DNA from: an uncultured Aquabacterium sp.
GTDB lineage: Bacteria; Pseudomonadota; Gammaproteobacteria; Burkholderiales; Burkholderiaceae_C
Length of the DNA stretch: 64,000 bases
Assembly (NCBI RefSeq): GCF_913773725.1
Contig: NZ_CAJYGK010000137.1
Location: 1 to 64,000 of the forward strand
Direction: 5' to 3'
Shown here: positions 1 through 64,000 of the stretch, piece after piece
Layout: each line of letters begins with the position of its first letter
Numbering within the stretch: the first letter of the stretch is position 1
Made by a program: the position numbers and the translations under genes
Notes under the pieces: generated by a model
The model's database searches: none
Told to the model about the DNA's origin: nothing
The model's input: the letters and a program-made list of their open reading frames with translations, nothing else

Positions 1-861
1 TGGATCTGTCCCAGCGCGGACGGGCATATCCAGGCCACGGCCCGGGATGCCCGCGGCCGTAAGCAGTACCGGTACCACGCGCGCTGGCGTGATGTGCGGG
101 ACGGGCACAAGTTCGCGCGCATGAAGGCCTTTGGCGAGGCGCTGCCAGCCTTGCGTGAGCGCGTGGACCGCGACCTGGGACGGCCCGAGGCCGAGCCAGG
201 ACGTGCCGCTGTGCTGGCCGCGCTGGTTCGCCTGCTGGACCGGACACGGCTTCGGGTGGGCAATGGCATCTACGCGCGGGACAACCGTTCCTACGGGCTC
301 AGCACGCTGCGACAGCGGCATGCCGAGATCGAGGGCCCTCGGGTCCGCCTGCACTTCCGGGGCAAGTCGGGGGTCTGGCACGATGTGGCGCTGCAGGACA
401 AGCGGGTGGCCCGCGTGCTGCAGCGCTGCCAGGAACTGGCCGGCCAGCGCCTGTTCCAGTACACCGACGCGGTCACGGGCGTGCGGCACGCGATCGACTC
501 GGGCGATGTGAACGATTACATCCGCGATGCCACAGGAGGAGACTTCACGGCCAAGGACTTCCGAACGTGGCACGGCAGCGTTCTGGCGTGGCGCCTGCTT
601 CCGGCGTGTGCGGACGGTGACGCCCCTGTCAAAGCCGTTTCGCAGGCGCTCAAGCAGGTGGCGAGTGCCTTGGGCAACACCGTGGCCGTCTGCCGGAAGG
701 CCTATGTGCATCCGGCCTTGATCACGTGTGCGGAGCAGCGCGTGTGGCCTTGCAGACCGCAGACCGAGTCTGCGTCGGCGTTGTCGGTGAACCTGCCTCC
801 TGTGCACGGTCTCGGTGAGGACGAGCGCGGCCTGCTGGCCTTTCTGGAGGCTCTGGCATAG
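1..861 (+). CDS. DNA topoisomerase IB, 5' end cut off by the window edge
   Basis: Bacterial type IB topoisomerase, which relaxes supercoils by nicking one strand through a 3'-phosphotyrosine link. The frame is already open at base 1 and reads WICPSADGHIQAT, the usual internal start of the catalytic part, so the N-terminus lies outside the window. Catalytic residues are visible: the RGKSG arginine near 358-372, the AKDFRTWHGS block near 550-580, and the nucleophile Tyr in RKAYVHP (codon 703-705). About 286 residues are present. The tyrosine-recombinase fold is shared with integrases, but the motif order is that of TopIB. The stop lies just before a membrane protein gene. Function of the family is established; its stress role here is inference. 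Confidence 0.93.
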   Translation, partial: WICPSADGHIQATARDARGRKQYRYHARWRDVRDGHKFARMKAFGEALPALRERVDRDLGRPEAEPGRAAVLAALVRLLDRTRLRVGNGIYARDNRSYGLSTLRQRHAEIEGPRVRLHFRGKSGVWHDVALQDKRVARVLQRCQELAGQRLFQYTDAVTGVRHAIDSGDVNDYIRDATGGDFTAKDFRTWHGSVLAWRLLPACADGDAPVKAVSQALKQVASALGNTVAVCRKAYVHPALITCAEQRVWPCRPQTESASALSVNLPPVHGLGEDERGLLAFLEALA

Positions 862-922
862 CGCCGTGTGTGCGGAACAGCGTTTGCTGATCGAAGAGAT
901 TCCGTCAACCGGCTCAGCAACC

Positions 923-1549
923 ATGCGTGCACCTGTTCACCCCTCCGATGCCCCGCAGCCCCGCCCGGCTGCCACACTGAACTGGCTCTGGAGCGGGACG
1001 CTGGCCAGCGTCCTGTCCGCCCTTGCGCTCGCCTGGCATGGCCGCCGTCGCCACGGCAGCAGCGTGTCCCTGCTGAACGCGCCCAGCCACTGGCTGCATG
1101 GCGAGCGCGCCTTGCGCGCCAACATGCCGAGTTGGCGCTTCACGTTCTGGGGCCTGTTGATCCATCAGCTCAGCAGCCTGTGGTGGGCAGCGCTGTACGA
1201 GGGGCTCATCCGCTGGGCCAGGCCTGGCGCCGGCCCCGACAGACCGGTGCCCACCGAACCGCCTTCGCCGGTGGCGGCGACTCCGGTCGATGCGGCGCGT
1301 CCGGTGGCGCTGGCCGCGGCCGTCACACTGCTGGCCTGGTTTGTCGACACGCGGGCGGTGCCACCGAAGTTGCGCCCGGGTTTCGAGCGGCGCGCCTCAC
1401 GTGCCGGCATCGCCTGTGTCTACGGTGCGTTCGGCGCGGGCTTGCTCATCGCCGGGTTGAACCGGCGCCACCGGCAAATTCCAGCGTCCGCCGGCAAAAC
1501 GTGCGGACGGGCAGATGTCGCTCCTTCGCCCGGGGCGCCGTCGAACTGA
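923..1549 (+). CDS. Hypothetical integral membrane protein, 208 aa
   Basis: Unrecognised family. The longest open frame begins inside the topoisomerase gene at 815, but the ATG at 923 gives a sensible N-terminus. Hydrophobic stretches are visible at roughly residues 18-35 (WLWSGTLASVLSALALAW), 75-95 (FTFWGLLIHQLSSLWWAALYE), 130-150 and 170-190, so it should span the inner membrane several times. A Pro/Ala-rich loop separates the two halves. No strong ribosome binding site is visible and no copy of the regional 16-base promoter element precedes it, so it may be read from the topoisomerase promoter. Function unknown. Confidence 0.6.
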   Translation: MRAPVHPSDAPQPRPAATLNWLWSGTLASVLSALALAWHGRRRHGSSVSLLNAPSHWLHGERALRANMPSWRFTFWGLLIHQLSSLWWAALYEGLIRWARPGAGPDRPVPTEPPSPVAATPVDAARPVALAAAVTLLAWFVDTRAVPPKLRPGFERRASRAGIACVYGAFGAGLLIAGLNRRHRQIPASAGKTCGRADVAPSPGAPSN

Positions 1550-1569
1550 CCCTGTTGGGGTGAAGGGCC

Positions 1570-1585
1570 CGGCATGGTGCTTGCC
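1570..1585 (+). promoter_or_regulatory. -24/-12-like element before glsB
   Basis: CGGCATGGTGCTTGCC, with GG and GC 10 bases apart, 82 bases before the glsB start codon. One of 16 copies in this region. Resembles the sigma-54 consensus TGGCACG-N4-TTGCW except for the final C. Confidence 0.6.
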
Positions 1586-1666
1586 CATGACGTCCGGGCG
1601 ACCTCGTTGCGAAGCAGTCAAGACGAGGTCATGTGTCCTGTGTATCTCAACAGAAAGGAACGTGTC

Positions 1667-1939
1667 ATGATCAGTTTGATTGTTTGGTTGGTGGTGGGCG
1701 GGATCGTCGGCTGGCTGGCGAGTCTCATCATGAAAACGGATGCCCAGCAGGGGGTGTTGCTCAACATCGTCGTCGGACTTGTGGGGGCTGCCCTGGCAGG
1801 GTGGTTGATCTCGCCGCTGGTCGGGGTTCCGAGCATCAACGACAACTCGTTCAGCCTCGGCTCGATCCTGGTGTCACTGATCGGTGCCGTGATCCTGCTC
1901 GGCATTGTCGGCCTGATCCGCGGCCGGCCTCGGGCGTGA
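1667..1939 (+). CDS. GlsB/YeaQ/YmgE family transglycosylase-associated membrane protein
   Basis: Small, 90-residue hydrophobic protein of the GlsB/YeaQ/YmgE family, commonly stress-induced; the molecular role is not known. Three membrane segments fill the sequence (about 3-20, 30-48 and 60-82), with the family's Gly-rich pattern GGIVGWLASLIMKTDAQ near the start. The ATG at 1667 follows a good ribosome binding site, AGAAAGGA at 1652-1659; the frame is open upstream to 1574 but lacks such a site. The last 66 bases overlap, on the opposite strand, the 3' end of the hybrid kinase gene. A -24/-12-like element lies upstream. Confidence 0.88.
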   Translation: MISLIVWLVVGGIVGWLASLIMKTDAQQGVLLNIVVGLVGAALAGWLISPLVGVPSINDNSFSLGSILVSLIGAVILLGIVGLIRGRPRA

Positions 1940-4900
1940 TGCCATGACAAGCATGCGCTCGATTCGTGCGGCTGTGACAGGCTTGACCAGATGGCGGTCG
2001 AAGCCGGCTGCACGGGAGCGCTTGAGGTCGTCGGCCCGGCCGTAGCCGGAGACGGCCACCAGCCACCCTGCATGCCCGCGGGCGCGCAGGGTGGCCGCCA
2101 CCTCCAACCCGCCCAGCCCGGGCAGGCCGATGTCCACCAGCGCGAGATCCGGCTGGGTGGACAGGATCAGCGCAATGCCGTCCGGCCCGTTCGTGGCCAC
2201 CTGCACGGTGTGCTGGTCCAGTGCCAGCATCGACCTCAGGGCTTCGCCCGCATCGTCGTTGTCTTCGACGATGACCACCCGCAGCGGCGGCAGAGGTCCT
2301 TCGGCCAGGGCCTGCACGGCGGGCTCGGGCGGCTCGCAGGCGGGTAGCCGAACCGTGAAGGTGGCGCCCTGTCCGGGGCCATCGCTGTGCACGGCGACCT
2401 GGCCGCCATGGTGCTCGACCAGCCGCTTCACGAGCGTCAGCCCGATGCCCAGCCCACCCTGCTGGCGATCCAGCGTGCGTTCACCTTGGACGAACAGGTC
2501 GAAGACCCTGGACTGCAGAGCCGGGCTCAGGCCTGCCCCCGTGTCCTGCACCGTGGCCACCGCCTCCGGGCCGGAAGCCCCTTCGCCGGGGCCCACGGTG
2601 AGTGTGATGTGGCCCCCGGGAGGGGTGTACTTCAGTGCGTTCACCAGCAGGTTGGTGAAGATCTGCTCCATGCGGCTCGGGTCGGCTTCGACCCAGACGG
2701 GCTGGAGGTGGGCCTTGACCGTGTGCTGTGCCAGTTGTCCCGCCAGGTCGAGGGTGTGCCGCACGCGGTCGGCCACGAGGTCCAGCCGGATGGCGGTGTT
2801 GTCCTCTTCGTGCTGGCCTGCCAGCACGCTGGCCACGTCGAGCAGGTCATCCATCAGACGGCCGAGGTGCGCTGCCTGGCGCGCGATGATCTGACGGGCG
2901 CGCTTGGCCAGATCCTCCTGTGTGCCGGCCCGGTTCAATACTTCGCAGCCGGCTGCGATCGCCCCCAGCGGATTGCGGAGTTCATGGCCCAGCATGGCCA
3001 GGAACTCGTCCTTGTTCCGGTTGGCTTCTTCGGCCTGTTGCCGCGCGGCCGTCTCACGCGCCACCAGCGCCAGGCGAGCGGCTTCGATGGCCTTCTGGGT
3101 GGTGATGTCGACCACCACGCCGCTGACCTGCTCGGGCCGGCCTCGCGCATCCCAGGTGAAACGCAATCGTGTGCCGAGCCAGCGGACCTCTCCGTCCGCG
3201 CCCTTGTGCCTGAACTCGAGCATGTGGGCGTTGGTCCGGCCAGCGGCCGCAGCGCGCAGGGCCTGCACCACCCGGTTGCGGTCTTCGGGCAGAACCCGAC
3301 GCAGGCATCGCCGAGCCGAACCGCGCAGCTCCGACAGCGGCAGATCGAGCAGCCGCGAGAAGCCCGTGCTCCAGTGCACCAGCGCATGACGCCGGCTGTG
3401 CTGGAAAAAGCCGACGTGACCGGCCGCCTGGGCCAGTTCCACCAGTTGCTGGTTGGCACGCAGGCCCTTCTCCGCTGCGGCCAGCGAGGCCTCGTCCTGC
3501 TGCCGGGCCGTGATGTCGGTGAAGCTGGCAATCGCACCCCGAGGGGCGCCGCGGCCATCGAACAGCGGAACGGCATGGGCGATCACCTTGCGCACGGCCC
3601 CGTCCGGCGCCTGGATGGTGAGCTCCACGTCTTTCTGGGTCCACCCTGTCCGCGCCGCCTTCTGAAGGGGCAGGGCGTCGGCCGGGACCACCATGCCTTG
3701 CTGGTACATCGGGCAGTCCGGCCAGCCGCTGCGCTCCGCCTGGGCGATGTCCGGGGTCTGCTCGGCATCTTCGCCCAACATGCGCGTGAGGGCGGGGTTG
3801 CGCAGCACATGCCCGCAATCGCGTTCCTGCGTCATGGCCAGCCCGATCGGACTGCTCCGGAACAGGGTCTCGAACTCGGCGGCCTGGCGCTGCAGGCGCT
3901 CGTGGGCGATGTCGCGCCGGGCTTCTTCTCTCTGCAGGGCCTGTTCCAGCATCTGCAGCTCGCGCACGGTGCTGGGTTCGCCACGCCGTTGGGGCCCGTG
4001 CAGGGCCAGGGCCCGCAACGGACCGGTCACACGGCTGGCAACCCCCATGGCGAGCAGCATGCCGCCCGCCAGCGACGCGAGGCCCATCAGCAAGGCCGTG
4101 GTGACCGAAGCGCGGTGGGCCCGGTCCATCGGCTCGGCGGGTTCGCCGATCACGACGCCCCATTGCCCGGGATCGATGCGTTGCCATGCGCCATAGGCCT
4201 CGCCGCCTTCCAGGATGCCGATCCGGCCGGTTCCCGAGGGGCCGTCATTCAGACGGACGCGCGTGAGTGCGGGCAAAGGTTGGGCGACCACCGCCTCGCC
4301 GCCACGGTTGCGCGCCACCAGTCGCAGGTCGCCATCGAAGATCGACATGAAGGCGCTTTGCGGCAAGCCCGATGTGCCGATCAGGCTCATCCAACTGGAG
4401 GGGGGAATCCACGCGCCCAGGGCGTAGGCGAGTTTGCCCTGCACGTGCACCGGCACCAGCACCCCGGTGGCGAGACGGCCATCCGGCCCCGTCGTGAGGT
4501 TGGTCACCACGGGCCGGGCGGTCTGGCGCAATCTCGTCAACGCAGCGGGGTCGCTGAGCCGGCCCAGCGGTCGTCCCGCCGGTTGCTGGGTGTTGAAGAC
4601 GATCTGTCCGTCCAGTTCGGACAGGAAGACGCTGCCCCAGCTTTGACGCGGCGAGGGCAGCGCAGCCAGTGATGTGAACACCCCTGCGAGGTCCCCCTGC
4701 TGCAACTGGTCCGTCATGGCCAGCACCTGCAAGGCCTCTGCCGACGAGGCCAGTTCACGGTCCACCGTCATGGCGAACGCCCGGACTGCCCGAGCGAGGT
4801 CGGCATCGAGCTGCGCTCTGCTTTCCCGGGCCTGCTCCGAGATCAGCCAGGCGGCCAGCAAGGTCATGGGCACGGTGGCCAGAAGGGTCACGGCCAGCAG

Positions 4901-4975
4901 GTGAGCCCTCAAGGACGCTGTGGACCAGCGCAGCCGGGACCACGCATCACCTTTGAAAAACACGCTCAACCTCAT
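1874..4975 (-). CDS. Membrane hybrid sensor histidine kinase with PAS domains and C-terminal receiver
   Basis: A 1033-residue sensor kinase. Order: membrane helix near residues 25-45, periplasmic Cache-like sensor region to about 280, second membrane helix, two PAS regions (first near SSPIGLAMTQ), HisKA with phosphoacceptor His664 in MLGHELRNPL, HATPase_c with the GLGIGLTLVKRL block, and a receiver domain over the last 125 residues (acceptor Asp in ALVDIGLPGL). The start at 4975 (MRLSVFFKG) is chosen because the 31 codons upstream are not signal-like. It is a paralogue of the kinase at 11043-14054. No DNA-binding partner is adjacent, so the output is unknown. The C-terminal tail overlaps glsB antisense. 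Confidence 0.9.
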   Translation of the reverse strand: MRLSVFFKGDAWSRLRWSTASLRAHLLAVTLLATVPMTLLAAWLISEQARESRAQLDADLARAVRAFAMTVDRELASSAEALQVLAMTDQLQQGDLAGVFTSLAALPSPRQSWGSVFLSELDGQIVFNTQQPAGRPLGRLSDPAALTRLRQTARPVVTNLTTGPDGRLATGVLVPVHVQGKLAYALGAWIPPSSWMSLIGTSGLPQSAFMSIFDGDLRLVARNRGGEAVVAQPLPALTRVRLNDGPSGTGRIGILEGGEAYGAWQRIDPGQWGVVIGEPAEPMDRAHRASVTTALLMGLASLAGGMLLAMGVASRVTGPLRALALHGPQRRGEPSTVRELQMLEQALQREEARRDIAHERLQRQAAEFETLFRSSPIGLAMTQERDCGHVLRNPALTRMLGEDAEQTPDIAQAERSGWPDCPMYQQGMVVPADALPLQKAARTGWTQKDVELTIQAPDGAVRKVIAHAVPLFDGRGAPRGAIASFTDITARQQDEASLAAAEKGLRANQQLVELAQAAGHVGFFQHSRRHALVHWSTGFSRLLDLPLSELRGSARRCLRRVLPEDRNRVVQALRAAAAGRTNAHMLEFRHKGADGEVRWLGTRLRFTWDARGRPEQVSGVVVDITTQKAIEAARLALVARETAARQQAEEANRNKDEFLAMLGHELRNPLGAIAAGCEVLNRAGTQEDLAKRARQIIARQAAHLGRLMDDLLDVASVLAGQHEEDNTAIRLDLVADRVRHTLDLAGQLAQHTVKAHLQPVWVEADPSRMEQIFTNLLVNALKYTPPGGHITLTVGPGEGASGPEAVATVQDTGAGLSPALQSRVFDLFVQGERTLDRQQGGLGIGLTLVKRLVEHHGGQVAVHSDGPGQGATFTVRLPACEPPEPAVQALAEGPLPPLRVVIVEDNDDAGEALRSMLALDQHTVQVATNGPDGIALILSTQPDLALVDIGLPGLGGLEVAATLRARGHAGWLVAVSGYGRADDLKRSRAAGFDRHLVKPVTAARIERMLVMASRPRPAADQADNAEQDHGTDQ

Positions 4976-5082
4976 GACTGCGCCGCATCGACGAATCCAA
5001 CAGGGTACTGCGCCGGGGCCGTCCGTCAAGTCCTCATGCAGGCGGCGGCACCCAGCATGGTGGCTCAATCGGCGCAGGCCAC

Positions 5083-5895
5083 TCAGGTGGCCTTCACACC
5101 CAGCTTGCGTGCAATGTCCTGTGCCATGGACAGATGATGCCGCAGTGTCGGCAGCGTGGTCTGTACGAACTCCTTCATGCTGCTGTCGGTCAGCTGGCCC
5201 TCGGCCTTCTGGAACAGATCGATGTCCTTCTGATGATCCTGAAGGCCGACTTGCCGGATGAACTGACGGTCGAACTCCTGACCCTTTGCCTTGCCCAGAC
5301 GCTCGATGACCTGGCGCTTGGCGGGAGGCACGGCATTGGGCAGCGTCATGCGGGTGCCGACCAGCTGCGCCAGACGGTTGTTGGCACTGCCATGGTCGTC
5401 CACCAGTGTGGTGGCCATTGCCTTGACATCGGGGTGCTCGGCTTTCTCCACGGCCATTTGGGCCACGGCCACTTCATACAAGCCCGCTTCCGTCGCGGCC
5501 CGCGCAAACGCCTGGTCCTGTGCGCTCAGGGGCGCCTGGCTGCTGGCCCCCGGTGTCACGGTGCTGGCGCCTGGTGCTGCGCCGGGAGCGGCGCCCGGCG
5601 CGGTGCCGGTGTCGCCGCCCATGCCCGAGCCCGTGTTGCCCGTCGTGCCGGTCGACCCGGTGGTGTCGCCCGAACCGGTGGCGCCCGCGGTGCCGCCGGC
5701 ATTGTCCGTGCCGCTGCCGGACATGGCCCCGGGGGTCGTGCCCATCGTGCCGGCCGTTCCGGAGTCCGGTGCACTGGCCGGGCTCATGTCGCCCGTGGTC
5801 GGGGCATTGTCGCGGCGGTTGCAGGCGCCGAGCAGGGCCGAGGCCGTCAAGAGGCAGGCGAGCAGGCCGGTGAGGCGAAAGGTCCTGTGCATCAT
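5083..5895 (-). CDS. DUF4142 lipoprotein with Gly/Thr-rich linker
   Basis: 270 residues, predicted outer-membrane or periplasmic lipoprotein. A signal peptide ends in the lipobox LLGAC (residues about 17-21). Then comes a low-complexity segment of about 90 residues rich in Gly, Thr, Ala and Ser, and a C-terminal DUF4142 domain (about 115-265), a ferritin-like helical fold with FARAATEAGLYEVAVAQMA and DDHGSANNRL. Two adjacent ATGs (5895, 5892) follow AAGGAG on the minus strand, and either could serve. The function of DUF4142 is unknown; family members are frequent in stress regions. A -24/-12-like element lies 73 bases upstream. Confidence 0.88.
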   Translation of the reverse strand: MMHRTFRLTGLLACLLTASALLGACNRRDNAPTTGDMSPASAPDSGTAGTMGTTPGAMSGSGTDNAGGTAGATGSGDTTGSTGTTGNTGSGMGGDTGTAPGAAPGAAPGASTVTPGASSQAPLSAQDQAFARAATEAGLYEVAVAQMAVEKAEHPDVKAMATTLVDDHGSANNRLAQLVGTRMTLPNAVPPAKRQVIERLGKAKGQEFDRQFIRQVGLQDHQKDIDLFQKAEGQLTDSSMKEFVQTTLPTLRHHLSMAQDIARKLGVKAT

Positions 5896-5967
5896 GTTCG
5901 CTCCTTGCGTGAAGGGTGGATAAGGGGGCGAGCGGACCGGCGCGCTGGCCGGTGCCCTGTGGGAACG

Positions 5968-5983
5968 GGCAATCCCCGTACCG
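5968..5983 (-). promoter_or_regulatory. -24/-12-like element before the DUF4142 gene
   Basis: Minus-strand CGGTACGGGGATTGCC. GG and GC are 10 bases apart; the -24 half is weaker (GGTAC). It is 73 bases before the start codon. Confidence 0.5.
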
Positions 5984-5998
5984 CCCGCGCGCATCGGG

Positions 5999-7384
5999 TC
6001 AGACCATGTTCTCGGCCCGCACCCTTTCGTCGAACAAGACCATGTCGACGCCCAGTGCGCCGGCGGCTTCGCGCAGCGTGAGCCCGTGTTCATGCGCGTG
6101 CAGGGCCACGGCCGCCGCCCGGTCGTAGCCGATGTGGGGTGCCAGCGCGGTCACGAGCATCAATGTGCGCTCACGCAGTTCGGCGATCCGTGCCGCATTG
6201 GCTTCCAGGCCCCGTACGCAATGCGCTTCGAAGCTCGTGCATACGTCGGCCAGCAGCCGGATGCTCTGGAGCACGCTGTGAGCCAGAAGCGGCTTGAACG
6301 TGTTGAGCTCCAGGTTGCCGCCGGCTCCGGCCAGTCCCACCACGGTGTCATTGCCCAGCACCTGGACGCACACCATGAGCAGCGCTTCGCACTGGCTGGG
6401 ATTGACCTTGCCCGGCATGATGGAGCTGCCGGGCTCGTTGGCGGGCAGGACCAGCTCGCCGAGCCCGCAGCGTGGTCCTGAGGCCAGCCACCGCAGGTCG
6501 TTGGCGAGCTTGGTCAAGGCGACGGCCAGCACCTTCAGGGCGCCATGCAGCGCCACGAGCGCATCGTGTGCCGCAATGGCTGCGAACCGGTTTGCTGCGG
6601 GGCTGAAGGGCAGGCCGGTCTCCTCGGCGAGGGCCTGGGCCACGCCCTCACCGAAGCCGGGTGGCGCATTGAGCCCGGTTCCCACGGCTGTGCCGCCGAT
6701 GGCCAGTGCCTGGACCGCGGGCAAGGCCTGGACGATGGCCTGCTCGGCATGGGCCAGTTGTGCTTCATAGCCCGACAACTCCTGCCCCAGGGTGAGCGGC
6801 ACGGCGTCCTGCAGATGGGTCCGCCCGATCTTCACGAGGTGGCCGAAGCGGCCGGCTTGAACATGCAGGCTGCCGCGCAAGGCGGACAGCGCTGGCAGCA
6901 GACGCTGGTGCACCGCGAGCGCGCTCGCGACGTGCATGGCAGTCGGAAAGACGTCGTTGGACGATTGGCTCCGGTTGACGTGGTCGTTCGGGTGAATGAA
7001 GGCGCTGCCGTCCTCTTGAGCGGCCCACAGGGCCTGCGCGCGATGGGCCAGGACCTCGTTCATGTTCATGTTGCTCTGCGTGCCTGATCCGGATTGCCAG
7101 ATCCGCAGCGGAAAGGCCTGCTCATGCTGTCCGTCGAGCACTTCGGTGGCAGCGGCCATGATGGCCGTGGCGATGGGCTCGGGCACGGTGCCCATCGCCG
7201 CATTGGTTCTGGCGCAGGCCCGTTTGACGCGGGCCAGAGCGAGGATCAACTCCCGCGGCAGGGTCTCGGTGGAGATGTCGAAATGCCGCAGCGCGCGCTG
7301 GGTCTGCGCGCCCCACGGCGCTTCGACGGGGACGGCCACGTCGCCCAGGGCGTCATGTTCGATGCGCGTATCCAGATGGGTCAT
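5999..7384 (-). CDS. fumC: Class II fumarate hydratase
   Basis: 461-residue fumarase C, the iron-free, oxidant-resistant enzyme that interconverts fumarate and malate. The superfamily signature [11 protein letters not shown] is intact, as are [14 protein letters not shown] and [16 protein letters not shown], all substrate-site blocks. Length matches the family. The start codon overlaps the stop of the DUF2334 gene by 4 bases (ATGA), so fumC is the last gene of the GT4-DUF2334-fumC operon and is read from the -24/-12-like element at 9291-9306. That placement fits a stress-condition fumarase, since FumC replaces Fe-S fumarases under oxidative stress in other bacteria (known); its use here is inferred. 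Confidence 0.97.
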
Positions 7385-8163
7385 GGTGCAGCAACCTGTG
7401 GGTGCAGCAGTGGCCCGCGCAGCGCGCGCACGGCCTCCGCCAGGGGAAGGGCATCGCGCTCGTCGAGCAGGGCGCGAAGGCGTTCACGCCAGCATCGGTG
7501 GATGAGCGTATGGTCGGCATCGTGGGGATGCAGCTCGAACCGCACCAGCGGTTGGGCGTGCCAGCGTGCGGCCACCCAGGCGTTGCGGGGCAGGGAAACG
7601 GCGCGTCGCCAGGCAGAGCGTGTGCTGAACGCCATGCACGCGCTCCGGTAGCGCTCTGCGGCGGGCAGGCTGTAAACGGATCTCAGCGTGGCCGTGTAGT
7701 CCAGGGGCAGCTGCTGCAAGGCTTGCCAGGTGCCCCGGCTCATCAGCCAGGCCGGCGCGACAAAGCCGTACAGGGGCCAGCCACGGCGGCTGAACCAGCG
7801 GCGGCCGGCCTCCAGCCTGCGCAGTGCCTCGTCCTGAGGCAGAGCAGAAAACTCGCCTTCGCCGTCGGTGTACCAGCGCCGCTTGACATGATCCATCCAA
7901 CCTGATGGCTCGCCGTCGTCCAGATGGCTGTAGCCGTGCAAGGCGAGTTCGTGCCCCTGCCGGTGGAAGTCGTGCAAGGTCTGCTCGAAGTGACGGTTGG
8001 ACGGACGAAGGTGGTAGCGCGGCACCACGAGCAGCGTCAGGCGCACGTCCGCCACTTCCTGCACGGCGTCGATGACCCGCTGGCAGGCCGACAGGGTGAA
8101 GGGCGCCACGTCGTGGACCGTGACGCTCAACATGGGCCGAGGGGGCAGGGATGGGTGGGTCAT
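7381..8163 (-). CDS. DUF2334 polysaccharide-deacetylase-like protein
   Basis: 260 residues, with the NodB-type carbohydrate esterase fold of DUF2334. The first metal-site block is VHDVAP near residue 17 and the second HGYSH near residue 96; [11 protein letters not shown] near residue 150 and the late [10 protein letters not shown] histidines complete the usual pattern. No signal peptide is seen, so it is probably cytoplasmic. It sits between a GT4 glycosyltransferase (4-base gap) and fumC (4-base overlap), suggesting action on the same glycan or glycolipid as the GT4. The substrate is unknown. Confidence 0.85.
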
Positions 8164-8167
8164 GGGA

Positions 8168-9250
8168 TCACATCAGCCTCTGGTAGTGGTGCATCAGACC
8201 CTGCATGGCAGCAGACCAGTCGTGCTGCAGCGCACACTGGCGGGCCGCGAGGCCGAGGCGGGGCTGGTCGTCGCGCAGGCAGGCCTCGATGGCTTCGGCG
8301 AAGTCGGTGGCCGTGCCTCGCTCCACGCGCAGTCCTGCCCCGCCGTCCACGAGTTCGGCCAGACCGGCCCGGTTGCGCACTACAACGGGACAGCCGCAGG
8401 CCATGGCCTCCAGTGCGGCCAGGCCGAAGGTCTCCTGGTCACCGGCATGGACGAACAGATCGGCGCTGGCCAGGATGCGTGCCAGTCCTTCAGGCCGGTG
8501 TTCGTGCGGCAACAGGCGCACCTGCCTGCCTCGGGGAGGGCAAGGCCCGGCGCCCACGGCGACCAGAATGTGATCAGGACCCAGGCGTTCGGCCGCGGCA
8601 GCCAGAACGTGGAGGTTCTTCTCGGGGGCGAAACGCCCGGCATAGACCAGGATCCGGTGCGCGTCCGACAGACCGAGCTCGCGGCGCCAGGCCGGATCGC
8701 GTCGTGCTGGATGGAACAGGCCGGTGTCCACCCCCAGACCCTGGTGCACCACGCGCTGGAGCCCGGCGTCGCACAGCGCGCGGTACATCGCCTGGCTGGG
8801 CGCGAAGACCAGGTCGAACTGCCGGTAAAGGTGACGCAGATACCAGCGCGCGGCCGCAGCGCCCGCGGCGCCCGTCCAGCGCTGCACGAGGGTCGGCAGG
8901 TCGCTGTGGCAAAAACTGACGACCGGAATGCCGAGCCGCTGGCCGGCGTCCAGCGCGGCCCACGCCAGTCGGTAAGGATCACCGGCTTCGATCAGATCAG
9001 GGGAGCGGGATGCCAGCTTGCGCGCGGCCGCCTGGCGATTCAGCGGGGCACGGTAGCCCCCCGAGCCCGGCAGGGGGACCCCGTCCAGCGGCAGGGTGTC
9101 CGGACCATCCTGCGCCCCCACACCGGGTGCAGCCACGCTGTGACGCCACCCCGAACAGGCACGCAGCCAGGCGCGCTTGGCCTGGATGTAGCGTCGGACC
9201 CCGCCCCCGGTGGCGCTCCAGAACATCGTGACATCGAGCAGGTGGGGCAT
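8168..9250 (-). CDS. GT4-family glycosyltransferase
   Basis: 360 residues, GT-B fold retaining glycosyltransferase. N-terminal acceptor domain with the Gly-rich loop SATGGGVRRYI near residue 14; C-terminal donor domain with YAGRFAPEKNLHVL and the EX7E motif in QETFGLAALEAMACG. Related GT4 enzymes build mannosyl or glucosyl lipids and capsules; donor and acceptor cannot be told from sequence. Start set at 9250 (MPHLLDVTMFW), because the 24 upstream codons are Arg-rich and run through the promoter region. First gene of a three-gene operon with DUF2334 and fumC. Confidence 0.88.
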   Translation of the reverse strand: MPHLLDVTMFWSATGGGVRRYIQAKRAWLRACSGWRHSVAAPGVGAQDGPDTLPLDGVPLPGSGGYRAPLNRQAAARKLASRSPDLIEAGDPYRLAWAALDAGQRLGIPVVSFCHSDLPTLVQRWTGAAGAAAARWYLRHLYRQFDLVFAPSQAMYRALCDAGLQRVVHQGLGVDTGLFHPARRDPAWRRELGLSDAHRILVYAGRFAPEKNLHVLAAAAERLGPDHILVAVGAGPCPPRGRQVRLLPHEHRPEGLARILASADLFVHAGDQETFGLAALEAMACGCPVVVRNRAGLAELVDGGAGLRVERGTATDFAEAIEACLRDDQPRLGLAARQCALQHDWSAAMQGLMHHYQRLM

Positions 9251-9290
9251 GACGTGGGACACAGCAAGCCAAAGGGCGATCCTCCGCCTT

Positions 9291-9306
9291 GGCAAATGAC
9301 GTGCCC
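9291..9306 (-). promoter_or_regulatory. -24/-12-like element before the GT4-DUF2334-fumC operon
   Basis: Minus-strand GGGCACGTCATTTGCC, 41 bases before the GT4 start. It is divergent from the element at 9315-9330. Confidence 0.65.
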
Positions 9307-9314
9307 GGCACCCC

Positions 9315-9330
9315 GGGCACACCGCCTGCC
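9315..9330 (+). promoter_or_regulatory. -24/-12-like element before the DUF2383 gene
   Basis: GGGCACACCGCCTGCC. GG and GC are 10 bases apart; the -12 half is CTGCC rather than TTGCC. It is 70 bases before the start codon. Confidence 0.55.
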
Positions 9331-9399
9331 AACACCACGGATGCGGCGCACAGCCGGAAACGGCGCGCCTGTCTTCAACTTCATCATCAGGAGCACATC

Positions 9400-9852
9400 A
9401 TGGAACGAGACGACATCATCGAGGTCCTCAACGACCTGATCGAAAACAGCCGTGACGGCCAGCAAGGCTTCAACACCTGTGCCGAACACGTCAAATCGCC
9501 CGAGTTGCGCGATATCTTTCTTGCGCGCGCTTCCGCTTGTGCAGCAGCCGTGTCGGAATTGCAGGTCCTGGTCAGCGAGTGTGGTGGCACGCCGGACGAC
9601 AGCGGCTCGATCAGCGGTGCCATGCACCGTGGTTGGGTGGCCATGCGCGGCACGCTGAGCGGCTACACCGACGTGGGCATGCTGGAGGAATGCGAGCGGG
9701 GTGAGGACGTGGCAAAGGCACGCTACGAGAAGGCCTTGTCGCGTCCCTTGCCCGAGCCGATTCGGGCCGTGGTCGAGCGTCAATACCAGGGCGTGCTGCG
9801 CAACCACGAGCAGGTCAAGCTGCTGCGTGACCGCTATCGCACGGCCGTTTGA
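9400..9852 (+). CDS. DUF2383 / PA2169-type four-helix-bundle protein
   Basis: 150 residues, ferritin-like helical bundle of the DUF2383 family. It opens with DDIIEVLNDLIENSRDGQQGF, typical of the family, and ends with a helix carrying VVERQYQGVLRNHEQVKLLRDRY. The ATG at 9400 has AGGAG 7 bases upstream. Members are often found beside general-stress genes; no enzymatic role is established. The next gene, a CBS-domain protein, starts 57 bases downstream and probably shares the transcript. Confidence 0.88.
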   Translation: MERDDIIEVLNDLIENSRDGQQGFNTCAEHVKSPELRDIFLARASACAAAVSELQVLVSECGGTPDDSGSISGAMHRGWVAMRGTLSGYTDVGMLEECERGEDVAKARYEKALSRPLPEPIRAVVERQYQGVLRNHEQVKLLRDRYRTAV

Positions 9853-9909
9853 CGGCCCGCGCATGCCATTTCTTGCCGGCAGGCTTGCCGGCCCCGACAG
9901 GAGGATCCG

Positions 9910-10350
9910 ATGCAGAGAATTGCCGATGTGATGACGCGAGGGGTCGAGGTCATCTCGCCGGACGCAACCCTTCAGCAGGCCGCCCAGATGATGGACGACC
10001 TGAACGTGGGGGCCCTCCCGGTGTGCGACAACCGCCGGTTGGTCGGGATGATCACCGACCGCGACATCACCGTGCGCGCCACCGCCAGCGACCTGCGCCC
10101 CAGTGACGTGCGGGTGGGGGACATCATGACCGAACACCCGCGCTGGTGTCTGGAAAACCAGAGCGTCGAGGAAGTGGCTCAGCAGATGAGCGACGTGCAG
10201 GTCAGGCGCATTCCCGTTCTGAGCGACGCGCAGGAACTGATCGGCATCGTCTCGTTGGGTGACCTGGCGGTGCGTGAGCCCGCCGCGGTGCAGGATGTGC
10301 TGCGCGAGATATCCACGCCAGCAGAGCCTGACCGTCCCCCCGTGGCCTGA
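9910..10350 (+). CDS. CBS-domain pair protein
   Basis: 146 residues made of two CBS motifs, a Bateman module that binds adenine nucleotides or related ligands. First repeat about residues 7-60 (MTRGVEVISPDATLQQAAQMM, then LVGMITDRDI), second about 72-125 (MTEHPRWCLENQSVEEVAQQM, then LIGIVSLGDLA). No other domain, so it is a stand-alone regulator of unknown target. ATG preceded by AGGAGGATCCG. Probably cotranscribed with the DUF2383 gene. It converges with the PRC-barrel gene across a hairpin. Confidence 0.9.
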   Translation: MQRIADVMTRGVEVISPDATLQQAAQMMDDLNVGALPVCDNRRLVGMITDRDITVRATASDLRPSDVRVGDIMTEHPRWCLENQSVEEVAQQMSDVQVRRIPVLSDAQELIGIVSLGDLAVREPAAVQDVLREISTPAEPDRPPVA

Positions 10351-10360
10351 GCCCGAAACG

Positions 10361-10396
10361 GACGCCCCCGGCCCGATCATTGTCGGGTCGGGGCGC
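10361..10396. terminator. Candidate bidirectional hairpin terminator
   Basis: A GC-rich imperfect inverted repeat: CGCCCC at 10363-10368 pairs with GGGGCG at 10390-10395, and CCCGA at 10372-10376 with TCGGG at 10383-10387. It sits between convergent genes. No T-tract, so intrinsic termination is uncertain. Confidence 0.4.
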
Positions 10397-10416
10397 ATGA
10401 GAGCATGAGGGGGGCC

Positions 10417-10920
10417 TCAGCGGCGCTCGCTCGAGCCGCCTTCGAAGAAGCGCCGGTTGGCGCTGCTCCAGCCTTCGTCGACGACGTTCGGCCACTTGTC
10501 CGGCTCGAAGCTCGGCGCCTGCTTCAGGCGCTCCTTGTCGATGTCCAGCACCCGGTGGTCACGGCCGGGAACCGAGCGCAAGGCGCTCCAGGGTACGGCG
10601 TGCATGCGGTTGCCCATGCCGAGGAAGCCGCCGGTCGACACGACGGCATAGCTGACCATCCCCTGGCGGTCCAAGACCACGTCCTTGATGTCGCCGACCT
10701 TCTCACCCTGCAGGTTGCGCACGTCCGACCCGATGATCTTGCTGACGCGGTAGATGCGCTGCCAATCCTCCTGAGCGGACTTCCCCGCAGCCTGGTTGGC
10801 TGTGGTGGCAGGGCGCGCCTGACCAGCTGCGCTCGTACTGGCTGGGCCCGTTTGCGCGAAGCCGGGGACCACAACGGCCGCAAGGCCCATGCCGGCCGCG
10901 ATCCGGATGACTTGCTTCAT
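10417..10920 (-). CDS. Exported PRC-barrel domain protein
   Basis: 167 residues. An N-terminal signal peptide (about 1-22, ending GFAQ) is followed by an Ala/Thr-rich linker and a PRC-barrel domain (about 55-135): RVSKIIGSDVRNLQGEKVGDI and VVLDRQGMVSYAVVSTGGFLGMG. Exported PRC-barrel proteins are widespread in Burkholderiales and often stress-linked, with no fixed biochemical role. The start has AAGGAG seven bases upstream. A -24/-12-like element lies 50 bases upstream. Confidence 0.9.
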   Translation of the reverse strand: MKQVIRIAAGMGLAAVVVPGFAQTGPASTSAAGQARPATTANQAAGKSAQEDWQRIYRVSKIIGSDVRNLQGEKVGDIKDVVLDRQGMVSYAVVSTGGFLGMGNRMHAVPWSALRSVPGRDHRVLDIDKERLKQAPSFEPDKWPNVVDEGWSSANRRFFEGGSSERR

Positions 10921-10969
10921 GATTTACTCCTTGTTAAAAGATGAATGTGAGGAACTTCGCGAAGGTGGC

Positions 10970-10985
10970 GGCAAACTCCATGCCC
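10970..10985 (-). promoter_or_regulatory. -24/-12-like element before the PRC-barrel gene
   Basis: Minus-strand GGGCATGGAGTTTGCC, 50 bases before the PRC-barrel start. Read the other way it gives a weaker match toward the kinase at 11043. Confidence 0.62.
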
Positions 10986-11042
10986 AAGGCGGGCATGTCG
11001 CGCGCACCCGCTGCGGCGGTCCATTCCCCCTTTCTCCTGCGC

Positions 11043-14000
11043 ATGAAACCCCTGCCACTCCAGAGCCTGAAACGGACTCACCGCCCGCGCCTGCGCTGGC
11101 CCGTGGCCTCTCTCCGGACCTATCTGCTGCTGGTCATCGTCGTCGCGACTGTGCCTCTGGGGGCGCTCACGTCCTGGTTGATGGCGCAGGAGATCCTGGC
11201 CTCTCGCCGGCAGCTCAGCCAGGGCCTGATCCAGACCGCCGGCTCGCTGGCGCTGATGGTGGAGCGTGAGCAGGTGTCCTCGATCGATGCGCTCACCATC
11301 CTGTCTCACACCACGAGCCTCAAGGAGGGCAATCTGGCCGGCTTTCATGCCCGGTTGGTCCGATTGCCGCTGATCCGCCCCTCGTGGAGCCGCGTGGTGT
11401 TGACCGATCCGGAAGGCCACACCCTGCTGCGCAGCACCGATCCCGTCGATCCGGTCCTGATGGGCGCGGCCGTCCCTGCGCGCCCTTTGCCGGGCGGGAT
11501 GCTGCCGCCACCCCGCATTCAGGGGCTTCGCGGTGCATCGGGCAATGACCTGTTCACCCGCATCGCGGTCCCGGTCGAGGTGCAGGGCCGGCTGGCGTAC
11601 TGGCTGGCCGCCGACATCCATGCTTCGGCCTGGCAGAGCCTCATCGGTCAGGGGCACTCCCCTCATGCCGGCTACGTCACCGTGTTCGACGAGGGGTACC
11701 GCATCATCGCGCGCTCGCTGCACCCTGAGCGCTTCGTGGGGCAGATGCTCCCCCAGGATGGCAGGGCCCGGATGGGCAACAAGGCCTCCGGCTTCCAGAA
11801 GACCAGCCTGCTCGAAGGCGGTGACACCTACGTCGCGTGGCAGCGGATCGCGCTGTCGCAGTGGGGCATTGGCGTGGGCGTGGCGGCCACCCCGCTCGAC
11901 CGAGGCAACCTGTGGGCGATCTCGATGGCGGTGCTGGCGGCCCTGATTTCGCTGCTCGCGGGTGTCGGGCTGTCTTTGTTCGTGGTGCGGCGCGTGAACG
12001 AGCCACTGCATGCGTTGGCCACAGGCGGGGCCTCCGCCGTGCCGGGCGAGATTGCCGTGCATGAGATCGCGCAGTTGCGCGATGCCATGCGCTCGGCCGA
12101 AGCCCAGCGGGAGCAGGCGCGCGAGCGGCTGGAGGCCAAGGCCGCCGAGTTCGAGACGCTCTTCAACACCAGCCCGATCGGGCTGTCCATCACACAGGAT
12201 CCCGATTGCCGTGTGGTGCTGCGCAACCCGGCGAAGGTCGCGATGTTCGGCTTTCGCGAAGGCCAGGTCGCCTCGTACGAGATGCTGCAGAACGGCCGCC
12301 CGTTGCAACCGCACGAGCACCCGCTGCAGCGGGCCGCACGGGGAGAGACGGTCTGGAACCAGGAGGTGGAGGTGCGCCATCCTGACGGCAAGGTGTTGCG
12401 TCTGCTGGCGCACGCGGTGCCCCTGCTGGATGGCCATGGGCACCCGCGCGGGGCGATCGCCACGTATGTCGACATCACGGAGCGCATGCTGGCTCAGGAG
12501 CGCCTCATGCGTGCTCGCACACGTCTTCAGGACAGCCAGCACCTTGTCGAACTGGCGCAGGAGGCGGGCGATGTGGGCTTCTTCGACCGTGTTCTGGCCA
12601 CCGACACCGTCACCATGACCTCGGGGCTGGCCCGTCTGTTCGGTCTGGACCGCCGGGCGGTCGAGACGAGCTGGGTGGGCTGGCTGGCTCGGGTGCACCC
12701 GGACGACGCGCCGGTGATCGAAGCCACCCTGGCCCAGGCGTGGGCCGAGCAGGCACAACAGGTTGTCTTCAAGTTCCGCACCGCGGGCCAGGCTGAGGAG
12801 CGCTGGTTATCGAGCCGGACGGTGATGCTCTACAGCACCGAAGGCACACCGCTGCGGCTCATCGGCGTGATGGTGGATGTCACGGCGCAGCAGCAGGTGG
12901 AGCAGGAACGGGCGCGCCTCATTTCGCAGGAGCATCAGGCGCGCCTCGAAGCCGAGCGGGCCAACAGGGCCAAGGACGAGTTCCTGGCCATGCTCGGACA
13001 CGAGTTGCGCAACCCCCTCAGTGCCATTTCTGCCGCGATCGAGGTGCTCAACCGCATCAGCTCGCAGGACGAGCAGGCTGTAAAGGTGCGCACCATCATC
13101 ACCCGCCAGACTCGCCATCTGGCGCGCCTGATGGACGATCTGATGGACGTGGCCCGTGTCATTGCCGGCAAGATCCACCTGTCGCGTCAGCCGCTGAACC
13201 TCGGTGCCATGGTGGGAAGGCTGGTGCATACCATGCAGGTCTCCGGCCTTCTGCAGGCTCACCCATTGAGCGTGCACACGGAAGACGTGTGGGTCAACGG
13301 TGATGCCATGCGCCTTGAGCAGATCGTCAACAACCTGGTGACGAATGCGGTGAAGTACAGCCCGCCCGAACGGCCGATCACCGTGCGGGTCCATCGGGAT
13401 GGCACCAAGGTCAAGCTGGAGGTCATCGACCAGGGATTCGGCATTCCCGCGCATTTGCTACCGCACATCTTCGACCTGTTCGTGCAAGGCGAACGCACGC
13501 TGGACCGGCGCCAAGGCGGGCTGGGTATCGGCCTGACACTGGTGCGCCGCCTGGCAGAACTGCACGATGGCGAAGTCGCTGTGCGCAGTGGCACCGAGGG
13601 CAGCGTGTTCACGGTGACGATGCCCGCCCTTGACGGTGAGCCGGTGGAGCCGACCGCAGACTCGGTGCCAGCCACGACAGCCCGCGAGGTGGTACTGGTG
13701 GAGGATAACGCCGACGCCCGCGAGGCCCTCACCACCATGCTTACGCTGCAGGGACACCATGTACAGGCCGCGGCCGAGGGACGGTCCGGTCTGGCGCTGT
13801 TGCTGGCCCGGCGGCCCCACCTGGCCCTGGTCGACATCGGCCTGCCCGGGCTGACCGGCTACGAAGTGGCCCGACAGGCGAGGGCGGCCGGCCACACGGG
13901 CTGGATGATCGCGGTATCGGGGTACGGGCAGCAGCAGGACGTGCAGCTTGCGCTGGAAGCCGGGTTCGATGCCCACATGGTCAAACCCATCGACGGCGCG

Positions 14001-14054
14001 GCGCTAGAGCGCTGGCTGGCCCGTGCACCCCGTGGACCTGGGGCGGCGGCCTGA
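11043..14054 (+). CDS. Membrane hybrid sensor histidine kinase, paralogue of the 1874-4975 gene
   Basis: 1003 residues with the same layout as the first kinase: membrane helix (about 25-45), periplasmic Cache-like region, second helix near 300, PAS regions (TSPIGLSITQD; then VELAQEAGDVGFFD), HisKA with His653 in MLGHELRNPLSAI, HATPase_c with GLGIGLTLVRRL, and a C-terminal receiver with LALVDIGLPGL and the conserved Lys in HMVKPID. The two proteins share long identical blocks such as LFVQGERTLDR, showing duplication. The start at 11043 (MKPLPLQSL) is preferred over 10941, which lies in the promoter region. No response regulator is adjacent. Confidence 0.9.
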   Translation: MKPLPLQSLKRTHRPRLRWPVASLRTYLLLVIVVATVPLGALTSWLMAQEILASRRQLSQGLIQTAGSLALMVEREQVSSIDALTILSHTTSLKEGNLAGFHARLVRLPLIRPSWSRVVLTDPEGHTLLRSTDPVDPVLMGAAVPARPLPGGMLPPPRIQGLRGASGNDLFTRIAVPVEVQGRLAYWLAADIHASAWQSLIGQGHSPHAGYVTVFDEGYRIIARSLHPERFVGQMLPQDGRARMGNKASGFQKTSLLEGGDTYVAWQRIALSQWGIGVGVAATPLDRGNLWAISMAVLAALISLLAGVGLSLFVVRRVNEPLHALATGGASAVPGEIAVHEIAQLRDAMRSAEAQREQARERLEAKAAEFETLFNTSPIGLSITQDPDCRVVLRNPAKVAMFGFREGQVASYEMLQNGRPLQPHEHPLQRAARGETVWNQEVEVRHPDGKVLRLLAHAVPLLDGHGHPRGAIATYVDITERMLAQERLMRARTRLQDSQHLVELAQEAGDVGFFDRVLATDTVTMTSGLARLFGLDRRAVETSWVGWLARVHPDDAPVIEATLAQAWAEQAQQVVFKFRTAGQAEERWLSSRTVMLYSTEGTPLRLIGVMVDVTAQQQVEQERARLISQEHQARLEAERANRAKDEFLAMLGHELRNPLSAISAAIEVLNRISSQDEQAVKVRTIITRQTRHLARLMDDLMDVARVIAGKIHLSRQPLNLGAMVGRLVHTMQVSGLLQAHPLSVHTEDVWVNGDAMRLEQIVNNLVTNAVKYSPPERPITVRVHRDGTKVKLEVIDQGFGIPAHLLPHIFDLFVQGERTLDRRQGGLGIGLTLVRRLAELHDGEVAVRSGTEGSVFTVTMPALDGEPVEPTADSVPATTAREVVLVEDNADAREALTTMLTLQGHHVQAAAEGRSGLALLLARRPHLALVDIGLPGLTGYEVARQARAAGHTGWMIAVSGYGQQQDVQLALEAGFDAHMVKPIDGAALERWLARAPRGPGAAA

Positions 14055-14079
14055 CCTCCGGTGCACAGCGCGGGGAGCC

Positions 14080-14095
14080 GGGCACACGCTTTGCC
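14080..14095 (+). promoter_or_regulatory. -24/-12-like element before the small gene at 14131
   Basis: GGGCACACGCTTTGCC, 36 bases before the start codon. Confidence 0.6.
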
Positions 14096-14130
14096 CTGAC
14101 GGGGCATTGCATTCCCAAGGAGGTTTGACG

Positions 14131-14373
14131 ATGTTCCCGGAACGGCACCCCGAATACCAGCGTCTCCGTGACGCGCTGGAAGCCGCCTACCGCGCCCCCG
14201 TATGGAACAGTCAGCGCATCGACCGCCTGGCCGACGCGCTTGCACGGATCGAGCGCCGCGCGGCGGCGCTGCCTGCGGGACTGTCTGCGCCGTTCAGGCC
14301 GTGGCCTGAGGGGGATCCTGAGAGGACGACGGGGAGCAGGGCGCGGTCCACTCGCGAAGCAGTGTCTCCGTGA
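14131..14373 (+). CDS. Small hypothetical protein, 80 aa
   Basis: Unrecognised. Charged, helical-looking N-terminal half (FPERHPEYQRLRDALEAAY, then IDRLADALARIERRAAAL) and a Pro/Arg-rich tail. Evidence that it is a gene: a strong ribosome binding site AAGGAGG at 14117-14123, an ATG at 14131, and a -24/-12-like element 36 bases upstream. Its last 80 bases overlap, on the other strand, the end of another small gene with equally good signals. The frame is open upstream to 14023 but lacks a ribosome binding site there. Function unknown. Confidence 0.6.
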   Translation: MFPERHPEYQRLRDALEAAYRAPVWNSQRIDRLADALARIERRAAALPAGLSAPFRPWPEGDPERTTGSRARSTREAVSP

Positions 14374-14506
14374 GGTGGTCCCCCCGCGCGGACGCGAGCC
14401 GGATCAGGTCCTTCACATTGCCGTCATGGACAAGTTCATGCCCCTGACCGCGCTGCAGGCGGCGAAGGATCTCGTTCAGATCGGTTTCATCGGGTGAGGT
14501 GGCCAT
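14294..14506 (-). CDS. Small hypothetical protein, 70 aa
   Basis: Unrecognised acidic and basic small protein: ETDLNEILRRLQRGQGHEL near the start, then KDLIRLASARGDHLTETLL. The ATG at 14506 has AAGGAG six bases upstream on the minus strand, and a -24/-12-like element (14543-14558) stands 37 bases upstream. The 3' end overlaps the convergent small gene at 14131 by 80 bases. Which of the two is conserved in relatives cannot be judged from sequence alone; the signals favour both being expressed. Confidence 0.6.
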   Translation of the reverse strand: MATSPDETDLNEILRRLQRGQGHELVHDGNVKDLIRLASARGDHLTETLLREWTAPCSPSSSQDPPQATA

Positions 14507-14542
14507 GGATGCTCCTTGATCATTGATGCGACAGGCCGGTGC

Positions 14543-14558
14543 GGCAAGCACCGTGCCG
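14543..14558 (-). promoter_or_regulatory. -24/-12-like element before the small gene at 14506
   Basis: Minus-strand CGGCACGGTGCTTGCC, 37 bases before the start codon. It is divergent from the element at 14581 and differs from it by one base. Confidence 0.6.
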
Positions 14559-14580
14559 TTGTGCATCAGGGGATCGGTAT

Positions 14581-14596
14581 CGGCACGGTGATTGCC
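14581..14596 (+). promoter_or_regulatory. -24/-12-like element before the oxidase gene
   Basis: CGGCACGGTGATTGCC, 45 bases before the ATG at 14641. Confidence 0.6.
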
Positions 14597-14640
14597 GCCA
14601 TACGGCAGCGCCCGAATCGCGGTGCCATCCGGACGACTCC

Positions 14641-16248
14641 ATGCGCACCCTGACCCACGACCCGCACCTGTCTCAGGCGCACGGCCATGAAACCTTGCCA
14701 GGGTGGCGCCGCTGGCTCTTTGCGACCAACCACAAGGACATCGGAACCCTTTACCTGCTTTTCTCGCTGAGCATGCTGATGATCGGCGGCGTCCTCGCCT
14801 TGCTGATTCGTGTCGAGCTCTTTCAGCCGGGCCTTCAGTTGTCCTCGCCCGACTTCTACAACCAGCTCGTCACCATGCACGGGCTGATCATGATCTTCGG
14901 CGCCATCATGCCGGCGCTGGTCGGTTTCGCCAACTGGATGATCCCGCTGCAGATCGGCGCATCCGACATGGCCTTTGCCCGCATGAACAACTTCAGCTTC
15001 TGGCTCATGGTGCCCGCAGGCGTGCTGTTGATCGGCACCTTCTTCATCGATGGCGGAGCTCCGGCTGCAGGGTGGACGCTCTATCCGCCACTGAGCACCC
15101 AGATGCCAAGGGGCATGGACCTGGCGATCTTCTCACTGCACCTGCTCGGGGCCTCCTCGATCATGGGGGCGATCAACATCATCGTCACCATCCTCAACAT
15201 GCGGGCTCCCGGCATGACGCTGATGAAGATGCCCATGTTCTGCTGGAGTTGGCTGATCACTGCCTACCTGCTGATTGCTGTCATCCCGGTGCTTGCCGCT
15301 GCGATCACCATGGTGCTCAGCGACCGCCATTTCGGCACCAGCTTCTTCAACCCGGCAGGCGGCGGAGACCCGGTGATGTTCCAGCACGTGTTCTGGTTCT
15401 TCGGCCATCCCGAGGTCTACATCATGATTCTGCCGGCCTTCGGCATCATCAGTCAGGTCGTGACTGCCTTCGCCCGCAAGCCTTTGTTCGGCTACGCGTC
15501 GATGGTCTATGCCACGTCTGCCATTGCCATCCTCAGCTTCATCGTGTGGGCTCATCACATGTTTGCCACCGGCATGCCTGTCACGGGACAGCTGTTCTTC
15601 ATGTACGCGACGATGCTGGTGGCCATCCCGACCGGGGTGAAGGTGTTCAATTGGGTCGCCACCATGTGGCGGGGCAGCATGACCTTCGAGACGCCGATGC
15701 TGTTCGCCGTGGGCTTCATCAGCGTGTTCTCGATCGGCGGGCTCAGCGGCGTGATCCTGTCCGTCGTACCGGTCGATGTACAGGTCCATGACACCTACTA
15801 CGTCATCGCGCACTTCCATTACGTGCTCGTGGCCGGCACCCTGTTCGCGATGTTCGCCGGCTTCTACTACTGGGCGCCGAAATGGACGGGCGTCATGTAC
15901 GACGAACGCCGCGGGCAATGGCATTTCTGGCTTTCTATCGTCAGCTTCAACCTGACGTTCTTTCCCATGCACTTCCTGGGGCTGGCGGGTATGCCGCGCC
16001 GCTATGCCGACTACCCCATGCAGTTCGCGGACTTCAATGCCGTCGTCTCGGTGTCTGCCTTCGTGTTCGGGTTGGCGCAGGCCTGGTTTGCCCTCTTCAT
16101 CGTGTGGCCGATGCTGCGCAAGCGCGGGCTGCCGGCGCCCGCCCGCCCATGGGAGGGCGCGCAAGGGCTGGAGTGGACCCTGCCCACACCGCTGCCTGCC
16201 CACACTTTCGAAACGCCTCCCGATCTCCGGAGCCACCCGATGCCTTGA
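14641..16248 (+). CDS. Cytochrome c oxidase subunit I (aa3-type, A1 family), orphan
   Basis: 535-residue haem-copper oxidase catalytic subunit with 12 membrane helices. Haem and copper ligands are present: His80 in TMHGLIM, the HH pair in WAHHMFATGM, and both His in VIAHFHYVL. The proton channels are intact: Asp and Asn in GASDMAFARMNNFSFW, Glu258 in GHPEVY with the cross-linked Tyr260, and Thr/Lys in IPTGVKVFNW. Subunits II and III and assembly genes are absent on both sides, which is unusual, since subunit I normally sits beside coxB and coxC. Start 14641 (MRTLTHDPHL) lies 45 bases after a -24/-12-like element. It may be a stress-condition alternative subunit; whether it is active is unknown. 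Confidence 0.95.
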   Translation: MRTLTHDPHLSQAHGHETLPGWRRWLFATNHKDIGTLYLLFSLSMLMIGGVLALLIRVELFQPGLQLSSPDFYNQLVTMHGLIMIFGAIMPALVGFANWMIPLQIGASDMAFARMNNFSFWLMVPAGVLLIGTFFIDGGAPAAGWTLYPPLSTQMPRGMDLAIFSLHLLGASSIMGAINIIVTILNMRAPGMTLMKMPMFCWSWLITAYLLIAVIPVLAAAITMVLSDRHFGTSFFNPAGGGDPVMFQHVFWFFGHPEVYIMILPAFGIISQVVTAFARKPLFGYASMVYATSAIAILSFIVWAHHMFATGMPVTGQLFFMYATMLVAIPTGVKVFNWVATMWRGSMTFETPMLFAVGFISVFSIGGLSGVILSVVPVDVQVHDTYYVIAHFHYVLVAGTLFAMFAGFYYWAPKWTGVMYDERRGQWHFWLSIVSFNLTFFPMHFLGLAGMPRRYADYPMQFADFNAVVSVSAFVFGLAQAWFALFIVWPMLRKRGLPAPARPWEGAQGLEWTLPTPLPAHTFETPPDLRSHPMP

Positions 16249-16273
16249 GGCATGAGGTCTCTTTCTTGACCGC

Positions 16274-16289
16274 GGGCATGGGGTTTGCC
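16274..16289 (+). promoter_or_regulatory. -24/-12-like element before rfaE1
   Basis: GGGCATGGGGTTTGCC, 40 bases before the start codon. Confidence 0.62.
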
Positions 16290-16328
16290 GTTTGGAGCCA
16301 CTCTTCTACGGAACAAGGTGGGTGACGC

Positions 16329-17297
16329 ATGGCCAAATCGACGTTGCGCGTGCTACTGGTGGGCGACGTGATGCTGGATCAGTACTGGGACGGTTCGGCC
16401 TCTCGGATCTCGCCGGAGGCGCCTGTGCCGGTGCTGGCCGTCAAGGGGCAGAGACAACGTCCCGGAGGCGCCGCCAATGTCGCCGTCAACCTGGCTGCAC
16501 TCGGATCGCCGGTCACGCTGCTCGCACCGTTCGGCGACGACGAGGCGTCGGATGATCTGGCCGACATGGTGACGGACGAGGGTGTGGTCCTCGAGCGGGT
16601 CACCCAGGCGGGCTACACGGCCACGCGCAAGATCCGCTGCGTGTGCAGGGGACAGCAGTTGCTGCGCGCTGATTTCGAGGTGCCCGTGCCCCCCGCCGCC
16701 ATCAGCCGCTTGACGCACCGCTATGCGCGCCTGCTGCCCGAGCATGACATTGTTGTCCTGTCCGACTATGCCAAGGGGGCGCTGTCATCGTGTGCGCAGT
16801 TCATCCGCATGGCGCGTGAGGCGGGCAAGCCGGTCCTGGTGGATCCGAAGGGGCGCCACATGGAGCGCTATGCCGGGGCGACCTTGCTCAAGCCCAACCT
16901 GGCCGAGTTCACAGGCTGGGTCGGTGAGCCAGACGACGAATCGCATTTTTGCCGACTGGCTCATGCCCTGCGCCAGCGGCTTAGACTCGAGAACCTGCTG
17001 GTGACCCGGGGGGAGGCCGGCATGAGCCTGTTCACCGCCCGCGGCGTGTTCCATCAGCCGGCTCAGGTCCGCGAGGTCTACGATGTGTGCGGCGCCGGCG
17101 ACACGGTGCTCGCGGCGCTGACGCATCTGATTGCGCTCGGAGAGCCCTTGGCCGAGGCCATGCGGTGGGCAAACGCCGCAGCCGGCATTGTGGTGGGACG
17201 GTCCGGTGCAGCACAGGTGTCGTACGACGAGGTGGCGGCCAGCCTGCATGTCGTGGGCAAGGGCAACGCCCAGTGGCTGCCCACGGCAGCCTCCTGA
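16329..17297 (+). CDS. rfaE1: D-glycero-beta-D-manno-heptose-7-phosphate kinase (RfaE1/HldA type)
   Basis: 322-residue PfkB-family sugar kinase matching the kinase half of HldE: VGDVMLDQYWDGSASRISPEAP at the start, the RPGGAANVAVNLAALG substrate loop, LVDPKG, and the catalytic Asp in CGAGDTVLAAL near residue 260. It phosphorylates heptose 7-phosphate on the route to ADP-heptose for the lipopolysaccharide core. The adenylyltransferase half is the separate, convergent gene at 17323. The ATG at 16329 is weakly preceded by AAGGTGGGTGACGC. It carries its own -24/-12-like element. Confidence 0.9.
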   Translation: MAKSTLRVLLVGDVMLDQYWDGSASRISPEAPVPVLAVKGQRQRPGGAANVAVNLAALGSPVTLLAPFGDDEASDDLADMVTDEGVVLERVTQAGYTATRKIRCVCRGQQLLRADFEVPVPPAAISRLTHRYARLLPEHDIVVLSDYAKGALSSCAQFIRMAREAGKPVLVDPKGRHMERYAGATLLKPNLAEFTGWVGEPDDESHFCRLAHALRQRLRLENLLVTRGEAGMSLFTARGVFHQPAQVREVYDVCGAGDTVLAALTHLIALGEPLAEAMRWANAAAGIVVGRSGAAQVSYDEVAASLHVVGKGNAQWLPTAAS

Positions 17298-17322
17298 CCG
17301 TCGTTTTCTCTGTGTTCCGGGT

Positions 17323-17835
17323 TCAGGACACCGTGGTGGCGCGCATCCGCTCGACGAGGTGGCTGCTGGAATGGCCGGCCACAAAGGGCATGGTCATCGC
17401 TCGCCCCCCCCAGCTCGAGACCAGGGCGGCTTCTTCGAGCTGGCCGACGTCGTAGTCACCACCCTTGACGTACACGTCCGGGCGCACACGCGCGAGCAGA
17501 GCCGTGGGGGTGGGCTCATCGAACAGCGTCACGAGCGACACCGATTCCAGTGCGGCCAGCACCCAGACGCGATCCCGTTCGGTCTGAACCGGTCGACCCG
17601 GGCCTTTGCCCAGTCTGCGCGCCGAAGCGTCGCTGTTGAGCGCCACGATGAGCGTTTCACCTTGGGCGCGAGCCCCCGCCAGACACTGGACGTGCCCTCG
17701 ATGCAGCAGGTCGAAGACGCCGTTCGTGAAGACCCATGGACGAGGCAGGCCGGCCAGTGCGGCGGGCAGCGATGCTGCCGCGCGGTACTTGGCCGGCCAG
17801 TCCTCCGGATCGTACGGTCGATCCGAGGCCGTCAT
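17323..17835 (-). CDS. rfaE2: D-glycero-beta-D-manno-heptose 1-phosphate adenylyltransferase (RfaE2/HldC type)
   Basis: 170-residue cytidylyltransferase-like enzyme that transfers AMP to heptose 1-phosphate. The nucleotide-binding HxGH is in FTNGVFDLLHRGHVQCL near residue 42; ALNSDASARRLGKGPGRP and VYVKGGDYDV are typical of the family. The start overlaps the end of the outer-membrane protein gene: TGA at 17839-17837, one base, then ATG at 17835. Translation is therefore probably coupled to that gene. It converges with rfaE1, so the two pathway enzymes are on separate transcripts with matching -24/-12-like promoters. Confidence 0.9.
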   Translation of the reverse strand: MTASDRPYDPEDWPAKYRAAASLPAALAGLPRPWVFTNGVFDLLHRGHVQCLAGARAQGETLIVALNSDASARRLGKGPGRPVQTERDRVWVLAALESVSLVTLFDEPTPTALLARVRPDVYVKGGDYDVGQLEEAALVSSWGGRAMTMPFVAGHSSSHLVERMRATTVS

Positions 17836-17836
17836 G

Positions 17837-18793
17837 TCAGAACCGGTACTTGAAACCGATGGTGGCGATGTCGGTGTTCTTCTTGTCGTCACCGGGGAAC
17901 TTCAGATGGTGGCGGTCCCAGTCGAGGGTGACGCTCCAGTTGCGGTTGAAGTCCCAGGCCACGCCGACGCCATACGAGGCGCCGAAGCCGGTTTCGTCAC
18001 CGGTGGCCGTGACCACGCCCGGCGCGGCGGAGACGTCGGTCCAGCCGTAGGTGCCGCCCACGCGACCGACCAGGCTGAAGGTGTTGGTGAGCGGGGCGAC
18101 ACCGGTCAGCACCAGGTTCACGCCACTGATCTTGGTCTTGCCGCCATTGCGGTCGGCGTCGTTCAGCCGGAAGTAGCCGAGTTGCAGGCCGAAGTTGGGA
18201 TTGAACATGCCGCCGGTAAAGATGTGCACGGCACCATCCGGGTCTTCACACTTGGTGCCGGCCGCGCAGCTGCTGTCGATGTCGCCCGTGCCGATGGAGA
18301 GGCCGACATAGCCGGAGGTCGTGTAGGGCAGCCACGAGTAGCTGCTGTCATAGCCCGCGCCCGGGCCGGCTGCCGTCGGCTCTGAAGGCAGCGTCGACAG
18401 GTCGGTGCTGTAGCGGCTGGCGGCGCCATCACCGGATGCCGCGCCCGTCGTGCCCATGGTGTTGCCACTGTCCTGGCTCATGGGGCTGCTGGTGCCGGTG
18501 TCGCTGCCCGACATGCTGCCGGCGGGAGTGCCCTGGCTGCCCGGCGTGCTGGTGCTTTCATAGGTGCCCGAACCCTGGTTGGTCACCGAGCTGGGCGGGC
18601 GTTGGCTGCTGGGATCGGGGTTGTTGCGTACCGCGCCGTCAAACTGGCCCCCGGCGGTGCTGTCCGTACCCTGGTAGGTGCTGGTGCCGCTTCCGTTGGG
18701 CGCGGCGCCGGTCTGTGCCACCGCGTGGGCGGCCACCAGAGACAAAACGGCTGCCGCGATCGCGCAGCGTGCGGGGCGATGGATCTCGTTCAT
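17837..18793 (-). CDS. OmpA-type outer-membrane beta-barrel protein with low-complexity N-terminus
   Basis: 318 residues. Signal peptide (about 1-27, ending AHAVAQT), then about 110 residues rich in Gly, Ser, Thr and Pro with no predicted fold, then a barrel of about 170 residues beginning GYVGLSIGTGDID and ending in the outer-membrane C-terminal phenylalanine (IGFKYRF). A CAAGTKCED pair may form a loop disulfide. Start 18793 has AAGGAG upstream; the longer frame to 19093 covers the promoter. Probably an OmpA/OmpW-like eight-stranded barrel; no transport function can be assigned. Cotranscribed with rfaE2. Confidence 0.82.
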   Translation of the reverse strand: MNEIHRPARCAIAAAVLSLVAAHAVAQTGAAPNGSGTSTYQGTDSTAGGQFDGAVRNNPDPSSQRPPSSVTNQGSGTYESTSTPGSQGTPAGSMSGSDTGTSSPMSQDSGNTMGTTGAASGDGAASRYSTDLSTLPSEPTAAGPGAGYDSSYSWLPYTTSGYVGLSIGTGDIDSSCAAGTKCEDPDGAVHIFTGGMFNPNFGLQLGYFRLNDADRNGGKTKISGVNLVLTGVAPLTNTFSLVGRVGGTYGWTDVSAAPGVVTATGDETGFGASYGVGVAWDFNRNWSVTLDWDRHHLKFPGDDKKNTDIATIGFKYRF

Positions 18794-18865
18794 GCTTGGC
18801 TCCTTGTGTGTCAGATGGAAGGGGCCCGACGGTTCGGGCGGTCGCAAAGGGAACGGACGCCATGT

Positions 18866-18881
18866 GGCAAACGGCGTGCCA
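18866..18881 (-). promoter_or_regulatory. -24/-12-like element before the outer-membrane protein-rfaE2 operon
   Basis: Minus-strand TGGCACGCCGTTTGCC, the copy closest to the textbook sigma-54 consensus. It lies 73 bases before the start codon and differs at one base from the copy at 23758. Confidence 0.7.
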
Positions 18882-18896
18882 CGGTGTCCCGATCGC

Positions 18897-20266
<1,370 letters not shown>

Positions 20267-20278
20267 TCACGCGGCGGC

Positions 20279-20294
20279 GGCAAGCCCTGTGCCC
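20279..20294 (-). promoter_or_regulatory. -24/-12-like element before hsp20
   Basis: Minus-strand GGGCACAGGGCTTGCC, 44 bases before the hsp20 start. It is divergent from the element at 20316. Confidence 0.65.
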
Positions 20295-20315
20295 GCGTGG
20301 CGGCAGCCCAGTCCA

Positions 20316-20331
20316 GGGCACGGGGTTTGCC
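20316..20331 (+). promoter_or_regulatory. -24/-12-like element before the Gly/Pro-rich frame
   Basis: GGGCACGGGGTTTGCC, 59 bases before the ATG at 20390. Its presence is the main reason to treat that frame as a gene. Confidence 0.6.
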
Positions 20332-20389
20332 GCACTCCCTGACCCAGCCTGTCACGGCTGTTTTCGAGCCCAGATACCGGAGACCGTTC

Positions 20390-20812
20390 ATGTTCGTCAC
20401 GCCCCCTGCCTTTCGCCAAGCCTTACCCCACGCACCCATCTTTCCGCCGCTGCCCGCTGGCGAACTGCCCGGTGAGCGACCCGAAGCACCCACCGGTTCA
20501 CCTGCGCCGATGTACTGCCCTCGACGGACGCCCCGCCCCCTGTCCTGGCGAGCCTCTGACGGCGCGATGCGTCTGGGTGGCACCAGCATTGGCCACGGCC
20601 CGGGGGCGGGGGGCAACGACGGGACCGCACCCGACCGGAGCACCGGCCCGGGCGGCTCGAATCTGACCCGCCAGGACGGCGGGCCATCCGGTGACGACAT
20701 CAAGGGACCCGGCAACAGCGGCCCCGATGGCGGACCGATTCCGGGACGAGAGAAGGACGGCGTGCTCGAAGGCACGCAGGGCGGCCCCGCACAACCGCGA
20801 CGCCCCAGTTGA
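20390..20812 (+). CDS. Possible Gly/Pro-rich hypothetical protein, 140 aa
   Basis: A low-complexity frame filling an otherwise empty 600-base gap between hsp20 and the ABC fusion gene. The N-terminal third is Pro-rich (TPPAFRQALPHAPIFPPLPAG), the C-terminal half Gly/Asp/Pro-rich (GGNDGTAPDRSTGPGGS, then DDIKGPGNSGPDGGP). Third codon positions are strongly G/C, as in neighbouring genes. A -24/-12-like element points into it. Against: no clear ribosome binding site at 20390 and no recognisable family. Other start codons are possible, and the frame is open back to 20252. Confidence 0.4.
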   Translation: MFVTPPAFRQALPHAPIFPPLPAGELPGERPEAPTGSPAPMYCPRRTPRPLSWRASDGAMRLGGTSIGHGPGAGGNDGTAPDRSTGPGGSNLTRQDGGPSGDDIKGPGNSGPDGGPIPGREKDGVLEGTQGGPAQPRRPS

Positions 20813-20851
20813 GCGGCAAGACTTACATTCCCCGTCGCTTGTTGCGGCAAG

Positions 20852-23650
20852 TCACTGGGCGGAGGGCACGGGATTCGGGGGCGCGGTACCGCGCGTCACG
20901 CGCAGGATGGTATCCAGCAATTCCCCGGGTTGGACAGGCTTGACCAGGTGCGACTGGAAGCCGCTCATCAGAGAGCGTACGCGGTCCGCTGGTTCGGAAA
21001 GCCCGCTCAGCGCGATGGCCGGGACACGATTGTCCAGCGGTACCTGACGCTCGTCCTCCAGCTGGCGGATGCGGCGAACCACTTGATGGCCGTCTTCATT
21101 GCCCAGATCGATGTCGCACAGCACCAGGTGAGGCCAATCCGACGCCGGCGTGTCTGCCAGCCACGCGAGCGCTTCGCTGCCCGTCCTGAACGGGGCGACA
21201 CGGGCGCCTTCTGCGGACAGCAGCAGCACCAGGGACTCCAAGGCATCCGGCAGGTCGTCCACGGCCAGGATGTCGAGCCCCATCAGCGCTCCGGCACCGG
21301 GTGCGGTCAGCGCGGCCGGTGTCGTGGGGGCCGGATTGCCAGGCTGTTCGGGCAGCATGGAGGGTGCACGCGCCGACAAGGCGAGCAGTGGCATCTCGAT
21401 GACATGACGCGGCCCTTGCACCGAGCTGGCAGGCTCCGAGCGGAACTGCCCTCCCTGACGTTCGACCGTGGCCCGCAGCGCCAGCGGATCCAGCGTCACC
21501 ACCGGCATGGGCAGCGCGCCGGCAGGCAGCACACCCGGGTCGTCTTCGCCCAGAGCAGGCTGCAGCCCTTCGGTGATCGACAGGCGGGCGTGTGCATGGT
21601 GGCGCTCCAGTCGCAAGGCAAGGCGGCCGCCGGGGGGGATGGTCTGAATGGCCCGGGTGCACAACTGGCCGATGGCCTGAGCCAGCGAACTGGGGTCACC
21701 AGTCACACGGGCGTCTTCGAAGGCGATGTCGGCGTAGAGCTTGATGTGCCGCGATTCGATCGCTTCTCGCAGCCCGTCGAGCACGCCCATCAACAGCACT
21801 GCGAGGTGAATGGGTTGCCGCGCCAGTTCCTGTTCGAGGTGCTCCACCTGCTGTTGCTGACGTTGCAGGCGCCAGAGCTGGGCGTACAGGCCGTCGTGGG
21901 CAAGCAATGCCTCGTGGCGACCGCGTTCGACGATGCGACCCTTGTCCATCACGATGATCAGGTCTGCGTCCACGATGGTGGACAGCCGGTGCGCGATCAC
22001 CAGGGTCGTCCGACCGTGGGCGATGCGGTCCAGTTCGGCCTGAATGGCCCGCTCTGATCGGGCATCGAGCGCGGAAGTGGCCTCGTCGAGCACCATGATC
22101 GGCGGGTTCTTCAGGAACGCGCGGGCGATGGCGATGCGCTGGCGTTCGCCGCCGGACAGCGTCAGCCCTCGCTCACCGACCGGGGTGTCGTACTGATGGG
22201 GCAGGGACTCGATCAGTTCGTGAATCTGCGCGGCCTTGGCAGCCTCGATGACATCGGCCAGGCTGGCGCCCACCCGCCCATAGCCGATGTTGTGAGCGAC
22301 GCTGTCGTTGAACAGGGTGGTGTCCTGCGGAACCACCCCGATGGCCCGTCTCAGGCTGCCCATGCGCACACTGCGGATGTCCTGCCCGTCGATCACGATG
22401 CGACCCTGACCGACCTCGTGCAGACGCAGCAGCAGCCTGGCCAGTGTCGACTTGCCTGAACCGCTGCCACCGACCACCGCCACCGTCTCGCCCGCTCCGA
22501 TCTGAAAGCTCACATCCTGCAGAATGGGCCGACCCGGCTCGTACGCGAAGTCGACATGCTCGAAGCTGATGCTGCCCCCTTCGACCACGAGATCCGGGCT
22601 GTCGGGGCGGTCTTCGATGTCCGGCCGCTGAGCCAGGAGGCCCAGCAACTTCTCGGTGTTGACGAGCGCATCGCGGGCTTCCCGGAAGACGAAGCCCAGC
22701 GCATTGAGGGGCAGGCAGATCTGCAGGATGTACGCGTTGACCAGAACCAGATCGCCGACCGTGAGGCGCCCTTGTACGGTCTGCTCGCCAGCCAGCAGCA
22801 TCACGAGGGCCACGCCGACACCGATGATGGCCCCTTGACCGATGTGCAGCGTCGACAACGCCTTCTGGTTGGCCACGCCCTGCTCCACCCAGTGACCCAG
22901 TACCGTCGCATACCGCTGGCGCTCTTGCGCCTCTCGGGCGTGCAGTTTGATGGCCTCGTAGTTGAGCAGGCCATCGACCATGCGGCCATGCGCGGCAGAG
23001 TCGACCTCGTTGACGCGGCGCTGGCGCACCTCCCTGCGCTGTGTCATTGCCGTGGTGTAGGACGCATAAGCCACGAAGGTCAGCATGATGACCACCGTGA
23101 ACCAGAGGCTGTAGCCACTCACCATGACGATGAGCACGGCAAAGAACTCCACCAGCGTGGGCACGACCGTGAACAGGCCCGCCCCCAGCAGAAAGCCGAT
23201 GCCGCCCGTGCCACGCTCCAGATCCCGGATCAGCGCGCCGGTCTGGCGCTGAGCATGGAAGCGCGGTGTGAGCGCAAGCAGGTGGGCGAAAGCCTCCTCG
23301 GCGTACCGGGTGACCACGCCCAGCGTGACACGCGAGAAGATCAGGTCGCGCAGTTCGGTGAACAAGGTGCCTGCAAACCGCAGGGCCGCGTAGCCCAGCA
23401 GCATGAACACCGGCAGGACCAGCACGGTGTGGGCCGATGGCAGCAGGTCAGCCTGTCTTGACACGTCGGCGGCGAGGTTCTCTGGCCGGCTGAAACGGTC
23501 GATGATCGCTTTGAGCAGCAGGGGCACCATGACCGCGGTCACTTTGGCGGCCACCAGCAGCAACAGCGCGAGGGAGGTTCGGCGCCAGCGAGGTCGGACG
23601 GCTTCCCACAGGATGGGCATCACGGCACGCAGGCCGCCGCTGCTGTTCAT
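20852..23650 (-). CDS. Atm1-type ABC exporter fused to a degenerate kinase ATPase module and a receiver domain
   Basis: 932 residues. Residues about 1-320: six-helix ABC exporter membrane domain, with LLNYEAIKLHAREAQE typical of the Atm1/HMT1 (ABCB7-like) group. About 355-590: ATPase with Walker A GGSGSGKST (Lys400), signature LSGGERQ, Walker B IMVLDEATSALD and the H-loop His. About 590-790: a segment like the end of HisKA plus HATPase_c (GDPSSLAQAIGQL, PPGGRLALRLERHHAHARLSI), but with no H-box, the N-box Asn replaced (CTRAIQ) and no G-boxes, so it is probably unable to bind ATP. About 805-930: receiver with DD pair, acceptor Asp846 in LCDIDLGNEDG and Lys in LVKPVQ. The fusion is unusual. Start 23650 (MNSSGGLRA) is tentative. 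Atm1-type proteins export glutathione-linked or metal compounds (known); phospho-control is inferred. Confidence 0.9.
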   Translation of the reverse strand: MNSSGGLRAVMPILWEAVRPRWRRTSLALLLLVAAKVTAVMVPLLLKAIIDRFSRPENLAADVSRQADLLPSAHTVLVLPVFMLLGYAALRFAGTLFTELRDLIFSRVTLGVVTRYAEEAFAHLLALTPRFHAQRQTGALIRDLERGTGGIGFLLGAGLFTVVPTLVEFFAVLIVMVSGYSLWFTVVIMLTFVAYASYTTAMTQRREVRQRRVNEVDSAAHGRMVDGLLNYEAIKLHAREAQERQRYATVLGHWVEQGVANQKALSTLHIGQGAIIGVGVALVMLLAGEQTVQGRLTVGDLVLVNAYILQICLPLNALGFVFREARDALVNTEKLLGLLAQRPDIEDRPDSPDLVVEGGSISFEHVDFAYEPGRPILQDVSFQIGAGETVAVVGGSGSGKSTLARLLLRLHEVGQGRIVIDGQDIRSVRMGSLRRAIGVVPQDTTLFNDSVAHNIGYGRVGASLADVIEAAKAAQIHELIESLPHQYDTPVGERGLTLSGGERQRIAIARAFLKNPPIMVLDEATSALDARSERAIQAELDRIAHGRTTLVIAHRLSTIVDADLIIVMDKGRIVERGRHEALLAHDGLYAQLWRLQRQQQQVEHLEQELARQPIHLAVLLMGVLDGLREAIESRHIKLYADIAFEDARVTGDPSSLAQAIGQLCTRAIQTIPPGGRLALRLERHHAHARLSITEGLQPALGEDDPGVLPAGALPMPVVTLDPLALRATVERQGGQFRSEPASSVQGPRHVIEMPLLALSARAPSMLPEQPGNPAPTTPAALTAPGAGALMGLDILAVDDLPDALESLVLLLSAEGARVAPFRTGSEALAWLADTPASDWPHLVLCDIDLGNEDGHQVVRRIRQLEDERQVPLDNRVPAIALSGLSEPADRVRSLMSGFQSHLVKPVQPGELLDTILRVTRGTAPPNPVPSAQ

Positions 23651-23757
23651 GTCTGGGTCTTTCTGCGCCCTCGGCCGCCCTCCGAGGGGCGCCTGCACAC
23701 GCGTGGTGGTGCGGGGGCGGCCGCAGGATGGAGCACCTGGCGTGCCCGGGAGGAGGC

Positions 23758-23773
23758 GGGCACGCCGTTTGCC
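23758..23773 (+). promoter_or_regulatory. -24/-12-like element before the PIG-L-GT2-otsAB cluster
   Basis: GGGCACGCCGTTTGCC, 50 bases before the PIG-L start. Confidence 0.68.
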
Positions 23774-23822
23774 GGGAAGTGCATCCGGAAACCTTTTCGC
23801 CCACGCGGTTGCGATCCCTCAC

Positions 23823-24497
23823 ATGGTCATTCTTTCTCCTCATCTGGATGACGCGGTGTTTTCCTGCGGGGGGCTGCTGGCGGCCCGTCCGGGCGCCACC
23901 GTGGTCACCGTGTTTGCAGGACTTCCCGCCGACGATGTGCCTCTTACCGATTGGGATGCCCGGTGCGGGTTCGAGAGTGCGCGCCAGGCGATGACCGCTC
24001 GTCGGGAGGAAGACGCCCGCGCCCTGGCCGCGCTGGGCGCCACACCCCATTGGCTGGACTTCCTGGATGCGCAGTACAGCCGGAGTCCGTCGCCGCACGA
24101 ACTGGGCGAAGCGCTGCTCGACACCCTGCGCACCCTTGATGACGCGCCCGTCATCCTGCCGATGGGCCTGTTTCATTCCGATCACCTGCTTGTGCACGAA
24201 GCGGCACTGTGGGCGCTGCGTCGTGTGCTGGTCGACTGGCCGGTGCTGCTTTACGAAGACGTGCCCTACCGGCGGCTCGAAGGCCTGCTGCAACAGCGAC
24301 TGCAGACCCTGGCCGGTCTGGGGCTCGTGGCCACGCCGTCGGACATGGCCATCCCGGTGGCCGACCCGCTGAAGGCCCAGGCCGTATCGGAGTACGTCAG
24401 CCAGGTGCGCGGGCTGGGTGAGCAGGGGAAGGCGGATCTCGGCCGTCCCGAGCGTCTGTGGTCGTTGGCAGGGGCCTGTGGAGGTGGCGATGCGTGA
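23823..24497 (+). CDS. PIG-L family deacetylase
   Basis: 224-residue member of the LmbE/PIG-L family, zinc-dependent N-deacetylases of GlcNAc-type substrates. The metal and catalytic block is at the very start, LSPHLDDAVFSCGG (PHxDD), and the second metal histidine is probably in GLFHSDHLLVHEAAL near residue 122. The ATG at 23823 begins the motif region as in the family. The last 8 bases overlap the glycosyltransferase gene. With a GT2 enzyme next door it probably edits a sugar on a glycolipid or small glycoside; the substrate is unknown. Confidence 0.88.
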   Translation: MVILSPHLDDAVFSCGGLLAARPGATVVTVFAGLPADDVPLTDWDARCGFESARQAMTARREEDARALAALGATPHWLDFLDAQYSRSPSPHELGEALLDTLRTLDDAPVILPMGLFHSDHLLVHEAALWALRRVLVDWPVLLYEDVPYRRLEGLLQQRLQTLAGLGLVATPSDMAIPVADPLKAQAVSEYVSQVRGLGEQGKADLGRPERLWSLAGACGGGDA

Positions 24498-25404
24498 AAC
24501 GCGTGTGACAGTCGTGGTGCGCACTCACCAGCGGCCCGCAGAACTGAGGCGGACCCTGGCCCACCTCTGTCGATTGCCCGAACGGCCCGAGATCGTGGTG
24601 GTGGACAACGGCTCGTGCCCCCGCAACGCGCGCGCCATCCGGGAAGCGGCTGCGGAAGCCGGCGTGGGACTGCTGCGTTTGTCCCACCACGTCGGTGCCG
24701 CGGCTTGCAACCTCGCTGTGGCGCACGTGCGAACGCCCTACGTGGCTTTCTGTGACGACGACACGTGGTGGGCCGACGGTGCGCTTGAACGGGCCGTGTC
24801 CATCATGGACACATGCCCGGATGTGGGGTTGGTCAATGGCCGTGTGTTGGTGGGGCCGGAGCAGCGGGAAGCGAAAGTGTGCCGCCGAATGGCCAGCAGC
24901 CCGCTTGAGCGGGCCGGGTTGCCGGGGACCTCTCTGTTGTCCTTTCTGCCCGGGGCGGTTGTGATGCGCATGGCTGCCTTCCGGGAGGCCGGCGGATACG
25001 AGCCCCGGCTCGGGCTGGGCGCCGAGGCCGTGCTGATGGGACTGGATCTGGCCACGATCGGCTGGCACATGCTGTATGCCCCGGATGTGGTCGTCCACCA
25101 TCATCCATCGCCTGCATGCCGCCGGCCCGAGCGTCAGGTCATCCTCGCTCGCAACCGCCTGTGGGTTGCCGTGCTCCGCCTGCCCTGGGGCGATGTGCTC
25201 CGAGAAGCCCGGCAGATCTTGCGGCAAGCCCAGGTCGATGGTGTGGCCGGACGGGTGTTGTGGCGGGCGGCGGCCGGCCTTGCGTGGCCCTTGCTCAACC
25301 GGCAGGTGGTGCCGGTCGACGTGATCCGCTTGTACCGCGGCTGGCATGCCGAGCCCGAGCGCGGGCACGCCATTTGCCGTGGACGCATGGCCGGCATGCA
25401 TTGA
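24490..25404 (+). CDS. GT2-family glycosyltransferase
   Basis: 304 residues, GT-A fold inverting glycosyltransferase. The nucleotide-sugar site is TVVVRTHQRPAELRRTLAHL at the start with VVVDNGS near residue 38; the metal-binding DXD equivalent is FCDDDTWW near residue 92; the EAGGYEPRLGLGAEAVLMG block near residue 165 is typical of rhamnosyl or glucosyl transferases. The start overlaps the PIG-L stop and has GGAGGT upstream. A -24/-12-like element inside its 3' end (25363-25378) serves otsA. Acceptor unknown. Confidence 0.88.
   Translation: MRETRVTVVVRTHQRPAELRRTLAHLCRLPERPEIVVVDNGSCPRNARAIREAAAEAGVGLLRLSHHVGAAACNLAVAHVRTPYVAFCDDDTWWADGALERAVSIMDTCPDVGLVNGRVLVGPEQREAKVCRRMASSPLERAGLPGTSLLSFLPGAVVMRMAAFREAGGYEPRLGLGAEAVLMGLDLATIGWHMLYAPDVVVHHHPSPACRRPERQVILARNRLWVAVLRLPWGDVLREARQILRQAQVDGVAGRVLWRAAAGLAWPLLNRQVVPVDVIRLYRGWHAEPERGHAICRGRMAGMH
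25363..25378 (+). promoter_or_regulatory. -24/-12-like element inside the GT2 gene, before otsA
   Basis: GGGCACGCCATTTGCC, within coding sequence, 68 bases before the otsA GTG. It would give otsAB an internal promoter. Confidence 0.6.
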
Positions 25405-25445
25405 TTCCACTGCATGACGCCTGTTACCCGATACCGGAGCCTCAT

Positions 25446-27896
25446 GTGACCGTGACCCCGTCCTGGCGGACCCGCCTCCCTGCTGTCCAGCGCCTTCTGC
25501 GAATGGGGCTGGTCTTCATCGTGCCCCTGGTGCTGATTCTGGGGGTGCTGGGCGGGCTGGCCATGCAGGTCAGCGGCCCGCTGTTGCAGGGCTGGACCAA
25601 CCGCGAACTGGACGAGCGCGCGGACCTCGTGAGCAAGGCGCTGCACGGCGCGATCATGCTGTCGCTCGAGGGGGGCAACCCGGTCGAGCTCACCCAGCAG
25701 ATCGAAAGTCTCACAGAGGACGAGCGCCTGTACGCGATCGCGGTGTGCACGTCTCCGAACGCGGTGCTCGCTTCCAGCCGGCAGTATCCGCAGGCACTCG
25801 GTTGTGCCGACACGAAGGAGGCTGCGGGCAAAGTGGGGCAGCCGATGGCTCGCTGGCTGAGCCAGATGCACGTGCGGCGCATCGATCTGCCGGTGGCACC
25901 GGCTGCCGGCGGCGGCCTGGTCTCCGACGCGGTGCCCGACGACGGCCATGTGACGCTGGTCGTCATGCAGAACCCTGTCGAGGCCGGGCGACGTGGCGAA
26001 CTGGCGCAGCGCTACCTCACGATGCTGTTCGTGGGGCTGGGCGTTGTCCTCACCCTGCTGTTCCTGACGGTGGCGAACTTCGGCTGGCGGCACTGGACGA
26101 ACAGCGTGCGACGCATCCTGAGCGACGGTGCGCGATCGGCCGTGCTGGGCCACGCCTCGCCCGAAGTACAGCCGCTTCTGCCCGACCTCAAGCGCCTGCT
26201 GCGCAGCGTGCACGAGGATCGCCGCATCCTGAAGGACACGACGATCGAATGGCGGCCCGAAACCCTCAAGCTGCTGCTGCGCGAACACCTGTCGGGCGAC
26301 GAGGTCATCGTGGTGTCCAACCGCGAGCCTTACATCCACCAGCGCAACGAAGACGGCAGCATCCGGGTGCAGCGCCCGGCGAGTGGGCTGGTGACCGCCG
26401 TCGAGCCTGTGATGCGAGCCTGCTCCGGAACGTGGGTGGCGCATGGCAGCGGCAGTGCCGATGCCGATGTGGTGGACGCCCGGTCACGGGTGCGCGTGCC
26501 ACCCATCCCGGCCGGGGGAGAGCCCCTGCACGATGCTTACACCCTGCGGCGGGTGTGGCTCTCGGAAGCCGAGGAGCAAGGCTACTACTATGGCTTCGCC
26601 AATGAGGGGCTCTGGCCGCTGTGCCACATCGCCCATGTCCGCCCCGTTTTCCGTGAGGAAGACTGGCAGCAGTACCGGGCGGTGAACGCCCGCTTTGCCG
26701 ACGCGGTGGCCGATGAGGCACGCACAGACAACCCGGTCGTGCTGGTGCAGGACTACCACTTCGCGCTGTTGCCCCGCATGCTGCGTGAACGCCTGCCCAA
26801 GGCCACGATCATCACGTTCTGGCACATCCCATGGCCCAACCCGGAGTCCTTCGGCATCTGCCCGTGGGCGCGGGAGATCCTCGAAGGCATGCTGGGCAGC
26901 ACCATCCTCGGCTTCCACACGCCTTACCACTGCCAGAACTTCATGGCGACGGTCGATCGCTTTCTTGAGGCCCGCATCACCCAGGAGGATCAATCTGTGA
27001 GCTTCATGGGGCAGCGCACGCAGGTAAGGGACTATCCCATCTCGATTCCCTGGAAACCGCCTGCTGACGATGCACTTTCTGTCGCGCAAAGCGAGCGTGC
27101 CTCCGTGCGGCTGGCGCTGGGCCTGGCGCCGGAGCACAGGCTGGCCATCGGCGTCGACCGCCTGGATTACACCAAGGGCATCGTCGAGCGCATGCTGGCG
27201 GTCGAGCGTCTGCTGGAGCGCCACCCGATGTGGCTGGGCCGGTTCTCGCTCATCCAGATCGCCGCACCGACCCGATCAAGCCTGGAGGCCTACAGCCAGC
27301 TGGATCAGCGCGTGCGGGAAGAGGCGCGCCGCATCAATGCCCTGGCGGCCGAGCGGGCGCCCGGTACGCCACCGCCCATCATCCTGCTGATCGAACAGCA
27401 CGACAGCGAGTCCGTTCGCCGTCACTACCGTGCCTGCGAGATCGCCATGGTCACAAGCCTGCACGACGGCATGAACCTTGTCGCCAAGGAGTACATCGCC
27501 ACGCGCGATACCGAGGACGGGGTGCTGATCCTCAGTCGCTTCGCGGGTGCGGCCAGCGAGCTGCACGAAGCCCTGGTGGTCAATCCGTATCACATCGACG
27601 AAACCGCCGAGGCCTTGGCCAAGGCACTGTCCATGCACCCGGCCGAGCAGCGCGAGCGCATGCGGGCCATGCGCAAGCGGCTCGCCGATTTCAACATCTA
27701 CCGCTGGGCGGGTCGCATGCTGCTCGACGCCGCGGACGAGCGCCAGCGTGCGCGGGTGCAAGACCGCATCGTGCAGGTGTCCGGGGTGGTGGCGCCGGAA
27801 GGCCTGTTCCGGTCACCCTGGCGCGGGCGGCGTGCCGCCAACGGGGGCATCAATCCGCCAGCGAACGATCGCAACAAGCGCGCGCACGAGGTCTGA
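25446..27896 (+). CDS. otsA: Membrane-anchored trehalose-6-phosphate synthase with sensor-like N-terminus
   Basis: 816 residues, far longer than classical OtsA (about 470). Residues 1-285 form a sensor-like part: membrane helix about 19-43 ([19 protein letters not shown]), periplasmic region about 44-195 with a possible Cys pair, helix about 197-220, then a short linker. The GT20 domain starts near residue 286 ([15 protein letters not shown]) with [33 protein letters not shown] and [11 protein letters not shown], all substrate-site blocks. It makes trehalose 6-phosphate from a nucleotide-glucose and glucose 6-phosphate. Start: GTG at 25446, six bases after GGAG; an ATG-TGA overlaps it out of frame. 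Confidence 0.92.
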
Positions 27897-27899
27897 CCG

Positions 27900-28706
27900 A
27901 TGACGCCCTGGCTGCTTGATCCCGTTCACCGCGCCCAGCTCGACGATTGGCTGGCGCCGGCGACCCTGTTCGTGTTCGATTTCGACGGCACACTGGCGCC
28001 CATCGTCGATGACCCCGCCGAGGCCCGCATGGCGCCTGCCACTTGGACCCAGCTGGAGCGGCTCGGACGCCTGGCCCCGGTGGCGGTGGTCTCCGGGCGT
28101 TCACGCGAAGACCTCACCGCCCGCGTGCCCCCGGCTGTATCCCATCTCATCGGCAACCATGGCAACGAAGGTCTGCCCGGGGGCGATGCCGACACCCGCG
28201 AGCGTCGGCACATCTGTGCCTTCTGGGAAAGCCGGCTGCGTGAGGACGACTCCCTGTGGCGGGCCGCGAAAGGCGCGCAGATCGAGAACAAGGGCTTGAC
28301 CTTGTCCCTCCATTACCGGCACTGTGAAAACCCCGCCTGGGGTCGGTCGCTGCTGCTGGCGCGGGCCTCGCGGCTGGTGCCGTCACCCCGTGTGATCCGC
28401 GGTCATGCCGTCTTCAACCTGCTGCCGCCGGGCACCTTCACCAAACGTGAGGCACTGGAAGCCTTGATGCGCCACACCCGGTGCGAGCGCATGCTGTTCA
28501 TCGGCGACGATGTCACCGATGAGCTCGCCTTCCGCGATGCACCGGAGAACTGGATGACCGTGCGCGTGGGCCGCAGCATGGACACAGCCGCGCGCTACCA
28601 CGTCGACCACGTCGACGAGGTCGGATGGCTCATTGCCCACGCGGTGGGCTGCTGTCAACAGGCTGATCGGGGCCTGGGCGGCCGTCAGCAGGGCCAGGCC
28701 CACTGA
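27900..28706 (+). CDS. otsB: Trehalose-6-phosphate phosphatase
   Basis: 268-residue HAD-superfamily phosphatase that dephosphorylates trehalose 6-phosphate. Motif I FDFDGTLAPI with both Asp near residues 24-26, motif II AVVSGRS, GNHGNEG, and motif IV FIGDDVTDELAF near residue 202. It starts 3 bases after the otsA stop, so both trehalose enzymes share a transcript. Its last 77 bases overlap the mscS gene on the opposite strand; the Gln/Gly-rich tail after residue 245 looks dispensable. Confidence 0.95.
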   Translation: MTPWLLDPVHRAQLDDWLAPATLFVFDFDGTLAPIVDDPAEARMAPATWTQLERLGRLAPVAVVSGRSREDLTARVPPAVSHLIGNHGNEGLPGGDADTRERRHICAFWESRLREDDSLWRAAKGAQIENKGLTLSLHYRHCENPAWGRSLLLARASRLVPSPRVIRGHAVFNLLPPGTFTKREALEALMRHTRCERMLFIGDDVTDELAFRDAPENWMTVRVGRSMDTAARYHVDHVDEVGWLIAHAVGCCQQADRGLGGRQQGQAH

Positions 28707-29778
28707 CCCGCCCGTCGCCCAGGCCGTCGGGCGCCGACAGCTCGGCGCGCACGCGCGGAAGGCTGTCCGGCCAGTGTTCCTGGACCAGCTGAATCAGACC
28801 TTCCCGCACCAGGCAGCGCAGATCCCAGTTGCGTCCCGAGTCGGCCGAGCTCACGAGGCAGCGGATCTGCATGGCCCGATCGCTTGCCTCCACCACCTGC
28901 AGGCCCGCTACCACCCCGTCCCACAGGTCGCTGCCTTCGCACAGCCGCCGCAGCTCTGCACGCAAGGGCTCGAGCGGCGTGCGGAAGTCCAGCCACAGCA
29001 GTACCTGGCCCGTGATGGACGCGCTGCTGCGCGTCCAGTTCTGGAACGGATTCTGTGTCCACCATTCCAGCGGCACGATGAGGCGGCGCTGGTCCCAGAT
29101 CTTGACCACCACATACGTGCCGGTGATCTCTTCGATGCGCCCCCACTCGCCGGCCACGACCACCACGTCGTCCAGCCGGATGGGCTGCGTGAGCCCGATT
29201 TGCAGGCCGGCGATCAGGTTGCCCAGAACGGGACGAGCTGCCAGACCCGCCACGATGCCAGCCAGGCCGGCTGATGCCAGCAGGCTGGTGCCGATGTGGC
29301 GCACGCTGGGAAAGGTCATCAGCGCGATGGCCACACCGATGAAGGTGATCAGCGTCACGAGGGTGCGCGTCAGTGCCGTCGTCTGGGTCCTGAGCCGTCG
29401 GGCAGAGAGGTTGTCTGCATGGTCCAGTGGCTGGAGCGAGGTCACCACCTCGGCCGCGCCCCGCACTCCCTGGATCACGAGCCAGGTGAGGGTGGCGATC
29501 ACCGCCACGGTCAGCAACTGCCGGACGGTGTCGATGCCGACCAGTTCATCCGGCGCGCTGGAGAGCACCATGTTGAAGGCGATGAGCGGAACCAGAACCC
29601 GGATCGGGCGCCGGGTGGCGCGTTGCATGGCCTGGAGCGCCAGCGACTGCCGTGTGGCGCGAGCGAAGATGGCTTCGGCCACGCGCAGGATGAGCGAGAA
29701 GGTCAGGGCCGCGGCCACGGCGAGCCCCAGTTGGACGAGCCAGCGTGCTTCGTCACTTTGCCAGGTCAGGAAAGGCAT
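28630..29778 (-). CDS. MscS-family mechanosensitive channel
   Basis: 382 residues. Four to five membrane helices in the first 200 residues end in the pore helix SLLASAGLAGIVAGLAARPVLGN, then the beta domain PIRLDDVVVVAGEWGRIEEITGTYVVVKIWDQRRLIVPLEWWTQNPFQNWT, the MscS signature. It releases small solutes on hypo-osmotic shock. The start at 29778 (MPFLTWQSD) is preferred; a -24/-12-like element is 37 bases upstream. The C-terminal Pro/Gly-rich tail overlaps otsB antisense. Placement beside the trehalose genes fits osmotic adaptation. Confidence 0.92.
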   Translation of the reverse strand: MPFLTWQSDEARWLVQLGLAVAAALTFSLILRVAEAIFARATRQSLALQAMQRATRRPIRVLVPLIAFNMVLSSAPDELVGIDTVRQLLTVAVIATLTWLVIQGVRGAAEVVTSLQPLDHADNLSARRLRTQTTALTRTLVTLITFIGVAIALMTFPSVRHIGTSLLASAGLAGIVAGLAARPVLGNLIAGLQIGLTQPIRLDDVVVVAGEWGRIEEITGTYVVVKIWDQRRLIVPLEWWTQNPFQNWTRSSASITGQVLLWLDFRTPLEPLRAELRRLCEGSDLWDGVVAGLQVVEASDRAMQIRCLVSSADSGRNWDLRCLVREGLIQLVQEHWPDSLPRVRAELSAPDGLGDGRVSGPGPADGRPGPDQPVDSSPPRGQ

Positions 29779-29814
29779 TGTCCTTTGGTCCAGGAAGTGA
29801 AGACCGCAGCGTGT

Positions 29815-29830
29815 GGCAAGCCGCATTCCT
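29815..29830 (-). promoter_or_regulatory. -24/-12-like element before the MscS-type gene
   Basis: Minus-strand AGGAATGCGGCTTGCC, 37 bases upstream of the start. The -24 half is weak; this is the least certain copy. Confidence 0.4.
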
Positions 29831-29964
29831 GTCATCTCGGTGCGTGGCCTTTTGCCACCCGAACGGCCTTCAGAGCCTTTGCCGCAAGGATTGCCGCACT
29901 TCAGCGCCCCGCAGACCGCCGGCTCGGGCCTTACTCAGAGCGGTACCCGGGCAACGTCTGAACT

Positions 29965-29980
29965 GGGCACACGCCTTGCC
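29965..29980 (+). promoter_or_regulatory. -24/-12-like element before the Gly/Ser-rich protein
   Basis: GGGCACACGCCTTGCC, 68 bases before the ATG at 30048. Confidence 0.6.
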
Positions 29981-30047
29981 GCATCTGGGGCAGGCGGGCA
30001 CCACAGTGCCCAGCCCTCAACGCAACGCTTTGGAAGGATTTCGGATC

Positions 30048-30527
30048 ATGACCACACACACGCAACTGAGGAAGACATTCGTCGCACTGGCCGTCGCGCT
30101 TGCTTCGGGCGCCCTGTTCGCACAGTCCACATCGGGCAGCGGCACATCCGACCGTTCCAGTGGCGGCACGTCGGCCACGCAGGGTGGAACGGGGGGCAGC
30201 TCGTCGATGGGCGCCGGAACCGGGGGCACCACGGGCCGCGACCGCGACACGGGTTCATCCGACACGGGCAGCCGCGCCGGCACCCTGGACAACATGCCGG
30301 CCACGGGTGCAGGGCAGGATGATCGTCGCCCGGGCACCAACGCCACAGGCACCGGGCAGGAGCGCCACGACAAGACGAAGCGTTCGAACAAGAAGCAGCG
30401 CAGCGGCGACACGGATCCGACCGATCCGCATCAGCTCAACCGTCCCTCCGGCAGTGGAACCGGCTCTGGCACCGGGAGCACCGGCTCGTCCGGTGGCAGT
30501 TCCTCGGGCGGAAGCGGAACCCGCTGA
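30048..30527 (+). CDS. Exported Gly/Ser/Thr-rich low-complexity protein, 159 aa
   Basis: A clear signal peptide (about 1-26, LAVALASGALFAQS) is followed entirely by disordered sequence: Gly/Ser/Thr repeats, a basic patch HDKTKRSNKKQRSGD near residue 108, and a Gly/Ser tail. No fold is recognised. The ATG has AAGGA upstream, and the frame before it is not protein-like. Similar low-complexity stretches occur in the DUF4142 lipoprotein and the outer-membrane protein of this region. Possibly a periplasmic protectant; that is a guess. Confidence 0.75.
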   Translation: MTTHTQLRKTFVALAVALASGALFAQSTSGSGTSDRSSGGTSATQGGTGGSSSMGAGTGGTTGRDRDTGSSDTGSRAGTLDNMPATGAGQDDRRPGTNATGTGQERHDKTKRSNKKQRSGDTDPTDPHQLNRPSGSGTGSGTGSTGSSGGSSSGGSGTR

Positions 30528-30606
30528 TCCCGATCGCAGGCTCGATCGGTGAGCCTGCGGACCTTGCCCTTACTTCACCCCGTCAACAGCCAAGGAGGGA
30601 TCTCGC

Positions 30607-31107
30607 ATGGACGAAATCGGACACCGCGCCCAGCTCTGGGACCTGATCAAGGACATTCACTTCGGCATGTTCACCACGCGACACGCCAATGGGCACCTGC
30701 ACGCCCGTCCCATGACGACGCAGAACCGCGCGATCGACGAGGACGACAGCCTGTGGTTCTTCATGTCCGCGGGCAGCGACACGGTGGCCGACCTGCTGCG
30801 TGACAGCCAGGTCAACGTCGCCTATGCCGATCCTGACAAGCAGGCCTATGTGTCGGTCGCCGGCCAAGCCCAGGTGGTGGACGACCTCCAGCGCAAGCAG
30901 GCGCTGTGGTCGAAGATGAACGAGGTGTGGTTCAAGGGCGGACCAACCGACCCGGATCTGGCCCTGGTTCGCGTGCGCATCGAGCATGCGGACTATTGGG
31001 ACGCGCCGGGCAACCGCCTGGTGCGGCTCTACGACATGGCCATGTCGGCGCTCAAGGGAGAGCGCCCGAAGGACATGGGGGAGCGCGGCCACGTGGACAT
31101 GCGCTGA
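30607..31107 (+). CDS. PPOx-fold general stress protein (GSP26-like)
   Basis: 166-residue split-beta-barrel protein of the pyridoxamine 5'-phosphate oxidase-like group, close in style to general stress protein 26. It has IHFGMFTTRHANGHLHARPMTTQ, where the family binds flavin, DSLWFFMSAGSDT, and a C-terminal region ending SALKGERPKDMGERGHV. Likely binds FMN; no oxidase activity is claimed. The ATG follows AAGGAGGGATCTCGC. A TTGCCC lies upstream at 30564-30569, but the -24 half of the regional promoter element is missing. Confidence 0.88.
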   Translation: MDEIGHRAQLWDLIKDIHFGMFTTRHANGHLHARPMTTQNRAIDEDDSLWFFMSAGSDTVADLLRDSQVNVAYADPDKQAYVSVAGQAQVVDDLQRKQALWSKMNEVWFKGGPTDPDLALVRVRIEHADYWDAPGNRLVRLYDMAMSALKGERPKDMGERGHVDMR

Positions 31108-31131
31108 CCCCCGTGTCTCGAGAAGTCCGGC

Positions 31132-32115
31132 TTACAGCACCCGGACGTTCACCATGGTCTGGTTGACCAGTTGGTAGGCGATTTCGCCGAAGGTGACCGG
31201 ACCTTGCACGCCACCGATGGCCTTGCCTTCCAGTTCGCCGAACACGAAGTTCAGGATGCAGTTGCACGAGATCACCGTGCCGCTGGTGTCTTGTTCGCTG
31301 AGGCGCTGACGGAAGGCGGCCGCGTAGTCCGGCACCGGCTTGGCAAAGTGGTAGTCCACGCCAGGGAACACCGGGGCGTACAAGTCGACCACGCCGTCCT
31401 CGGCCCGCACCTTCTGCAGCGAGGCGTTCACGTGGGCGCCCGCAAAGTCGCCCACCAGTGGCAGGCTGCCGTGCTGCAGGCCGCGCTTGGTCACGTACTC
31501 GGCGAAGTTGACGGTTTCACCGTTGACCTCGCACTCGCGCACACGGAACGAGGTGTCCTTGAAGCGCAGCGTGTCGTTCGCATCCGGCTCGAACAGGTTC
31601 AGGATGTCGACCTGCACCAGCTTGTCGGCCGGCAGCGCCACATACGCCACCACAGCTCGATCGGTGTGCTTGGTGGCAGTGCGACCGTCGTACACTTTGG
31701 GGCTGGCCTTGCCCAGATCGTCCAGGTGCACGCCGGCGATCCACCCCACGGCCGGCTTCAGGAACGCATCCTTGTAGGTGGCGGCTTCGGCAGCAAATCG
31801 GCGGTGGCTTTCGCTGGCAGCCGGGATGATGGTCACCGCGAAGCCGTTGTCCGGGGCGTGACCCGAGATGCCGGCGAGCTCGTCCGGGCCATAGCTGGCG
31901 AGCGTCACGGCGCCCAGATGGGACAGCTCGGTGGCGAACAGTCGGTCGTCCTGCACCACGGTGCCGCCTTCGGCCACCATGAAGTAAGGAATGGTTCCGG
32001 CAATCCAGTTGCCAGCGGGCAGCTGGTCCAGTGTGGATTCGTTGCCAGCCAGGCTCAAGGCCTTGCCCTGTTTGATCAGGTCGATGGCCGCTTGCAGGGT
32101 GATCAGTTGGTTCAT
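31132..32115 (-). CDS. Conserved protein of unknown function (possibly DUF6976), 327 aa
   Basis: Soluble protein without signal peptide. The N-terminus ALSLAGNESTLDQLPAGNWIAGTIPYFMVAEGG and the later Cys pair in SCNCILNFVFGELEG look like conserved functional blocks; the latter recalls the C-terminal Cys motif of FIST-type sensory proteins. I think this is the family now called DUF6976, but that is from memory. It is preceded by a small gene 10 bases upstream that probably belongs to the same operon. Role unknown. Confidence 0.75.
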   Translation of the reverse strand: MNQLITLQAAIDLIKQGKALSLAGNESTLDQLPAGNWIAGTIPYFMVAEGGTVVQDDRLFATELSHLGAVTLASYGPDELAGISGHAPDNGFAVTIIPAASESHRRFAAEAATYKDAFLKPAVGWIAGVHLDDLGKASPKVYDGRTATKHTDRAVVAYVALPADKLVQVDILNLFEPDANDTLRFKDTSFRVRECEVNGETVNFAEYVTKRGLQHGSLPLVGDFAGAHVNASLQKVRAEDGVVDLYAPVFPGVDYHFAKPVPDYAAAFRQRLSEQDTSGTVISCNCILNFVFGELEGKAIGGVQGPVTFGEIAYQLVNQTMVNVRVL

Positions 32116-32125
32116 GGATGCTTCC

Positions 32126-32341
32126 TCACAGGCTGGACAGTTGGGCGACTTCAGAAGGCAGCACCTTTTCCCACTTGGTAAAGAAGGCCTGGATCTCGGC
32201 CACCTTGACCGGCATGGGATCGGTACTGCGCTCGATGCGCTTGGTCAGCAGCTGTGTGCCCAGGTGCTGGGTCTTGAGCTTGGACAGGCCCCCGCTGGCC
32301 AGGCGCTGCCAGCAGGGATGGTTGGAAGGGGGAACAGCCAT
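32126..32341 (-). CDS. Small hypothetical protein, 71 aa
   Basis: Unrecognised small soluble protein (SNHPCWQRLASGGLSKLKTQ near the start, then AEIQAFFTKWEKVLPSEVAQL). The ATG at 32341 has GAGGAG on the minus strand. It ends 10 bases before the start of the 327-residue unknown, so the two are likely translated from one mRNA. The 178 bases upstream of it (32342-32519) hold no gene; they should contain its promoter, but I see no clear consensus. Confidence 0.65.
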   Translation of the reverse strand: MAVPPSNHPCWQRLASGGLSKLKTQHLGTQLLTKRIERSTDPMPVKVAEIQAFFTKWEKVLPSEVAQLSSL

Positions 32342-32519
32342 TCACGGTCTCCTCGAATGAAAGCAGCCTGCGGCGCGTTTAACTTCTTGCGACGCTTCTG
32401 GCTTATCGGACATCGTGACGCTGAATGAACCGCCTTGAGTCCTTTTTTCGTCTTGGACGCTCGGTTACCGTGAAACATTGCACGCTGGGCAATGCTGGCC
32501 GGCGGCTGTCTGCTGAGGG

Positions 32520-33281
32520 TCAGCGCGAGGTGGGGGTGCCTGCGGAAGGGAACTGGGCTTCGGGCGGCACGGGGCCGCCGTACGTGATCACCACCTTGCG
32601 GTAGACCTGGCGCGTGGCCGGGTCCAGCAGGTTGGACACCCCCGTGTAACGCAGCAGCCGCGTGCCCCGTGTGTCGTACACCAGCTCGATCGGGTCGACC
32701 AGCATGCGCAGCACAGAGTCGGGCTCCACTTTCACCCGCAGGGCCGCTTCACCATTCACCGTCTCGTCGCCCACCTTGCGGGCCCGGAAACGGAAGCTGT
32801 CGGTCCGGCCGGCCACCACGAGCGTGAAGCGCACGGTTTCGCCGGCCTGAATCTGCCGGAACTGCGACAGCATCAGGTTGTTGAATCCCGCATCGGCGGC
32901 GATCAACTCCCCCTCGGGTGTGATGCTCTTGCGTTCCACACGCCCCTGGTCTGACTTGAACACGGCCAGCGCGGGTGTGAGGCTGGTGATGCCTTCGCTG
33001 TAGCCCTGGCCGGGCACGTCGAGCCGGTACACGGGCACCGTGCGGTTGGCGCGAAAGTCCAGGCTGCGCCGCGCCACTTCCTTCCCCTGAGCGTCGTAAT
33101 ACAGCGTCTGGCCCTGCAGCATGGCCCCATCGGGCGCCTGTTGCGTGTCATGCACCTCGGTGTAGAGGTAGCGCTGGGTGACGGCATCGCGGGCGAAACC
33201 CAGCAGTCGTGCAGCGGCAGGGATGTGGGCGCACAGCAGCGCCGCCGCGAGCGTCACGGTCAGGGGCAGGCGAACGGACAT
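32520..33281 (-). CDS. Exported hypothetical protein, 253 aa
   Basis: Predicted periplasmic protein with signal peptide (about 1-24, VTLAAALLCAHIPAAA). The rest is beta-rich: YLYTEVHDTQQAPDG, TLYYDAQGKEVARRSLDF, and a second half with GETVRFTLVVAGRTDSFRFRARKVGDETV followed by LVYDTRGTRLLRYTGVSNL. The pattern resembles uncharacterised proteobacterial exported proteins distantly like DUF3108. No catalytic residues are evident. It is followed on the same strand by nothing closely spaced. Function unknown. Confidence 0.75.
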   Translation of the reverse strand: MSVRLPLTVTLAAALLCAHIPAAARLLGFARDAVTQRYLYTEVHDTQQAPDGAMLQGQTLYYDAQGKEVARRSLDFRANRTVPVYRLDVPGQGYSEGITSLTPALAVFKSDQGRVERKSITPEGELIAADAGFNNLMLSQFRQIQAGETVRFTLVVAGRTDSFRFRARKVGDETVNGEAALRVKVEPDSVLRMLVDPIELVYDTRGTRLLRYTGVSNLLDPATRQVYRKVVITYGGPVPPEAQFPSAGTPTSR

Positions 33282-33391
33282 GAGCGGGTCGTCGGGGATG
33301 GCCAGGACGGACTGATTCTAGGAGTGGGTCTGTGCCGGGCACCCGGACCCGACCGCAATAGCCCCGTGTCGTGCAGGGGGCTTGCCCTGGC

Positions 33392-34291
33392 TCACCGCAC
33401 CCGCGTGGACAGCCAGGCGCCCAAGGACACCAGCGCGAGGCCGGCCACCAGGGTCGCGGTCAGCGGCTCACCCAACAGGGGCACGGCGCCCAGCCCCGCC
33501 ATGACGGGTACCAGCGCGACGAGGGCGCCGGTGCGCTCGGCCCCCAGCGTCTTCACGGCGTGCAGGAACAGCACCATGGCCAGGATGGCCGGGCCCAGCC
33601 CCTGATACAGCCCCTGCAGCAGCAGCATGGACACGGGCACGGTGTCCAGCCCCTTGGGCAGCGCCAGCGCGTACACCGGCAGGAACAACAGCGCCGAGGC
33701 GATCGTGACGAAGCGTGTAAGCAGCCAGGCGTCATACACCCACTTGCGCACCAGCACGCTGTAGGTCGCCCAGCACAGCGAGCCTGTGAGCAGCAGCAGG
33801 TCGCCGCCAAGCGTGGAGGGGCCTTCGCCCAGGCTGGCCACGACGGGCACCGCCATGCAGGTCACGCCCAATGCGATCGGCACCAGGGCCCACAGGCGCT
33901 GCCGCGAGGGCTGCGCCCCGAGCAGCACCCAGGCAATGGCCGTGACGAGAAAGGGCTGCATGCCGGGGATCAGGATGCCGCCGTGGGCGGCTGGCGCACG
34001 CTTGAAGCCCAGGTAGACGAAGATCAGAAAGCCCAGGCAGCCGATGATGGCCAGCGTCCACAACCGGCGATCGCGCCACGTGCCCGCCGGCAGGCGCAGC
34101 GACAGGGGCAGCATCACGACCGAGGCCACACCCAGCCGCAGCGCCACGATGTCCCAGCCCGTCAGGCCGGTCTTGCCGCCCAGCCGGGACACGAGGATGA
34201 AGCCAGCCCAGATCACGACGGTGGCCAGGGCGGCAGCGTAGCCGTGCCAAAGGCGTGGCGCGGCAGAAGAGGTGGGGGCGGTGGTGCTCAT
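33392..34291 (-). CDS. EamA-type (DMT superfamily) metabolite exporter
   Basis: 299 residues with ten predicted membrane helices in two EamA repeats. The first opens YAAALATVVIWAGFILVSRLGG, the second GDLLLLTGSLCWATYSVLVRKW. Members export amino acids, nucleotides or other metabolites, or import sugars; the substrate cannot be told. The ATG at 34291 is preferred over a GTG at 34312. It ends with a short basic tail. It lies directly downstream of maeB on the same strand with 34 bases between, so it could be cotranscribed. Confidence 0.9.
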   Translation of the reverse strand: MSTTAPTSSAAPRLWHGYAAALATVVIWAGFILVSRLGGKTGLTGWDIVALRLGVASVVMLPLSLRLPAGTWRDRRLWTLAIIGCLGFLIFVYLGFKRAPAAHGGILIPGMQPFLVTAIAWVLLGAQPSRQRLWALVPIALGVTCMAVPVVASLGEGPSTLGGDLLLLTGSLCWATYSVLVRKWVYDAWLLTRFVTIASALLFLPVYALALPKGLDTVPVSMLLLQGLYQGLGPAILAMVLFLHAVKTLGAERTGALVALVPVMAGLGAVPLLGEPLTATLVAGLALVSLGAWLSTRVR

Positions 34292-34325
34292 GCTTGGCCG
34301 CGAGTCTGCCACGCGGCCAGGCCGG

Positions 34326-36629
<2,304 letters not shown>

Positions 36630-36815
36630 GGATGGGGTCGATTCCAGGGGAAGGGGAGGGATGGTACGCCAAACAACCACCCATTCAGGCGTCGGGTTTC
36701 ACCCGGAAAGCCCCGCAATCGCGGGCACCTCGGCGGTTTGTCCTCACACCTGCACGAGTCTTTTGACGTCATGATGGCGTCAGATCGAGGGCTCCGGATG
36801 GCCCGGTAGGTGGAC

Positions 36816-39206
36816 ATGGCAGAGCAGTACGACCCATACCCAGGCTGGTGGATGCGGTGCAGGCAGTCGTTGCGCGGCTGGCTGGACGAAGTGCGCCCCA
36901 ACGAAGCCACCGACGGGGCTTACGCGGCCCGCTTCCGGGCGCGCCAGATCCAGGCGTTGATGGCCTTGCTGCCGCTGAGCGTCATCGGCAACGCCGTCAA
37001 CACGGTGACGCTGGCCTGGGTCTTCTGGGCCCGCATGGCAGAGCCGCTGTGGCTGGCCGCATGGTGTCTGGCGGTGGTCCTGTCGCTCGGGCTGGTGGGC
37101 CTGCTGTGGCGGCGCAGCCTGCTCAGCGACGGCCGCAAGCGCGTGGCCTCTCCGCACGCGACGCGGTTGGTTGCGGCCCATGTCGGCTTGTTCGCGGCCC
37201 TATGGGCCAGCTTGCCCATCGCGGTCTTTCCGGAAGCGGACCAGGCTGGCGCCCTGTTGTTGTCCACCCTCAGCGTCGGCATGATCTGCGCGGGCGCCTT
37301 CATGCTCAGTCCGCTGGCGCCCGCCGCGCTGGCTTACGTGGGGGTGCTGCTGTGTGGCTGTTTGCTGGCGCTGACACGCTCGCCGTACGCAGACAACGGC
37401 GCCCTGATCGTGATGCTGGCGGTGTACGCCGTCATGATGGCCGGCATCATCTTCACGAACGGCCGGGTGTTCATGAGCCGCCTGCGTGCGCAGGCAGAAA
37501 CCGAGCGGCAGAAGCAGCTGATCGACCTGCTGCTCAAGGACTTCGAGGAGCATGCCTCCGACTGGCTGTGGGAAATCAGCGCCGAGGGCCGCCTTCGTCA
37601 CGTCTCGACGCGCCTGGCCCAGTCCTTCGGCATGCCCGTGCGCCAGTTGCTCGACCGCAGCCTGGTGGGCCTGCTGTCCGACATGTTGCCGCCTGACGAG
37701 CTGGAGGGCGCAGACAGCCTGCGGCGCCTGACCAGCCACCTCCGCCTGGGTCAACCCTTCCGCGATCTGGAAATTCCGGTCGAGGTGGGGCACGAGGTGC
37801 GGTGGTGGTCGCTGACGGCCAAGCCGTTGTTCGACGAGCGGGGTCGTGCCGCCGGCTGGCGGGGCGTCGGATCGGACATCACCCAGACCCGCCAGAGCCG
37901 TGACGAACTGGCCCGCTTGGCCAACTACGACGCGCTCACGGGGCTGTCGAACCGGCATCGCTTCGGCACCGAGCTCGAGCGCCTGGGTCGTTCACCCGAG
38001 GAGGCCGCAAGACCTTGCGCGTTGCTGTTCATCGACCTGGACAACTTCAAGCACATCAACGACACGTTGGGCCATGCCGTGGGCGACCAGCTGCTGAGGC
38101 GGCTCGGCGCCCGGTTGCGCAGCTGTGTGAGCGATGGCGATCTTCTGGCCCGGCTGGGGGGCGACGAGTTCGCGCTGCTGACCTGGGCCCATGCCGATGC
38201 CTCCGCGGCCGAGGCTCTGGCTGCCCGGCTGCTGGCGCTGATCCGCGAGCCCCTGCAACTGGAAGACGCGCAGGTGGTGGTGTACGCCAGCATCGGCATC
38301 GCCCAGGCCCCGCGGGATGGCAGCGACCCCCGGGCCCTGTTGCAGTGTGCTGACCTGGCGCTGTATGCCGCCAAGGCGGCGGGCCGAGCTACCTGGCGCC
38401 ACTTTGCGCCCGAGATGGCCGAGCATGCTCTGGCACGGGTGCGGCTGCAGCACGAACTGGGGCAGGCCTTGCAGGCCGAGCAGTTCACGCTCCACTTCCA
38501 GCCCCAGGTGCGCCTGCGTGACGGCAAGGTGCTGGGCTTCGAGGCGCTGGTTCGCTGGCAGCACTCCGAGCGCGGCCTGATGGGGCCGGGCGAGTTCATT
38601 CCAGTGGCTGAGGAGACGGGCCAGATCGTGCCGTTGGGCAGCTGGGTGTTGCGCGAGGCGTGCCGACAGGCCGCACAGTGGCCGGCTGACTTGCGTGTGG
38701 CGGTCAACCTGTCGGCGGTGCAGTTTCGAACCGGCTCGGTGCTCGAGCTGGTGGATCAGGCCCTGGCTGAGAGCGGTCTGCCCCCGGAACGCCTGGAGCT
38801 GGAAGTGACCGAGTCGGTGCTGATCGACGACCACGAGGGGGCGCACGACACCTTGTCTGCCCTGCGCACGCGGGGTGTCCGGATCGCCATGGACGATTTC
38901 GGCACCGGCTATTCGTCGCTGGCTTACCTGCGCCGCTTCCCGATGGACAAGCTCAAGATCGATGGGCTGTTCGTGCGGGCGCTGGGCAGTGACGAGGACG
39001 CACAGGCCGTGGTCACCGCCATCATCAGCCTGGCTCGGGCGCTGCGCCTGGAAACCACGGCCGAAGGCATCGAGTCGGTCGAGCAGATGGCCATGCTCAA
39101 GGCCCTGGGCTGCGACGACGTGCAAGGCTATCTGGTGTCCCGGCCGATGCCCGGTGAGGCTGTGGAAGCCTACCTTGCGCGTTCGCATGCCAGGGTCGCG
39201 GCCTGA
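36816..39206 (+). CDS. Membrane PAS-GGDEF-EAL cyclic-di-GMP protein
   Basis: 796 residues. About 40-220: membrane sensor region of six to seven helices, with a short coil after it. About 240-350: PAS (EHASDWLWEISAEGRLRHVS). About 360-525: diguanylate cyclase with intact GGDEF in ARLGGDEFALL; the inhibitory RxxD site is not seen (SDGD). About 540-790: phosphodiesterase with EAL in FEALVRW, NLSAVQF, LEVTES, DDFGTGYSSL, KIDGLFV and EGIES all present, so both activities look possible. ATG at 36816; a GTG at 36810 is an alternative. Signal and target unknown. Confidence 0.95.
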   Translation: MAEQYDPYPGWWMRCRQSLRGWLDEVRPNEATDGAYAARFRARQIQALMALLPLSVIGNAVNTVTLAWVFWARMAEPLWLAAWCLAVVLSLGLVGLLWRRSLLSDGRKRVASPHATRLVAAHVGLFAALWASLPIAVFPEADQAGALLLSTLSVGMICAGAFMLSPLAPAALAYVGVLLCGCLLALTRSPYADNGALIVMLAVYAVMMAGIIFTNGRVFMSRLRAQAETERQKQLIDLLLKDFEEHASDWLWEISAEGRLRHVSTRLAQSFGMPVRQLLDRSLVGLLSDMLPPDELEGADSLRRLTSHLRLGQPFRDLEIPVEVGHEVRWWSLTAKPLFDERGRAAGWRGVGSDITQTRQSRDELARLANYDALTGLSNRHRFGTELERLGRSPEEAARPCALLFIDLDNFKHINDTLGHAVGDQLLRRLGARLRSCVSDGDLLARLGGDEFALLTWAHADASAAEALAARLLALIREPLQLEDAQVVVYASIGIAQAPRDGSDPRALLQCADLALYAAKAAGRATWRHFAPEMAEHALARVRLQHELGQALQAEQFTLHFQPQVRLRDGKVLGFEALVRWQHSERGLMGPGEFIPVAEETGQIVPLGSWVLREACRQAAQWPADLRVAVNLSAVQFRTGSVLELVDQALAESGLPPERLELEVTESVLIDDHEGAHDTLSALRTRGVRIAMDDFGTGYSSLAYLRRFPMDKLKIDGLFVRALGSDEDAQAVVTAIISLARALRLETTAEGIESVEQMAMLKALGCDDVQGYLVSRPMPGEAVEAYLARSHARVAA

Positions 39207-39409
39207 GCCCGGTCGTCATCGCGGGCCGCCCCCTTGGATCGGGGGCCCCAATGGCCCCGACAGGCCCGATTCGGGGGGAACCCTGGCCGCCATGGCGACT
39301 CCATTGCGACAAGGTGTGCCGTGCGGTGCCTCGTCAGGGGCTGGCCGGTGTACAGTGCTTTTGAACACCGCCCCGCCGGGGCCTTGAACATCAATAGAGG
39401 ACTGAACGT

Positions 39410-40222
39410 ATGAAGTGGATGCGTGAGATTGCGCGCTGGCTGCTGGCCGCCACCCTGCTGAGCGCCGGCCTGGCGGCCCAGGCTGCCCCCCAGGCCGACT
39501 ACGTGCTGGGCGTGGGTGACCTGATCCGGGTTTCGGTGTACCAGAACCCCGACCTGACCCTGGAGACCCGCATCAACGAAGGGGGCACCATCTCCTACCC
39601 GCTGCTGGGCTCGGTCAAGATCGGCGGCCTGTCCGTCGTGGCCGCCGAGAAGAAGATCGCCGATGGCCTGCGTGAAGGCAACTACCTCAAGCAGCCTCAG
39701 GTCACCATCCTGCTGCTGGCCGTGAAGGCCAACCAGGTGTCCGTGCTGGGTCTGGTCAACAAGCCGGGTCGTTATCCGCTGGAAGCCGGCACCTCGAAGC
39801 TGAGCGAAGTGCTGGCGGCCGCCGGGGGCACCGTCGCCGGATCGGCCTCGGACATCGTCGTGATCTCCGGCCTGCGCAACGGCAAGGCCTTCCGCAAGGA
39901 AATCGACTTCCCCAAGGTGTTCGCCTCGATCGGCACGGTGGACGACATCCCGCTGGAAAACGGCGACGCCATCTGGGTGGACCGCGCGCCCCAGATCTAC
40001 ATCTATGGCGAAGTGCAGCGCCCTGGCGTGCAACTGCTGCTGCGCGACACCACGCTGCTGCAGGCACTGGCTTCGGCAGGCGGCCTCAACATGCGGGGCA
40101 CCGAGCGCGGCATCCGCGTGCACCGTCGTGATGAGGGCGGCGAAGTCCGCATCATCCAGCCGGGCATGAACGACAAGCTGCAGCCCGGCGACGTGGTCTA
40201 CGTGCGCGAAAGCCTGTTCTGA
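39410..40222 (+). CDS. Polysaccharide export outer-membrane protein (Wza/EpsE type), lone gene
   Basis: 270 residues. Signal peptide about 1-25 (LLAATLLSAGLAAQA), then the polysaccharide-export domain (YVLGVGDLIRVSVYQNPDLTLETRI) and two SLBB-type regions (VSVLGLVNKPGRYPLEAGTSKLSEVLAAAGG; IYIYGEVQRPGVQLLLRDTTLLQALASAGGL). There is no lipobox Cys. In relatives it forms or supports the outer-membrane exit pore for exopolysaccharide. No glycosyltransferase, Wzc or polymerase genes flank it, so the rest of the pathway must be elsewhere. ATG preceded by AGAGGACTGAACGT. A strong terminator follows at 40239. Confidence 0.92.
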   Translation: MKWMREIARWLLAATLLSAGLAAQAAPQADYVLGVGDLIRVSVYQNPDLTLETRINEGGTISYPLLGSVKIGGLSVVAAEKKIADGLREGNYLKQPQVTILLLAVKANQVSVLGLVNKPGRYPLEAGTSKLSEVLAAAGGTVAGSASDIVVISGLRNGKAFRKEIDFPKVFASIGTVDDIPLENGDAIWVDRAPQIYIYGEVQRPGVQLLLRDTTLLQALASAGGLNMRGTERGIRVHRRDEGGEVRIIQPGMNDKLQPGDVVYVRESLF

Positions 40223-40238
40223 TCTGCGCTGCCGCATG

Positions 40239-40268
40239 AAAAAAGGCCCGGTTCAACCGGGCCTTTTT
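40239..40268 (+). terminator. Rho-independent terminator, probably bidirectional
   Basis: Near-perfect palindrome GGCCCGGTT-C-AACCGGGCC at 40245-40263, flanked by AAAAAA on the left and TTTTT on the right. It lies 17 bases after the export gene stop and faces the convergent methyltransferase gene, so it can serve both strands. Confidence 0.92.
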
Positions 40269-40309
40269 GTTGGGCGCTGCGGAGTCTGCTGGGCCCGTAC
40301 GGCCCGGCC

Positions 40310-41575
40310 TCAGGCTTTCTTGTCCCAGGCCGCCGCGTAGAAGCCATCGGTGGCATGCAGGTGCGGCCACAGGCGCAGGTGGCCGGCCGGGGTCACCAGG
40401 CCGCTGGCGTCGGGCACGCCGGCCTGTTCCAGCTTTTCTTTTGCGTCCACCGGGATGAAGTCGGGGTGGGCAGCGCTGAACGCGTTGGCGATCACCTCGT
40501 TCTCGGCGGGCATCAGGCTGCAGGTGGCGTACACCAGACGGCCGCCCGGTTTCAGCAGGCGCGCTGCGCTTTCCAGGATGGCCGTCTGCTTGGCCTGCAG
40601 TTCCTCGATGGCCTTCGGGCTCTGGCGCCATTTCAGATCGGGGTTGCGGCGCAGCGTGCCCAGGCCCGAGCACGGGGCATCGACGAGCACGCGGTCGATC
40701 TTGCCGCGCAGGCGCTTGATGCGGTCGTCGTTTTCGTGCGCGATCTGGGCCGAGTACACGTTCGACAGCCCGCTGCGGGCCAGGCGTGGCTTGAGGTTTT
40801 CCAGCCGATGGCCGGACACGTCGAAGGCATAGAGCCGGCCCGTGTTGCGCATCATGCCGCCCAGGGCCAGGGTCTTGCCGCCCGCGCCGGCGCAGAAGTC
40901 GACCACCATTTCACCGCGCTTGGCGCCGGTCAGCAGGGCCAGCAGCTGGCTGCCCTCGTCCTGCACCTCGACATGGCCGTCGGTGTACAGCGGCAGCTTC
41001 TGCAGGTTGGGCTTGCCGTCGATGCGGATGCCCATGGGCGAATAGGGCGTGGGCAGGGCCTCGATGCCGGCTTCGGCCAGCTGGGCCAGCACCTCGTCGC
41101 GCTTGGCCTTGATGGCGTTGACGCGCAGGTCCAGCGGGGCGCCACCGGAGAGGCGCTCGACCAGGGCCCAGAAGCCGGCGTCGTCCAGCTGCTCGCGCAG
41201 CTTGTTCGACAGCCAGTCCGGCATGTTGTGGCGCAGCTTGTCGGGCAGGGTGCTGCGGTCGATGGTGGCGGTGCGGGCCAGCCAGGCCTGCTCGTCGGCC
41301 GTCGCGCCGTTCTTGATGATGTGGGGCTGACCTTGCCAGGCCAGCAGCACCAGGCGGCGCTCCATGGGCCCGTGGCCCGACTGGGCCAGGTGGGCCCACA
41401 GCAGGCGCTGACGCAGCACGGCGTAGGCGGTCTCGGCCAGGGCGTGGCGTTCGCGGGCGCCCAGCGCCTTGTGCTTGCGGAAGAAATAGGAAACGATGCT
41501 GTCTGCCGGGGCGTCGAGCTTGAGCACCTCACGGACGAGCTGGGTCGTGAGGTCGAGAAGGGCATTCGGGTGCAT
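40310..41575 (-). CDS. RsmB/NOP2-family RNA (cytosine-5) methyltransferase
   Basis: 421 residues. N-terminal NusB-like or PUA-linked helices, then a Rossmann methyltransferase: SAM-binding VVDFCAGAGGKTLALGGMM near residue 225, motif IV DAPCSGLGTLRRNPD and motif VI YATCSLMPAENE, containing the two cysteines of 5-methylcytosine RNA enzymes. The exact target in rRNA or tRNA is not evident. The start at 41575 (MHPNALLDL) lies 47 bases inside the 3' end of the sterol-desaturase-like gene on the same strand, so the two may be cotranscribed. Confidence 0.92.
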   Translation of the reverse strand: MHPNALLDLTTQLVREVLKLDAPADSIVSYFFRKHKALGARERHALAETAYAVLRQRLLWAHLAQSGHGPMERRLVLLAWQGQPHIIKNGATADEQAWLARTATIDRSTLPDKLRHNMPDWLSNKLREQLDDAGFWALVERLSGGAPLDLRVNAIKAKRDEVLAQLAEAGIEALPTPYSPMGIRIDGKPNLQKLPLYTDGHVEVQDEGSQLLALLTGAKRGEMVVDFCAGAGGKTLALGGMMRNTGRLYAFDVSGHRLENLKPRLARSGLSNVYSAQIAHENDDRIKRLRGKIDRVLVDAPCSGLGTLRRNPDLKWRQSPKAIEELQAKQTAILESAARLLKPGGRLVYATCSLMPAENEVIANAFSAAHPDFIPVDAKEKLEQAGVPDASGLVTPAGHLRLWPHLHATDGFYAAAWDKKA

Positions 41576-42467
41576 GGGCGCGATTATCCCCGCTTGGCTG
41601 GCTTCGTTCCCACTCCGGCGGTGCCCACAGGTGCTTGAGCCGCGCGGCCAACGGGCCGGGCTGCAACATGTCACGCACCATGGCCACCCATTCGTGCACG
41701 GTCAGCCAGACCGGATTGTGGCTGTGGACCTGCCGCACCAGCCCGTAGTCGGGCGCCTCGGTCTCTTCCACGAAGGTGCCGAACAGCCGATCGAACACAA
41801 TCAGCGTGCCGCCGTAGTTCCTGTCGATGTAGCGGGGGTTGCGGCCGTGGTGGGCGCGGTGGTGCGAGGGCGTGTTGAACACATATTCGATGACCGGGTG
41901 CAGCTTTCCCACCCACTGTGTGTGGATGAAGAACTGGTAGGCCAGGTTGCACGACAGGGCCAGCAGCACCCAGCGCGGCTCGAACCCGATCCACACCATG
42001 GGCAGGTAGAACAGCCAGTTGCCCGCCACCGGATACAGCCAGCTCTGACGCATGGCGGTGGTGAAGTTCATGTGCTCCGAGCCGTGGTGGACCACATGGG
42101 CGCACCAGAACCAGCGGATGCGGTGGCTGGCACGGTGGAACCAGTAGTAGCAGAACTCGACGCCCAGGTAGAGCAGGGCGAAGCGCAGCGGGGTGACCTC
42201 GATGTGCGTGAGCCGGTGCTGCGCCACCCAGTTCATGGCAGGCAGCACCATGAAGACGACGAAGGCCACGTCGACCAGGGTGTAGATGCCGCCCAGGTTG
42301 AGGCTGTCCAGGCTGTCGCGCCAGTCGTAGCGCCCGTGGCCACGCCAGCGCCAGGCCTCCAAAGCCACGACCATCAGAAACAACGGAGACAGGGCCACCA
42401 GCAGCCAGTCTCCGGGTTCGGTCCGGGACAACCAGCTGGCAAGCAAGGGAGGCAGATCGGTCATCAT
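41529..42467 (-). CDS. Sterol desaturase / fatty acid hydroxylase family protein
   Basis: 312-residue membrane di-iron hydroxylase. The three histidine clusters are present: FHRASHR near 111, CAHVVHHGSEHMN near 122, and SHHRAHHGRNPRY near 202, with hydrophobic helices before and between them. Members hydroxylate or desaturate lipids; the substrate is unknown. ATG at 42467, or the next codon. The Arg/Pro-rich last 20 residues overlap the methyltransferase gene start. It is divergent from an AraC-family regulator across a 160-base gap, a common regulator-target arrangement. Confidence 0.92.
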   Translation of the reverse strand: MMTDLPPLLASWLSRTEPGDWLLVALSPLFLMVVALEAWRWRGHGRYDWRDSLDSLNLGGIYTLVDVAFVVFMVLPAMNWVAQHRLTHIEVTPLRFALLYLGVEFCYYWFHRASHRIRWFWCAHVVHHGSEHMNFTTAMRQSWLYPVAGNWLFYLPMVWIGFEPRWVLLALSCNLAYQFFIHTQWVGKLHPVIEYVFNTPSHHRAHHGRNPRYIDRNYGGTLIVFDRLFGTFVEETEAPDYGLVRQVHSHNPVWLTVHEWVAMVRDMLQPGPLAARLKHLWAPPEWERSQPSGDNRAHAPECPSRPHDPARP

Positions 42468-42628
42468 GGGGCGACATGCTCCCTCAGCGAGCGCGCAGCG
42501 GGCTTGACGTCGGCGGTCAATTTCTTGACGGTTCGCGCCAAGTTGCGCTTTCGCTCTCGTGTGAAATCCGCATGGGCAGCGCCGCGCGGCCGCGGCACGA
42601 TCGCAGGGTTGTTCAGGGTAGTGCCACC

Positions 42629-43627
42629 ATGACGGAAAACCGGGTCGCTTCGAGCTATGTGCGGCTCCTATACGAATACATCGAGAGACAGGGCCGTGAT
42701 CCTGTCGACGTGCTCGGGGAGCCGCTGGATGAGTCTGCGCACTTCGTGCCGATGGCGCGCTGGCAGACCATGCTGGCGCGCGTGGATGCGCTTGAACGCC
42801 GCCCGGCGCTGGCCCTGCGCATTGCGGAGGGCATCGGCGCGCGGCACTTCGGTGTGGTCGGCTATGCCGCCCTGGCCTGCGGCAATCTGGCCGAAGCCTT
42901 GCAGCGCCTCGAGCGCTTCCATGCCTCGGTGTACGACGCGAACCCGGCCACCGTGCACTATGGGCCTGAGGGGGTGAGCATCGAATGGGGTGTGGCGCGG
43001 GGGCGCCCCGGGGCGCTGGTCGACGAGACCGCGATCGCGGCCCTGGTGCAACTGGCCCGGGACCTGACGGGGCGCTTCTGGCCGGTTCGGCGCGTGAGCT
43101 TCGTCAACCCGGTACCGATGTGGACCCAACCCTACGAAGATTTCTTTGGTGGCGAGGTCTGCTTCGAGGAGGACGCCACCCGTCTGGTCTTCGATCCGCA
43201 GGTGCTGGCCTTGCCCTTGCGCAAATCGGATCCGGCTTTGCTGACCTTGCTGGATCACCAGGCCGAACAGCTGCTGGCTGAAACCGCCGCGGTTCCCCCC
43301 GTCGTGGACGCCTGGCGGCGGACGCTGGTACCCCTGATCCGGGAGGGCCAGACCTCGTTGGCCGCGCTGGCAGAGGCGCACCACATGAGCCCCCGGACCC
43401 TGCAACGCCGGCTGGCCGAGCAGGGCACCAGCTTCCAGGGCCTGCTGGACCAGACCCGGCGGCATCTTGCGGAGCGCCACCTGCGCGACGCCCAGCTCGA
43501 CCTGGCCGAGATCGCCTTGATTCTGGGCTACTCGGAGCAGAGCGCCTTCACGCGGGCCTTCCGTGCCTGGACGGGGTTGGCGCCCGCCCAGTGGCGGCGT
43601 CAGCACGCGCCGACCTTGCGGCGATGA
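42629..43627 (+). CDS. AraC-family transcriptional regulator
   Basis: 332 residues. An N-terminal arabinose-binding-like ligand domain of the OruR/MmsR group (about 1-190, with GIGARHFGVVGYAALACGNLAEALQRLERFH) and a C-terminal double helix-turn-helix (about 230-325: LAEAHHMSPRTLQRRLAEQG; LAEIALILGYSEQSAFTRAFRAWTGLAP). The ligand is unknown. The divergent hydroxylase gene is the most likely target. The ATG at 42629 is chosen from domain length; the ribosome binding site is weak (AGGGTAGTGCC). Confidence 0.92.
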   Translation: MTENRVASSYVRLLYEYIERQGRDPVDVLGEPLDESAHFVPMARWQTMLARVDALERRPALALRIAEGIGARHFGVVGYAALACGNLAEALQRLERFHASVYDANPATVHYGPEGVSIEWGVARGRPGALVDETAIAALVQLARDLTGRFWPVRRVSFVNPVPMWTQPYEDFFGGEVCFEEDATRLVFDPQVLALPLRKSDPALLTLLDHQAEQLLAETAAVPPVVDAWRRTLVPLIREGQTSLAALAEAHHMSPRTLQRRLAEQGTSFQGLLDQTRRHLAERHLRDAQLDLAEIALILGYSEQSAFTRAFRAWTGLAPAQWRRQHAPTLRR

Positions 43628-43780
43628 CGAGGGTGTCGTTCTGCGGTCGGTGAACGTTTGTCGTTCCTCAAGTTCGTTTGCGGAATGCCGACAACGGGAG
43701 ACAAGGGGGCGCGTGGCCCGGTCGTGTGCGCACTCGACCGGGGTCACGCCCCCGCTTTTCATCCCGTGCAAGGAGTCGGC

Positions 43781-45364
43781 ATGTTCTCTCTTCCCAGTTC
43801 CATCAAGGCCAAGCTGGTCCTGGCCTTTGGCGGGGTGGCCGGCATCGTGCTGGTGCTGGGTGGATTCGCCCTGTACTCGCTCCATGAGGCCACAGGACGC
43901 TTCACCACCTTTGTTCATGGTGTGGATGCCCGGGCCAAGGTTGCGGCCCATTTGCAGCATGCGGTGGACCACAGGGCCATCGGCGCGCGAAACCTGGTTC
44001 TGGCCGCGACCGACGAAGAGCGTGCCAAGGAAAAGGCCGATGTCGTGGCAGCGCATGGCGACGTGCAGCGCTTGCTCAAGCAGTTGAACGACATGATCGC
44101 CGTGGCCACTGACACATCCGAGGAAGCCCGTCGCCTGGTGGTTCGCTTGAGCGAGATCGAACAGGTCTACGGGCCGGTGGCCCTGGCCATCGTGGAGCAG
44201 GCGGCGCGGGGCGATGCCGAGCAGGCCCGGCGCAAGCTGCATGACGAGTGCCAGCCGCTGCTGACCCAGTTGCGGGGTGTCATGCGGGACTACAACGCGC
44301 TGGTCGAGCGGCGTGCCGCGGCCCTGGCCGCCGATGCCGAGGAACAGATGGCCACGCGTCGGGTGCTGTTGACGGCCGCTGTCCTGGCCGCGGTGTTGCT
44401 GGGCGTGGGGGGCGGCGTGCTCATCACGCGCAGCCTGATGGACGATCTGGGGGCCGAGCCACACGATCTGAACGTGTTCGCGCGCCGCGTGGCCGATGGC
44501 GACCTGAGCCCCATTCCCGGCGTGGACCGGGCGCCTTCGCACAGTGTGCTGGCCTCGTTGGGGTCCATGCAAGTCAACCTGGCCGCCATCGTGAACCAGG
44601 TGCGCGAGTCCTCGGACACCATCGTCACCAGCTCCACCCAGATCGCGCAAGGCAACAACGACCTGAGCCAGCGCACCGAAGAGCAGGTGAACGCCCTGCA
44701 GCAGACGGCCGCGACCATGGACGTCCTGGGCCACATGGTGGCCAGCAACGCCGACAGTGCCCAGCAGGCCAGCGAACTGGCAGTAGGGGCCAGTCAGGTG
44801 GCGGGCAAGGGCGGCGAGGTCGTCAGCCAGGTGGTCGACACCATGCGGGGCATCAACGAAAGCTCGAAGAAGATCTCCGACATCATCGGGGTGATCGATG
44901 GCATTGCCTTCCAGACCAACATCCTGGCCCTGAATGCGGCCGTGGAGGCGGCCCGTGCAGGCGAGCAGGGCCGGGGCTTCTCCGTCGTGGCCTCGGAGGT
45001 GCGCAGCCTCGCCCAGCGCAGTGCGACCTCGGCCCGCGAGATCAAGGCACTGATCACCCACAGCGTCGAGCAGGTCGAGCGCGGCACCGGTCTGGTGGAC
45101 CAGGCCGGCGAGACCATGGCCGACATCGTGCGGGCCATCCAGCGCGTCACCGACATCGTGACGGAGATCAGCCAGTCCAGCACCGAGCAGAGCGAGGGCG
45201 TGACCCAGATCGGTGACACCATCAACCAGATCGACGACACCACCCAGAAGAACGCCGCCCTGGTGGAGGAAAGCGCCGCCGCCGCGGAGTGCCTCAAGCA
45301 GCAGGCCGATCGCCTGGCCCGGGCTGTGTCGACCTTCCGCATCAATGGGCGCAGCGTGCTGTGA
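43781..45364 (+). CDS. Methyl-accepting chemotaxis protein
   Basis: 527 residues. Membrane helix about 12-32, a four-helix-bundle periplasmic sensor about 35-190, second helix about 195-215 ([21 protein letters not shown]), a HAMP-like segment, and the cytoplasmic signalling domain with the hairpin tip [31 protein letters not shown], the CheA/CheW contact. It lacks the C-terminal NWETF pentapeptide. The ATG at 43781 follows AAGGAG. The ligand is unknown; the adjacent amidase invites, but does not prove, an amide or ammonium signal. Confidence 0.94.
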
Positions 45365-45382
45365 GCGGTGGACGGGCCAGCG

Positions 45383-46423
45383 TCATTCGTACTTCAGTCG
45401 GGCGTCGTTCGGCAGACCGTCGATGGGGCACTCGGCCGTGCCCACGGTCTTGCGGGTGATGGCTTCGACCCGGGCCTGCGCGGCAGCGGGGTCATTGACC
45501 CACTCGCGGTAGAAATCGTAGGGGCACTCGGCCACGCCCTTGTCGCCTTCGCCCGAGTTGATCTTGCCCGTGTAGCCGCGGTGCAGGAGCTTGAACAGGT
45601 GGTTTTGTGACTGGGCCGTGCTGCGCGCGTCGCGGATGAGCCGTTTGCTCAGCTGGGCGTACTGGATGCCGTAGTCCTCTTCGCCGCATTCGCCCAACGT
45701 GCGCCCGTCGAAGCCGATGATGGCGCTGTGCCCGAAGTAGCTGTAGACGCCGTCGAAGCCGGCTGCGTTGGCCACGGCCACATAGCTGTTGTTGGCCCAG
45801 GCCATGGCCTTGGCCATCAGCACCTGCTGGTCCTTGGCGGGGTACATGTAGCCCTGGCAGCGCACGATCAGCTCGGCGCCCTTCATCGCGCAGTCGCGCC
45901 AGATCTCGGGGTAGTTGCCGTCGTCGCAGATGATGAGGCTGACCTTCATTCCCTTGGGTCCGTCCGACACATAGGTCTTGTCACCGGGGTACCAGCCCTC
46001 GATAGGCGTCCACGGCATGATCTTGCGGTACTTCTGGACGATCTCGCCCTGGTCGTTCATCAGGATCAGGGTGTTGTAGGGCACCTTGGCCGGGTGGGCC
46101 TCGTGGCGCTCTCCGGTGAGCGAGAACACGCCCCAGACCTTCGCGTTGCGGCAGGCCTGCGCGAAGATGTCGGTCACCTCGCCAGGAATGGTCACCGCCG
46201 TGTCCATCATCTCCTGCTTGTCATACATGATCCCGTGGGTGCTGTACTCCGGGAAGATGACCAGATCCAGCCCGGGCAGACCCAGCTTCATGCCTTCGAT
46301 CATCTGGCGGATCTTGTGGGCATTGGCCATCACCTCGGCCGTCGTGTGGAGCCGGGGCATCTTGTAGTTGACGACGGCCACGCCGACCGTGTCTTCGCTG
46401 CTTGAAATGTCGCCGTGAAGCAT
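45383..46423 (-). CDS. amiE: Aliphatic amidase
   Basis: 346 residues, the same length as Pseudomonas AmiE. A nitrilase-superfamily enzyme hydrolysing short aliphatic amides to acids and ammonia. The catalytic triad falls at the canonical positions: Glu59 in [10 protein letters not shown], Lys134 in [10 protein letters not shown] and Cys166 in [11 protein letters not shown]. The ATG at 46423 follows AGGAGAGGCAGC; upstream codons are not protein-like. It is transcribed alone, away from the formamidase operon, but has a dyad 60-77 bases upstream that also precedes urtA, so both are probably under the same regulator. Confidence 0.97.
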
Positions 46424-46482
46424 GCTGCCTCTCCTGCAGGGTTGCGAAGCCTGCAGGGTGCGACGGAGGCCGGCTGCGCTCA

Positions 46483-46500
46483 ATACGTTGATTGACGTAT
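46483..46500. promoter_or_regulatory. Dyad operator candidate upstream of amiE
   Basis: ATACGTTGATTGACGTAT, an inverted repeat TACGT-N6-ACGTA. On the minus strand it reads ATACGTCAATCAACGTAT, matching 16 of 18 bases of the element at 54560. It may bind the LuxR-type regulator at 58108 (inference); NarL/FixJ-type regulators bind similar short dyads. Confidence 0.65.
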
Positions 46501-46603
46501 CGGCTCGCCTACTGTCGGGACGGTTCAACCTTGCGCGGGCAGGGCCGCAGGGGCGTTCCTACAATCCGGTGCATCGTTCACAGATTTCGGGAGACCCCTG
46601 TTC

Positions 46604-47671
46604 ATGCCACTCTGGACCGTTCTCGTGCCCTTGGTTGCCGCCGGCTTGCTCGGGGTGTCGTCGATGCTGGGGGCTTCGGTCGGCATGCTGGCCCTGTTCG
46701 GCGGGGCCCTGATGCTGTCGGTGCTGGCTGCGGTTCACCATGCGGAGGTGATCGCGCACAAGGTGGGGGAGCCCTTGGGCACCCTGGTGCTGGCGCTGGC
46801 CGTGACGGTGATCGAGGTGGCGCTGATCGTCAGCATCATGATGGCGGGGGGCGCGAAGTCCGCGGCCGTGCCGCGCGACACGGTGTATGCCGCGATCATG
46901 ATCATCTGCACCGGCGTGCTGGGCCTGTGCGTGCTGATCGGGGCGGTGCGGCACCGCGTGCAGACCTTTCGCGTGGCCGGCGCCAATGCCGGCCTGAGTG
47001 CCCTGATGGCCCTGGCGACGCTGTCGCTGGTGCTGCCGAGTTTCACCACCTCGACGCGCGAAGGCACCTACAGCCCGGCCCAGCTCGTGTTCGCCGGTGT
47101 GGCCTCGTTGGTGCTGTGGCTGGTGTTCATCTTCGTTCAGACCGTGCGCCACCGTGACTATTTCCTGCCCGAGGAAGAGGCGAGCAACGAGCACGTGCAT
47201 GCCGCGCCGCCCGGAACGTGGCAGGCGCTGGCCAGCCTGTCGTTGCTGCTGGTGGCGCTGGTGGCGGTCGTGGGCCTGGCCAAGCTGCTGTCGCCCGCCA
47301 TTGAACAGGCCGTGAGCGAAGCCGGCGCGCCGAAGGCGGTCATCGGGGTCGTCATCGCGCTGCTGGTGCTGCTGCCCGAAACCGTGGCCGCCATCCGCGC
47401 CGCGCACGCCAACCGACTGCAGACCAGCCTCAACCTGGCCATCGGCTCGGCGCTCGCCAGCATCGGCCTGACGATTCCGGCGGTGGCCGTGGTGTCGGTG
47501 TGGCTCGACCTGCCCCTTCAACTGGGCATCGTGGGCAAGGACCTGGTGCTGCTGCTGCTGACGTTCGCCATTGCCATCGTCACCCTGGGCCACGGCCGAA
47601 CGACCGTGATGCAGGGTGCCGTGCACCTGGTGATCTTCGCAGCCTTCCTGTTCCTGACGCTGGTGCCGTGA
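46604..47671 (+). CDS. ChaA-type cation/proton antiporter (calcium:proton exchanger family)
   Basis: 355 residues, about eleven membrane helices arranged as two repeats, each with the acidic ion-binding helix of the CaCA family: VTVIEVALIVSIMMAGG near residue 70 and ALLVLLPETVAAIRAAHANRLQ near residue 250. A His/Glu-rich loop (LPEEEASNEHVHAAPPG) lies between the halves. ChaA homologues export sodium, potassium or calcium in exchange for protons. The ATG at 46604 follows GGGAGACCCCTGTTC. It converges with fmdB, and its link to amide use is not obvious. Confidence 0.92.
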   Translation: MPLWTVLVPLVAAGLLGVSSMLGASVGMLALFGGALMLSVLAAVHHAEVIAHKVGEPLGTLVLALAVTVIEVALIVSIMMAGGAKSAAVPRDTVYAAIMIICTGVLGLCVLIGAVRHRVQTFRVAGANAGLSALMALATLSLVLPSFTTSTREGTYSPAQLVFAGVASLVLWLVFIFVQTVRHRDYFLPEEEASNEHVHAAPPGTWQALASLSLLLVALVAVVGLAKLLSPAIEQAVSEAGAPKAVIGVVIALLVLLPETVAAIRAAHANRLQTSLNLAIGSALASIGLTIPAVAVVSVWLDLPLQLGIVGKDLVLLLLTFAIAIVTLGHGRTTVMQGAVHLVIFAAFLFLTLVP

Positions 47672-47697
47672 ACCCGGCCGCCAGGCCGTATCCGGGC

Positions 47698-48060
47698 TCA
47701 GTGGCTGATCATCCAGGGTCGTTTGGTGGGGAAGGTCTTGGCGCCATTGGCCGCCGTGACGGTGGCGCTGCGCAGGCCCTTGCTGCCTGAGCAGCACCCG
47801 CATCCCGCCGGGTGACGCAGCCGCGCATAGCCGCCTTCCTGGTAGCCCTTGGACGTCATCGGGGCGTGGCGGGCGGCTTCGTTGCGGTCCATGGCCGTGC
47901 GGGTGTCTGCGCTCAGACAGGCCAGCCGAGGGGCCGACGCGAACACACGCGGCGACGCGGTCCCGCAGTCGGGGCAGGGGGCCAGTTCATTGCGGTCGGC
48001 CAGGCTGCGGAAGGCGTCGAAGCCGCCGCAATGGGGACAGGCGTAGTCGTAGGTGGGCAT
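47698..48060 (-). CDS. fmdB: FmdB-family zinc-ribbon protein
   Basis: 120 residues. An N-terminal FmdB zinc ribbon with two CxxC pairs (YACPHCGGFDAF, PCPDCGTASPR) and a longer C-terminal region with a CGCC cluster (HPAGCGCCSG). FmdB is named from the formamidase clusters of methylotrophs, where it was proposed as a regulator; the family's biochemical role is not settled. It lies 28 bases downstream of fmdA and is the last gene of the urt-fmd transcript. Confidence 0.92.
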   Translation of the reverse strand: MPTYDYACPHCGGFDAFRSLADRNELAPCPDCGTASPRVFASAPRLACLSADTRTAMDRNEAARHAPMTSKGYQEGGYARLRHPAGCGCCSGSKGLRSATVTAANGAKTFPTKRPWMISH

Positions 48061-48088
48061 GCGGCGGCTCCTGGGCGAGGGGGCGGGC

Positions 48089-49324
48089 TTACTTGACGAG
48101 GTCGTACGAGATCGGCATGTCGATGCTGCCGTCGAGCATCTTCACGGGGCCGGCGGCCGTCGGGTTGATGTCGAACTCGAAGATCTCGGTGGGCAGCCAC
48201 AGCGTGGCGCAGGCGTTGGGGATGTCGACCACGCCGCTGATGTGGCCCTGCACCGGCGCGGTGCCCAGGATGGAGTAGGCCTGCGCCCCGGTGTAGCCGA
48301 ACTTCTTCAGGTATTCGATGGCGTTCAGGCACGCCTGGCGGTAGGCCACGTGCACGTCCAGGTAGTGCTGCTTGCCCTGCTCGTCGACCGAGATGCCTTC
48401 GAAGATCAGGTAGTCCTTGTAGTTGGGCGTGATGGGGCTGGGCTTGAAGATCGGGTTCTTGATGCCGTACTTGGCCATCCCGCCCTTGATGAGCTGCACG
48501 CGCATGTGAACCCAGCCGGCCATCTCGATGGCGCCGCAGAAGGTGATCTCACCATCGCCCTGGCTGAAGTGCAGGTCGCCCACGGAGAGGCCCGCGCCTT
48601 CCACGTACACCGGGAAGAAGATCTTGGAGCCGCGTGACAGGTCCTTGATGTCGCAGTTGCCGCCGTGCTCGCGCGGGGGCACGGTGCGGGCACCTTCGGC
48701 GGCAATCTTGTCCTTGACCTCGCCAGTGGCCTTGCCAGCGTGGGCGGTCTTGGCGAACGGCGGGTTGGCCAGCGGTGGCACGCGGTCGGGCTGGGTGGCG
48801 ATGAAATCGACCTCGCGCTCGTTCCACATGTCGAGCATCTTCTTGTCCGGCAGGCAGCCGATGAGACCCGGGTGGATCAGCCCTGCGAACTCGACGCCGG
48901 GGATGTGACGGCTCTTGGTGAACATGCCGTTGAAGTCCCAGATGGACTTCTGGGCGTGCGGGAAGTGCTCGGTCAGGAAGCCGCCGCCGTTGTTCTTGCT
49001 GAAGAAGCCGTTGAAGCCCCACAGGCTGTCGGCCTTGGCGCCGATGTCGAGCAGGTCCACCACCAGCAGGTCACCGGGCTCGGCGCCCTTGACGCCCACC
49101 GGGCCCGACAGGAAGTGCACCGTGGTCAGGTCGACATCGCGCACATCGTCGGCGCTGTCGTTGTTCTGGATGTAGCCGCCCGTCCAGTCGTAGGTCTCGA
49201 GCACGAAGTCGTCGCCGGGGTTGACCCAGCAGGCCATCGGGATGTCCGGGTGCCAGCGGTTGTGCACCATCGGGTTGTGGTAGGGAGAGTCTTTCAGGTC
49301 GACCTTGATCAGGGTTTCGGGCAT
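48089..49324 (-). CDS. fmdA: Formamidase (FmdA/AmdA acetamidase-formamidase family)
   Basis: 411 residues, family-typical length. It hydrolyses formamide (and in relatives acetamide) to the acid and ammonia. Recognised from KVDLKDSPYHNPMVHNRWHPDIP at the start, GDLLVVDLLDIGA, EFAGLIHPGLIGCLP, PPREHGGNCDIKDL and the C-terminal ACATLWLPTEIFEFD. It starts 15 bases after urtE, placing the hydrolase in the importer operon. Combined with AmiE and a Urt-type importer this gives uptake and breakdown of short amides. Start ATG 49324 with AAGGAG upstream. Confidence 0.96.
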   Translation of the reverse strand: MPETLIKVDLKDSPYHNPMVHNRWHPDIPMACWVNPGDDFVLETYDWTGGYIQNNDSADDVRDVDLTTVHFLSGPVGVKGAEPGDLLVVDLLDIGAKADSLWGFNGFFSKNNGGGFLTEHFPHAQKSIWDFNGMFTKSRHIPGVEFAGLIHPGLIGCLPDKKMLDMWNEREVDFIATQPDRVPPLANPPFAKTAHAGKATGEVKDKIAAEGARTVPPREHGGNCDIKDLSRGSKIFFPVYVEGAGLSVGDLHFSQGDGEITFCGAIEMAGWVHMRVQLIKGGMAKYGIKNPIFKPSPITPNYKDYLIFEGISVDEQGKQHYLDVHVAYRQACLNAIEYLKKFGYTGAQAYSILGTAPVQGHISGVVDIPNACATLWLPTEIFEFDINPTAAGPVKMLDGSIDMPISYDLVK

Positions 49325-49339
49325 GGCTTGCTCCTTGGT

Positions 49340-50029
49340 TCAAACAGACAGGTAGGCTTTGATGCGGTCGGCATCCGTGTCGGCGCGGGTCGTCTCGTGC
49401 ACCAGGCGGCCGCCTTCGATGACGAAGAGGCGGTCGGCCACGTCCATCGCAAAGCTCAGCACCTGCTCGCTCACGACGATGGTGATCTCGCGCAGCTTGC
49501 GGATCTCGTTGAGGGCCTTGGCGATGTCCTTGATGATCGAAGGCTGGATGCCTTCGGTGGGCTCATCGAGCAGCAGGACCTTGGGGTTGGTGACCAGCGC
49601 ACGGGCAATGGCGAGTTGCTGCTGCTGGCCGCCCGAGAGGTTGCCGCCCTTGCGGTGCTTCATGTCGAACAGCACCGGGAACAGCGCGTAGATGTCGTCG
49701 GGGATGCGCTTGCTCTTGCTGTTCTCCAGCCCGGTCTGGATGTTCTCCTCCACCGTCAGCGTCGGGAAGATCATGCGGCCTTGCGGCACGTAGGCAATGC
49801 CCTTCTTCACGCGTTGAAAGCTCTCGTCCTTCACCACGCTCTGGCCCGCCACGCTGATCTCGCCGGCCTTGGATGGCAGCACACCCATCAGGCTCTTGAA
49901 GAGCGTGGTCTTGCCCATGCCGTTGCGGCCCATGATGGCCACTGTCTCGTTCTTGTTGGCTTCGAACGAAATGCCGTGCAGCGCCTCGCTCTGGCCATAG
50001 CTCACGAACAGATCTTTGACTTGCAACAT
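49340..50029 (-). CDS. urtE: Urea/short-chain-amide ABC transporter ATP-binding protein UrtE
   Basis: 229-residue LivF-like ATPase. Walker A GRNGMGKTT near residue 34, signature LSGGQQQQLAIARAL, Walker B VLLLDEPTEGIQP, all intact. It pairs with UrtD to drive the UrtBC permease. The segment GEISVAGQSVVKDESFQRVKKGIAYVPQGR is typical of UrtE. A 126-base gap with a palindromic repeat separates it from urtD, whereas fmdA follows after 15 bases. Confidence 0.95.
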   Translation of the reverse strand: MLQVKDLFVSYGQSEALHGISFEANKNETVAIMGRNGMGKTTLFKSLMGVLPSKAGEISVAGQSVVKDESFQRVKKGIAYVPQGRMIFPTLTVEENIQTGLENSKSKRIPDDIYALFPVLFDMKHRKGGNLSGGQQQQLAIARALVTNPKVLLLDEPTEGIQPSIIKDIAKALNEIRKLREITIVVSEQVLSFAMDVADRLFVIEGGRLVHETTRADTDADRIKAYLSV

Positions 50030-50088
50030 CGAGGTGCTCCTATCCTTGCTTGTGCGACGTTGGTGTTGACCCAGCGGCCACCATGGAT

Positions 50089-50153
50089 CCGGCTTTGCCG
50101 GGCCATTGGTGGCGCCCCCTTGAGGGGGCGGCCGCAGGCCGCAGGGGGTGGGC
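50089..50153. repeat. REP-like palindromic repeat between urtD and urtE
   Basis: Two adjacent hairpins: GCCCCC-TTGA-GGGGGC at 50114-50129 and GCGGCC-GCA-GGCCGC at 50128-50142. I recall very similar GC-rich intergenic repeats in Comamonadaceae genomes (from memory). A shorter related piece lies in the urtA-urtB gap. It may stabilise or tune the mRNA. Confidence 0.6.
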
Positions 50154-50155
50154 CA

Positions 50156-50899
50156 TCAATGGCCGAGATAGACGTCGATGACCTTGGGGTCGCTCTGGAC
50201 CTGATCCATCGTCCCTTCGGCGAGGATCTTTCCTTGGTGCATCACGGTCACCTTCGAGGCAATCTGCTTGACGAAGTCCATGTCGTGCTCGATGACGATC
50301 ATCGAGCGCCCCTTGCAGATGCGCTTGAGGAGCTCGGCGGTGAGTTCGCGCTCCTTGGCGCTCATGCCGGCAATCGGCTCATCGAGCATCAACAGCTCGG
50401 GCTCCTGCATCAGCAACATGCCGATCTCCAGCCACTGTTTCTGGCCGTGGCTCAGCAGGCCGGCTTCCATCTCCAGCTTGTCCGCCAGGCCGATCTCCTC
50501 GGCCACCACCTGCACCTTGGCCTTGACCTCGTCGGTGCATTTGAAGCCCAGCGCGCCGAACACCGAGCGGCCCTCGGGATAGGAGACTTCCAGGTTCTGG
50601 AAGACGCTCAGGTTCTCGTAGATCGACGGCGTCTGGAACTTGCGGCCCACGCCCGAGCGGACGATGGCGTGCTCGGACTTCTTCGTGAGCTCGGTGTCCA
50701 TGAACTTGATGCTGCCGTGGCTGGCCTTGGTCTTGCCACAGATCAGGTCGAGCAGCGTCGTCTTGCCCGCGCCGTTCGGGCCGATGATCACGCGCAGCTC
50801 GTCCTTGTCGACATACAGGTTGAGGCTGTCGATGGCCTTGAAACCATCGAAGGAGACCGTGAGGTCTTCGATGTACAGCACGAATTCCTTGGCACTCAT
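50156..50899 (-). CDS. urtD: Urea/short-chain-amide ABC transporter ATP-binding protein UrtD
   Basis: 247-residue LivG-like ATPase: Walker A GPNGAGKTTLLDLICGKT near residue 38, the UrtD-typical SHGQKQWLEIGMLLMQEPELLMLDEPIAGM in which the signature loop reads LLSHGQKQWLEIG, and VIEHDMDFVKQIA. Partner of UrtE. The start lies 31 bases after urtC. No unusual features. Confidence 0.95.
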   Translation of the reverse strand: MSAKEFVLYIEDLTVSFDGFKAIDSLNLYVDKDELRVIIGPNGAGKTTLLDLICGKTKASHGSIKFMDTELTKKSEHAIVRSGVGRKFQTPSIYENLSVFQNLEVSYPEGRSVFGALGFKCTDEVKAKVQVVAEEIGLADKLEMEAGLLSHGQKQWLEIGMLLMQEPELLMLDEPIAGMSAKERELTAELLKRICKGRSMIVIEHDMDFVKQIASKVTVMHQGKILAEGTMDQVQSDPKVIDVYLGH

Positions 50900-50930
50900 G
50901 GGGGACTCCGGTGAGGTGGGGCGGGTGGGA

Positions 50931-52127
50931 TCAGGCTTGCTGGCCGCTCATGCCGTGAGGCAGGCCAGTCCCCGGTTGAGACGGCGGCAGGACTTCGGGG
51001 TAGGCCGCGTGCGCGGCCTTGATGCGCTCGGCCTGCAGCTTGCGATCGGCCTGACGTCGGGCCCACCAGGGCTTGATCTTCTGGTCCCACAGGCCAGCCA
51101 GCCCATCGGGAAAGGCCATGGTCACGCCGATGAACAGGGCAGCCATCAGGAAGAGCCACAGATCGGGCGCGCTCTCCGAGAAGTAGGTCTTGCCGAAGTT
51201 GACGATGAGCGCGCCGTAGATGGCACCGACCAGGCTCATGCGCCCGCCCACTGCCGCAAAGATCACCATCTCGATCGATGGCACGATGCCGACGAAGGAT
51301 GGCGACATGAAGCCCACCTGCAGCGTGAACAGCGCGCCGCCGATGGCCGAGATGCCCGCCGCCAGGCAGAAGGCGAACACCTTGAACATGGCCACGTCGT
51401 AGCCGGAGAAGCGCACGCGGTCTTCCTTGTCGCGCATGGCCAGCAGCAACGTGCCCAGCTTGCTCGACTGGATCCAGCGGCACAGCAGCACGCAGGCGAT
51501 CAGCAGGGCGGCGCTGACGTAGTACAGGATGAGCTTGGCACCGTCGGTGCGGATGTCCCAGCCCAGCAGCGTCTTCAGGTCCGTGATGCCGTTGACGCCG
51601 CCGGTGTAGCCCTGCTGGCCGATGATCAGCACGGTCAGCACCAGGGCCACGGCCTGCGTGATGATGGCGAAGTACACCCCGCCCACGCGCCGCTTGAACA
51701 TCGCGTAGCTGATGATGAAGGCCAGCAGCATCGGCACGATCACCACGGCAGCCAGTGCGAACGGCAGGCTCTTGAATGGGGTCCACCACCATGGCAGCGC
51801 CGTGAGCTGATTCCAGTCCATGAAGTCGGGGATGCCGGGGGTGGACTGGATCTTGGTGCTGATCGGATCCGAAGCCTCGAGCTTCAGGAACATGGCCATC
51901 ATGTAGCCGCCCAGCCCGAAGAACACACCCTGGCCGAGGCTGAGGATGCCGGCATGGCCCCACAGCATCACCAGGCCGATGGCCACGAAGGCGTAGGTCA
52001 GGTATTTGCCGACCAGGTTGAGACGGAAGGTGTCCAGCCCGAGGGGAAACACGACGAAGAGCAGCAGGGCGAGCAGCAGCAGGCTGCCAAGCTGGCGGCG
52101 TTGAAACCAGGTGGTGAGGGCGTTCAT
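50931..52127 (-). CDS. urtC: Urea/short-chain-amide ABC transporter permease UrtC
   Basis: 398-residue LivM-like permease with about ten membrane helices. It has LMLWGHAGILSLGQGVFFGLGGYMMAMFLK, the family's SLGQ loop, and VGGRMSLVGAIYGALIVNFGKTYFSE near the C-terminus; the cytoplasmic tail is charged (RRQADRKLQAERIKAAHAAYPE). It forms the channel with UrtB. The gap to urtB is 21 bases. Length matches UrtC in other proteobacteria. Confidence 0.95.
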   Translation of the reverse strand: MNALTTWFQRRQLGSLLLLALLLFVVFPLGLDTFRLNLVGKYLTYAFVAIGLVMLWGHAGILSLGQGVFFGLGGYMMAMFLKLEASDPISTKIQSTPGIPDFMDWNQLTALPWWWTPFKSLPFALAAVVIVPMLLAFIISYAMFKRRVGGVYFAIITQAVALVLTVLIIGQQGYTGGVNGITDLKTLLGWDIRTDGAKLILYYVSAALLIACVLLCRWIQSSKLGTLLLAMRDKEDRVRFSGYDVAMFKVFAFCLAAGISAIGGALFTLQVGFMSPSFVGIVPSIEMVIFAAVGGRMSLVGAIYGALIVNFGKTYFSESAPDLWLFLMAALFIGVTMAFPDGLAGLWDQKIKPWWARRQADRKLQAERIKAAHAAYPEVLPPSQPGTGLPHGMSGQQA

Positions 52128-52148
52128 GGGGTGTACTCCGTGTCCGTG

Positions 52149-53069
52149 TCAGCGACGCACCTTCGAGGCGAACAGGCCTTGCGGACGGATCATCAGGATG
52201 GTGATCACCAGCATCAGCGTCAGCACCTTGGCCATCGATCCGGTCATGAAGAACTCCGAGATCGACTGTGTCTGAGCGATGCCGAAGGCCGATGCGACCG
52301 TGCCGAGCAGGCTGCCGGCGCCACCGAAGGTCACGACCAGGAAGCTGTCGACGATGTAGAGCGAGCCGCTGGTGGGGCCCGTTGAACCGATGGTGGTGAA
52401 GGCCGCGCCCGCCACGCCGGCGATGCCGCAGCCGATGGCGAAGGTCAGGCGATCGGTCTTCTTGGTGTTGATGCCGATGGCATTGGCCATCACGCGGTTG
52501 CTGACAGTGGCACGCACGCGCAATCCCCAGCGGGCCTTGTAGAGCGCGATCAGCAGCAAGGCCGTCACGATGGCGGTCAGTGCCATCACGAACAGGCCGT
52601 TGATGGGGATGTCCAGGCCTTCCGACGGCGCCCAGGAGCCCATCAGCCAGTCAGGCAGCGTGGGGCTGACTTCCTTCGGGCCGAAGGTGGAGCGAAAGAC
52701 CTGCTGCAGGCCCAGGCTGAGACCCCAGGTGGCCAGTAGCGTGTCCAGCGGCCGTTTGTAGAGGTGACGGATCAAGGCCCATTCCGTGAGCCACCCGGCC
52801 GCGAAGGCGATCAGGAAGGCCGCCACAATGGCCACCGGGAAGTACATCTGCATCAGGCCCGGCGCGAACTTCTCGGTCAAGGTCGATCCGAGGTAGATCG
52901 TGTAGGCCCCGATGGTCATGAACTCGCCATGCGCCATGTTGATCACGCCCATCTGCCCGAAGATCACGGCCAGGCCGAGGCCCATGAGCAGCAGCACGGA
53001 AAACAGGCTCAGGCCGGCGAACCCCTGCATCACGCCGATGTTCCACATGTCGGATAAGGTCATGTCCAT
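52149..53069 (-). CDS. urtB: Urea/short-chain-amide ABC transporter permease UrtB, short form
   Basis: 306-residue LivH-like permease, about eight membrane helices. VINMAHGEFMTIGAYTIYL and ALIRHLYKRPLDTLLATWGLSLGLQQVFRSTFGPKEV are typical of UrtB/FmdE. It lacks the long periplasmic N-terminal extension found in many urea-system UrtB proteins (usually over 500 residues), which is closer to the amide-type FmdE. Start at 53069 (ATG ATG pair two codons apart). It is separated from urtA by 116 bases containing a hairpin. Confidence 0.94.
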   Translation of the reverse strand: MDMTLSDMWNIGVMQGFAGLSLFSVLLLMGLGLAVIFGQMGVINMAHGEFMTIGAYTIYLGSTLTEKFAPGLMQMYFPVAIVAAFLIAFAAGWLTEWALIRHLYKRPLDTLLATWGLSLGLQQVFRSTFGPKEVSPTLPDWLMGSWAPSEGLDIPINGLFVMALTAIVTALLLIALYKARWGLRVRATVSNRVMANAIGINTKKTDRLTFAIGCGIAGVAGAAFTTIGSTGPTSGSLYIVDSFLVVTFGGAGSLLGTVASAFGIAQTQSISEFFMTGSMAKVLTLMLVITILMIRPQGLFASKVRR

Positions 53070-53152
53070 ACGTTCTCTCTTCCAGGCTCGTGCCATGCAA
53101 ACCGGATCAAGCAGGACACCGCGGATCTGGCGCTGCCAGTCCGCTGGTGTGG

Positions 53153-53180
53153 CCCCGGGGTGCGGCCATCAGGCCGCAGG
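53153..53180 (-). other. Intercistronic hairpin just after urtA
   Basis: GCGGCC-ATCA-GGCCGC at 53162-53177, extended by an outer CCCC/GGGG, starting 9 bases after the urtA stop. Such hairpins after binding-protein genes often protect the upstream mRNA and allow excess binding protein (known for other ABC operons). The sequence resembles half of the 50089 repeat. Confidence 0.5.
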
Positions 53181-53185
53181 GGAGG

Positions 53186-54439
53186 TCACTGATATCCCTT
53201 GGGGAAGGGGTTCGGCTCGATCAGGTCCTTGGACTCGGACACCACCTTGAACGTGCCGTCGGGCTGGCCTTGCGCAATGCGCGACTTGCTCCAGAGGTGG
53301 TGGTTGGCGTGGACCTTCACATAGCCTTCGGGGGCGGTCTTGAGCTCGATCCCCGGCGAGGCGGCCACGACCTTGTCCACGTCGAAGCTGCCGGCCTTCT
53401 CGACGGCGGCCTTCCACAGCCAGGGGCCGAGGTAGCCGGCCTGGGTGACATCGCCGATCACCGACTTCGGTCCGTACTTGGCCTTGAAGGCCGCGACGAA
53501 CTTCTTGTTGTTCTCGTTGTCCAGCGACTGGAAGTACTTCATCGAGCCGTAGAAGCCGGCGAAGTTTTCGCCGCCCACGCCGAGCATCTCGTCTTCCGTC
53601 ACCGACAGGGTCAGCAGGAACTGCTTGGCGCCGGTGATGCCGGCAGCCTTGAGCTGCTTGTAGAAGGCCACGTTCGAGCCGCCCACCACGGCCGCAAAGA
53701 TGCAGTCGGGCTTGGCCACCTTGATCTTGTTGATCAGCGAGTTGAAGTTGGTGTGGCCCAGCGGGTAGTACTCTTCGCCCACCACGCTGCCCAGCTTGCC
53801 CACGGTCTCGATGTGCTTGCGCGCGATCTTCATCGAGGTGCGCGGCCAGATGTAGTCCGAGCCGACGAGGAAGAAGGTCTTGGCCTTCTTCTCCTTGGCG
53901 CCCCAGTCCAGGCCATAGATGATTTGCTGTGTGGCTTCCTGGCCGGTGTAGATCACGTTCTTGGACTGCTCCAGGCCTTCATAGAAGGTGGGGTAGTACA
54001 GCAGGCCGTTTTCCTTCTCGAACACAGGCAGCACCGCCTTGCGCGAGGCCGACGTCCAGCAGCCGAAGACGCAGGCCACACGGTCGTTGACCAGCAGCTT
54101 CTTGGACTTCTCGGCGAACGTGGGCCAGTCGGAAGCGCCGTCTTCCTTGATCACACGGATCTTGCGGCCCAGCACGCCGCCCATGGCATTGATCTGGTCG
54201 ATGGCGAGTTGCTCGGCCTGGATGGAGCCTGTTTCCGAGATGGCCATCGTGCCGGTGGCCGAGTGCAGCTGGCCCACGACCACCTCGGTGTCGGTCACGG
54301 CCAGCTTGGTGGTGTTGACTGCGGAGGTGGCCGGTGCGGCGCCGTAGCTCAGGCCGGTGAGGCCCATCAGCGGCACCGCGCCCAGGCCTTGCAGCACCCG
54401 GCGGCGGTTGAGAGACAGGTCATCGTCGTGTTGGGACAT
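53186..54439 (-). CDS. urtA: Urea/short-chain-amide ABC transporter substrate-binding protein UrtA
   Basis: 417 residues with a twin-arginine-type signal (LNRRRVLQGLGAVPLMGLTGLS, about 9-30). A type I periplasmic binding protein of the UrtA/FmdD/AmiC kind: VVVGQLHSATGTMAISETGSIQAEQLAIDQIN, GCWTSASRKAVLPVFEKENGLLYYPTFYEGLE, and LVGSDYIWPRTSMKIARKH. It binds urea or short amides and delivers them to UrtBC. Start at 54439 follows AAGGAGTCCTTTC. First gene of urtABCDE-fmdAB. A dyad operator candidate lies 121-138 bases upstream. Confidence 0.95.
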   Translation of the reverse strand: MSQHDDDLSLNRRRVLQGLGAVPLMGLTGLSYGAAPATSAVNTTKLAVTDTEVVVGQLHSATGTMAISETGSIQAEQLAIDQINAMGGVLGRKIRVIKEDGASDWPTFAEKSKKLLVNDRVACVFGCWTSASRKAVLPVFEKENGLLYYPTFYEGLEQSKNVIYTGQEATQQIIYGLDWGAKEKKAKTFFLVGSDYIWPRTSMKIARKHIETVGKLGSVVGEEYYPLGHTNFNSLINKIKVAKPDCIFAAVVGGSNVAFYKQLKAAGITGAKQFLLTLSVTEDEMLGVGGENFAGFYGSMKYFQSLDNENNKKFVAAFKAKYGPKSVIGDVTQAGYLGPWLWKAAVEKAGSFDVDKVVAASPGIELKTAPEGYVKVHANHHLWSKSRIAQGQPDGTFKVVSESKDLIEPNPFPKGYQ

Positions 54440-54559
54440 GAAAGGACTCCTTGCACAAAAAGGGGGGTGGCCTGTGCCGCGCGCTGGTGCACTGTGGCGT
54501 GCAGGCCCTGTGTTGCGCGGCCTTGGGTGCAACAGTAAGGAGCTCAGGGTTTCTGCTGA

Positions 54560-54577
54560 ATACGTCAATTAACGTAG
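54560..54577. promoter_or_regulatory. Dyad operator candidate between urtA and the permease-kinase
   Basis: ATACGTCAATTAACGTAG, inverted repeat TACGT-N6-ACGTA, 16 of 18 bases shared with the amiE copy. It lies in the 220-base divergent gap, so it could control urtA, the sensor gene, or both. Confidence 0.65.
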
Positions 54578-54659
54578 TCGGCCGGGCGCCACGCGCGTGT
54601 GCCGCGCTTGGACTGCTTCTTGCATTCGCCCCGCCGCGTTGTTCAGCGAAAGACCGCAT

Positions 54660-57600
54660 GTGACCGTCGCCCGGCAGAAGATCTTCCGCATCCGCCGTGA
54701 GTACAACTCGTGGGTTGCCAACGAGACCCTGGAGGACTACGCGCTGCGCTACACACCGCGCAGCTTCCGCAAGTGGAGCGAGATGCGTGTGGCCAACACC
54801 GCCTTTGGCGCGGTGTCGTTTCTGGCACTCGAAGCCATCGGGGGCGCCATCGCGCTCAACTACGGATTCACCAACGCGCTGTGGGCCATCCTGCTCGTGG
54901 GTCTGGTCACCTTCCTGACCGGCTTGCCGATCAGCTATTACGCCGCGCGCTACGGCGTCGACATGGACCTGCTCACGCGGGGTGCGGGATTCGGCTACCT
55001 GGGCTCGACCCTGACTTCGCTGATCTACGCCAGCTTCACCTTCATCTTCTTTGCGCTCGAAGCGGCCATCATGGCGCTGGCCCTGCAGATGCTGTTCGAC
55101 TGGCCGCTGACCGTGTGTTACGTGGTGTCGTCGCTGGTCATCATTCCGCTGGTCACGCATGGCATCACGCTGATCTCGCGTCTGCAGACCTGGACGCAGC
55201 CGGTGTGGGCTGCGCTGTGGCTGTGTCCGTTCATTGCTGTGGCGCTGAAGCATCCGGATGCGTACCGCGCCTTCACGGGGCTGGCTGGCCGGGCCACGGG
55301 CGACAGCGGCTTCGACTGGCTGGCCTGCGGCATGGCGGCCACCGTGGCGTTTTCCTTGGTGGTGCAGGTGGGCGAGCAGGTTGACTTCCTGCGCTTCCTC
55401 CCCGAAAAGACCCGCGAGAACCGCGTGCGCTGGTGGACGGCCGTGCTGGTGGCCGGCCCTGGATGGATCGTGCCGGGGATGCTGAAGATGCTGGCCGGTG
55501 CGTTCCTGGCGTTCCTCGCCCTGCAGCGCGAGGTGCCGGTGGACAAGGCCATCGAACCCACGCAGATGTACCTGGCCGGCTTCAGCGAGGTCTTCACTTC
55601 GCCGGGATGGGCGCTGGGGGCCACGGTGCTGTTCGTCATCGTGTCGCAGGTCAAGATCAACGTCACCAATGCCTATGCCGGATCGCTGGCCTGGTCCAAC
55701 TTCTTTGCCCGCCTGACCCACAGCCACCCCGGGCGAGTGGTGTGGTTGGTCTTCAACGTGCTGATCGCCGTGCTGCTGATGACGCTCGGCGTGTTCGGCG
55801 CGCTCGAGCACGTGCTGGGGCTTTACAGCAACGTCGCCATTGCGTGGGTGGGGGCACTGGTGGCCGATCTGGTCATCAACAAGCCGCTGGGCTGGTCGCC
55901 GCGGGGAATCGAGTTCCGGCGTGCCTACCTGCCTGATCTCAATCCGGTCGGGTTGGGCGCCACCTTGCTGGCCACCATCGTGGCCCTGGTGGCGCACGCT
56001 GGCGTGCTGGGCAAACTGGCGGCGGCGTGGTCGCCGTTTCTCGCGCTGGCCGTCGCCATGGTGGCCTCGCCCGTGCTGGCCCGGGTCACGCGGGGACGGT
56101 TCTACCTGGCGAGGCAGCCTGCGGCCTCGTGGCAGCCGGGCGAGATGGTGCGGTGCTCGGTGTGCGAGAACCTGTTCGAGGCCGAGGACATGGCCGCCTG
56201 TCCGGCCTACGACGCCCCCATCTGTTCCTTGTGCTGCACGCTGGAGAGCCGCTGCCACGATCGCTGCAAGAGCCGATCGCGCGCGGCCGAACAGGTGTCC
56301 GATGGCCTGACCGCGGTGTTGCCGCCCGCCTGGTCGCGGCGCATCAACTTTCGGGTCGGCCACTACCTGGTGGTCTTTCTGTCGATGGCCGCGCTGCTGG
56401 CTTTCGTGCTTGGCGTGGTCTATTACCAGGAGGGGGTGCTGTCAGCGGGGCTGCATGCCGGTGCAGAGGTGCCTGCCCCTGCCGGTGCGCTGCAAGGGCC
56501 CTTCATCAAGGTGCTTGCGCTGATGCTGCTGGTGGCGGCCGTGTGTGCGTGGTGGGTGGTTCTGGCGTCCGAGAGCCGCCGCATGGCGCAGGACGATTCC
56601 AATCGGCAGACCCAGCTGCTGCAGGTGGAGATCGACGCCCACCGCCGCACCGACGCGGCGCTGCAGCAGGCCAAGGAACTGGCCGAGGCCGCGAACCAGG
56701 CCAAGACCCGGTACGTGGCCGGCATGACGCACGAGCTGCGGACGCCGCTCAACAGCATCCTGGGCTATGCACAGATCCTGTTGAAGGACGAGCCGGAGCA
56801 GGGCGGCAAGCGGGGGGCGCTGACCACCATCCAGCGCAGTGGCGAGCACCTCATGGGGCTGATCGACGGCTTGCTCGACCTGGCGCGCATCGAGGCCGGA
56901 CGGCTCCGGCTGGATCCGGTCCCCTTGCCCCTGCACGAGTTTCTGGACGATGTCGTGCGCATGGTGGAGCCACAGGCCCTCGCCAAGGGGCTGCGCTTCG
57001 AGCTGGAAACCCTGGGTCGGGTGCCGGTGTGGGTTCAGGCCGATGCGCGGCGTCTGCGTCAGATCCTGCTGAACCTGCTGGGCAATGCCGTGCGCTTCAC
57101 GGACCAGGGGCGCATCACGCTGCGAGTCGATGCCCGTCGCGAGGTGCTGCGTTTCGAGGTGGTCGACACCGGGATCGGCATCGCGCCGCAGGACCTGGAG
57201 CGGATCTTTCTGCCGTTCGAGCGGGGCAGCGGAGGCCGACGTCGGGCGGACCCGGGAACCGGCCTGGGCCTGACCATCACCCACCTGCTGACCGAGCTCA
57301 TGGGTGGCGAACTCAGCGTGCACAGCACCCTCGGGCAAGGCAGCACGTTCAGCGTGCGGCTCTACCTTCGAGAGATCAACGAGCCGCCGCAACGGCCCGC
57401 CGGGCCCGACTGGGCCGAGCGCCTGCGCCTGCATCCCGTGACGGGCTACAGCGGACCGCGCAAGACCCTGCTGGTGGTGGACGACCAGCCGACGCAACGG
57501 CAGATGCTGGCCGGCATGCTGCTGCCGCTGGGCTTCAAGGTGCGTGAGGCGGCCAGCGGCAGCGAGGCGCTCGACAGCGTGCGGGAGCAGGTGCCGGACG

Positions 57601-58118
57601 CCATCCTGCTGGACATCACGATGGACGACATGGACGGGTGGCGCACGGCCCGGGCCATCCGGCAGTCGGGCTTCACCGAGGTGCCGGTGGTGATGGTCTC
57701 GGCCAATGTGTTCGAGAACCGGCCCGAGAACCTGGCGGCGGCGCAGTGCCAGGCCTTTGTCGGCAAGCCGGTGATGGAGTCGGAGTTGCTGGCCACCCTG
57801 GGTGGGCTGCTGCACATCGAGTGGGTCACCGAGGTGTGTGCCCCGCCTGTTCGGCTCGACATGGCGGCCGCGTTGGCCGCCACCCCGATCGGGATGGCCG
57901 CCGCCTTGCCGGCCGATGCCGCCTGGGAACTGCACCGCCTGGCCCGAAAGGGACACGTTCAGGCGCTGCACGACGCCTTGATGGAGTGGCAGCGAGCCGA
58001 ACCCACATTGAGCCCGCAATGGCAGGCGCTGCAAGCCCTGGTCGAGCGCTTCGACCTGGATGCGGTGGCCGAGCGCCTGGCGCCCTACCTGCTGGAGGAC
58101 ACCCAAGATGAACCCTGA
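54660..58118 (+). CDS. NCS1-type permease fused to a Cys-rich zinc segment and hybrid histidine kinase
   Basis: 1152 residues. About 15-480: a permease of the purine-cytosine (NCS1) type with about 12 helices (YTPRSFRKWSEMRVANTAFGAVSF, then LISYYAARYGV-like loop and VKINVTNAYAGSLAWSNFF). About 499-536: eight cysteines, CSVC-x11-C-x7-CSLCC-x5-C-x3-C, a probable zinc site. Two further helices, then HisKA with His691 in MTHELRTPLNSI, HATPase_c with intact N-box (LLNLLGNAVRF) and GTGLGLT, receiver with acceptor Asp985 in LLDITMDDMDG, and a helical tail. Likely senses, perhaps transports, an amide, urea or cytosine-like ligand. GTG start at 54660 with weak ribosome binding site. Coupled to the regulator at 58108. 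Confidence 0.92.
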   Translation: MTVARQKIFRIRREYNSWVANETLEDYALRYTPRSFRKWSEMRVANTAFGAVSFLALEAIGGAIALNYGFTNALWAILLVGLVTFLTGLPISYYAARYGVDMDLLTRGAGFGYLGSTLTSLIYASFTFIFFALEAAIMALALQMLFDWPLTVCYVVSSLVIIPLVTHGITLISRLQTWTQPVWAALWLCPFIAVALKHPDAYRAFTGLAGRATGDSGFDWLACGMAATVAFSLVVQVGEQVDFLRFLPEKTRENRVRWWTAVLVAGPGWIVPGMLKMLAGAFLAFLALQREVPVDKAIEPTQMYLAGFSEVFTSPGWALGATVLFVIVSQVKINVTNAYAGSLAWSNFFARLTHSHPGRVVWLVFNVLIAVLLMTLGVFGALEHVLGLYSNVAIAWVGALVADLVINKPLGWSPRGIEFRRAYLPDLNPVGLGATLLATIVALVAHAGVLGKLAAAWSPFLALAVAMVASPVLARVTRGRFYLARQPAASWQPGEMVRCSVCENLFEAEDMAACPAYDAPICSLCCTLESRCHDRCKSRSRAAEQVSDGLTAVLPPAWSRRINFRVGHYLVVFLSMAALLAFVLGVVYYQEGVLSAGLHAGAEVPAPAGALQGPFIKVLALMLLVAAVCAWWVVLASESRRMAQDDSNRQTQLLQVEIDAHRRTDAALQQAKELAEAANQAKTRYVAGMTHELRTPLNSILGYAQILLKDEPEQGGKRGALTTIQRSGEHLMGLIDGLLDLARIEAGRLRLDPVPLPLHEFLDDVVRMVEPQALAKGLRFELETLGRVPVWVQADARRLRQILLNLLGNAVRFTDQGRITLRVDARREVLRFEVVDTGIGIAPQDLERIFLPFERGSGGRRRADPGTGLGLTITHLLTELMGGELSVHSTLGQGSTFSVRLYLREINEPPQRPAGPDWAERLRLHPVTGYSGPRKTLLVVDDQPTQRQMLAGMLLPLGFKVREAASGSEALDSVREQVPDAILLDITMDDMDGWRTARAIRQSGFTEVPVVMVSANVFENRPENLAAAQCQAFVGKPVMESELLATLGGLLHIEWVTEVCAPPVRLDMAAALAATPIGMAAALPADAAWELHRLARKGHVQALHDALMEWQRAEPTLSPQWQALQALVERFDLDAVAERLAPYLLEDTQDEP

Positions 58119-58800
58119 TGTCGCGACCTGTCACCGCGGGACCGTGCTCGTGGTGGACGATGCCCCCGACACCCTGCGCATGCTGTGCGATGCGCTGGCG
58201 GACGAAGGCTACACCGTGCTGGTGGCGCTCGACGGCCAGCAGGCCCTGGCCCGCCTGGATGTCGTCACGCCCGATGCCATCCTGATGGATGCGATGATGC
58301 CCGGCTGGACCGGCTTCGAAACCTGCCAGCGGATCAAGGCCCATGCGCAGGGCGCGACCATCCCGGTGATCTTCATGACCGGCCTGTCTGAAACTGCCGA
58401 TGTGGTGGCCGGTTTCGAGTCGGGCGGGGTGGACTATGTGGTCAAGCCGGTGCGCATCGAGGAGGTGCTGGCCCGGCTCGCCACCCACGTCCGCAACGCG
58501 CGCCTGACACGCGAGGCCCAGCGCGCGATCGAGGCCGGACCGCCCTCTGCGCACGCCGGCCCGGCGGCGCTCAGCAGCCGCCTGGAAGAGGCCGCGCTGA
58601 CGCCACGGGAAACCGAGGTGCTGGCCTGGGTGGCGCGGGGCAAGACCAACCGCGACATCGCCGAGATCCTGGGCATGAGCCACCGCACGGTGAACAAGCA
58701 CCTCGAGCACATCTTCGAGAAACTCGGCGTCGAGACGCGCGCGGCCGCGGCGGCCCTGGCCAGCCCGATGCTGACAGGCAGCCACGTACCGTCCGGTTGA
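58108..58800 (+). CDS. LuxR/NarL-type response regulator partner of the permease-kinase
   Basis: 230 residues. Receiver with VVDDAPD, acceptor Asp61 in ILMDAMMPGWTG and Lys in VVKPVR; a linker rich in Ala/Pro; and a C-terminal LuxR helix-turn-helix (LTPRETEVLAWVARGKTNRDIAEILGMSHRTVNKHLEHIFEKLGV). The ATG overlaps the kinase stop by 11 bases, with GGAGG upstream, so the pair is translationally coupled. It probably receives phosphate from the fused sensor and binds the TACGT-N6-ACGTA dyads before urtA and amiE (inference). Confidence 0.95.
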   Translation: MNPDVATCHRGTVLVVDDAPDTLRMLCDALADEGYTVLVALDGQQALARLDVVTPDAILMDAMMPGWTGFETCQRIKAHAQGATIPVIFMTGLSETADVVAGFESGGVDYVVKPVRIEEVLARLATHVRNARLTREAQRAIEAGPPSAHAGPAALSSRLEEAALTPRETEVLAWVARGKTNRDIAEILGMSHRTVNKHLEHIFEKLGVETRAAAAALASPMLTGSHVPSG

Positions 58801-58807
58801 CGCGCAG

Positions 58808-59191
58808 TCAGGCCTGGCCGGTGGCGCGGGCGTGGGCGTCCCAGCCTGCGCGGAACACGGCGCGGATCATGTCGTTGAACGAGCCGGGCGAGCGGCGCAG
58901 CTCGTCGCACTCGGCCTCCGTGAGCGTGACGCAGTGGCGCTGGGCCGGCGGGCTCAGGTCGTCGGGCGGCGTGAAGCCTCGCTTGAGGAGTTCATGGCGA
59001 CGGCTCTCTTCCTGGTAGATGCGTTCATGTCCCAACTGGCGCAACTCGTTCTGCACGAACAGCAGCGTGCTGGTGGACTTCGACAGCACCAGGGTCGGCG
59101 GATTGCTGCGCAGGGTCTCGAAAGCCCGGCGCGCCATCTCGCGCAGTTCGCCCACATCGGGCATGTCAGACACGTTCACGGATTCGGTCAT
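58808..59191 (-). CDS. Hypothetical protein, 127 aa
   Basis: Unrecognised soluble protein. Helical, with MARRAFETLRSNPPTLVLSKSTSTLLFVQNELRQLGHERIYQEESRR in the first half and CVTLTEAECDELRRSPGSFNDMIRAVFRAGW in the second. No signal or membrane segment and no Cys pair. It is convergent with the response regulator gene (7-base gap) and divergent from yjdF. The start at 59191 lacks a strong ribosome binding site; an internal start is possible. Function unknown. Confidence 0.65.
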   Translation of the reverse strand: MTESVNVSDMPDVGELREMARRAFETLRSNPPTLVLSKSTSTLLFVQNELRQLGHERIYQEESRRHELLKRGFTPPDDLSPPAQRHCVTLTEAECDELRRSPGSFNDMIRAVFRAGWDAHARATGQA

Positions 59192-59374
59192 GGCCAGCAG
59201 CGTTGCCTCGGAATTCAGTAGAGGGGCTGGCGATCCGGTGGCGGTGCTGGCCCTGACGTGATTGTTCTAGAGCGGGCCTCGCTTGTGGGTGTCCGATGCG
59301 CATGCTGGCAGCAAAAGAGCGGCTTGTTGCCAATTACTGCGCGGGGTCCGTCGGCAGGGCGGTAGCATGCAGCC

Positions 59375-60010
59375 ATGTCGACCACCTTGTTGCTGAACGC
59401 GGGCGTTGCCGTGCTGGGCGGGCTCCTGGTCGTGTCGGGGGTTGTGGCCCATGACCGCCCCACGTGGCTGCTCGAAGTCCTGCCCGTTCTGATCGCCGTG
59501 CCCATCCTGATGGCCACGCGGCGGCGCTTCCCCCTGACCGGCCTGCTCTACGGGGCCATCTTCGTGCACGCCCTGGTGCTTATTCTGGGCGGCACCTACA
59601 CCTATGCGCGCGTGCCGCTCGGTTTCTGGATGGCAGAGTGGCTGGACCTTCAACGCAACCCGTACGACAAGATCGGCCACTTCTTCCAGGGCTTTGTGCC
59701 GGCCCTGGTGGCCCGGGAGATCCTGGTGCGGGGCGCCTACATCCGGGGGCAGCGCATGCTGGCTTTCCTCGTGGTGTGCGTGGTGCTGGCCATCAGCGCC
59801 ACCTATGAGCTGATCGAATGGGGTGTGGCCGTGGCCATCGGGCAGGATGCCGATGCCTTTCTGGGCACGCAGGGCGACCCGTGGGACACCCAGTCCGACA
59901 TGGCCATGGCTCTGATCGGCGCGTGCGTGGCACTGGCCGGTTTTGCCCGCTGGCAGGACCGGCAGATGGCCCGACTGCCTGCGACGCCCGAGCATGGCCA
60001 CGCACGCTGA
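59375..60010 (+). CDS. yjdF: DUF2238 (YjdF family) membrane protein
   Basis: 211 residues with six predicted membrane helices. Family hallmarks: GGTYTYARVPLGFWM near residue 70, the YDKIGHFFQGFVPALVAREIL block near residue 92, and SATYELIEWGVAVAIGQDADAFLGTQGDPWDTQSDMAMAL near residue 140, a conserved acidic stretch. No function is established. ATG at 59375. Its last 17 bases overlap the DUF445 gene, so the two are probably coupled. Confidence 0.9.
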   Translation: MSTTLLLNAGVAVLGGLLVVSGVVAHDRPTWLLEVLPVLIAVPILMATRRRFPLTGLLYGAIFVHALVLILGGTYTYARVPLGFWMAEWLDLQRNPYDKIGHFFQGFVPALVAREILVRGAYIRGQRMLAFLVVCVVLAISATYELIEWGVAVAIGQDADAFLGTQGDPWDTQSDMAMALIGACVALAGFARWQDRQMARLPATPEHGHAR

Positions 60011-61292
60011 CGCGGCTGTGCTCACCCGCGAGGCCAAGGCGCGCCGCCTGGCCCGCATGAAGGCCGTGGCCGTGGGCCTGCTGCTGGCCGCGGCGCTGCT
60101 GTATGCACTGGCCACGGCCATGCAGAGCCGGCAGCCTGCCCATGCAGCGTGGTGGGCCGCGCTGGCCGCCTTCTCCGAGGCGGCCATGATCGGCGCCATG
60201 GCCGACTGGTTTGCCGTCGTCGCCTTGTTCCGGCACCCGTTGGGGCTGCCCATTCCGCACACCGCCATCGTGCCGCGCAACCAGGCACGCATCGGCGAGA
60301 ACCTGGCGGCCTTTCTGTGCGACCACTTCCTGGCGGAGGCCCAGGTCATCGACCGGCTCCGAGCCTTCGACCCCGCTCGCCGGCTGGCCGCCTGGATGGC
60401 CGAGCCGCGCCATGCCGATCAGGTGGCACGGCTGGTGACCGAAGGCGGGCGGCACGCGTTGATCGCGCTGGAGGACCCCCGGGTGGCGGTTTTCGTGCGC
60501 GAGACGGTGCTGCGCCGGCTGGACGAGGTGGACATCGCGACCTGGGCCGGGCGGTTGCTGGGCATCCTCACCGAGGGGCGGCGCCATCAGGCGTTGCTCG
60601 ACGAGGTGCTGCAGCGCGTGGCCACCCGGCTGGGCGACGAGGCCTTGCAGGCCGAAATTGCCGAGCGCATGGCCGCCGAGGTGCAGGTGCTGCGCCTGGT
60701 CGGGCTGGATCAGGTGGCCGGGCGCATGGGCACGCGCAAGCTGCTGGCCGGGCTGGGGCGGTTGATTGCCGAGATGAGCGAAGACCCGGAGCACCCGCTG
60801 CGGCTGCGCTTCGATGCCTTCGTGGCCAGCCTGGTGACCGCGCTGGAGCACGATCCGGCGATGCGCATGAAGGCCGAGACCCTGCGCCGCGCCGTGCTCG
60901 CCCATCCCGCGCTGGCGGCCTTCCTGCACGGGCTGTGGCAGCAGGTGGTCGGCGCCCTGCGCGATGACCTGCATGACGAGCGGGGCGCGATCCGCACGCG
61001 GCTGGGCGATGCGGTCCGGGTGCTGGGGGAACGCCTGGCTGCAGACCCGGCCATGCAGGACTGGCTCAATGCGGAGTGGCTGGCGGCCGCGCCGGCGCTG
61101 GTGGACCGGTGGCGGGAGGACATCCGCCGGCACATCACCCAGCGCGTGGCGCAATGGCCGGCCGACGAACTGGCCCGCGAGCTCGAGCTGCACCTGGGCC
61201 CGGACCTGCAGTACGTGCGTTTCAACGGCACGCTGGTGGGCGGGCTGATCGGCCTGCTCATCCACGGCATCACGCTGTGGGTGATGCCCTGA
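59994..61292 (+). CDS. DUF445 (YjiN family) membrane protein
   Basis: 432 residues. Two N-terminal helices (about 22-42 and 55-75) around AFSEAAMIGAMADWFAVVALFRHPLGLPIPHTAIVPRNQARIGENLA, the family's most conserved segment, then a long helical region and a final membrane helix (GTLVGGLIGLLIHGITLWVM). Function unknown. ATG at 59994 inside the end of yjdF; internal ATG at 60057 is possible. The start has no strong ribosome binding site, consistent with translational coupling. Confidence 0.9.
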   Translation: MATHADAAVLTREAKARRLARMKAVAVGLLLAAALLYALATAMQSRQPAHAAWWAALAAFSEAAMIGAMADWFAVVALFRHPLGLPIPHTAIVPRNQARIGENLAAFLCDHFLAEAQVIDRLRAFDPARRLAAWMAEPRHADQVARLVTEGGRHALIALEDPRVAVFVRETVLRRLDEVDIATWAGRLLGILTEGRRHQALLDEVLQRVATRLGDEALQAEIAERMAAEVQVLRLVGLDQVAGRMGTRKLLAGLGRLIAEMSEDPEHPLRLRFDAFVASLVTALEHDPAMRMKAETLRRAVLAHPALAAFLHGLWQQVVGALRDDLHDERGAIRTRLGDAVRVLGERLAADPAMQDWLNAEWLAAAPALVDRWREDIRRHITQRVAQWPADELARELELHLGPDLQYVRFNGTLVGGLIGLLIHGITLWVMP

Positions 61293-61322
61293 TGCGGTGA
61301 GGCCGGGCGGCCCCGCGCCCGC

Positions 61323-61955
61323 TCAGCTGCCGAAGCGCAGCTGCGACTCGCCCTCGGTGTGGGTCACGCGGCCATCGGCCAGCTTCAGGCTGCCTTCCAC
61401 CATCCACCGCACCGCTTGCGGGTAGATCTGGTGCTCCTGCTTCAGCACGCGAGCCGAGAGCAGGTCGGGCGTGTCATCGGGCAGGACGGGCACTGCGGCC
61501 TGTGCCACGATGGGGCCGTGGTCCAGTTCGGCCGTGACGAAGTGCACCGTGGCGCCCGCCAGCTTGCAGCCGGCTTCGATGGCCCGCGCATGGGTGTGCA
61601 AGCCCGGGAAGGCCGGCAGCAGCGAGGGGTGCACGTTCAGCATGCGGCCTTCGAAGCGGCGCACGAATTCCGGCGTCAGGATGCGCATGAAGCCCGCCAG
61701 CACCACCACATCGGGCGAAAAACCGTCCACCACCCGTGCCAGTTCGGCGTCAAAGGCTTCGCGGCTGTCGTACTGCTTGTGGTCGACCACGGCCGTGGCA
61801 ATGCCCCGGGCCGCCGCAAAAGCCAGGCCACCGGCCTCGGGGCGGTTGCTGATCACGGCCGCCACGCGGGCGGGCCAGTGCTCGGCGGCACAGGCGTTGA
61901 CGATGGCCTCCATGTTGGAGCCGCGACCGGAGATCAGGATGACGATGTTTTTCAT
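61323..61955 (-). CDS. purN: Phosphoribosylglycinamide formyltransferase
   Basis: 210 residues, usual PurN length. It transfers formyl from 10-formyltetrahydrofolate to GAR in purine synthesis. [12 protein letters not shown] at the N-terminus binds the phosphate; the catalytic Asn/His are in [25 protein letters not shown] and the Asp in [16 protein letters not shown]. The ATG at 61955 (MKNIVILIS) is chosen; nine upstream codons are not conserved. It is divergent from trpS across a 146-base gap without an obvious promoter consensus. Confidence 0.97.
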
Positions 61956-62101
61956 GCGGCCTAGAGTGTAGTGGCGTGGCACGCCGGCGGGCGCTTCACC
62001 GGCTGTGCCGCCTGCGGCGCCCGCCCCGGGAACCTACAATGCCCGTTTCCCTGAACGACCTTTGCTGCGCGGGCCTCTGGCGCCCTTGCAGCCGGCCCGC
62101 C

Positions 62102-63415
62102 ATGACCCAACGCGTTCTCACCGGCATCACCACCACCGGCACCCCGCACCTCGGCAACTACGTTGGCGCCATCCGCCCTGCGATTGCCGCCAGCCGCGAG
62201 CCGGGCGTCGAAAGCTTCTTCTTCCTGGCCGACTACCACGCCCTCATCAAGTGCGATGACCCGGCCCGCATCGCGCGCTCGCGCCTGGAGATCGCCGCCA
62301 CGTGGCTGGCTGCCGGGCTCGATACCGACCGCGTCACGTTCTACGCCCAGAGCGACATCCCGGAGATCACCGAGCTGAACTGGCTGCTGACCTGCGTGAC
62401 CGCCAAGGGCCAGATGAACCGCGCGCACGCTTACAAGGCTTCGGTGGATGCCAACACCGCCAAGGGCGAGGACCCGGACGCAGGCGTCACCATGGGGCTG
62501 TACTGCTACCCGGTGCTGATGGCGGCCGACATCCTGATGTTCAACGCGCACCGCGTGCCCGTGGGCCGCGACCAGGTGCAGCACATCGAGATGGCCCGTG
62601 ACGTGGCCCTGCGTTTCAACCACCTCTATGGCGCCGGCCAGGATCTCTTCGTGCTGCCCGAGGCCGAAATCGAGGAGGCCGTGGCCACGCTGCCCGGCCT
62701 GGACGGCCGCAAGATGAGCAAGAGCTACGACAACACCGTGCCCTTGTTCGAAGGCGGCCCCAAGGCGCTGAAGGAGGCCATCGCCCGGATCGTGACCGAT
62801 TCGAAGTTGCCCGGCGAGCCCAAGGACCCCGAAGGCGCCCACCTCGTCACCATCTACGACGCCTTCGCGACGGCCGATCAGCGCGCGGCCTTCCGGGCCG
62901 ACCTGCGGGCCGGCCTGGCCTGGGGGGAGGCCAAGCAGCGCCTGGTCGACCTGATCGAGGCCCATGTGGGCCCCATGCGCGCCCGTTATGCCGACCTGGT
63001 GGCCCATCCCGAACAGATCGAGGCCGTGCTGCAGGCCGGCGCCCACAAGGCCCGCGCCCGCGCCACGCCCTTCCTGAAGGAGCTGCGCCACGCCGTGGGC
63101 CTGCGCCGCATGGTGGCCTCGGCCGCCGTGCAGGCCGAGGCATCTGCCGCCACCAAGCCCGCCGTGCCGGTGTTCAAGCAATACCGTGAGGCCGACGGCC
63201 AGTTCTACTTCAAGCTCACCACCGCCAGCGGCCACCTGCTGCTGCAGAGCGCCGCGTTCGCCGAGGGCCGCGAGGCGGGCAACTGGGTCAAGCGCTTCAA
63301 GGCCGAAGGGGCGGCCGCCCTGGCCGGCGCGCCGGTGTCGCTCGGCGAGGGCGTCAGCCAGGCCGACGCCGAAGTGGCCCTGAATGCGTTGATGGCGTCG
63401 CTGCAGGACGCCTGA
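62102..63415 (+). CDS. trpS: Tryptophanyl-tRNA synthetase with YegP-like C-terminal domain
   Basis: 437 residues against the usual 330-340. The catalytic class I domain (about 1-340) has [13 protein letters not shown], the HIGH-equivalent, and [16 protein letters not shown] (KMSKS). After a linker ([10 protein letters not shown]) about 75 residues resemble the YegP/DUF1508 repeat: [39 protein letters not shown]. The role of the extension is unknown; it may help RNA binding or dimer contact. Start at 62102 (MTQRVLTG); the frame is open upstream to 61976 with another ATG at 62039. Confidence 0.95.
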
Positions 63416-63525
63416 AGCGCGCGCACAATCGCACACCGCCCGGCTCGGTGCCCTCTCACCGGGCCGGACCTTTCCCTTGCTGCGTTTTGCCCTCCGCCTG
63501 AGCCCCACCGGGCGGGCGCCGTGCC

Positions 63526-64000
63526 ATGAGCCTTCTTGACGACCAGCCCGTCGCCGGCATCCACATCACCGACATCGAGGCCGCCATCAACTGGTGGCGC
63601 GAGCGACAGCCTGCGTCCGGCGATGGCCTGGGGCTGGGCGACGAGTTGCGCGCGCTGGCCGAGGTGTACGCCCTGATGGTCTACCACCATGAGACCCTGT
63701 GCGACGAGGCGACCATGCCCCGTGCGGCCTACCAGGCCTGGCTTCGGTGGTACGACACCACGCCGGACACGCCCTGTATCGCGATCTGCTCGACCAGCCA
63801 GGGGGACGACCTGTGCAAGGGCTGTGGCCGCACCTTCGACGAAGTGCAGCTGTGGCCGGAGATGAGTCCCGGCGAGAAGCGCGCCACGTGGCGGCGCATC
63901 ACGCTGGAGAGCACGGCGTGGCGCTTCAACCGCTACGCCGAGCGCGCCCGTGAACGCGCCCAGGACGACACGGCGCCCGGCTCGGTGCAGGGCGTGGGCA
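63526..64000 (+). CDS. DUF3717 plus DUF1289 protein, truncated at the window end
   Basis: At least 158 residues with no stop before the edge. The N-terminal part (HITDIEAAINWWRERQPASGD) is the DUF3717 module, and the middle has the DUF1289 Cys cluster PCIAICSTSQGDDLCKGCGRTFDEVQLWPEMSPGEKR, a probable four-Cys zinc or metal site. ATG at 63526, no strong ribosome binding site (CCGTGCC). Small DUF1289 proteins are common in proteobacteria, with no known function; the pairing with DUF3717 is seen in Burkholderiales (from memory). The remainder lies outside the window. Confidence 0.85.
   Translation, partial: MSLLDDQPVAGIHITDIEAAINWWRERQPASGDGLGLGDELRALAEVYALMVYHHETLCDEATMPRAAYQAWLRWYDTTPDTPCIAICSTSQGDDLCKGCGRTFDEVQLWPEMSPGEKRATWRRITLESTAWRFNRYAERARERAQDDTAPGSVQGVG

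Follow-up and report, generated by a model that had tools for sequence, protein, structure and literature searches.

A variant sigma-54-type promoter element before stress-type genes of an Aquabacterium island, probably read by a second RpoN

Introduction

Which transcription machinery reads a 16-base element that recurs upstream of stress-type genes in an uncultured Aquabacterium sp.? The window, i.e. the whole stretch of DNA analysed here, comprises 64,000 nt of contig C137. A preliminary description counted sixteen directional copies of the element, took them for sigma-54-type promoters of a stress regulon, and placed the enhancer-binding activator beyond the window. NtrC-type activators normally bind an enhancer sequence. 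The regulons of RpoS (sigma-38) include trehalose, glycogen and cyclopropane fatty acid synthesis, CsbD and a mechanosensitive channel. Here, we argue from sequence that the element is likely a variant sigma-54 promoter read mainly by a second RpoN, RpoN2, and opened by a linked NtrC-type activator, in an RpoS-like regulon at the end of a cascade from the ordinary RpoN1.

Results

The strict pattern BGGCAYNNNNHTTGCC was searched on both strands of the window and gave 13 exact matches, all within 1570-29980, compared with a mean of 0.46 (sd 0.61, maximum 2) in 100 dinucleotide shuffles of the window. The element is therefore real. Thirteen of the sixteen copies counted previously are strict, while the remaining three, as reconstructed, are degenerate (5968 and 29815 on the minus strand, 9315 on the plus strand). 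Between copies 18866 and 23758 there is a single-base difference, as previously described. Every strict copy lies on the coding strand, as had been claimed, and its end is 35-81 bases before the start of the gene. Nine of these distances are taken from the starts of the gene caller; at sites 14080, 20316, 23758 and 29965 the genes were uncalled or called too short, and the ATG is at 14131, 20390, 23823 and 30048, respectively. Copy 25363 overlaps the last bases of the preceding called gene, and copy 10970 overlaps the called frame of a divergent kinase gene, whose start, in our view, was wrongly extended. Position 1 of the element is G in nine strict copies, C in three and T in one.

The GG and GC blocks lie ten bases apart and at no other distance, as in sigma-54 promoters: altered spacings gave 0-1 sites in the window compared with 13 at GG-N10-GC, and in the upstream zones of such islands, from this genome and its relatives, 96 sites have the -24/-12 spacing compared with 1-2 at each of eight other spacings. 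The distance from site to gene start has a median of 56, with 62/96 between 30 and 70. In intergenic island DNA, 131 asymmetric copies were found, compared with 0 and 4 of symmetric versions. In tandem gaps 42 sites have the orientation of the gene and 9 the opposite one, and convergent regions hold 2, so that the motif is strand-biased, with exceptions. Spacing, asymmetry and the mostly gene-ward orientation support a sigma-54-type promoter.

As had been noticed, no strict copy lies beyond base 31,000 of the window. Three one-mismatch matches occur there (31999, 33932 and 50722); because the whole window has 28 matches with at most one mismatch and 10.36 are expected, isolated matches of this kind are expected by chance. 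All nine strict sites of contig C19 lie outside called genes, 39-154 nt upstream of one. Beyond the window and this contig, 35 of 58 strict matches fall within called genes and count as background. The genes downstream of the sites in the window (Table 1) are stress-type by sequence, which is consistent with the proposed stress regulon.

Table 1. Promoter-like sites and their downstream genes in the window
Feature	Position	Strand	Remarks
Site before glsB-like gene	1570..1585	+	strict, 81 nt before start; kept in relative G012 as CGGCATGAGGCTTGCC
GlsB-like, Transgly_assoc family (PF04226)	1667..1939	+	90 aa
Site before DUF4142 gene	5968..5983	-	CGGTACGGGGATTGCC; one departure from strict; conserved in G012
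DUF4142 protein (PF13628)	5083..5895	-	
Site before GT4-DUF2334-fumC operon	9291..9306	-	strict, 40 nt before start; A at position 1 in G012 and G022 counterparts
GT4-DUF2334-fumC operon	5999..9250	-	GT4 glycosyltransferase 8168-9250, DUF2334 7381-8163, fumarase-like lyase 5999-7384
Site before DUF2383 gene	9315..9330	+	GGGCACACCGCCTGCC; degenerate; strict at five orthologs (G004, G013, G015, G031, G034)
DUF2383 protein (PF09537)	9400..9852	+	
Site before PRC-barrel gene	10970..10985	-	strict, 49 nt before start; conserved in G012, G022
PRC-barrel protein (PF05239)	10417..10920	-	
Site before small gene	14080..14095	+	strict
Small gene	14131..14373	+	80 aa, no Pfam match
Site before small gene	14543..14558	-	36 nt before start; divergent with 14581; conserved in G012
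Small gene	14294..14506	-	70 aa, no Pfam match
Site before COX1-type oxidase subunit	14581..14596	+	44 nt before start
COX1 (PF00115)	14641..16248	+	no further oxidase subunits among scanned neighbours
Site before PfkB kinase (RfaE1-like)	16274..16289	+	39 nt before start; conserved in G012
PfkB-family kinase (PF00294)	16329..17297	+	
Site before OMP-cytidylyltransferase operon	18866..18881	-	72 nt before start; A at position 1 in G012 counterpart
OMP-cytidylyltransferase operon	17323..18793	-	OMP beta-barrel 17837-18793, RfaE2-like cytidylyltransferase 17323-17835
Site before hsp20	20279..20294	-	43 nt before start; divergent with 20316
Hsp20 (PF00011)	19669..20235	-	
Site before uncharacterised frame	20316..20331	+	strict
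Uncharacterised frame	20390..20812	+	140 aa, no Pfam match
Site before PIG-L-GT2 genes	23758..23773	+	strict
PIG-L deacetylase, GT2	23823..25404	+	PIG-L 23823-24497, GT2 24490-25404
Site before otsA-otsB	25363..25378	+	67 nt before start; within 3' end of preceding gene; A at position 1 in G012 counterpart
Trehalose synthesis pair	25446..28706	+	OtsA-like 25446-27896 (N-terminal extension; scores below OtsA equivalog cut-offs), trehalose phosphatase 27900-28706
Site before MscS-type channel	29815..29829	-	GGAATGCGGCTTGCC; degenerate; strict in G012 ortholog
Mechanosensitive channel (PF00924)	28630..29778	-	
Site before last frame	29965..29980	+	strict
Last frame	30048..30527	+	no Pfam match; labelled Gly/Ser-rich in the preliminary description

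Besides the ordinary RpoN1, the genome has a second rpoN on C19 (PF04552, 208.7 bits against a cut-off of 22.8), whose product is a full-length family match (TIGR02395, 405.8 against 277.35). Synteny to the G012 region C1:801-880 kb puts C19, in reverse orientation, immediately to the left of the window on C137, and would place rpoN2 about 11 kb beyond the left edge of the window, in the other half of one island of about 77 kb. The 20 rpoN2 stretches of relatives (from 15 genus genomes and G057) contain 51 strict sites compared with 2-6 at each altered spacing, and strict sites are present in 15 of the 16 central stretches, G057 having none. Of 21 own sites with an ortholog in G012, 19 are matched by a site in that genome under the relaxed pattern and two are not. 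The island also has a PEP-CTERM gene downstream of such a site. Regulon membership turns over among relatives: in RpoN2-bearing genomes a site precedes 1/17 BON genes and 6/16 DUF2383 genes, and none was found upstream of the BON gene of our genome.

Contig C19 also encodes an activator with receiver (PF00072), AAA+ sigma-54 activation (PF00158) and Fis-type helix-turn-helix (PF02954) domains above cut-off. It is thus of the NtrC type, with the loop variant GSFTGA, which is found in 10/10 island rows covering the loop (13 rows, 3 incomplete); the other strong activators of the genome have GAFTGA in 9/11, and L039 and L044 gave no such motif. The same synteny would place this gene left of the window, in line with the activator that had been predicted to lie beyond it. 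A search of 44 upstream regions, and of footprints of our genome against G012, revealed no enhancer sequence in common.

The RpoN box of sigma-54 reads the -24 element and its helix-turn-helix reads the -12 element (PMC7057263). In all 17 RpoN2 orthologs examined, the box is ARRTVTKYRQ instead of ARRTVAKYRE. Among 14 RpoN1-type proteins it is AKYRE, or AKYRD in one, and all 34 RpoN1 proteins of another set have AKYRE. In solved sigma-54 structures, the two substituted positions correspond to residues 459 and 463 of the chains, and RpoN2 also differs in the helix-turn-helix region. Taking position 1 of the element as -26 and position 16 as -11, we derived base preferences from 86 target sites of our own and relatives' islands, many of which are orthologous and so not independent: T is found at -26 in 3/86 and A in 20/86, and C at -11 in 75/86 and A or T in 11/86. 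The full consensus quoted in PMC4371752, TGGCACR-N4-TTGCW, is thus not followed by the targets. The 10 sites before rpoN2 itself always have G or A at -11. In 63 other Pseudomonadota loci, mostly Burkholderiales, C is at -11 in 47/54 targets and G or A in 37/37 rpoN2-own sites.

In Burkholderia and Paraburkholderia, whose RpoN has the same box, T is at -26 in 10/10 rpoN2-own sites compared with 1/34 targets, and the targets have C 7, G 18, T 8 and A 1 at -11. Planctomycete RpoN proteins share the box, and T is at -11 in 6/7 of their sites. Since these sites differ despite the same box, the box alone does not set -11. The altered box of RpoN2 could account for both consensus departures noticed in the preliminary description, and we infer a pairing of RpoN-box and helix-turn-helix residues with -26 and -11. 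The likely reader is a paralog with an altered box rather than the ordinary RpoN.

Of 37 genus genomes, an identical set of 16 was found to contain RpoN2, the activator and the DUF2383 protein; the remaining 21, of which 14 are at least 90% complete, showed none of the three (Fisher 7.8e-11, ignoring phylogeny). The phylogeny-corrected comparison, with only four well-supported independent pairs, was not significant, and likewise for the motif count; ignoring phylogeny, the narrow motif averages 5.2 per genome with RpoN2 and 2.2 without (p 2e-4). The activator is linked to rpoN2 in most of the 16. G031 and G013 have RpoN2 with no RpoN1 detected, and in G058 the activator is present together with a DUF2383 gene preceded by a sigma-54-type site, but the only RpoN detected is an ordinary (AE-type) one. 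None of the 37 genomes has RpoS above the family profile cut-off of 378.7 bits (best match 280.2 in our genome, 362.7 in G009), as judged by this one cut-off and an assembly 99.3% complete.

Discussion

We argue that the element, roughly (G/C/A)GGCAYG-N3-(C/T)TTGCC, would be a variant -24/-12 promoter read mainly by RNA polymerase carrying a specialised RpoN2 and opened by the NtrC-type activator, both encoded in the left half of the island. The fixed box change and the helix-turn-helix differences of RpoN2 would match the departures beside -24 and -12, at -26 and -11. Once the activator is switched on, presumably through phosphorylation by a kinase, RpoN2 would transcribe a putative regulon of trehalose, glycogen, cyclopropane-synthetase family, Hsp20, hemerythrin, CsbD, PRC-barrel and glycosyltransferase genes and, via degenerate sites, MscS and DUF2383. 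The promoter of rpoN2 itself appears to be of a distinct sigma-54 class (...GTTGCR), probably read by RpoN1, which would give a cascade from RpoN1 to RpoN2 to the regulon. The sites with their spacing, orientation and classes, the synteny of the island, the box change, the co-occurrence and the lack of RpoS above cut-off come directly from the sequences; binding, activator dependence, the inducing signal, the cascade and sigma-54 dependence itself are what we infer from them. The RpoN2 system may do work usually done by RpoS.

It is conceivable that the housekeeping RpoN1 reads the sites as ordinary sigma-54 promoters, RpoN2 being incidental or redundant and the base bias a product of high GC. 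The spacing is a general sigma-54 hallmark, RpoN1 is present, a similar site occurs in G058, whose only detected RpoN is AE-type, and the RpoN2 of other species complements: that of R. solanacearum restored C4-dicarboxylate growth (PMC4371752, PMC4676750) and that of B. pseudomallei allowed an E. coli rpoN mutant to use amino acids again (PMC4745423), which points to overlapping specificity. The specificity of RpoN2 may be only partial. We nevertheless consider this reading improbable, as GC content does not explain the preference for A over T at -26, the rpoN2-own sites of Burkholderia and Paraburkholderia keep T beside targets that nearly lack it, the narrow motif is commoner with RpoN2 when phylogeny is ignored, and G031 and G013 carry RpoN2 with RpoN1 undetected. 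That the element is the operator of a dimeric transcription factor binding GGCA-N7-TGCC, the inverted repeat inside it, is very improbable in view of the scarcity of symmetric versions, the orientation with the gene and the narrow distance to the start.

A further reading accepts RpoN2 as the reader and denies the linked activator a general role, the regulon being served by several activators or by one that works without DNA sites. The lack of a shared upstream element in the regions and footprints searched and the 12 strong activator-domain matches of the genome speak for it. We regard it as rather unlikely, as the linked activator has the same distribution as RpoN2, mostly beside it, and is the only activator of the genome with a recovered loop that has GSFTGA instead of GAFTGA. 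Reading by RpoN2 with this activator as opener is thus preferred.

More tentatively, and with some doubt on balance, it is possible that a genus lacking RpoS has moved its stress response to an orthogonal RpoN2, insulated from RpoN1 by paired changes in box, helix-turn-helix, -26, -11 and activator loop; that RpoN1 turns on rpoN2 via a promoter class of its own; that the whole regulon is opened by one activator whose DNA sites are weak or absent; and that other Burkholderiales, Burkholderia and Paraburkholderia among them, share such an architecture with a -11 preference of their own. If true, a stress regulon would be under an activator-dependent sigma factor where RpoS is undetected, its genes silent until an ATP-driven activator is on. 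A natural pairing of RpoN-box residues with promoter bases would be useful for understanding how sigma-54 reads DNA and for insulated expression systems.

The proposed regulon resembles RpoS regulons in gene content and differs in its sigma-54-like promoter and in a genus with no RpoS above cut-off. Second rpoN genes have long been known in Burkholderiales, their role, in the accounts available, called enigmatic or resting on single targets; the promoter signature, the target list, the linked activator and a directly testable cascade are added here. The RpoN1-RpoN4 of Cereibacter (Rhodobacter) sphaeroides are alike in having several copies with cognate activators, RpoN1 and RpoN2 discriminating at -11 (PMC11999139). 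Those paralogs, as far as described, serve nif, fla or xrpA (PMC11999139, PMC3162934) rather than a stress regulon, and -11 is the only position that distinguishes their RpoN1 promoters from those of RpoN2 (PMC3162934), whereas here -26 and the RpoN box also change.

Ralstonia solanacearum likewise has a second rpoN with a sigma-54-type promoter, proteins that are not interchangeable, and rpoN2 expression that is abolished in an rpoN1 mutant (PMC4371752); its role is called enigmatic there. Burkholderia pseudomallei sigma N2 is dispensable for nitrogen and amino-acid use in its own host and needed for late expression of katE, a stress catalase (PMC4745423). The text available defines no promoter class or regulon for it; TKYRQ is carried by other species of Burkholderia. 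In Bradyrhizobium sp. DOA9, a plasmid-borne second RpoN, RpoNp, is tied by its authors to stress adaptation (PMC13207237); this bacterium is alphaproteobacterial. The related bacterium Aquincola tertiaricarbonis has four rpoN paralogs and a PEP-CTERM gene, pepA, whose start has been mapped and which has GG and GC at -24/-12 (PMC9850573). The pepA site differs from ours (TGGCAC...CTGCTT) and is rpoN1-dependent, with PrsK-PrsR suggested by the authors as accessory (PMC9850573).

A directional, probable promoter element in the stress locus

The window carries 13 strict copies of the 16-base -24/-12-type element, all within its first 30 kb, compared with 0.46 ± 0.61 expected from dinucleotide shuffles, and altering the gap length leaves 0 or 1 match apiece. 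Every strict copy is directed at a gene and lies 35-81 bases from the start codon. That the element is real, as the preliminary description proposed, is confirmed by these counts; of the 16 copies claimed there, 13 are strict and the remaining three, as we reconstruct them, are degenerate. Counted in the customary sigma-54 scheme, position 1 of the element would be -26 and position 16 would be -11.

Other origins of the element were weighed as well. A chance origin is rejected by the window counts relative to the shuffles, and a palindromic operator by the symmetry and orientation counts of the copies. A sigma-70-family promoter is also rejected, as the two blocks are too close together and their spacing is fixed. 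An Rfam scan of the window gave no match at the gathering threshold.

In the whole genome (4.5 Mb in 163 contigs, with the window as bases 1-64000 of contig C137), the strict pattern has 80 matches and the reversed pattern 6. Of the 80, 37 are within called genes, 33 are intergenic and fall in the 150 bases preceding a gene, and 10 are placed otherwise. With the window and contig C19 set aside, 35 of the remaining 58 are intragenic, so that most of what the loose pattern finds there is background. C19 itself has nine strict matches, 39-154 bases upstream of called genes. The narrower pattern GGGCAYGNNNYTTGCC gives 22 matches versus 0 for its reverse, 20 of them outside called genes.

One island with a second sigma-54 and a linked activator

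The genome has two rpoN genes, an ordinary one on contig C101 and a second, rpoN2, on C19, whose product scores above the sigma-54 equivalog cut-off. C19 also encodes an activator with receiver, AAA+ and Fis-HTH domains. In the relative G012, an assembly of two contigs, the C19 genes appear in reversed order at C1:801-880 kb, with the genes of the window's contig, in order, directly after them. By this gene order, the stress genes of the window are the right half of one island, and rpoN2 and the activator belong to its left half, roughly 11 and 22 kb past the window edge, plus any unsequenced gap. From the first to the last strict site, the island spans about 77 kb.

Features of the island and of related loci
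Feature	Location	Strand	Remarks
rpoN2	C19:11351-12808		second sigma-54
Activator gene	C19:22384-23775		NtrC-type
CHASE8 hybrid kinase	C19		candidate kinase for the activator, by island location
Second PRC-barrel, SDR, glycosyltransferases	C19		among genes with sites
Cyclopropane-synthetase family protein	C19		with site; PF02353; below NCBIfam cut-offs
Hemerythrin	C19		site by relaxed pattern
Large PAS-containing hybrid histidine kinase	window 1874-4891	-	candidate stress-signal sensor and, by island location, candidate kinase for the activator
Large PAS-containing hybrid histidine kinase	window 10965-14054	+	weak dCache match below cut-off; candidate sensor and, by island location, candidate kinase for the activator
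Cytochrome oxidase subunit I (COX1)	window 14641-16248	+	preceded by a site; neighbours scanned gave no further oxidase subunit
ABC exporter	window 20852-23650	-	membrane and ATPase domains fused to a C-terminal response-regulator receiver (unusual); 85% ortholog in G012
Trehalose synthase-like protein	window 25446-27896	+	domain begins at residue ~287; below OtsA equivalog cut-offs; N-terminal part outside every NCBIfam trehalose model
GlsB, DUF4142, GT4-DUF2334-fumarase, PRC-barrel, PfkB kinase, small unknowns, OMP-cytidylyltransferase, Hsp20, PIG-L-GT2, OtsA-OtsB	window		with sites
DUF2383, MscS	window		degenerate sites
glgX, glgB, CsbD, a hemerythrin, DUF2231, ChaB genes	outside island		among further members
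Site upstream of rpoN2 (example)	L050:11297-11312	+	own sigma-54-type promoter class

RpoN2 is marked by its RpoN box, the element that binds -24, while the helix-turn-helix binds -12 (review PMC7057263). All 17 RpoN2 orthologs examined (our own, those of 15 of 36 same-genus relatives and that of G057 from another family) have the box ARRTVTKYRQ. Among 14 RpoN1-type proteins, the box is ARRTV/IAKYRE in 13 and has D as its last residue in one; AKYRE is found in all 34 RpoN1 proteins used for the RpoN1 tree, and the ordinary box is also that of the sigma-54 in solved structures. The 17 RpoN2 proteins further have NNK and FFSR in common, within and following the helix-turn-helix region, where the 14 RpoN1-type rows differ, with FFS present in the solved sigma-54 too. 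In the relative G041, an ortholog of the C19 activator is encoded about 6 kb from a second RpoN whose box is ARRTVAKYRT, so the last box residue is changed there as well. A wider collection found at least 119 stretches with the altered box; 110 of those collected yielded proteins fit for use, and the other 9 were left out. The box is in all of them by selection. Planctomycete RpoN proteins (loci L132, L137, L144 and others) with the ARRTVTKYRQ box form a separate tree branch, and T is at -11 in six of seven of their sites.

Probable target promoters and the promoter of rpoN2

We scanned the upstream zones of the islands of our genome and its relatives with positions 1 and 16 unconstrained, as a guard against circularity. 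At the -24/-12 spacing 96 sites were found, compared with 1-2 for each of eight other spacings; the reverse-orientation count of 54 is an unclean control, since divergent genes share gaps. The 86 sites before genes other than rpoN2 have G 37, C 26, A 20 and T 3 at position 1, and C 75, T 9 and A 2 at position 16. In the 10 sites preceding rpoN2 itself, position 16 is always G or A, and eight of them carry G at position 11. At 63 other Pseudomonadota loci with the altered RpoN box (mostly Burkholderiales), position 16 is C in 47 of 54 target sites and G or A in every one of the 37 rpoN2 sites, and position 1 is mixed in both classes (T in 7/54 and 8/37, respectively). In 25 Burkholderia/Paraburkholderia loci, T occupies position 1 in 10 of 10 rpoN2 sites versus 1 of 34 targets (Fisher 4e-9), a contrast that, like the others among related species, is descriptive because species are not independent samples; position 16 of these 34 targets is G in 18, T in 8, C in 7 and A in 1.

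By the base contrasts at positions 1 and 16, two promoter classes coexist. Wherever an rpoN2 site was found in Pseudomonadota, its position 16 is G or A, and position 11 is mostly G; judged by sequence, this class resembles a housekeeping sigma-54 site more closely than the target class does. Such a promoter fits the report (PMC4371752) that rpoN2 expression of R. solanacearum is abolished in an rpoN1 mutant.

The canonical sigma-54 pattern has six matches in our genome versus two for its reverse, a set without power to show the T and A/T preference because the pattern fixes those bases. One match is intragenic, another extends across the annotated start of a homocitrate-synthase-like gene (named by eye), and the other four precede a PII-like gene, a transporter binding protein and a divergent polyhydroxyalkanoate-type/GST-like pair (by eye). 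A looser search (24 matches versus 16 reversed) was too noisy for use.

Conservation and co-occurrence

Where the gene behind one of our sites has an ortholog in G012, a site by the relaxed pattern is found there in 19 of 21 cases, and the spacer letters differ in most. The same 16 of 37 genus genomes have RpoN2, the DUF2383 gene and an ortholog of the activator at 68-96% identity (Fisher 7.8e-11, phylogeny ignored), and none of the three is found in the other 21, of which 14 are at least 90% complete. On the RpoN1 tree, RpoN2 presence changes eight times; only four independent pairs fall on well-supported branches, so that the phylogeny-corrected test is not significant. In that pairs test RpoN2 and DUF2383 agree by construction, as both genome sets are identical. 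RpoN2-bearing relatives have more copies of the narrow motif than the others do (mean 5.2 versus 2.2; p 2e-4, phylogeny ignored). Many BON and DUF2383 orthologs have no recognisable site upstream.

An exception is G058, with the activator and a DUF2383 gene that has a sigma-54-type site, in which a second rpoN was not detected. At its locus L379, two GSFTGA-bearing reading frames stand beside DUF2383, and a fumarase-like gene (by eye) is a few kb off; this stress locus may predate the recruitment of RpoN2. In G013 and G031 (92% and 99% complete), RpoN2 is present and RpoN1 was not detected. The RpoN2 proteins of G022 and G021 are nearly identical to the A. fontiphilum and Candidatus A. excrementipullorum proteins, and Aquabacterium is very probably the genus concerned. 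In plasmid records, relatives are all below 60% identity among the matches listed (40 of 232).

The activator

The loop by which such activators contact region I of sigma-54 (PMC7057263) reads GSFTGA in 10 of 13 island rows, that is, in all rows covering it, and likewise in the orthologs of G041 and G058. Among 11 other strong activators of our genome, nine have GAFTGA and two gave no such motif. Searches of 44 upstream regions by k-mers, inverted repeats and EM motifs gave only weak, scattered signals and no enhancer, and footprinting against G012 gave no common upstream block. Although scores of the EM motifs exceeded those of shuffled sequence (e.g. 106.9 versus 48.6-56.2), the motifs kept to no particular position, and we read them as coding or compositional signal. 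The lack of an enhancer in these searches is the weakest point of our account: the activator may recognise degenerate sites, work from solution or be one of several.

Relation to RpoS and to known sigma-54 paralogs

We take the site-bearing gene set to resemble an RpoS regulon. With the RpoS profile, none of 37 genus genomes exceeds the cut-off of 378.7 bits; our best score is 280.2, and one relative, G009, reaches 362.7. Given the gene set and the absence of any RpoS over the cut-off, it is a reasonable inference that the RpoN2 system would have taken over the RpoS job. Such a takeover is not universal, because G057 has both RpoS and RpoN2.

The second RpoNs of B. pseudomallei (PMC4745423) and R. 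solanacearum (PMC4371752/PMC4676750) are reported to complement some RpoN functions, and the RpoN1 and RpoN2 systems should therefore not yet be called insulated. That sigma-54 paralogs can have their own activators and promoter preferences is already known from C. sphaeroides (PMC11999139, PMC3162934). In the accessible portions of the open-access literature, we found no description of this RpoN box or regulon. What appears to be new is the combination of a fixed RpoN-box change and a shift at the -24 flank and -11 with a stress regulon that is both large and clustered, a likely cascade of two sigma-54 steps and relatives in other Burkholderiales.
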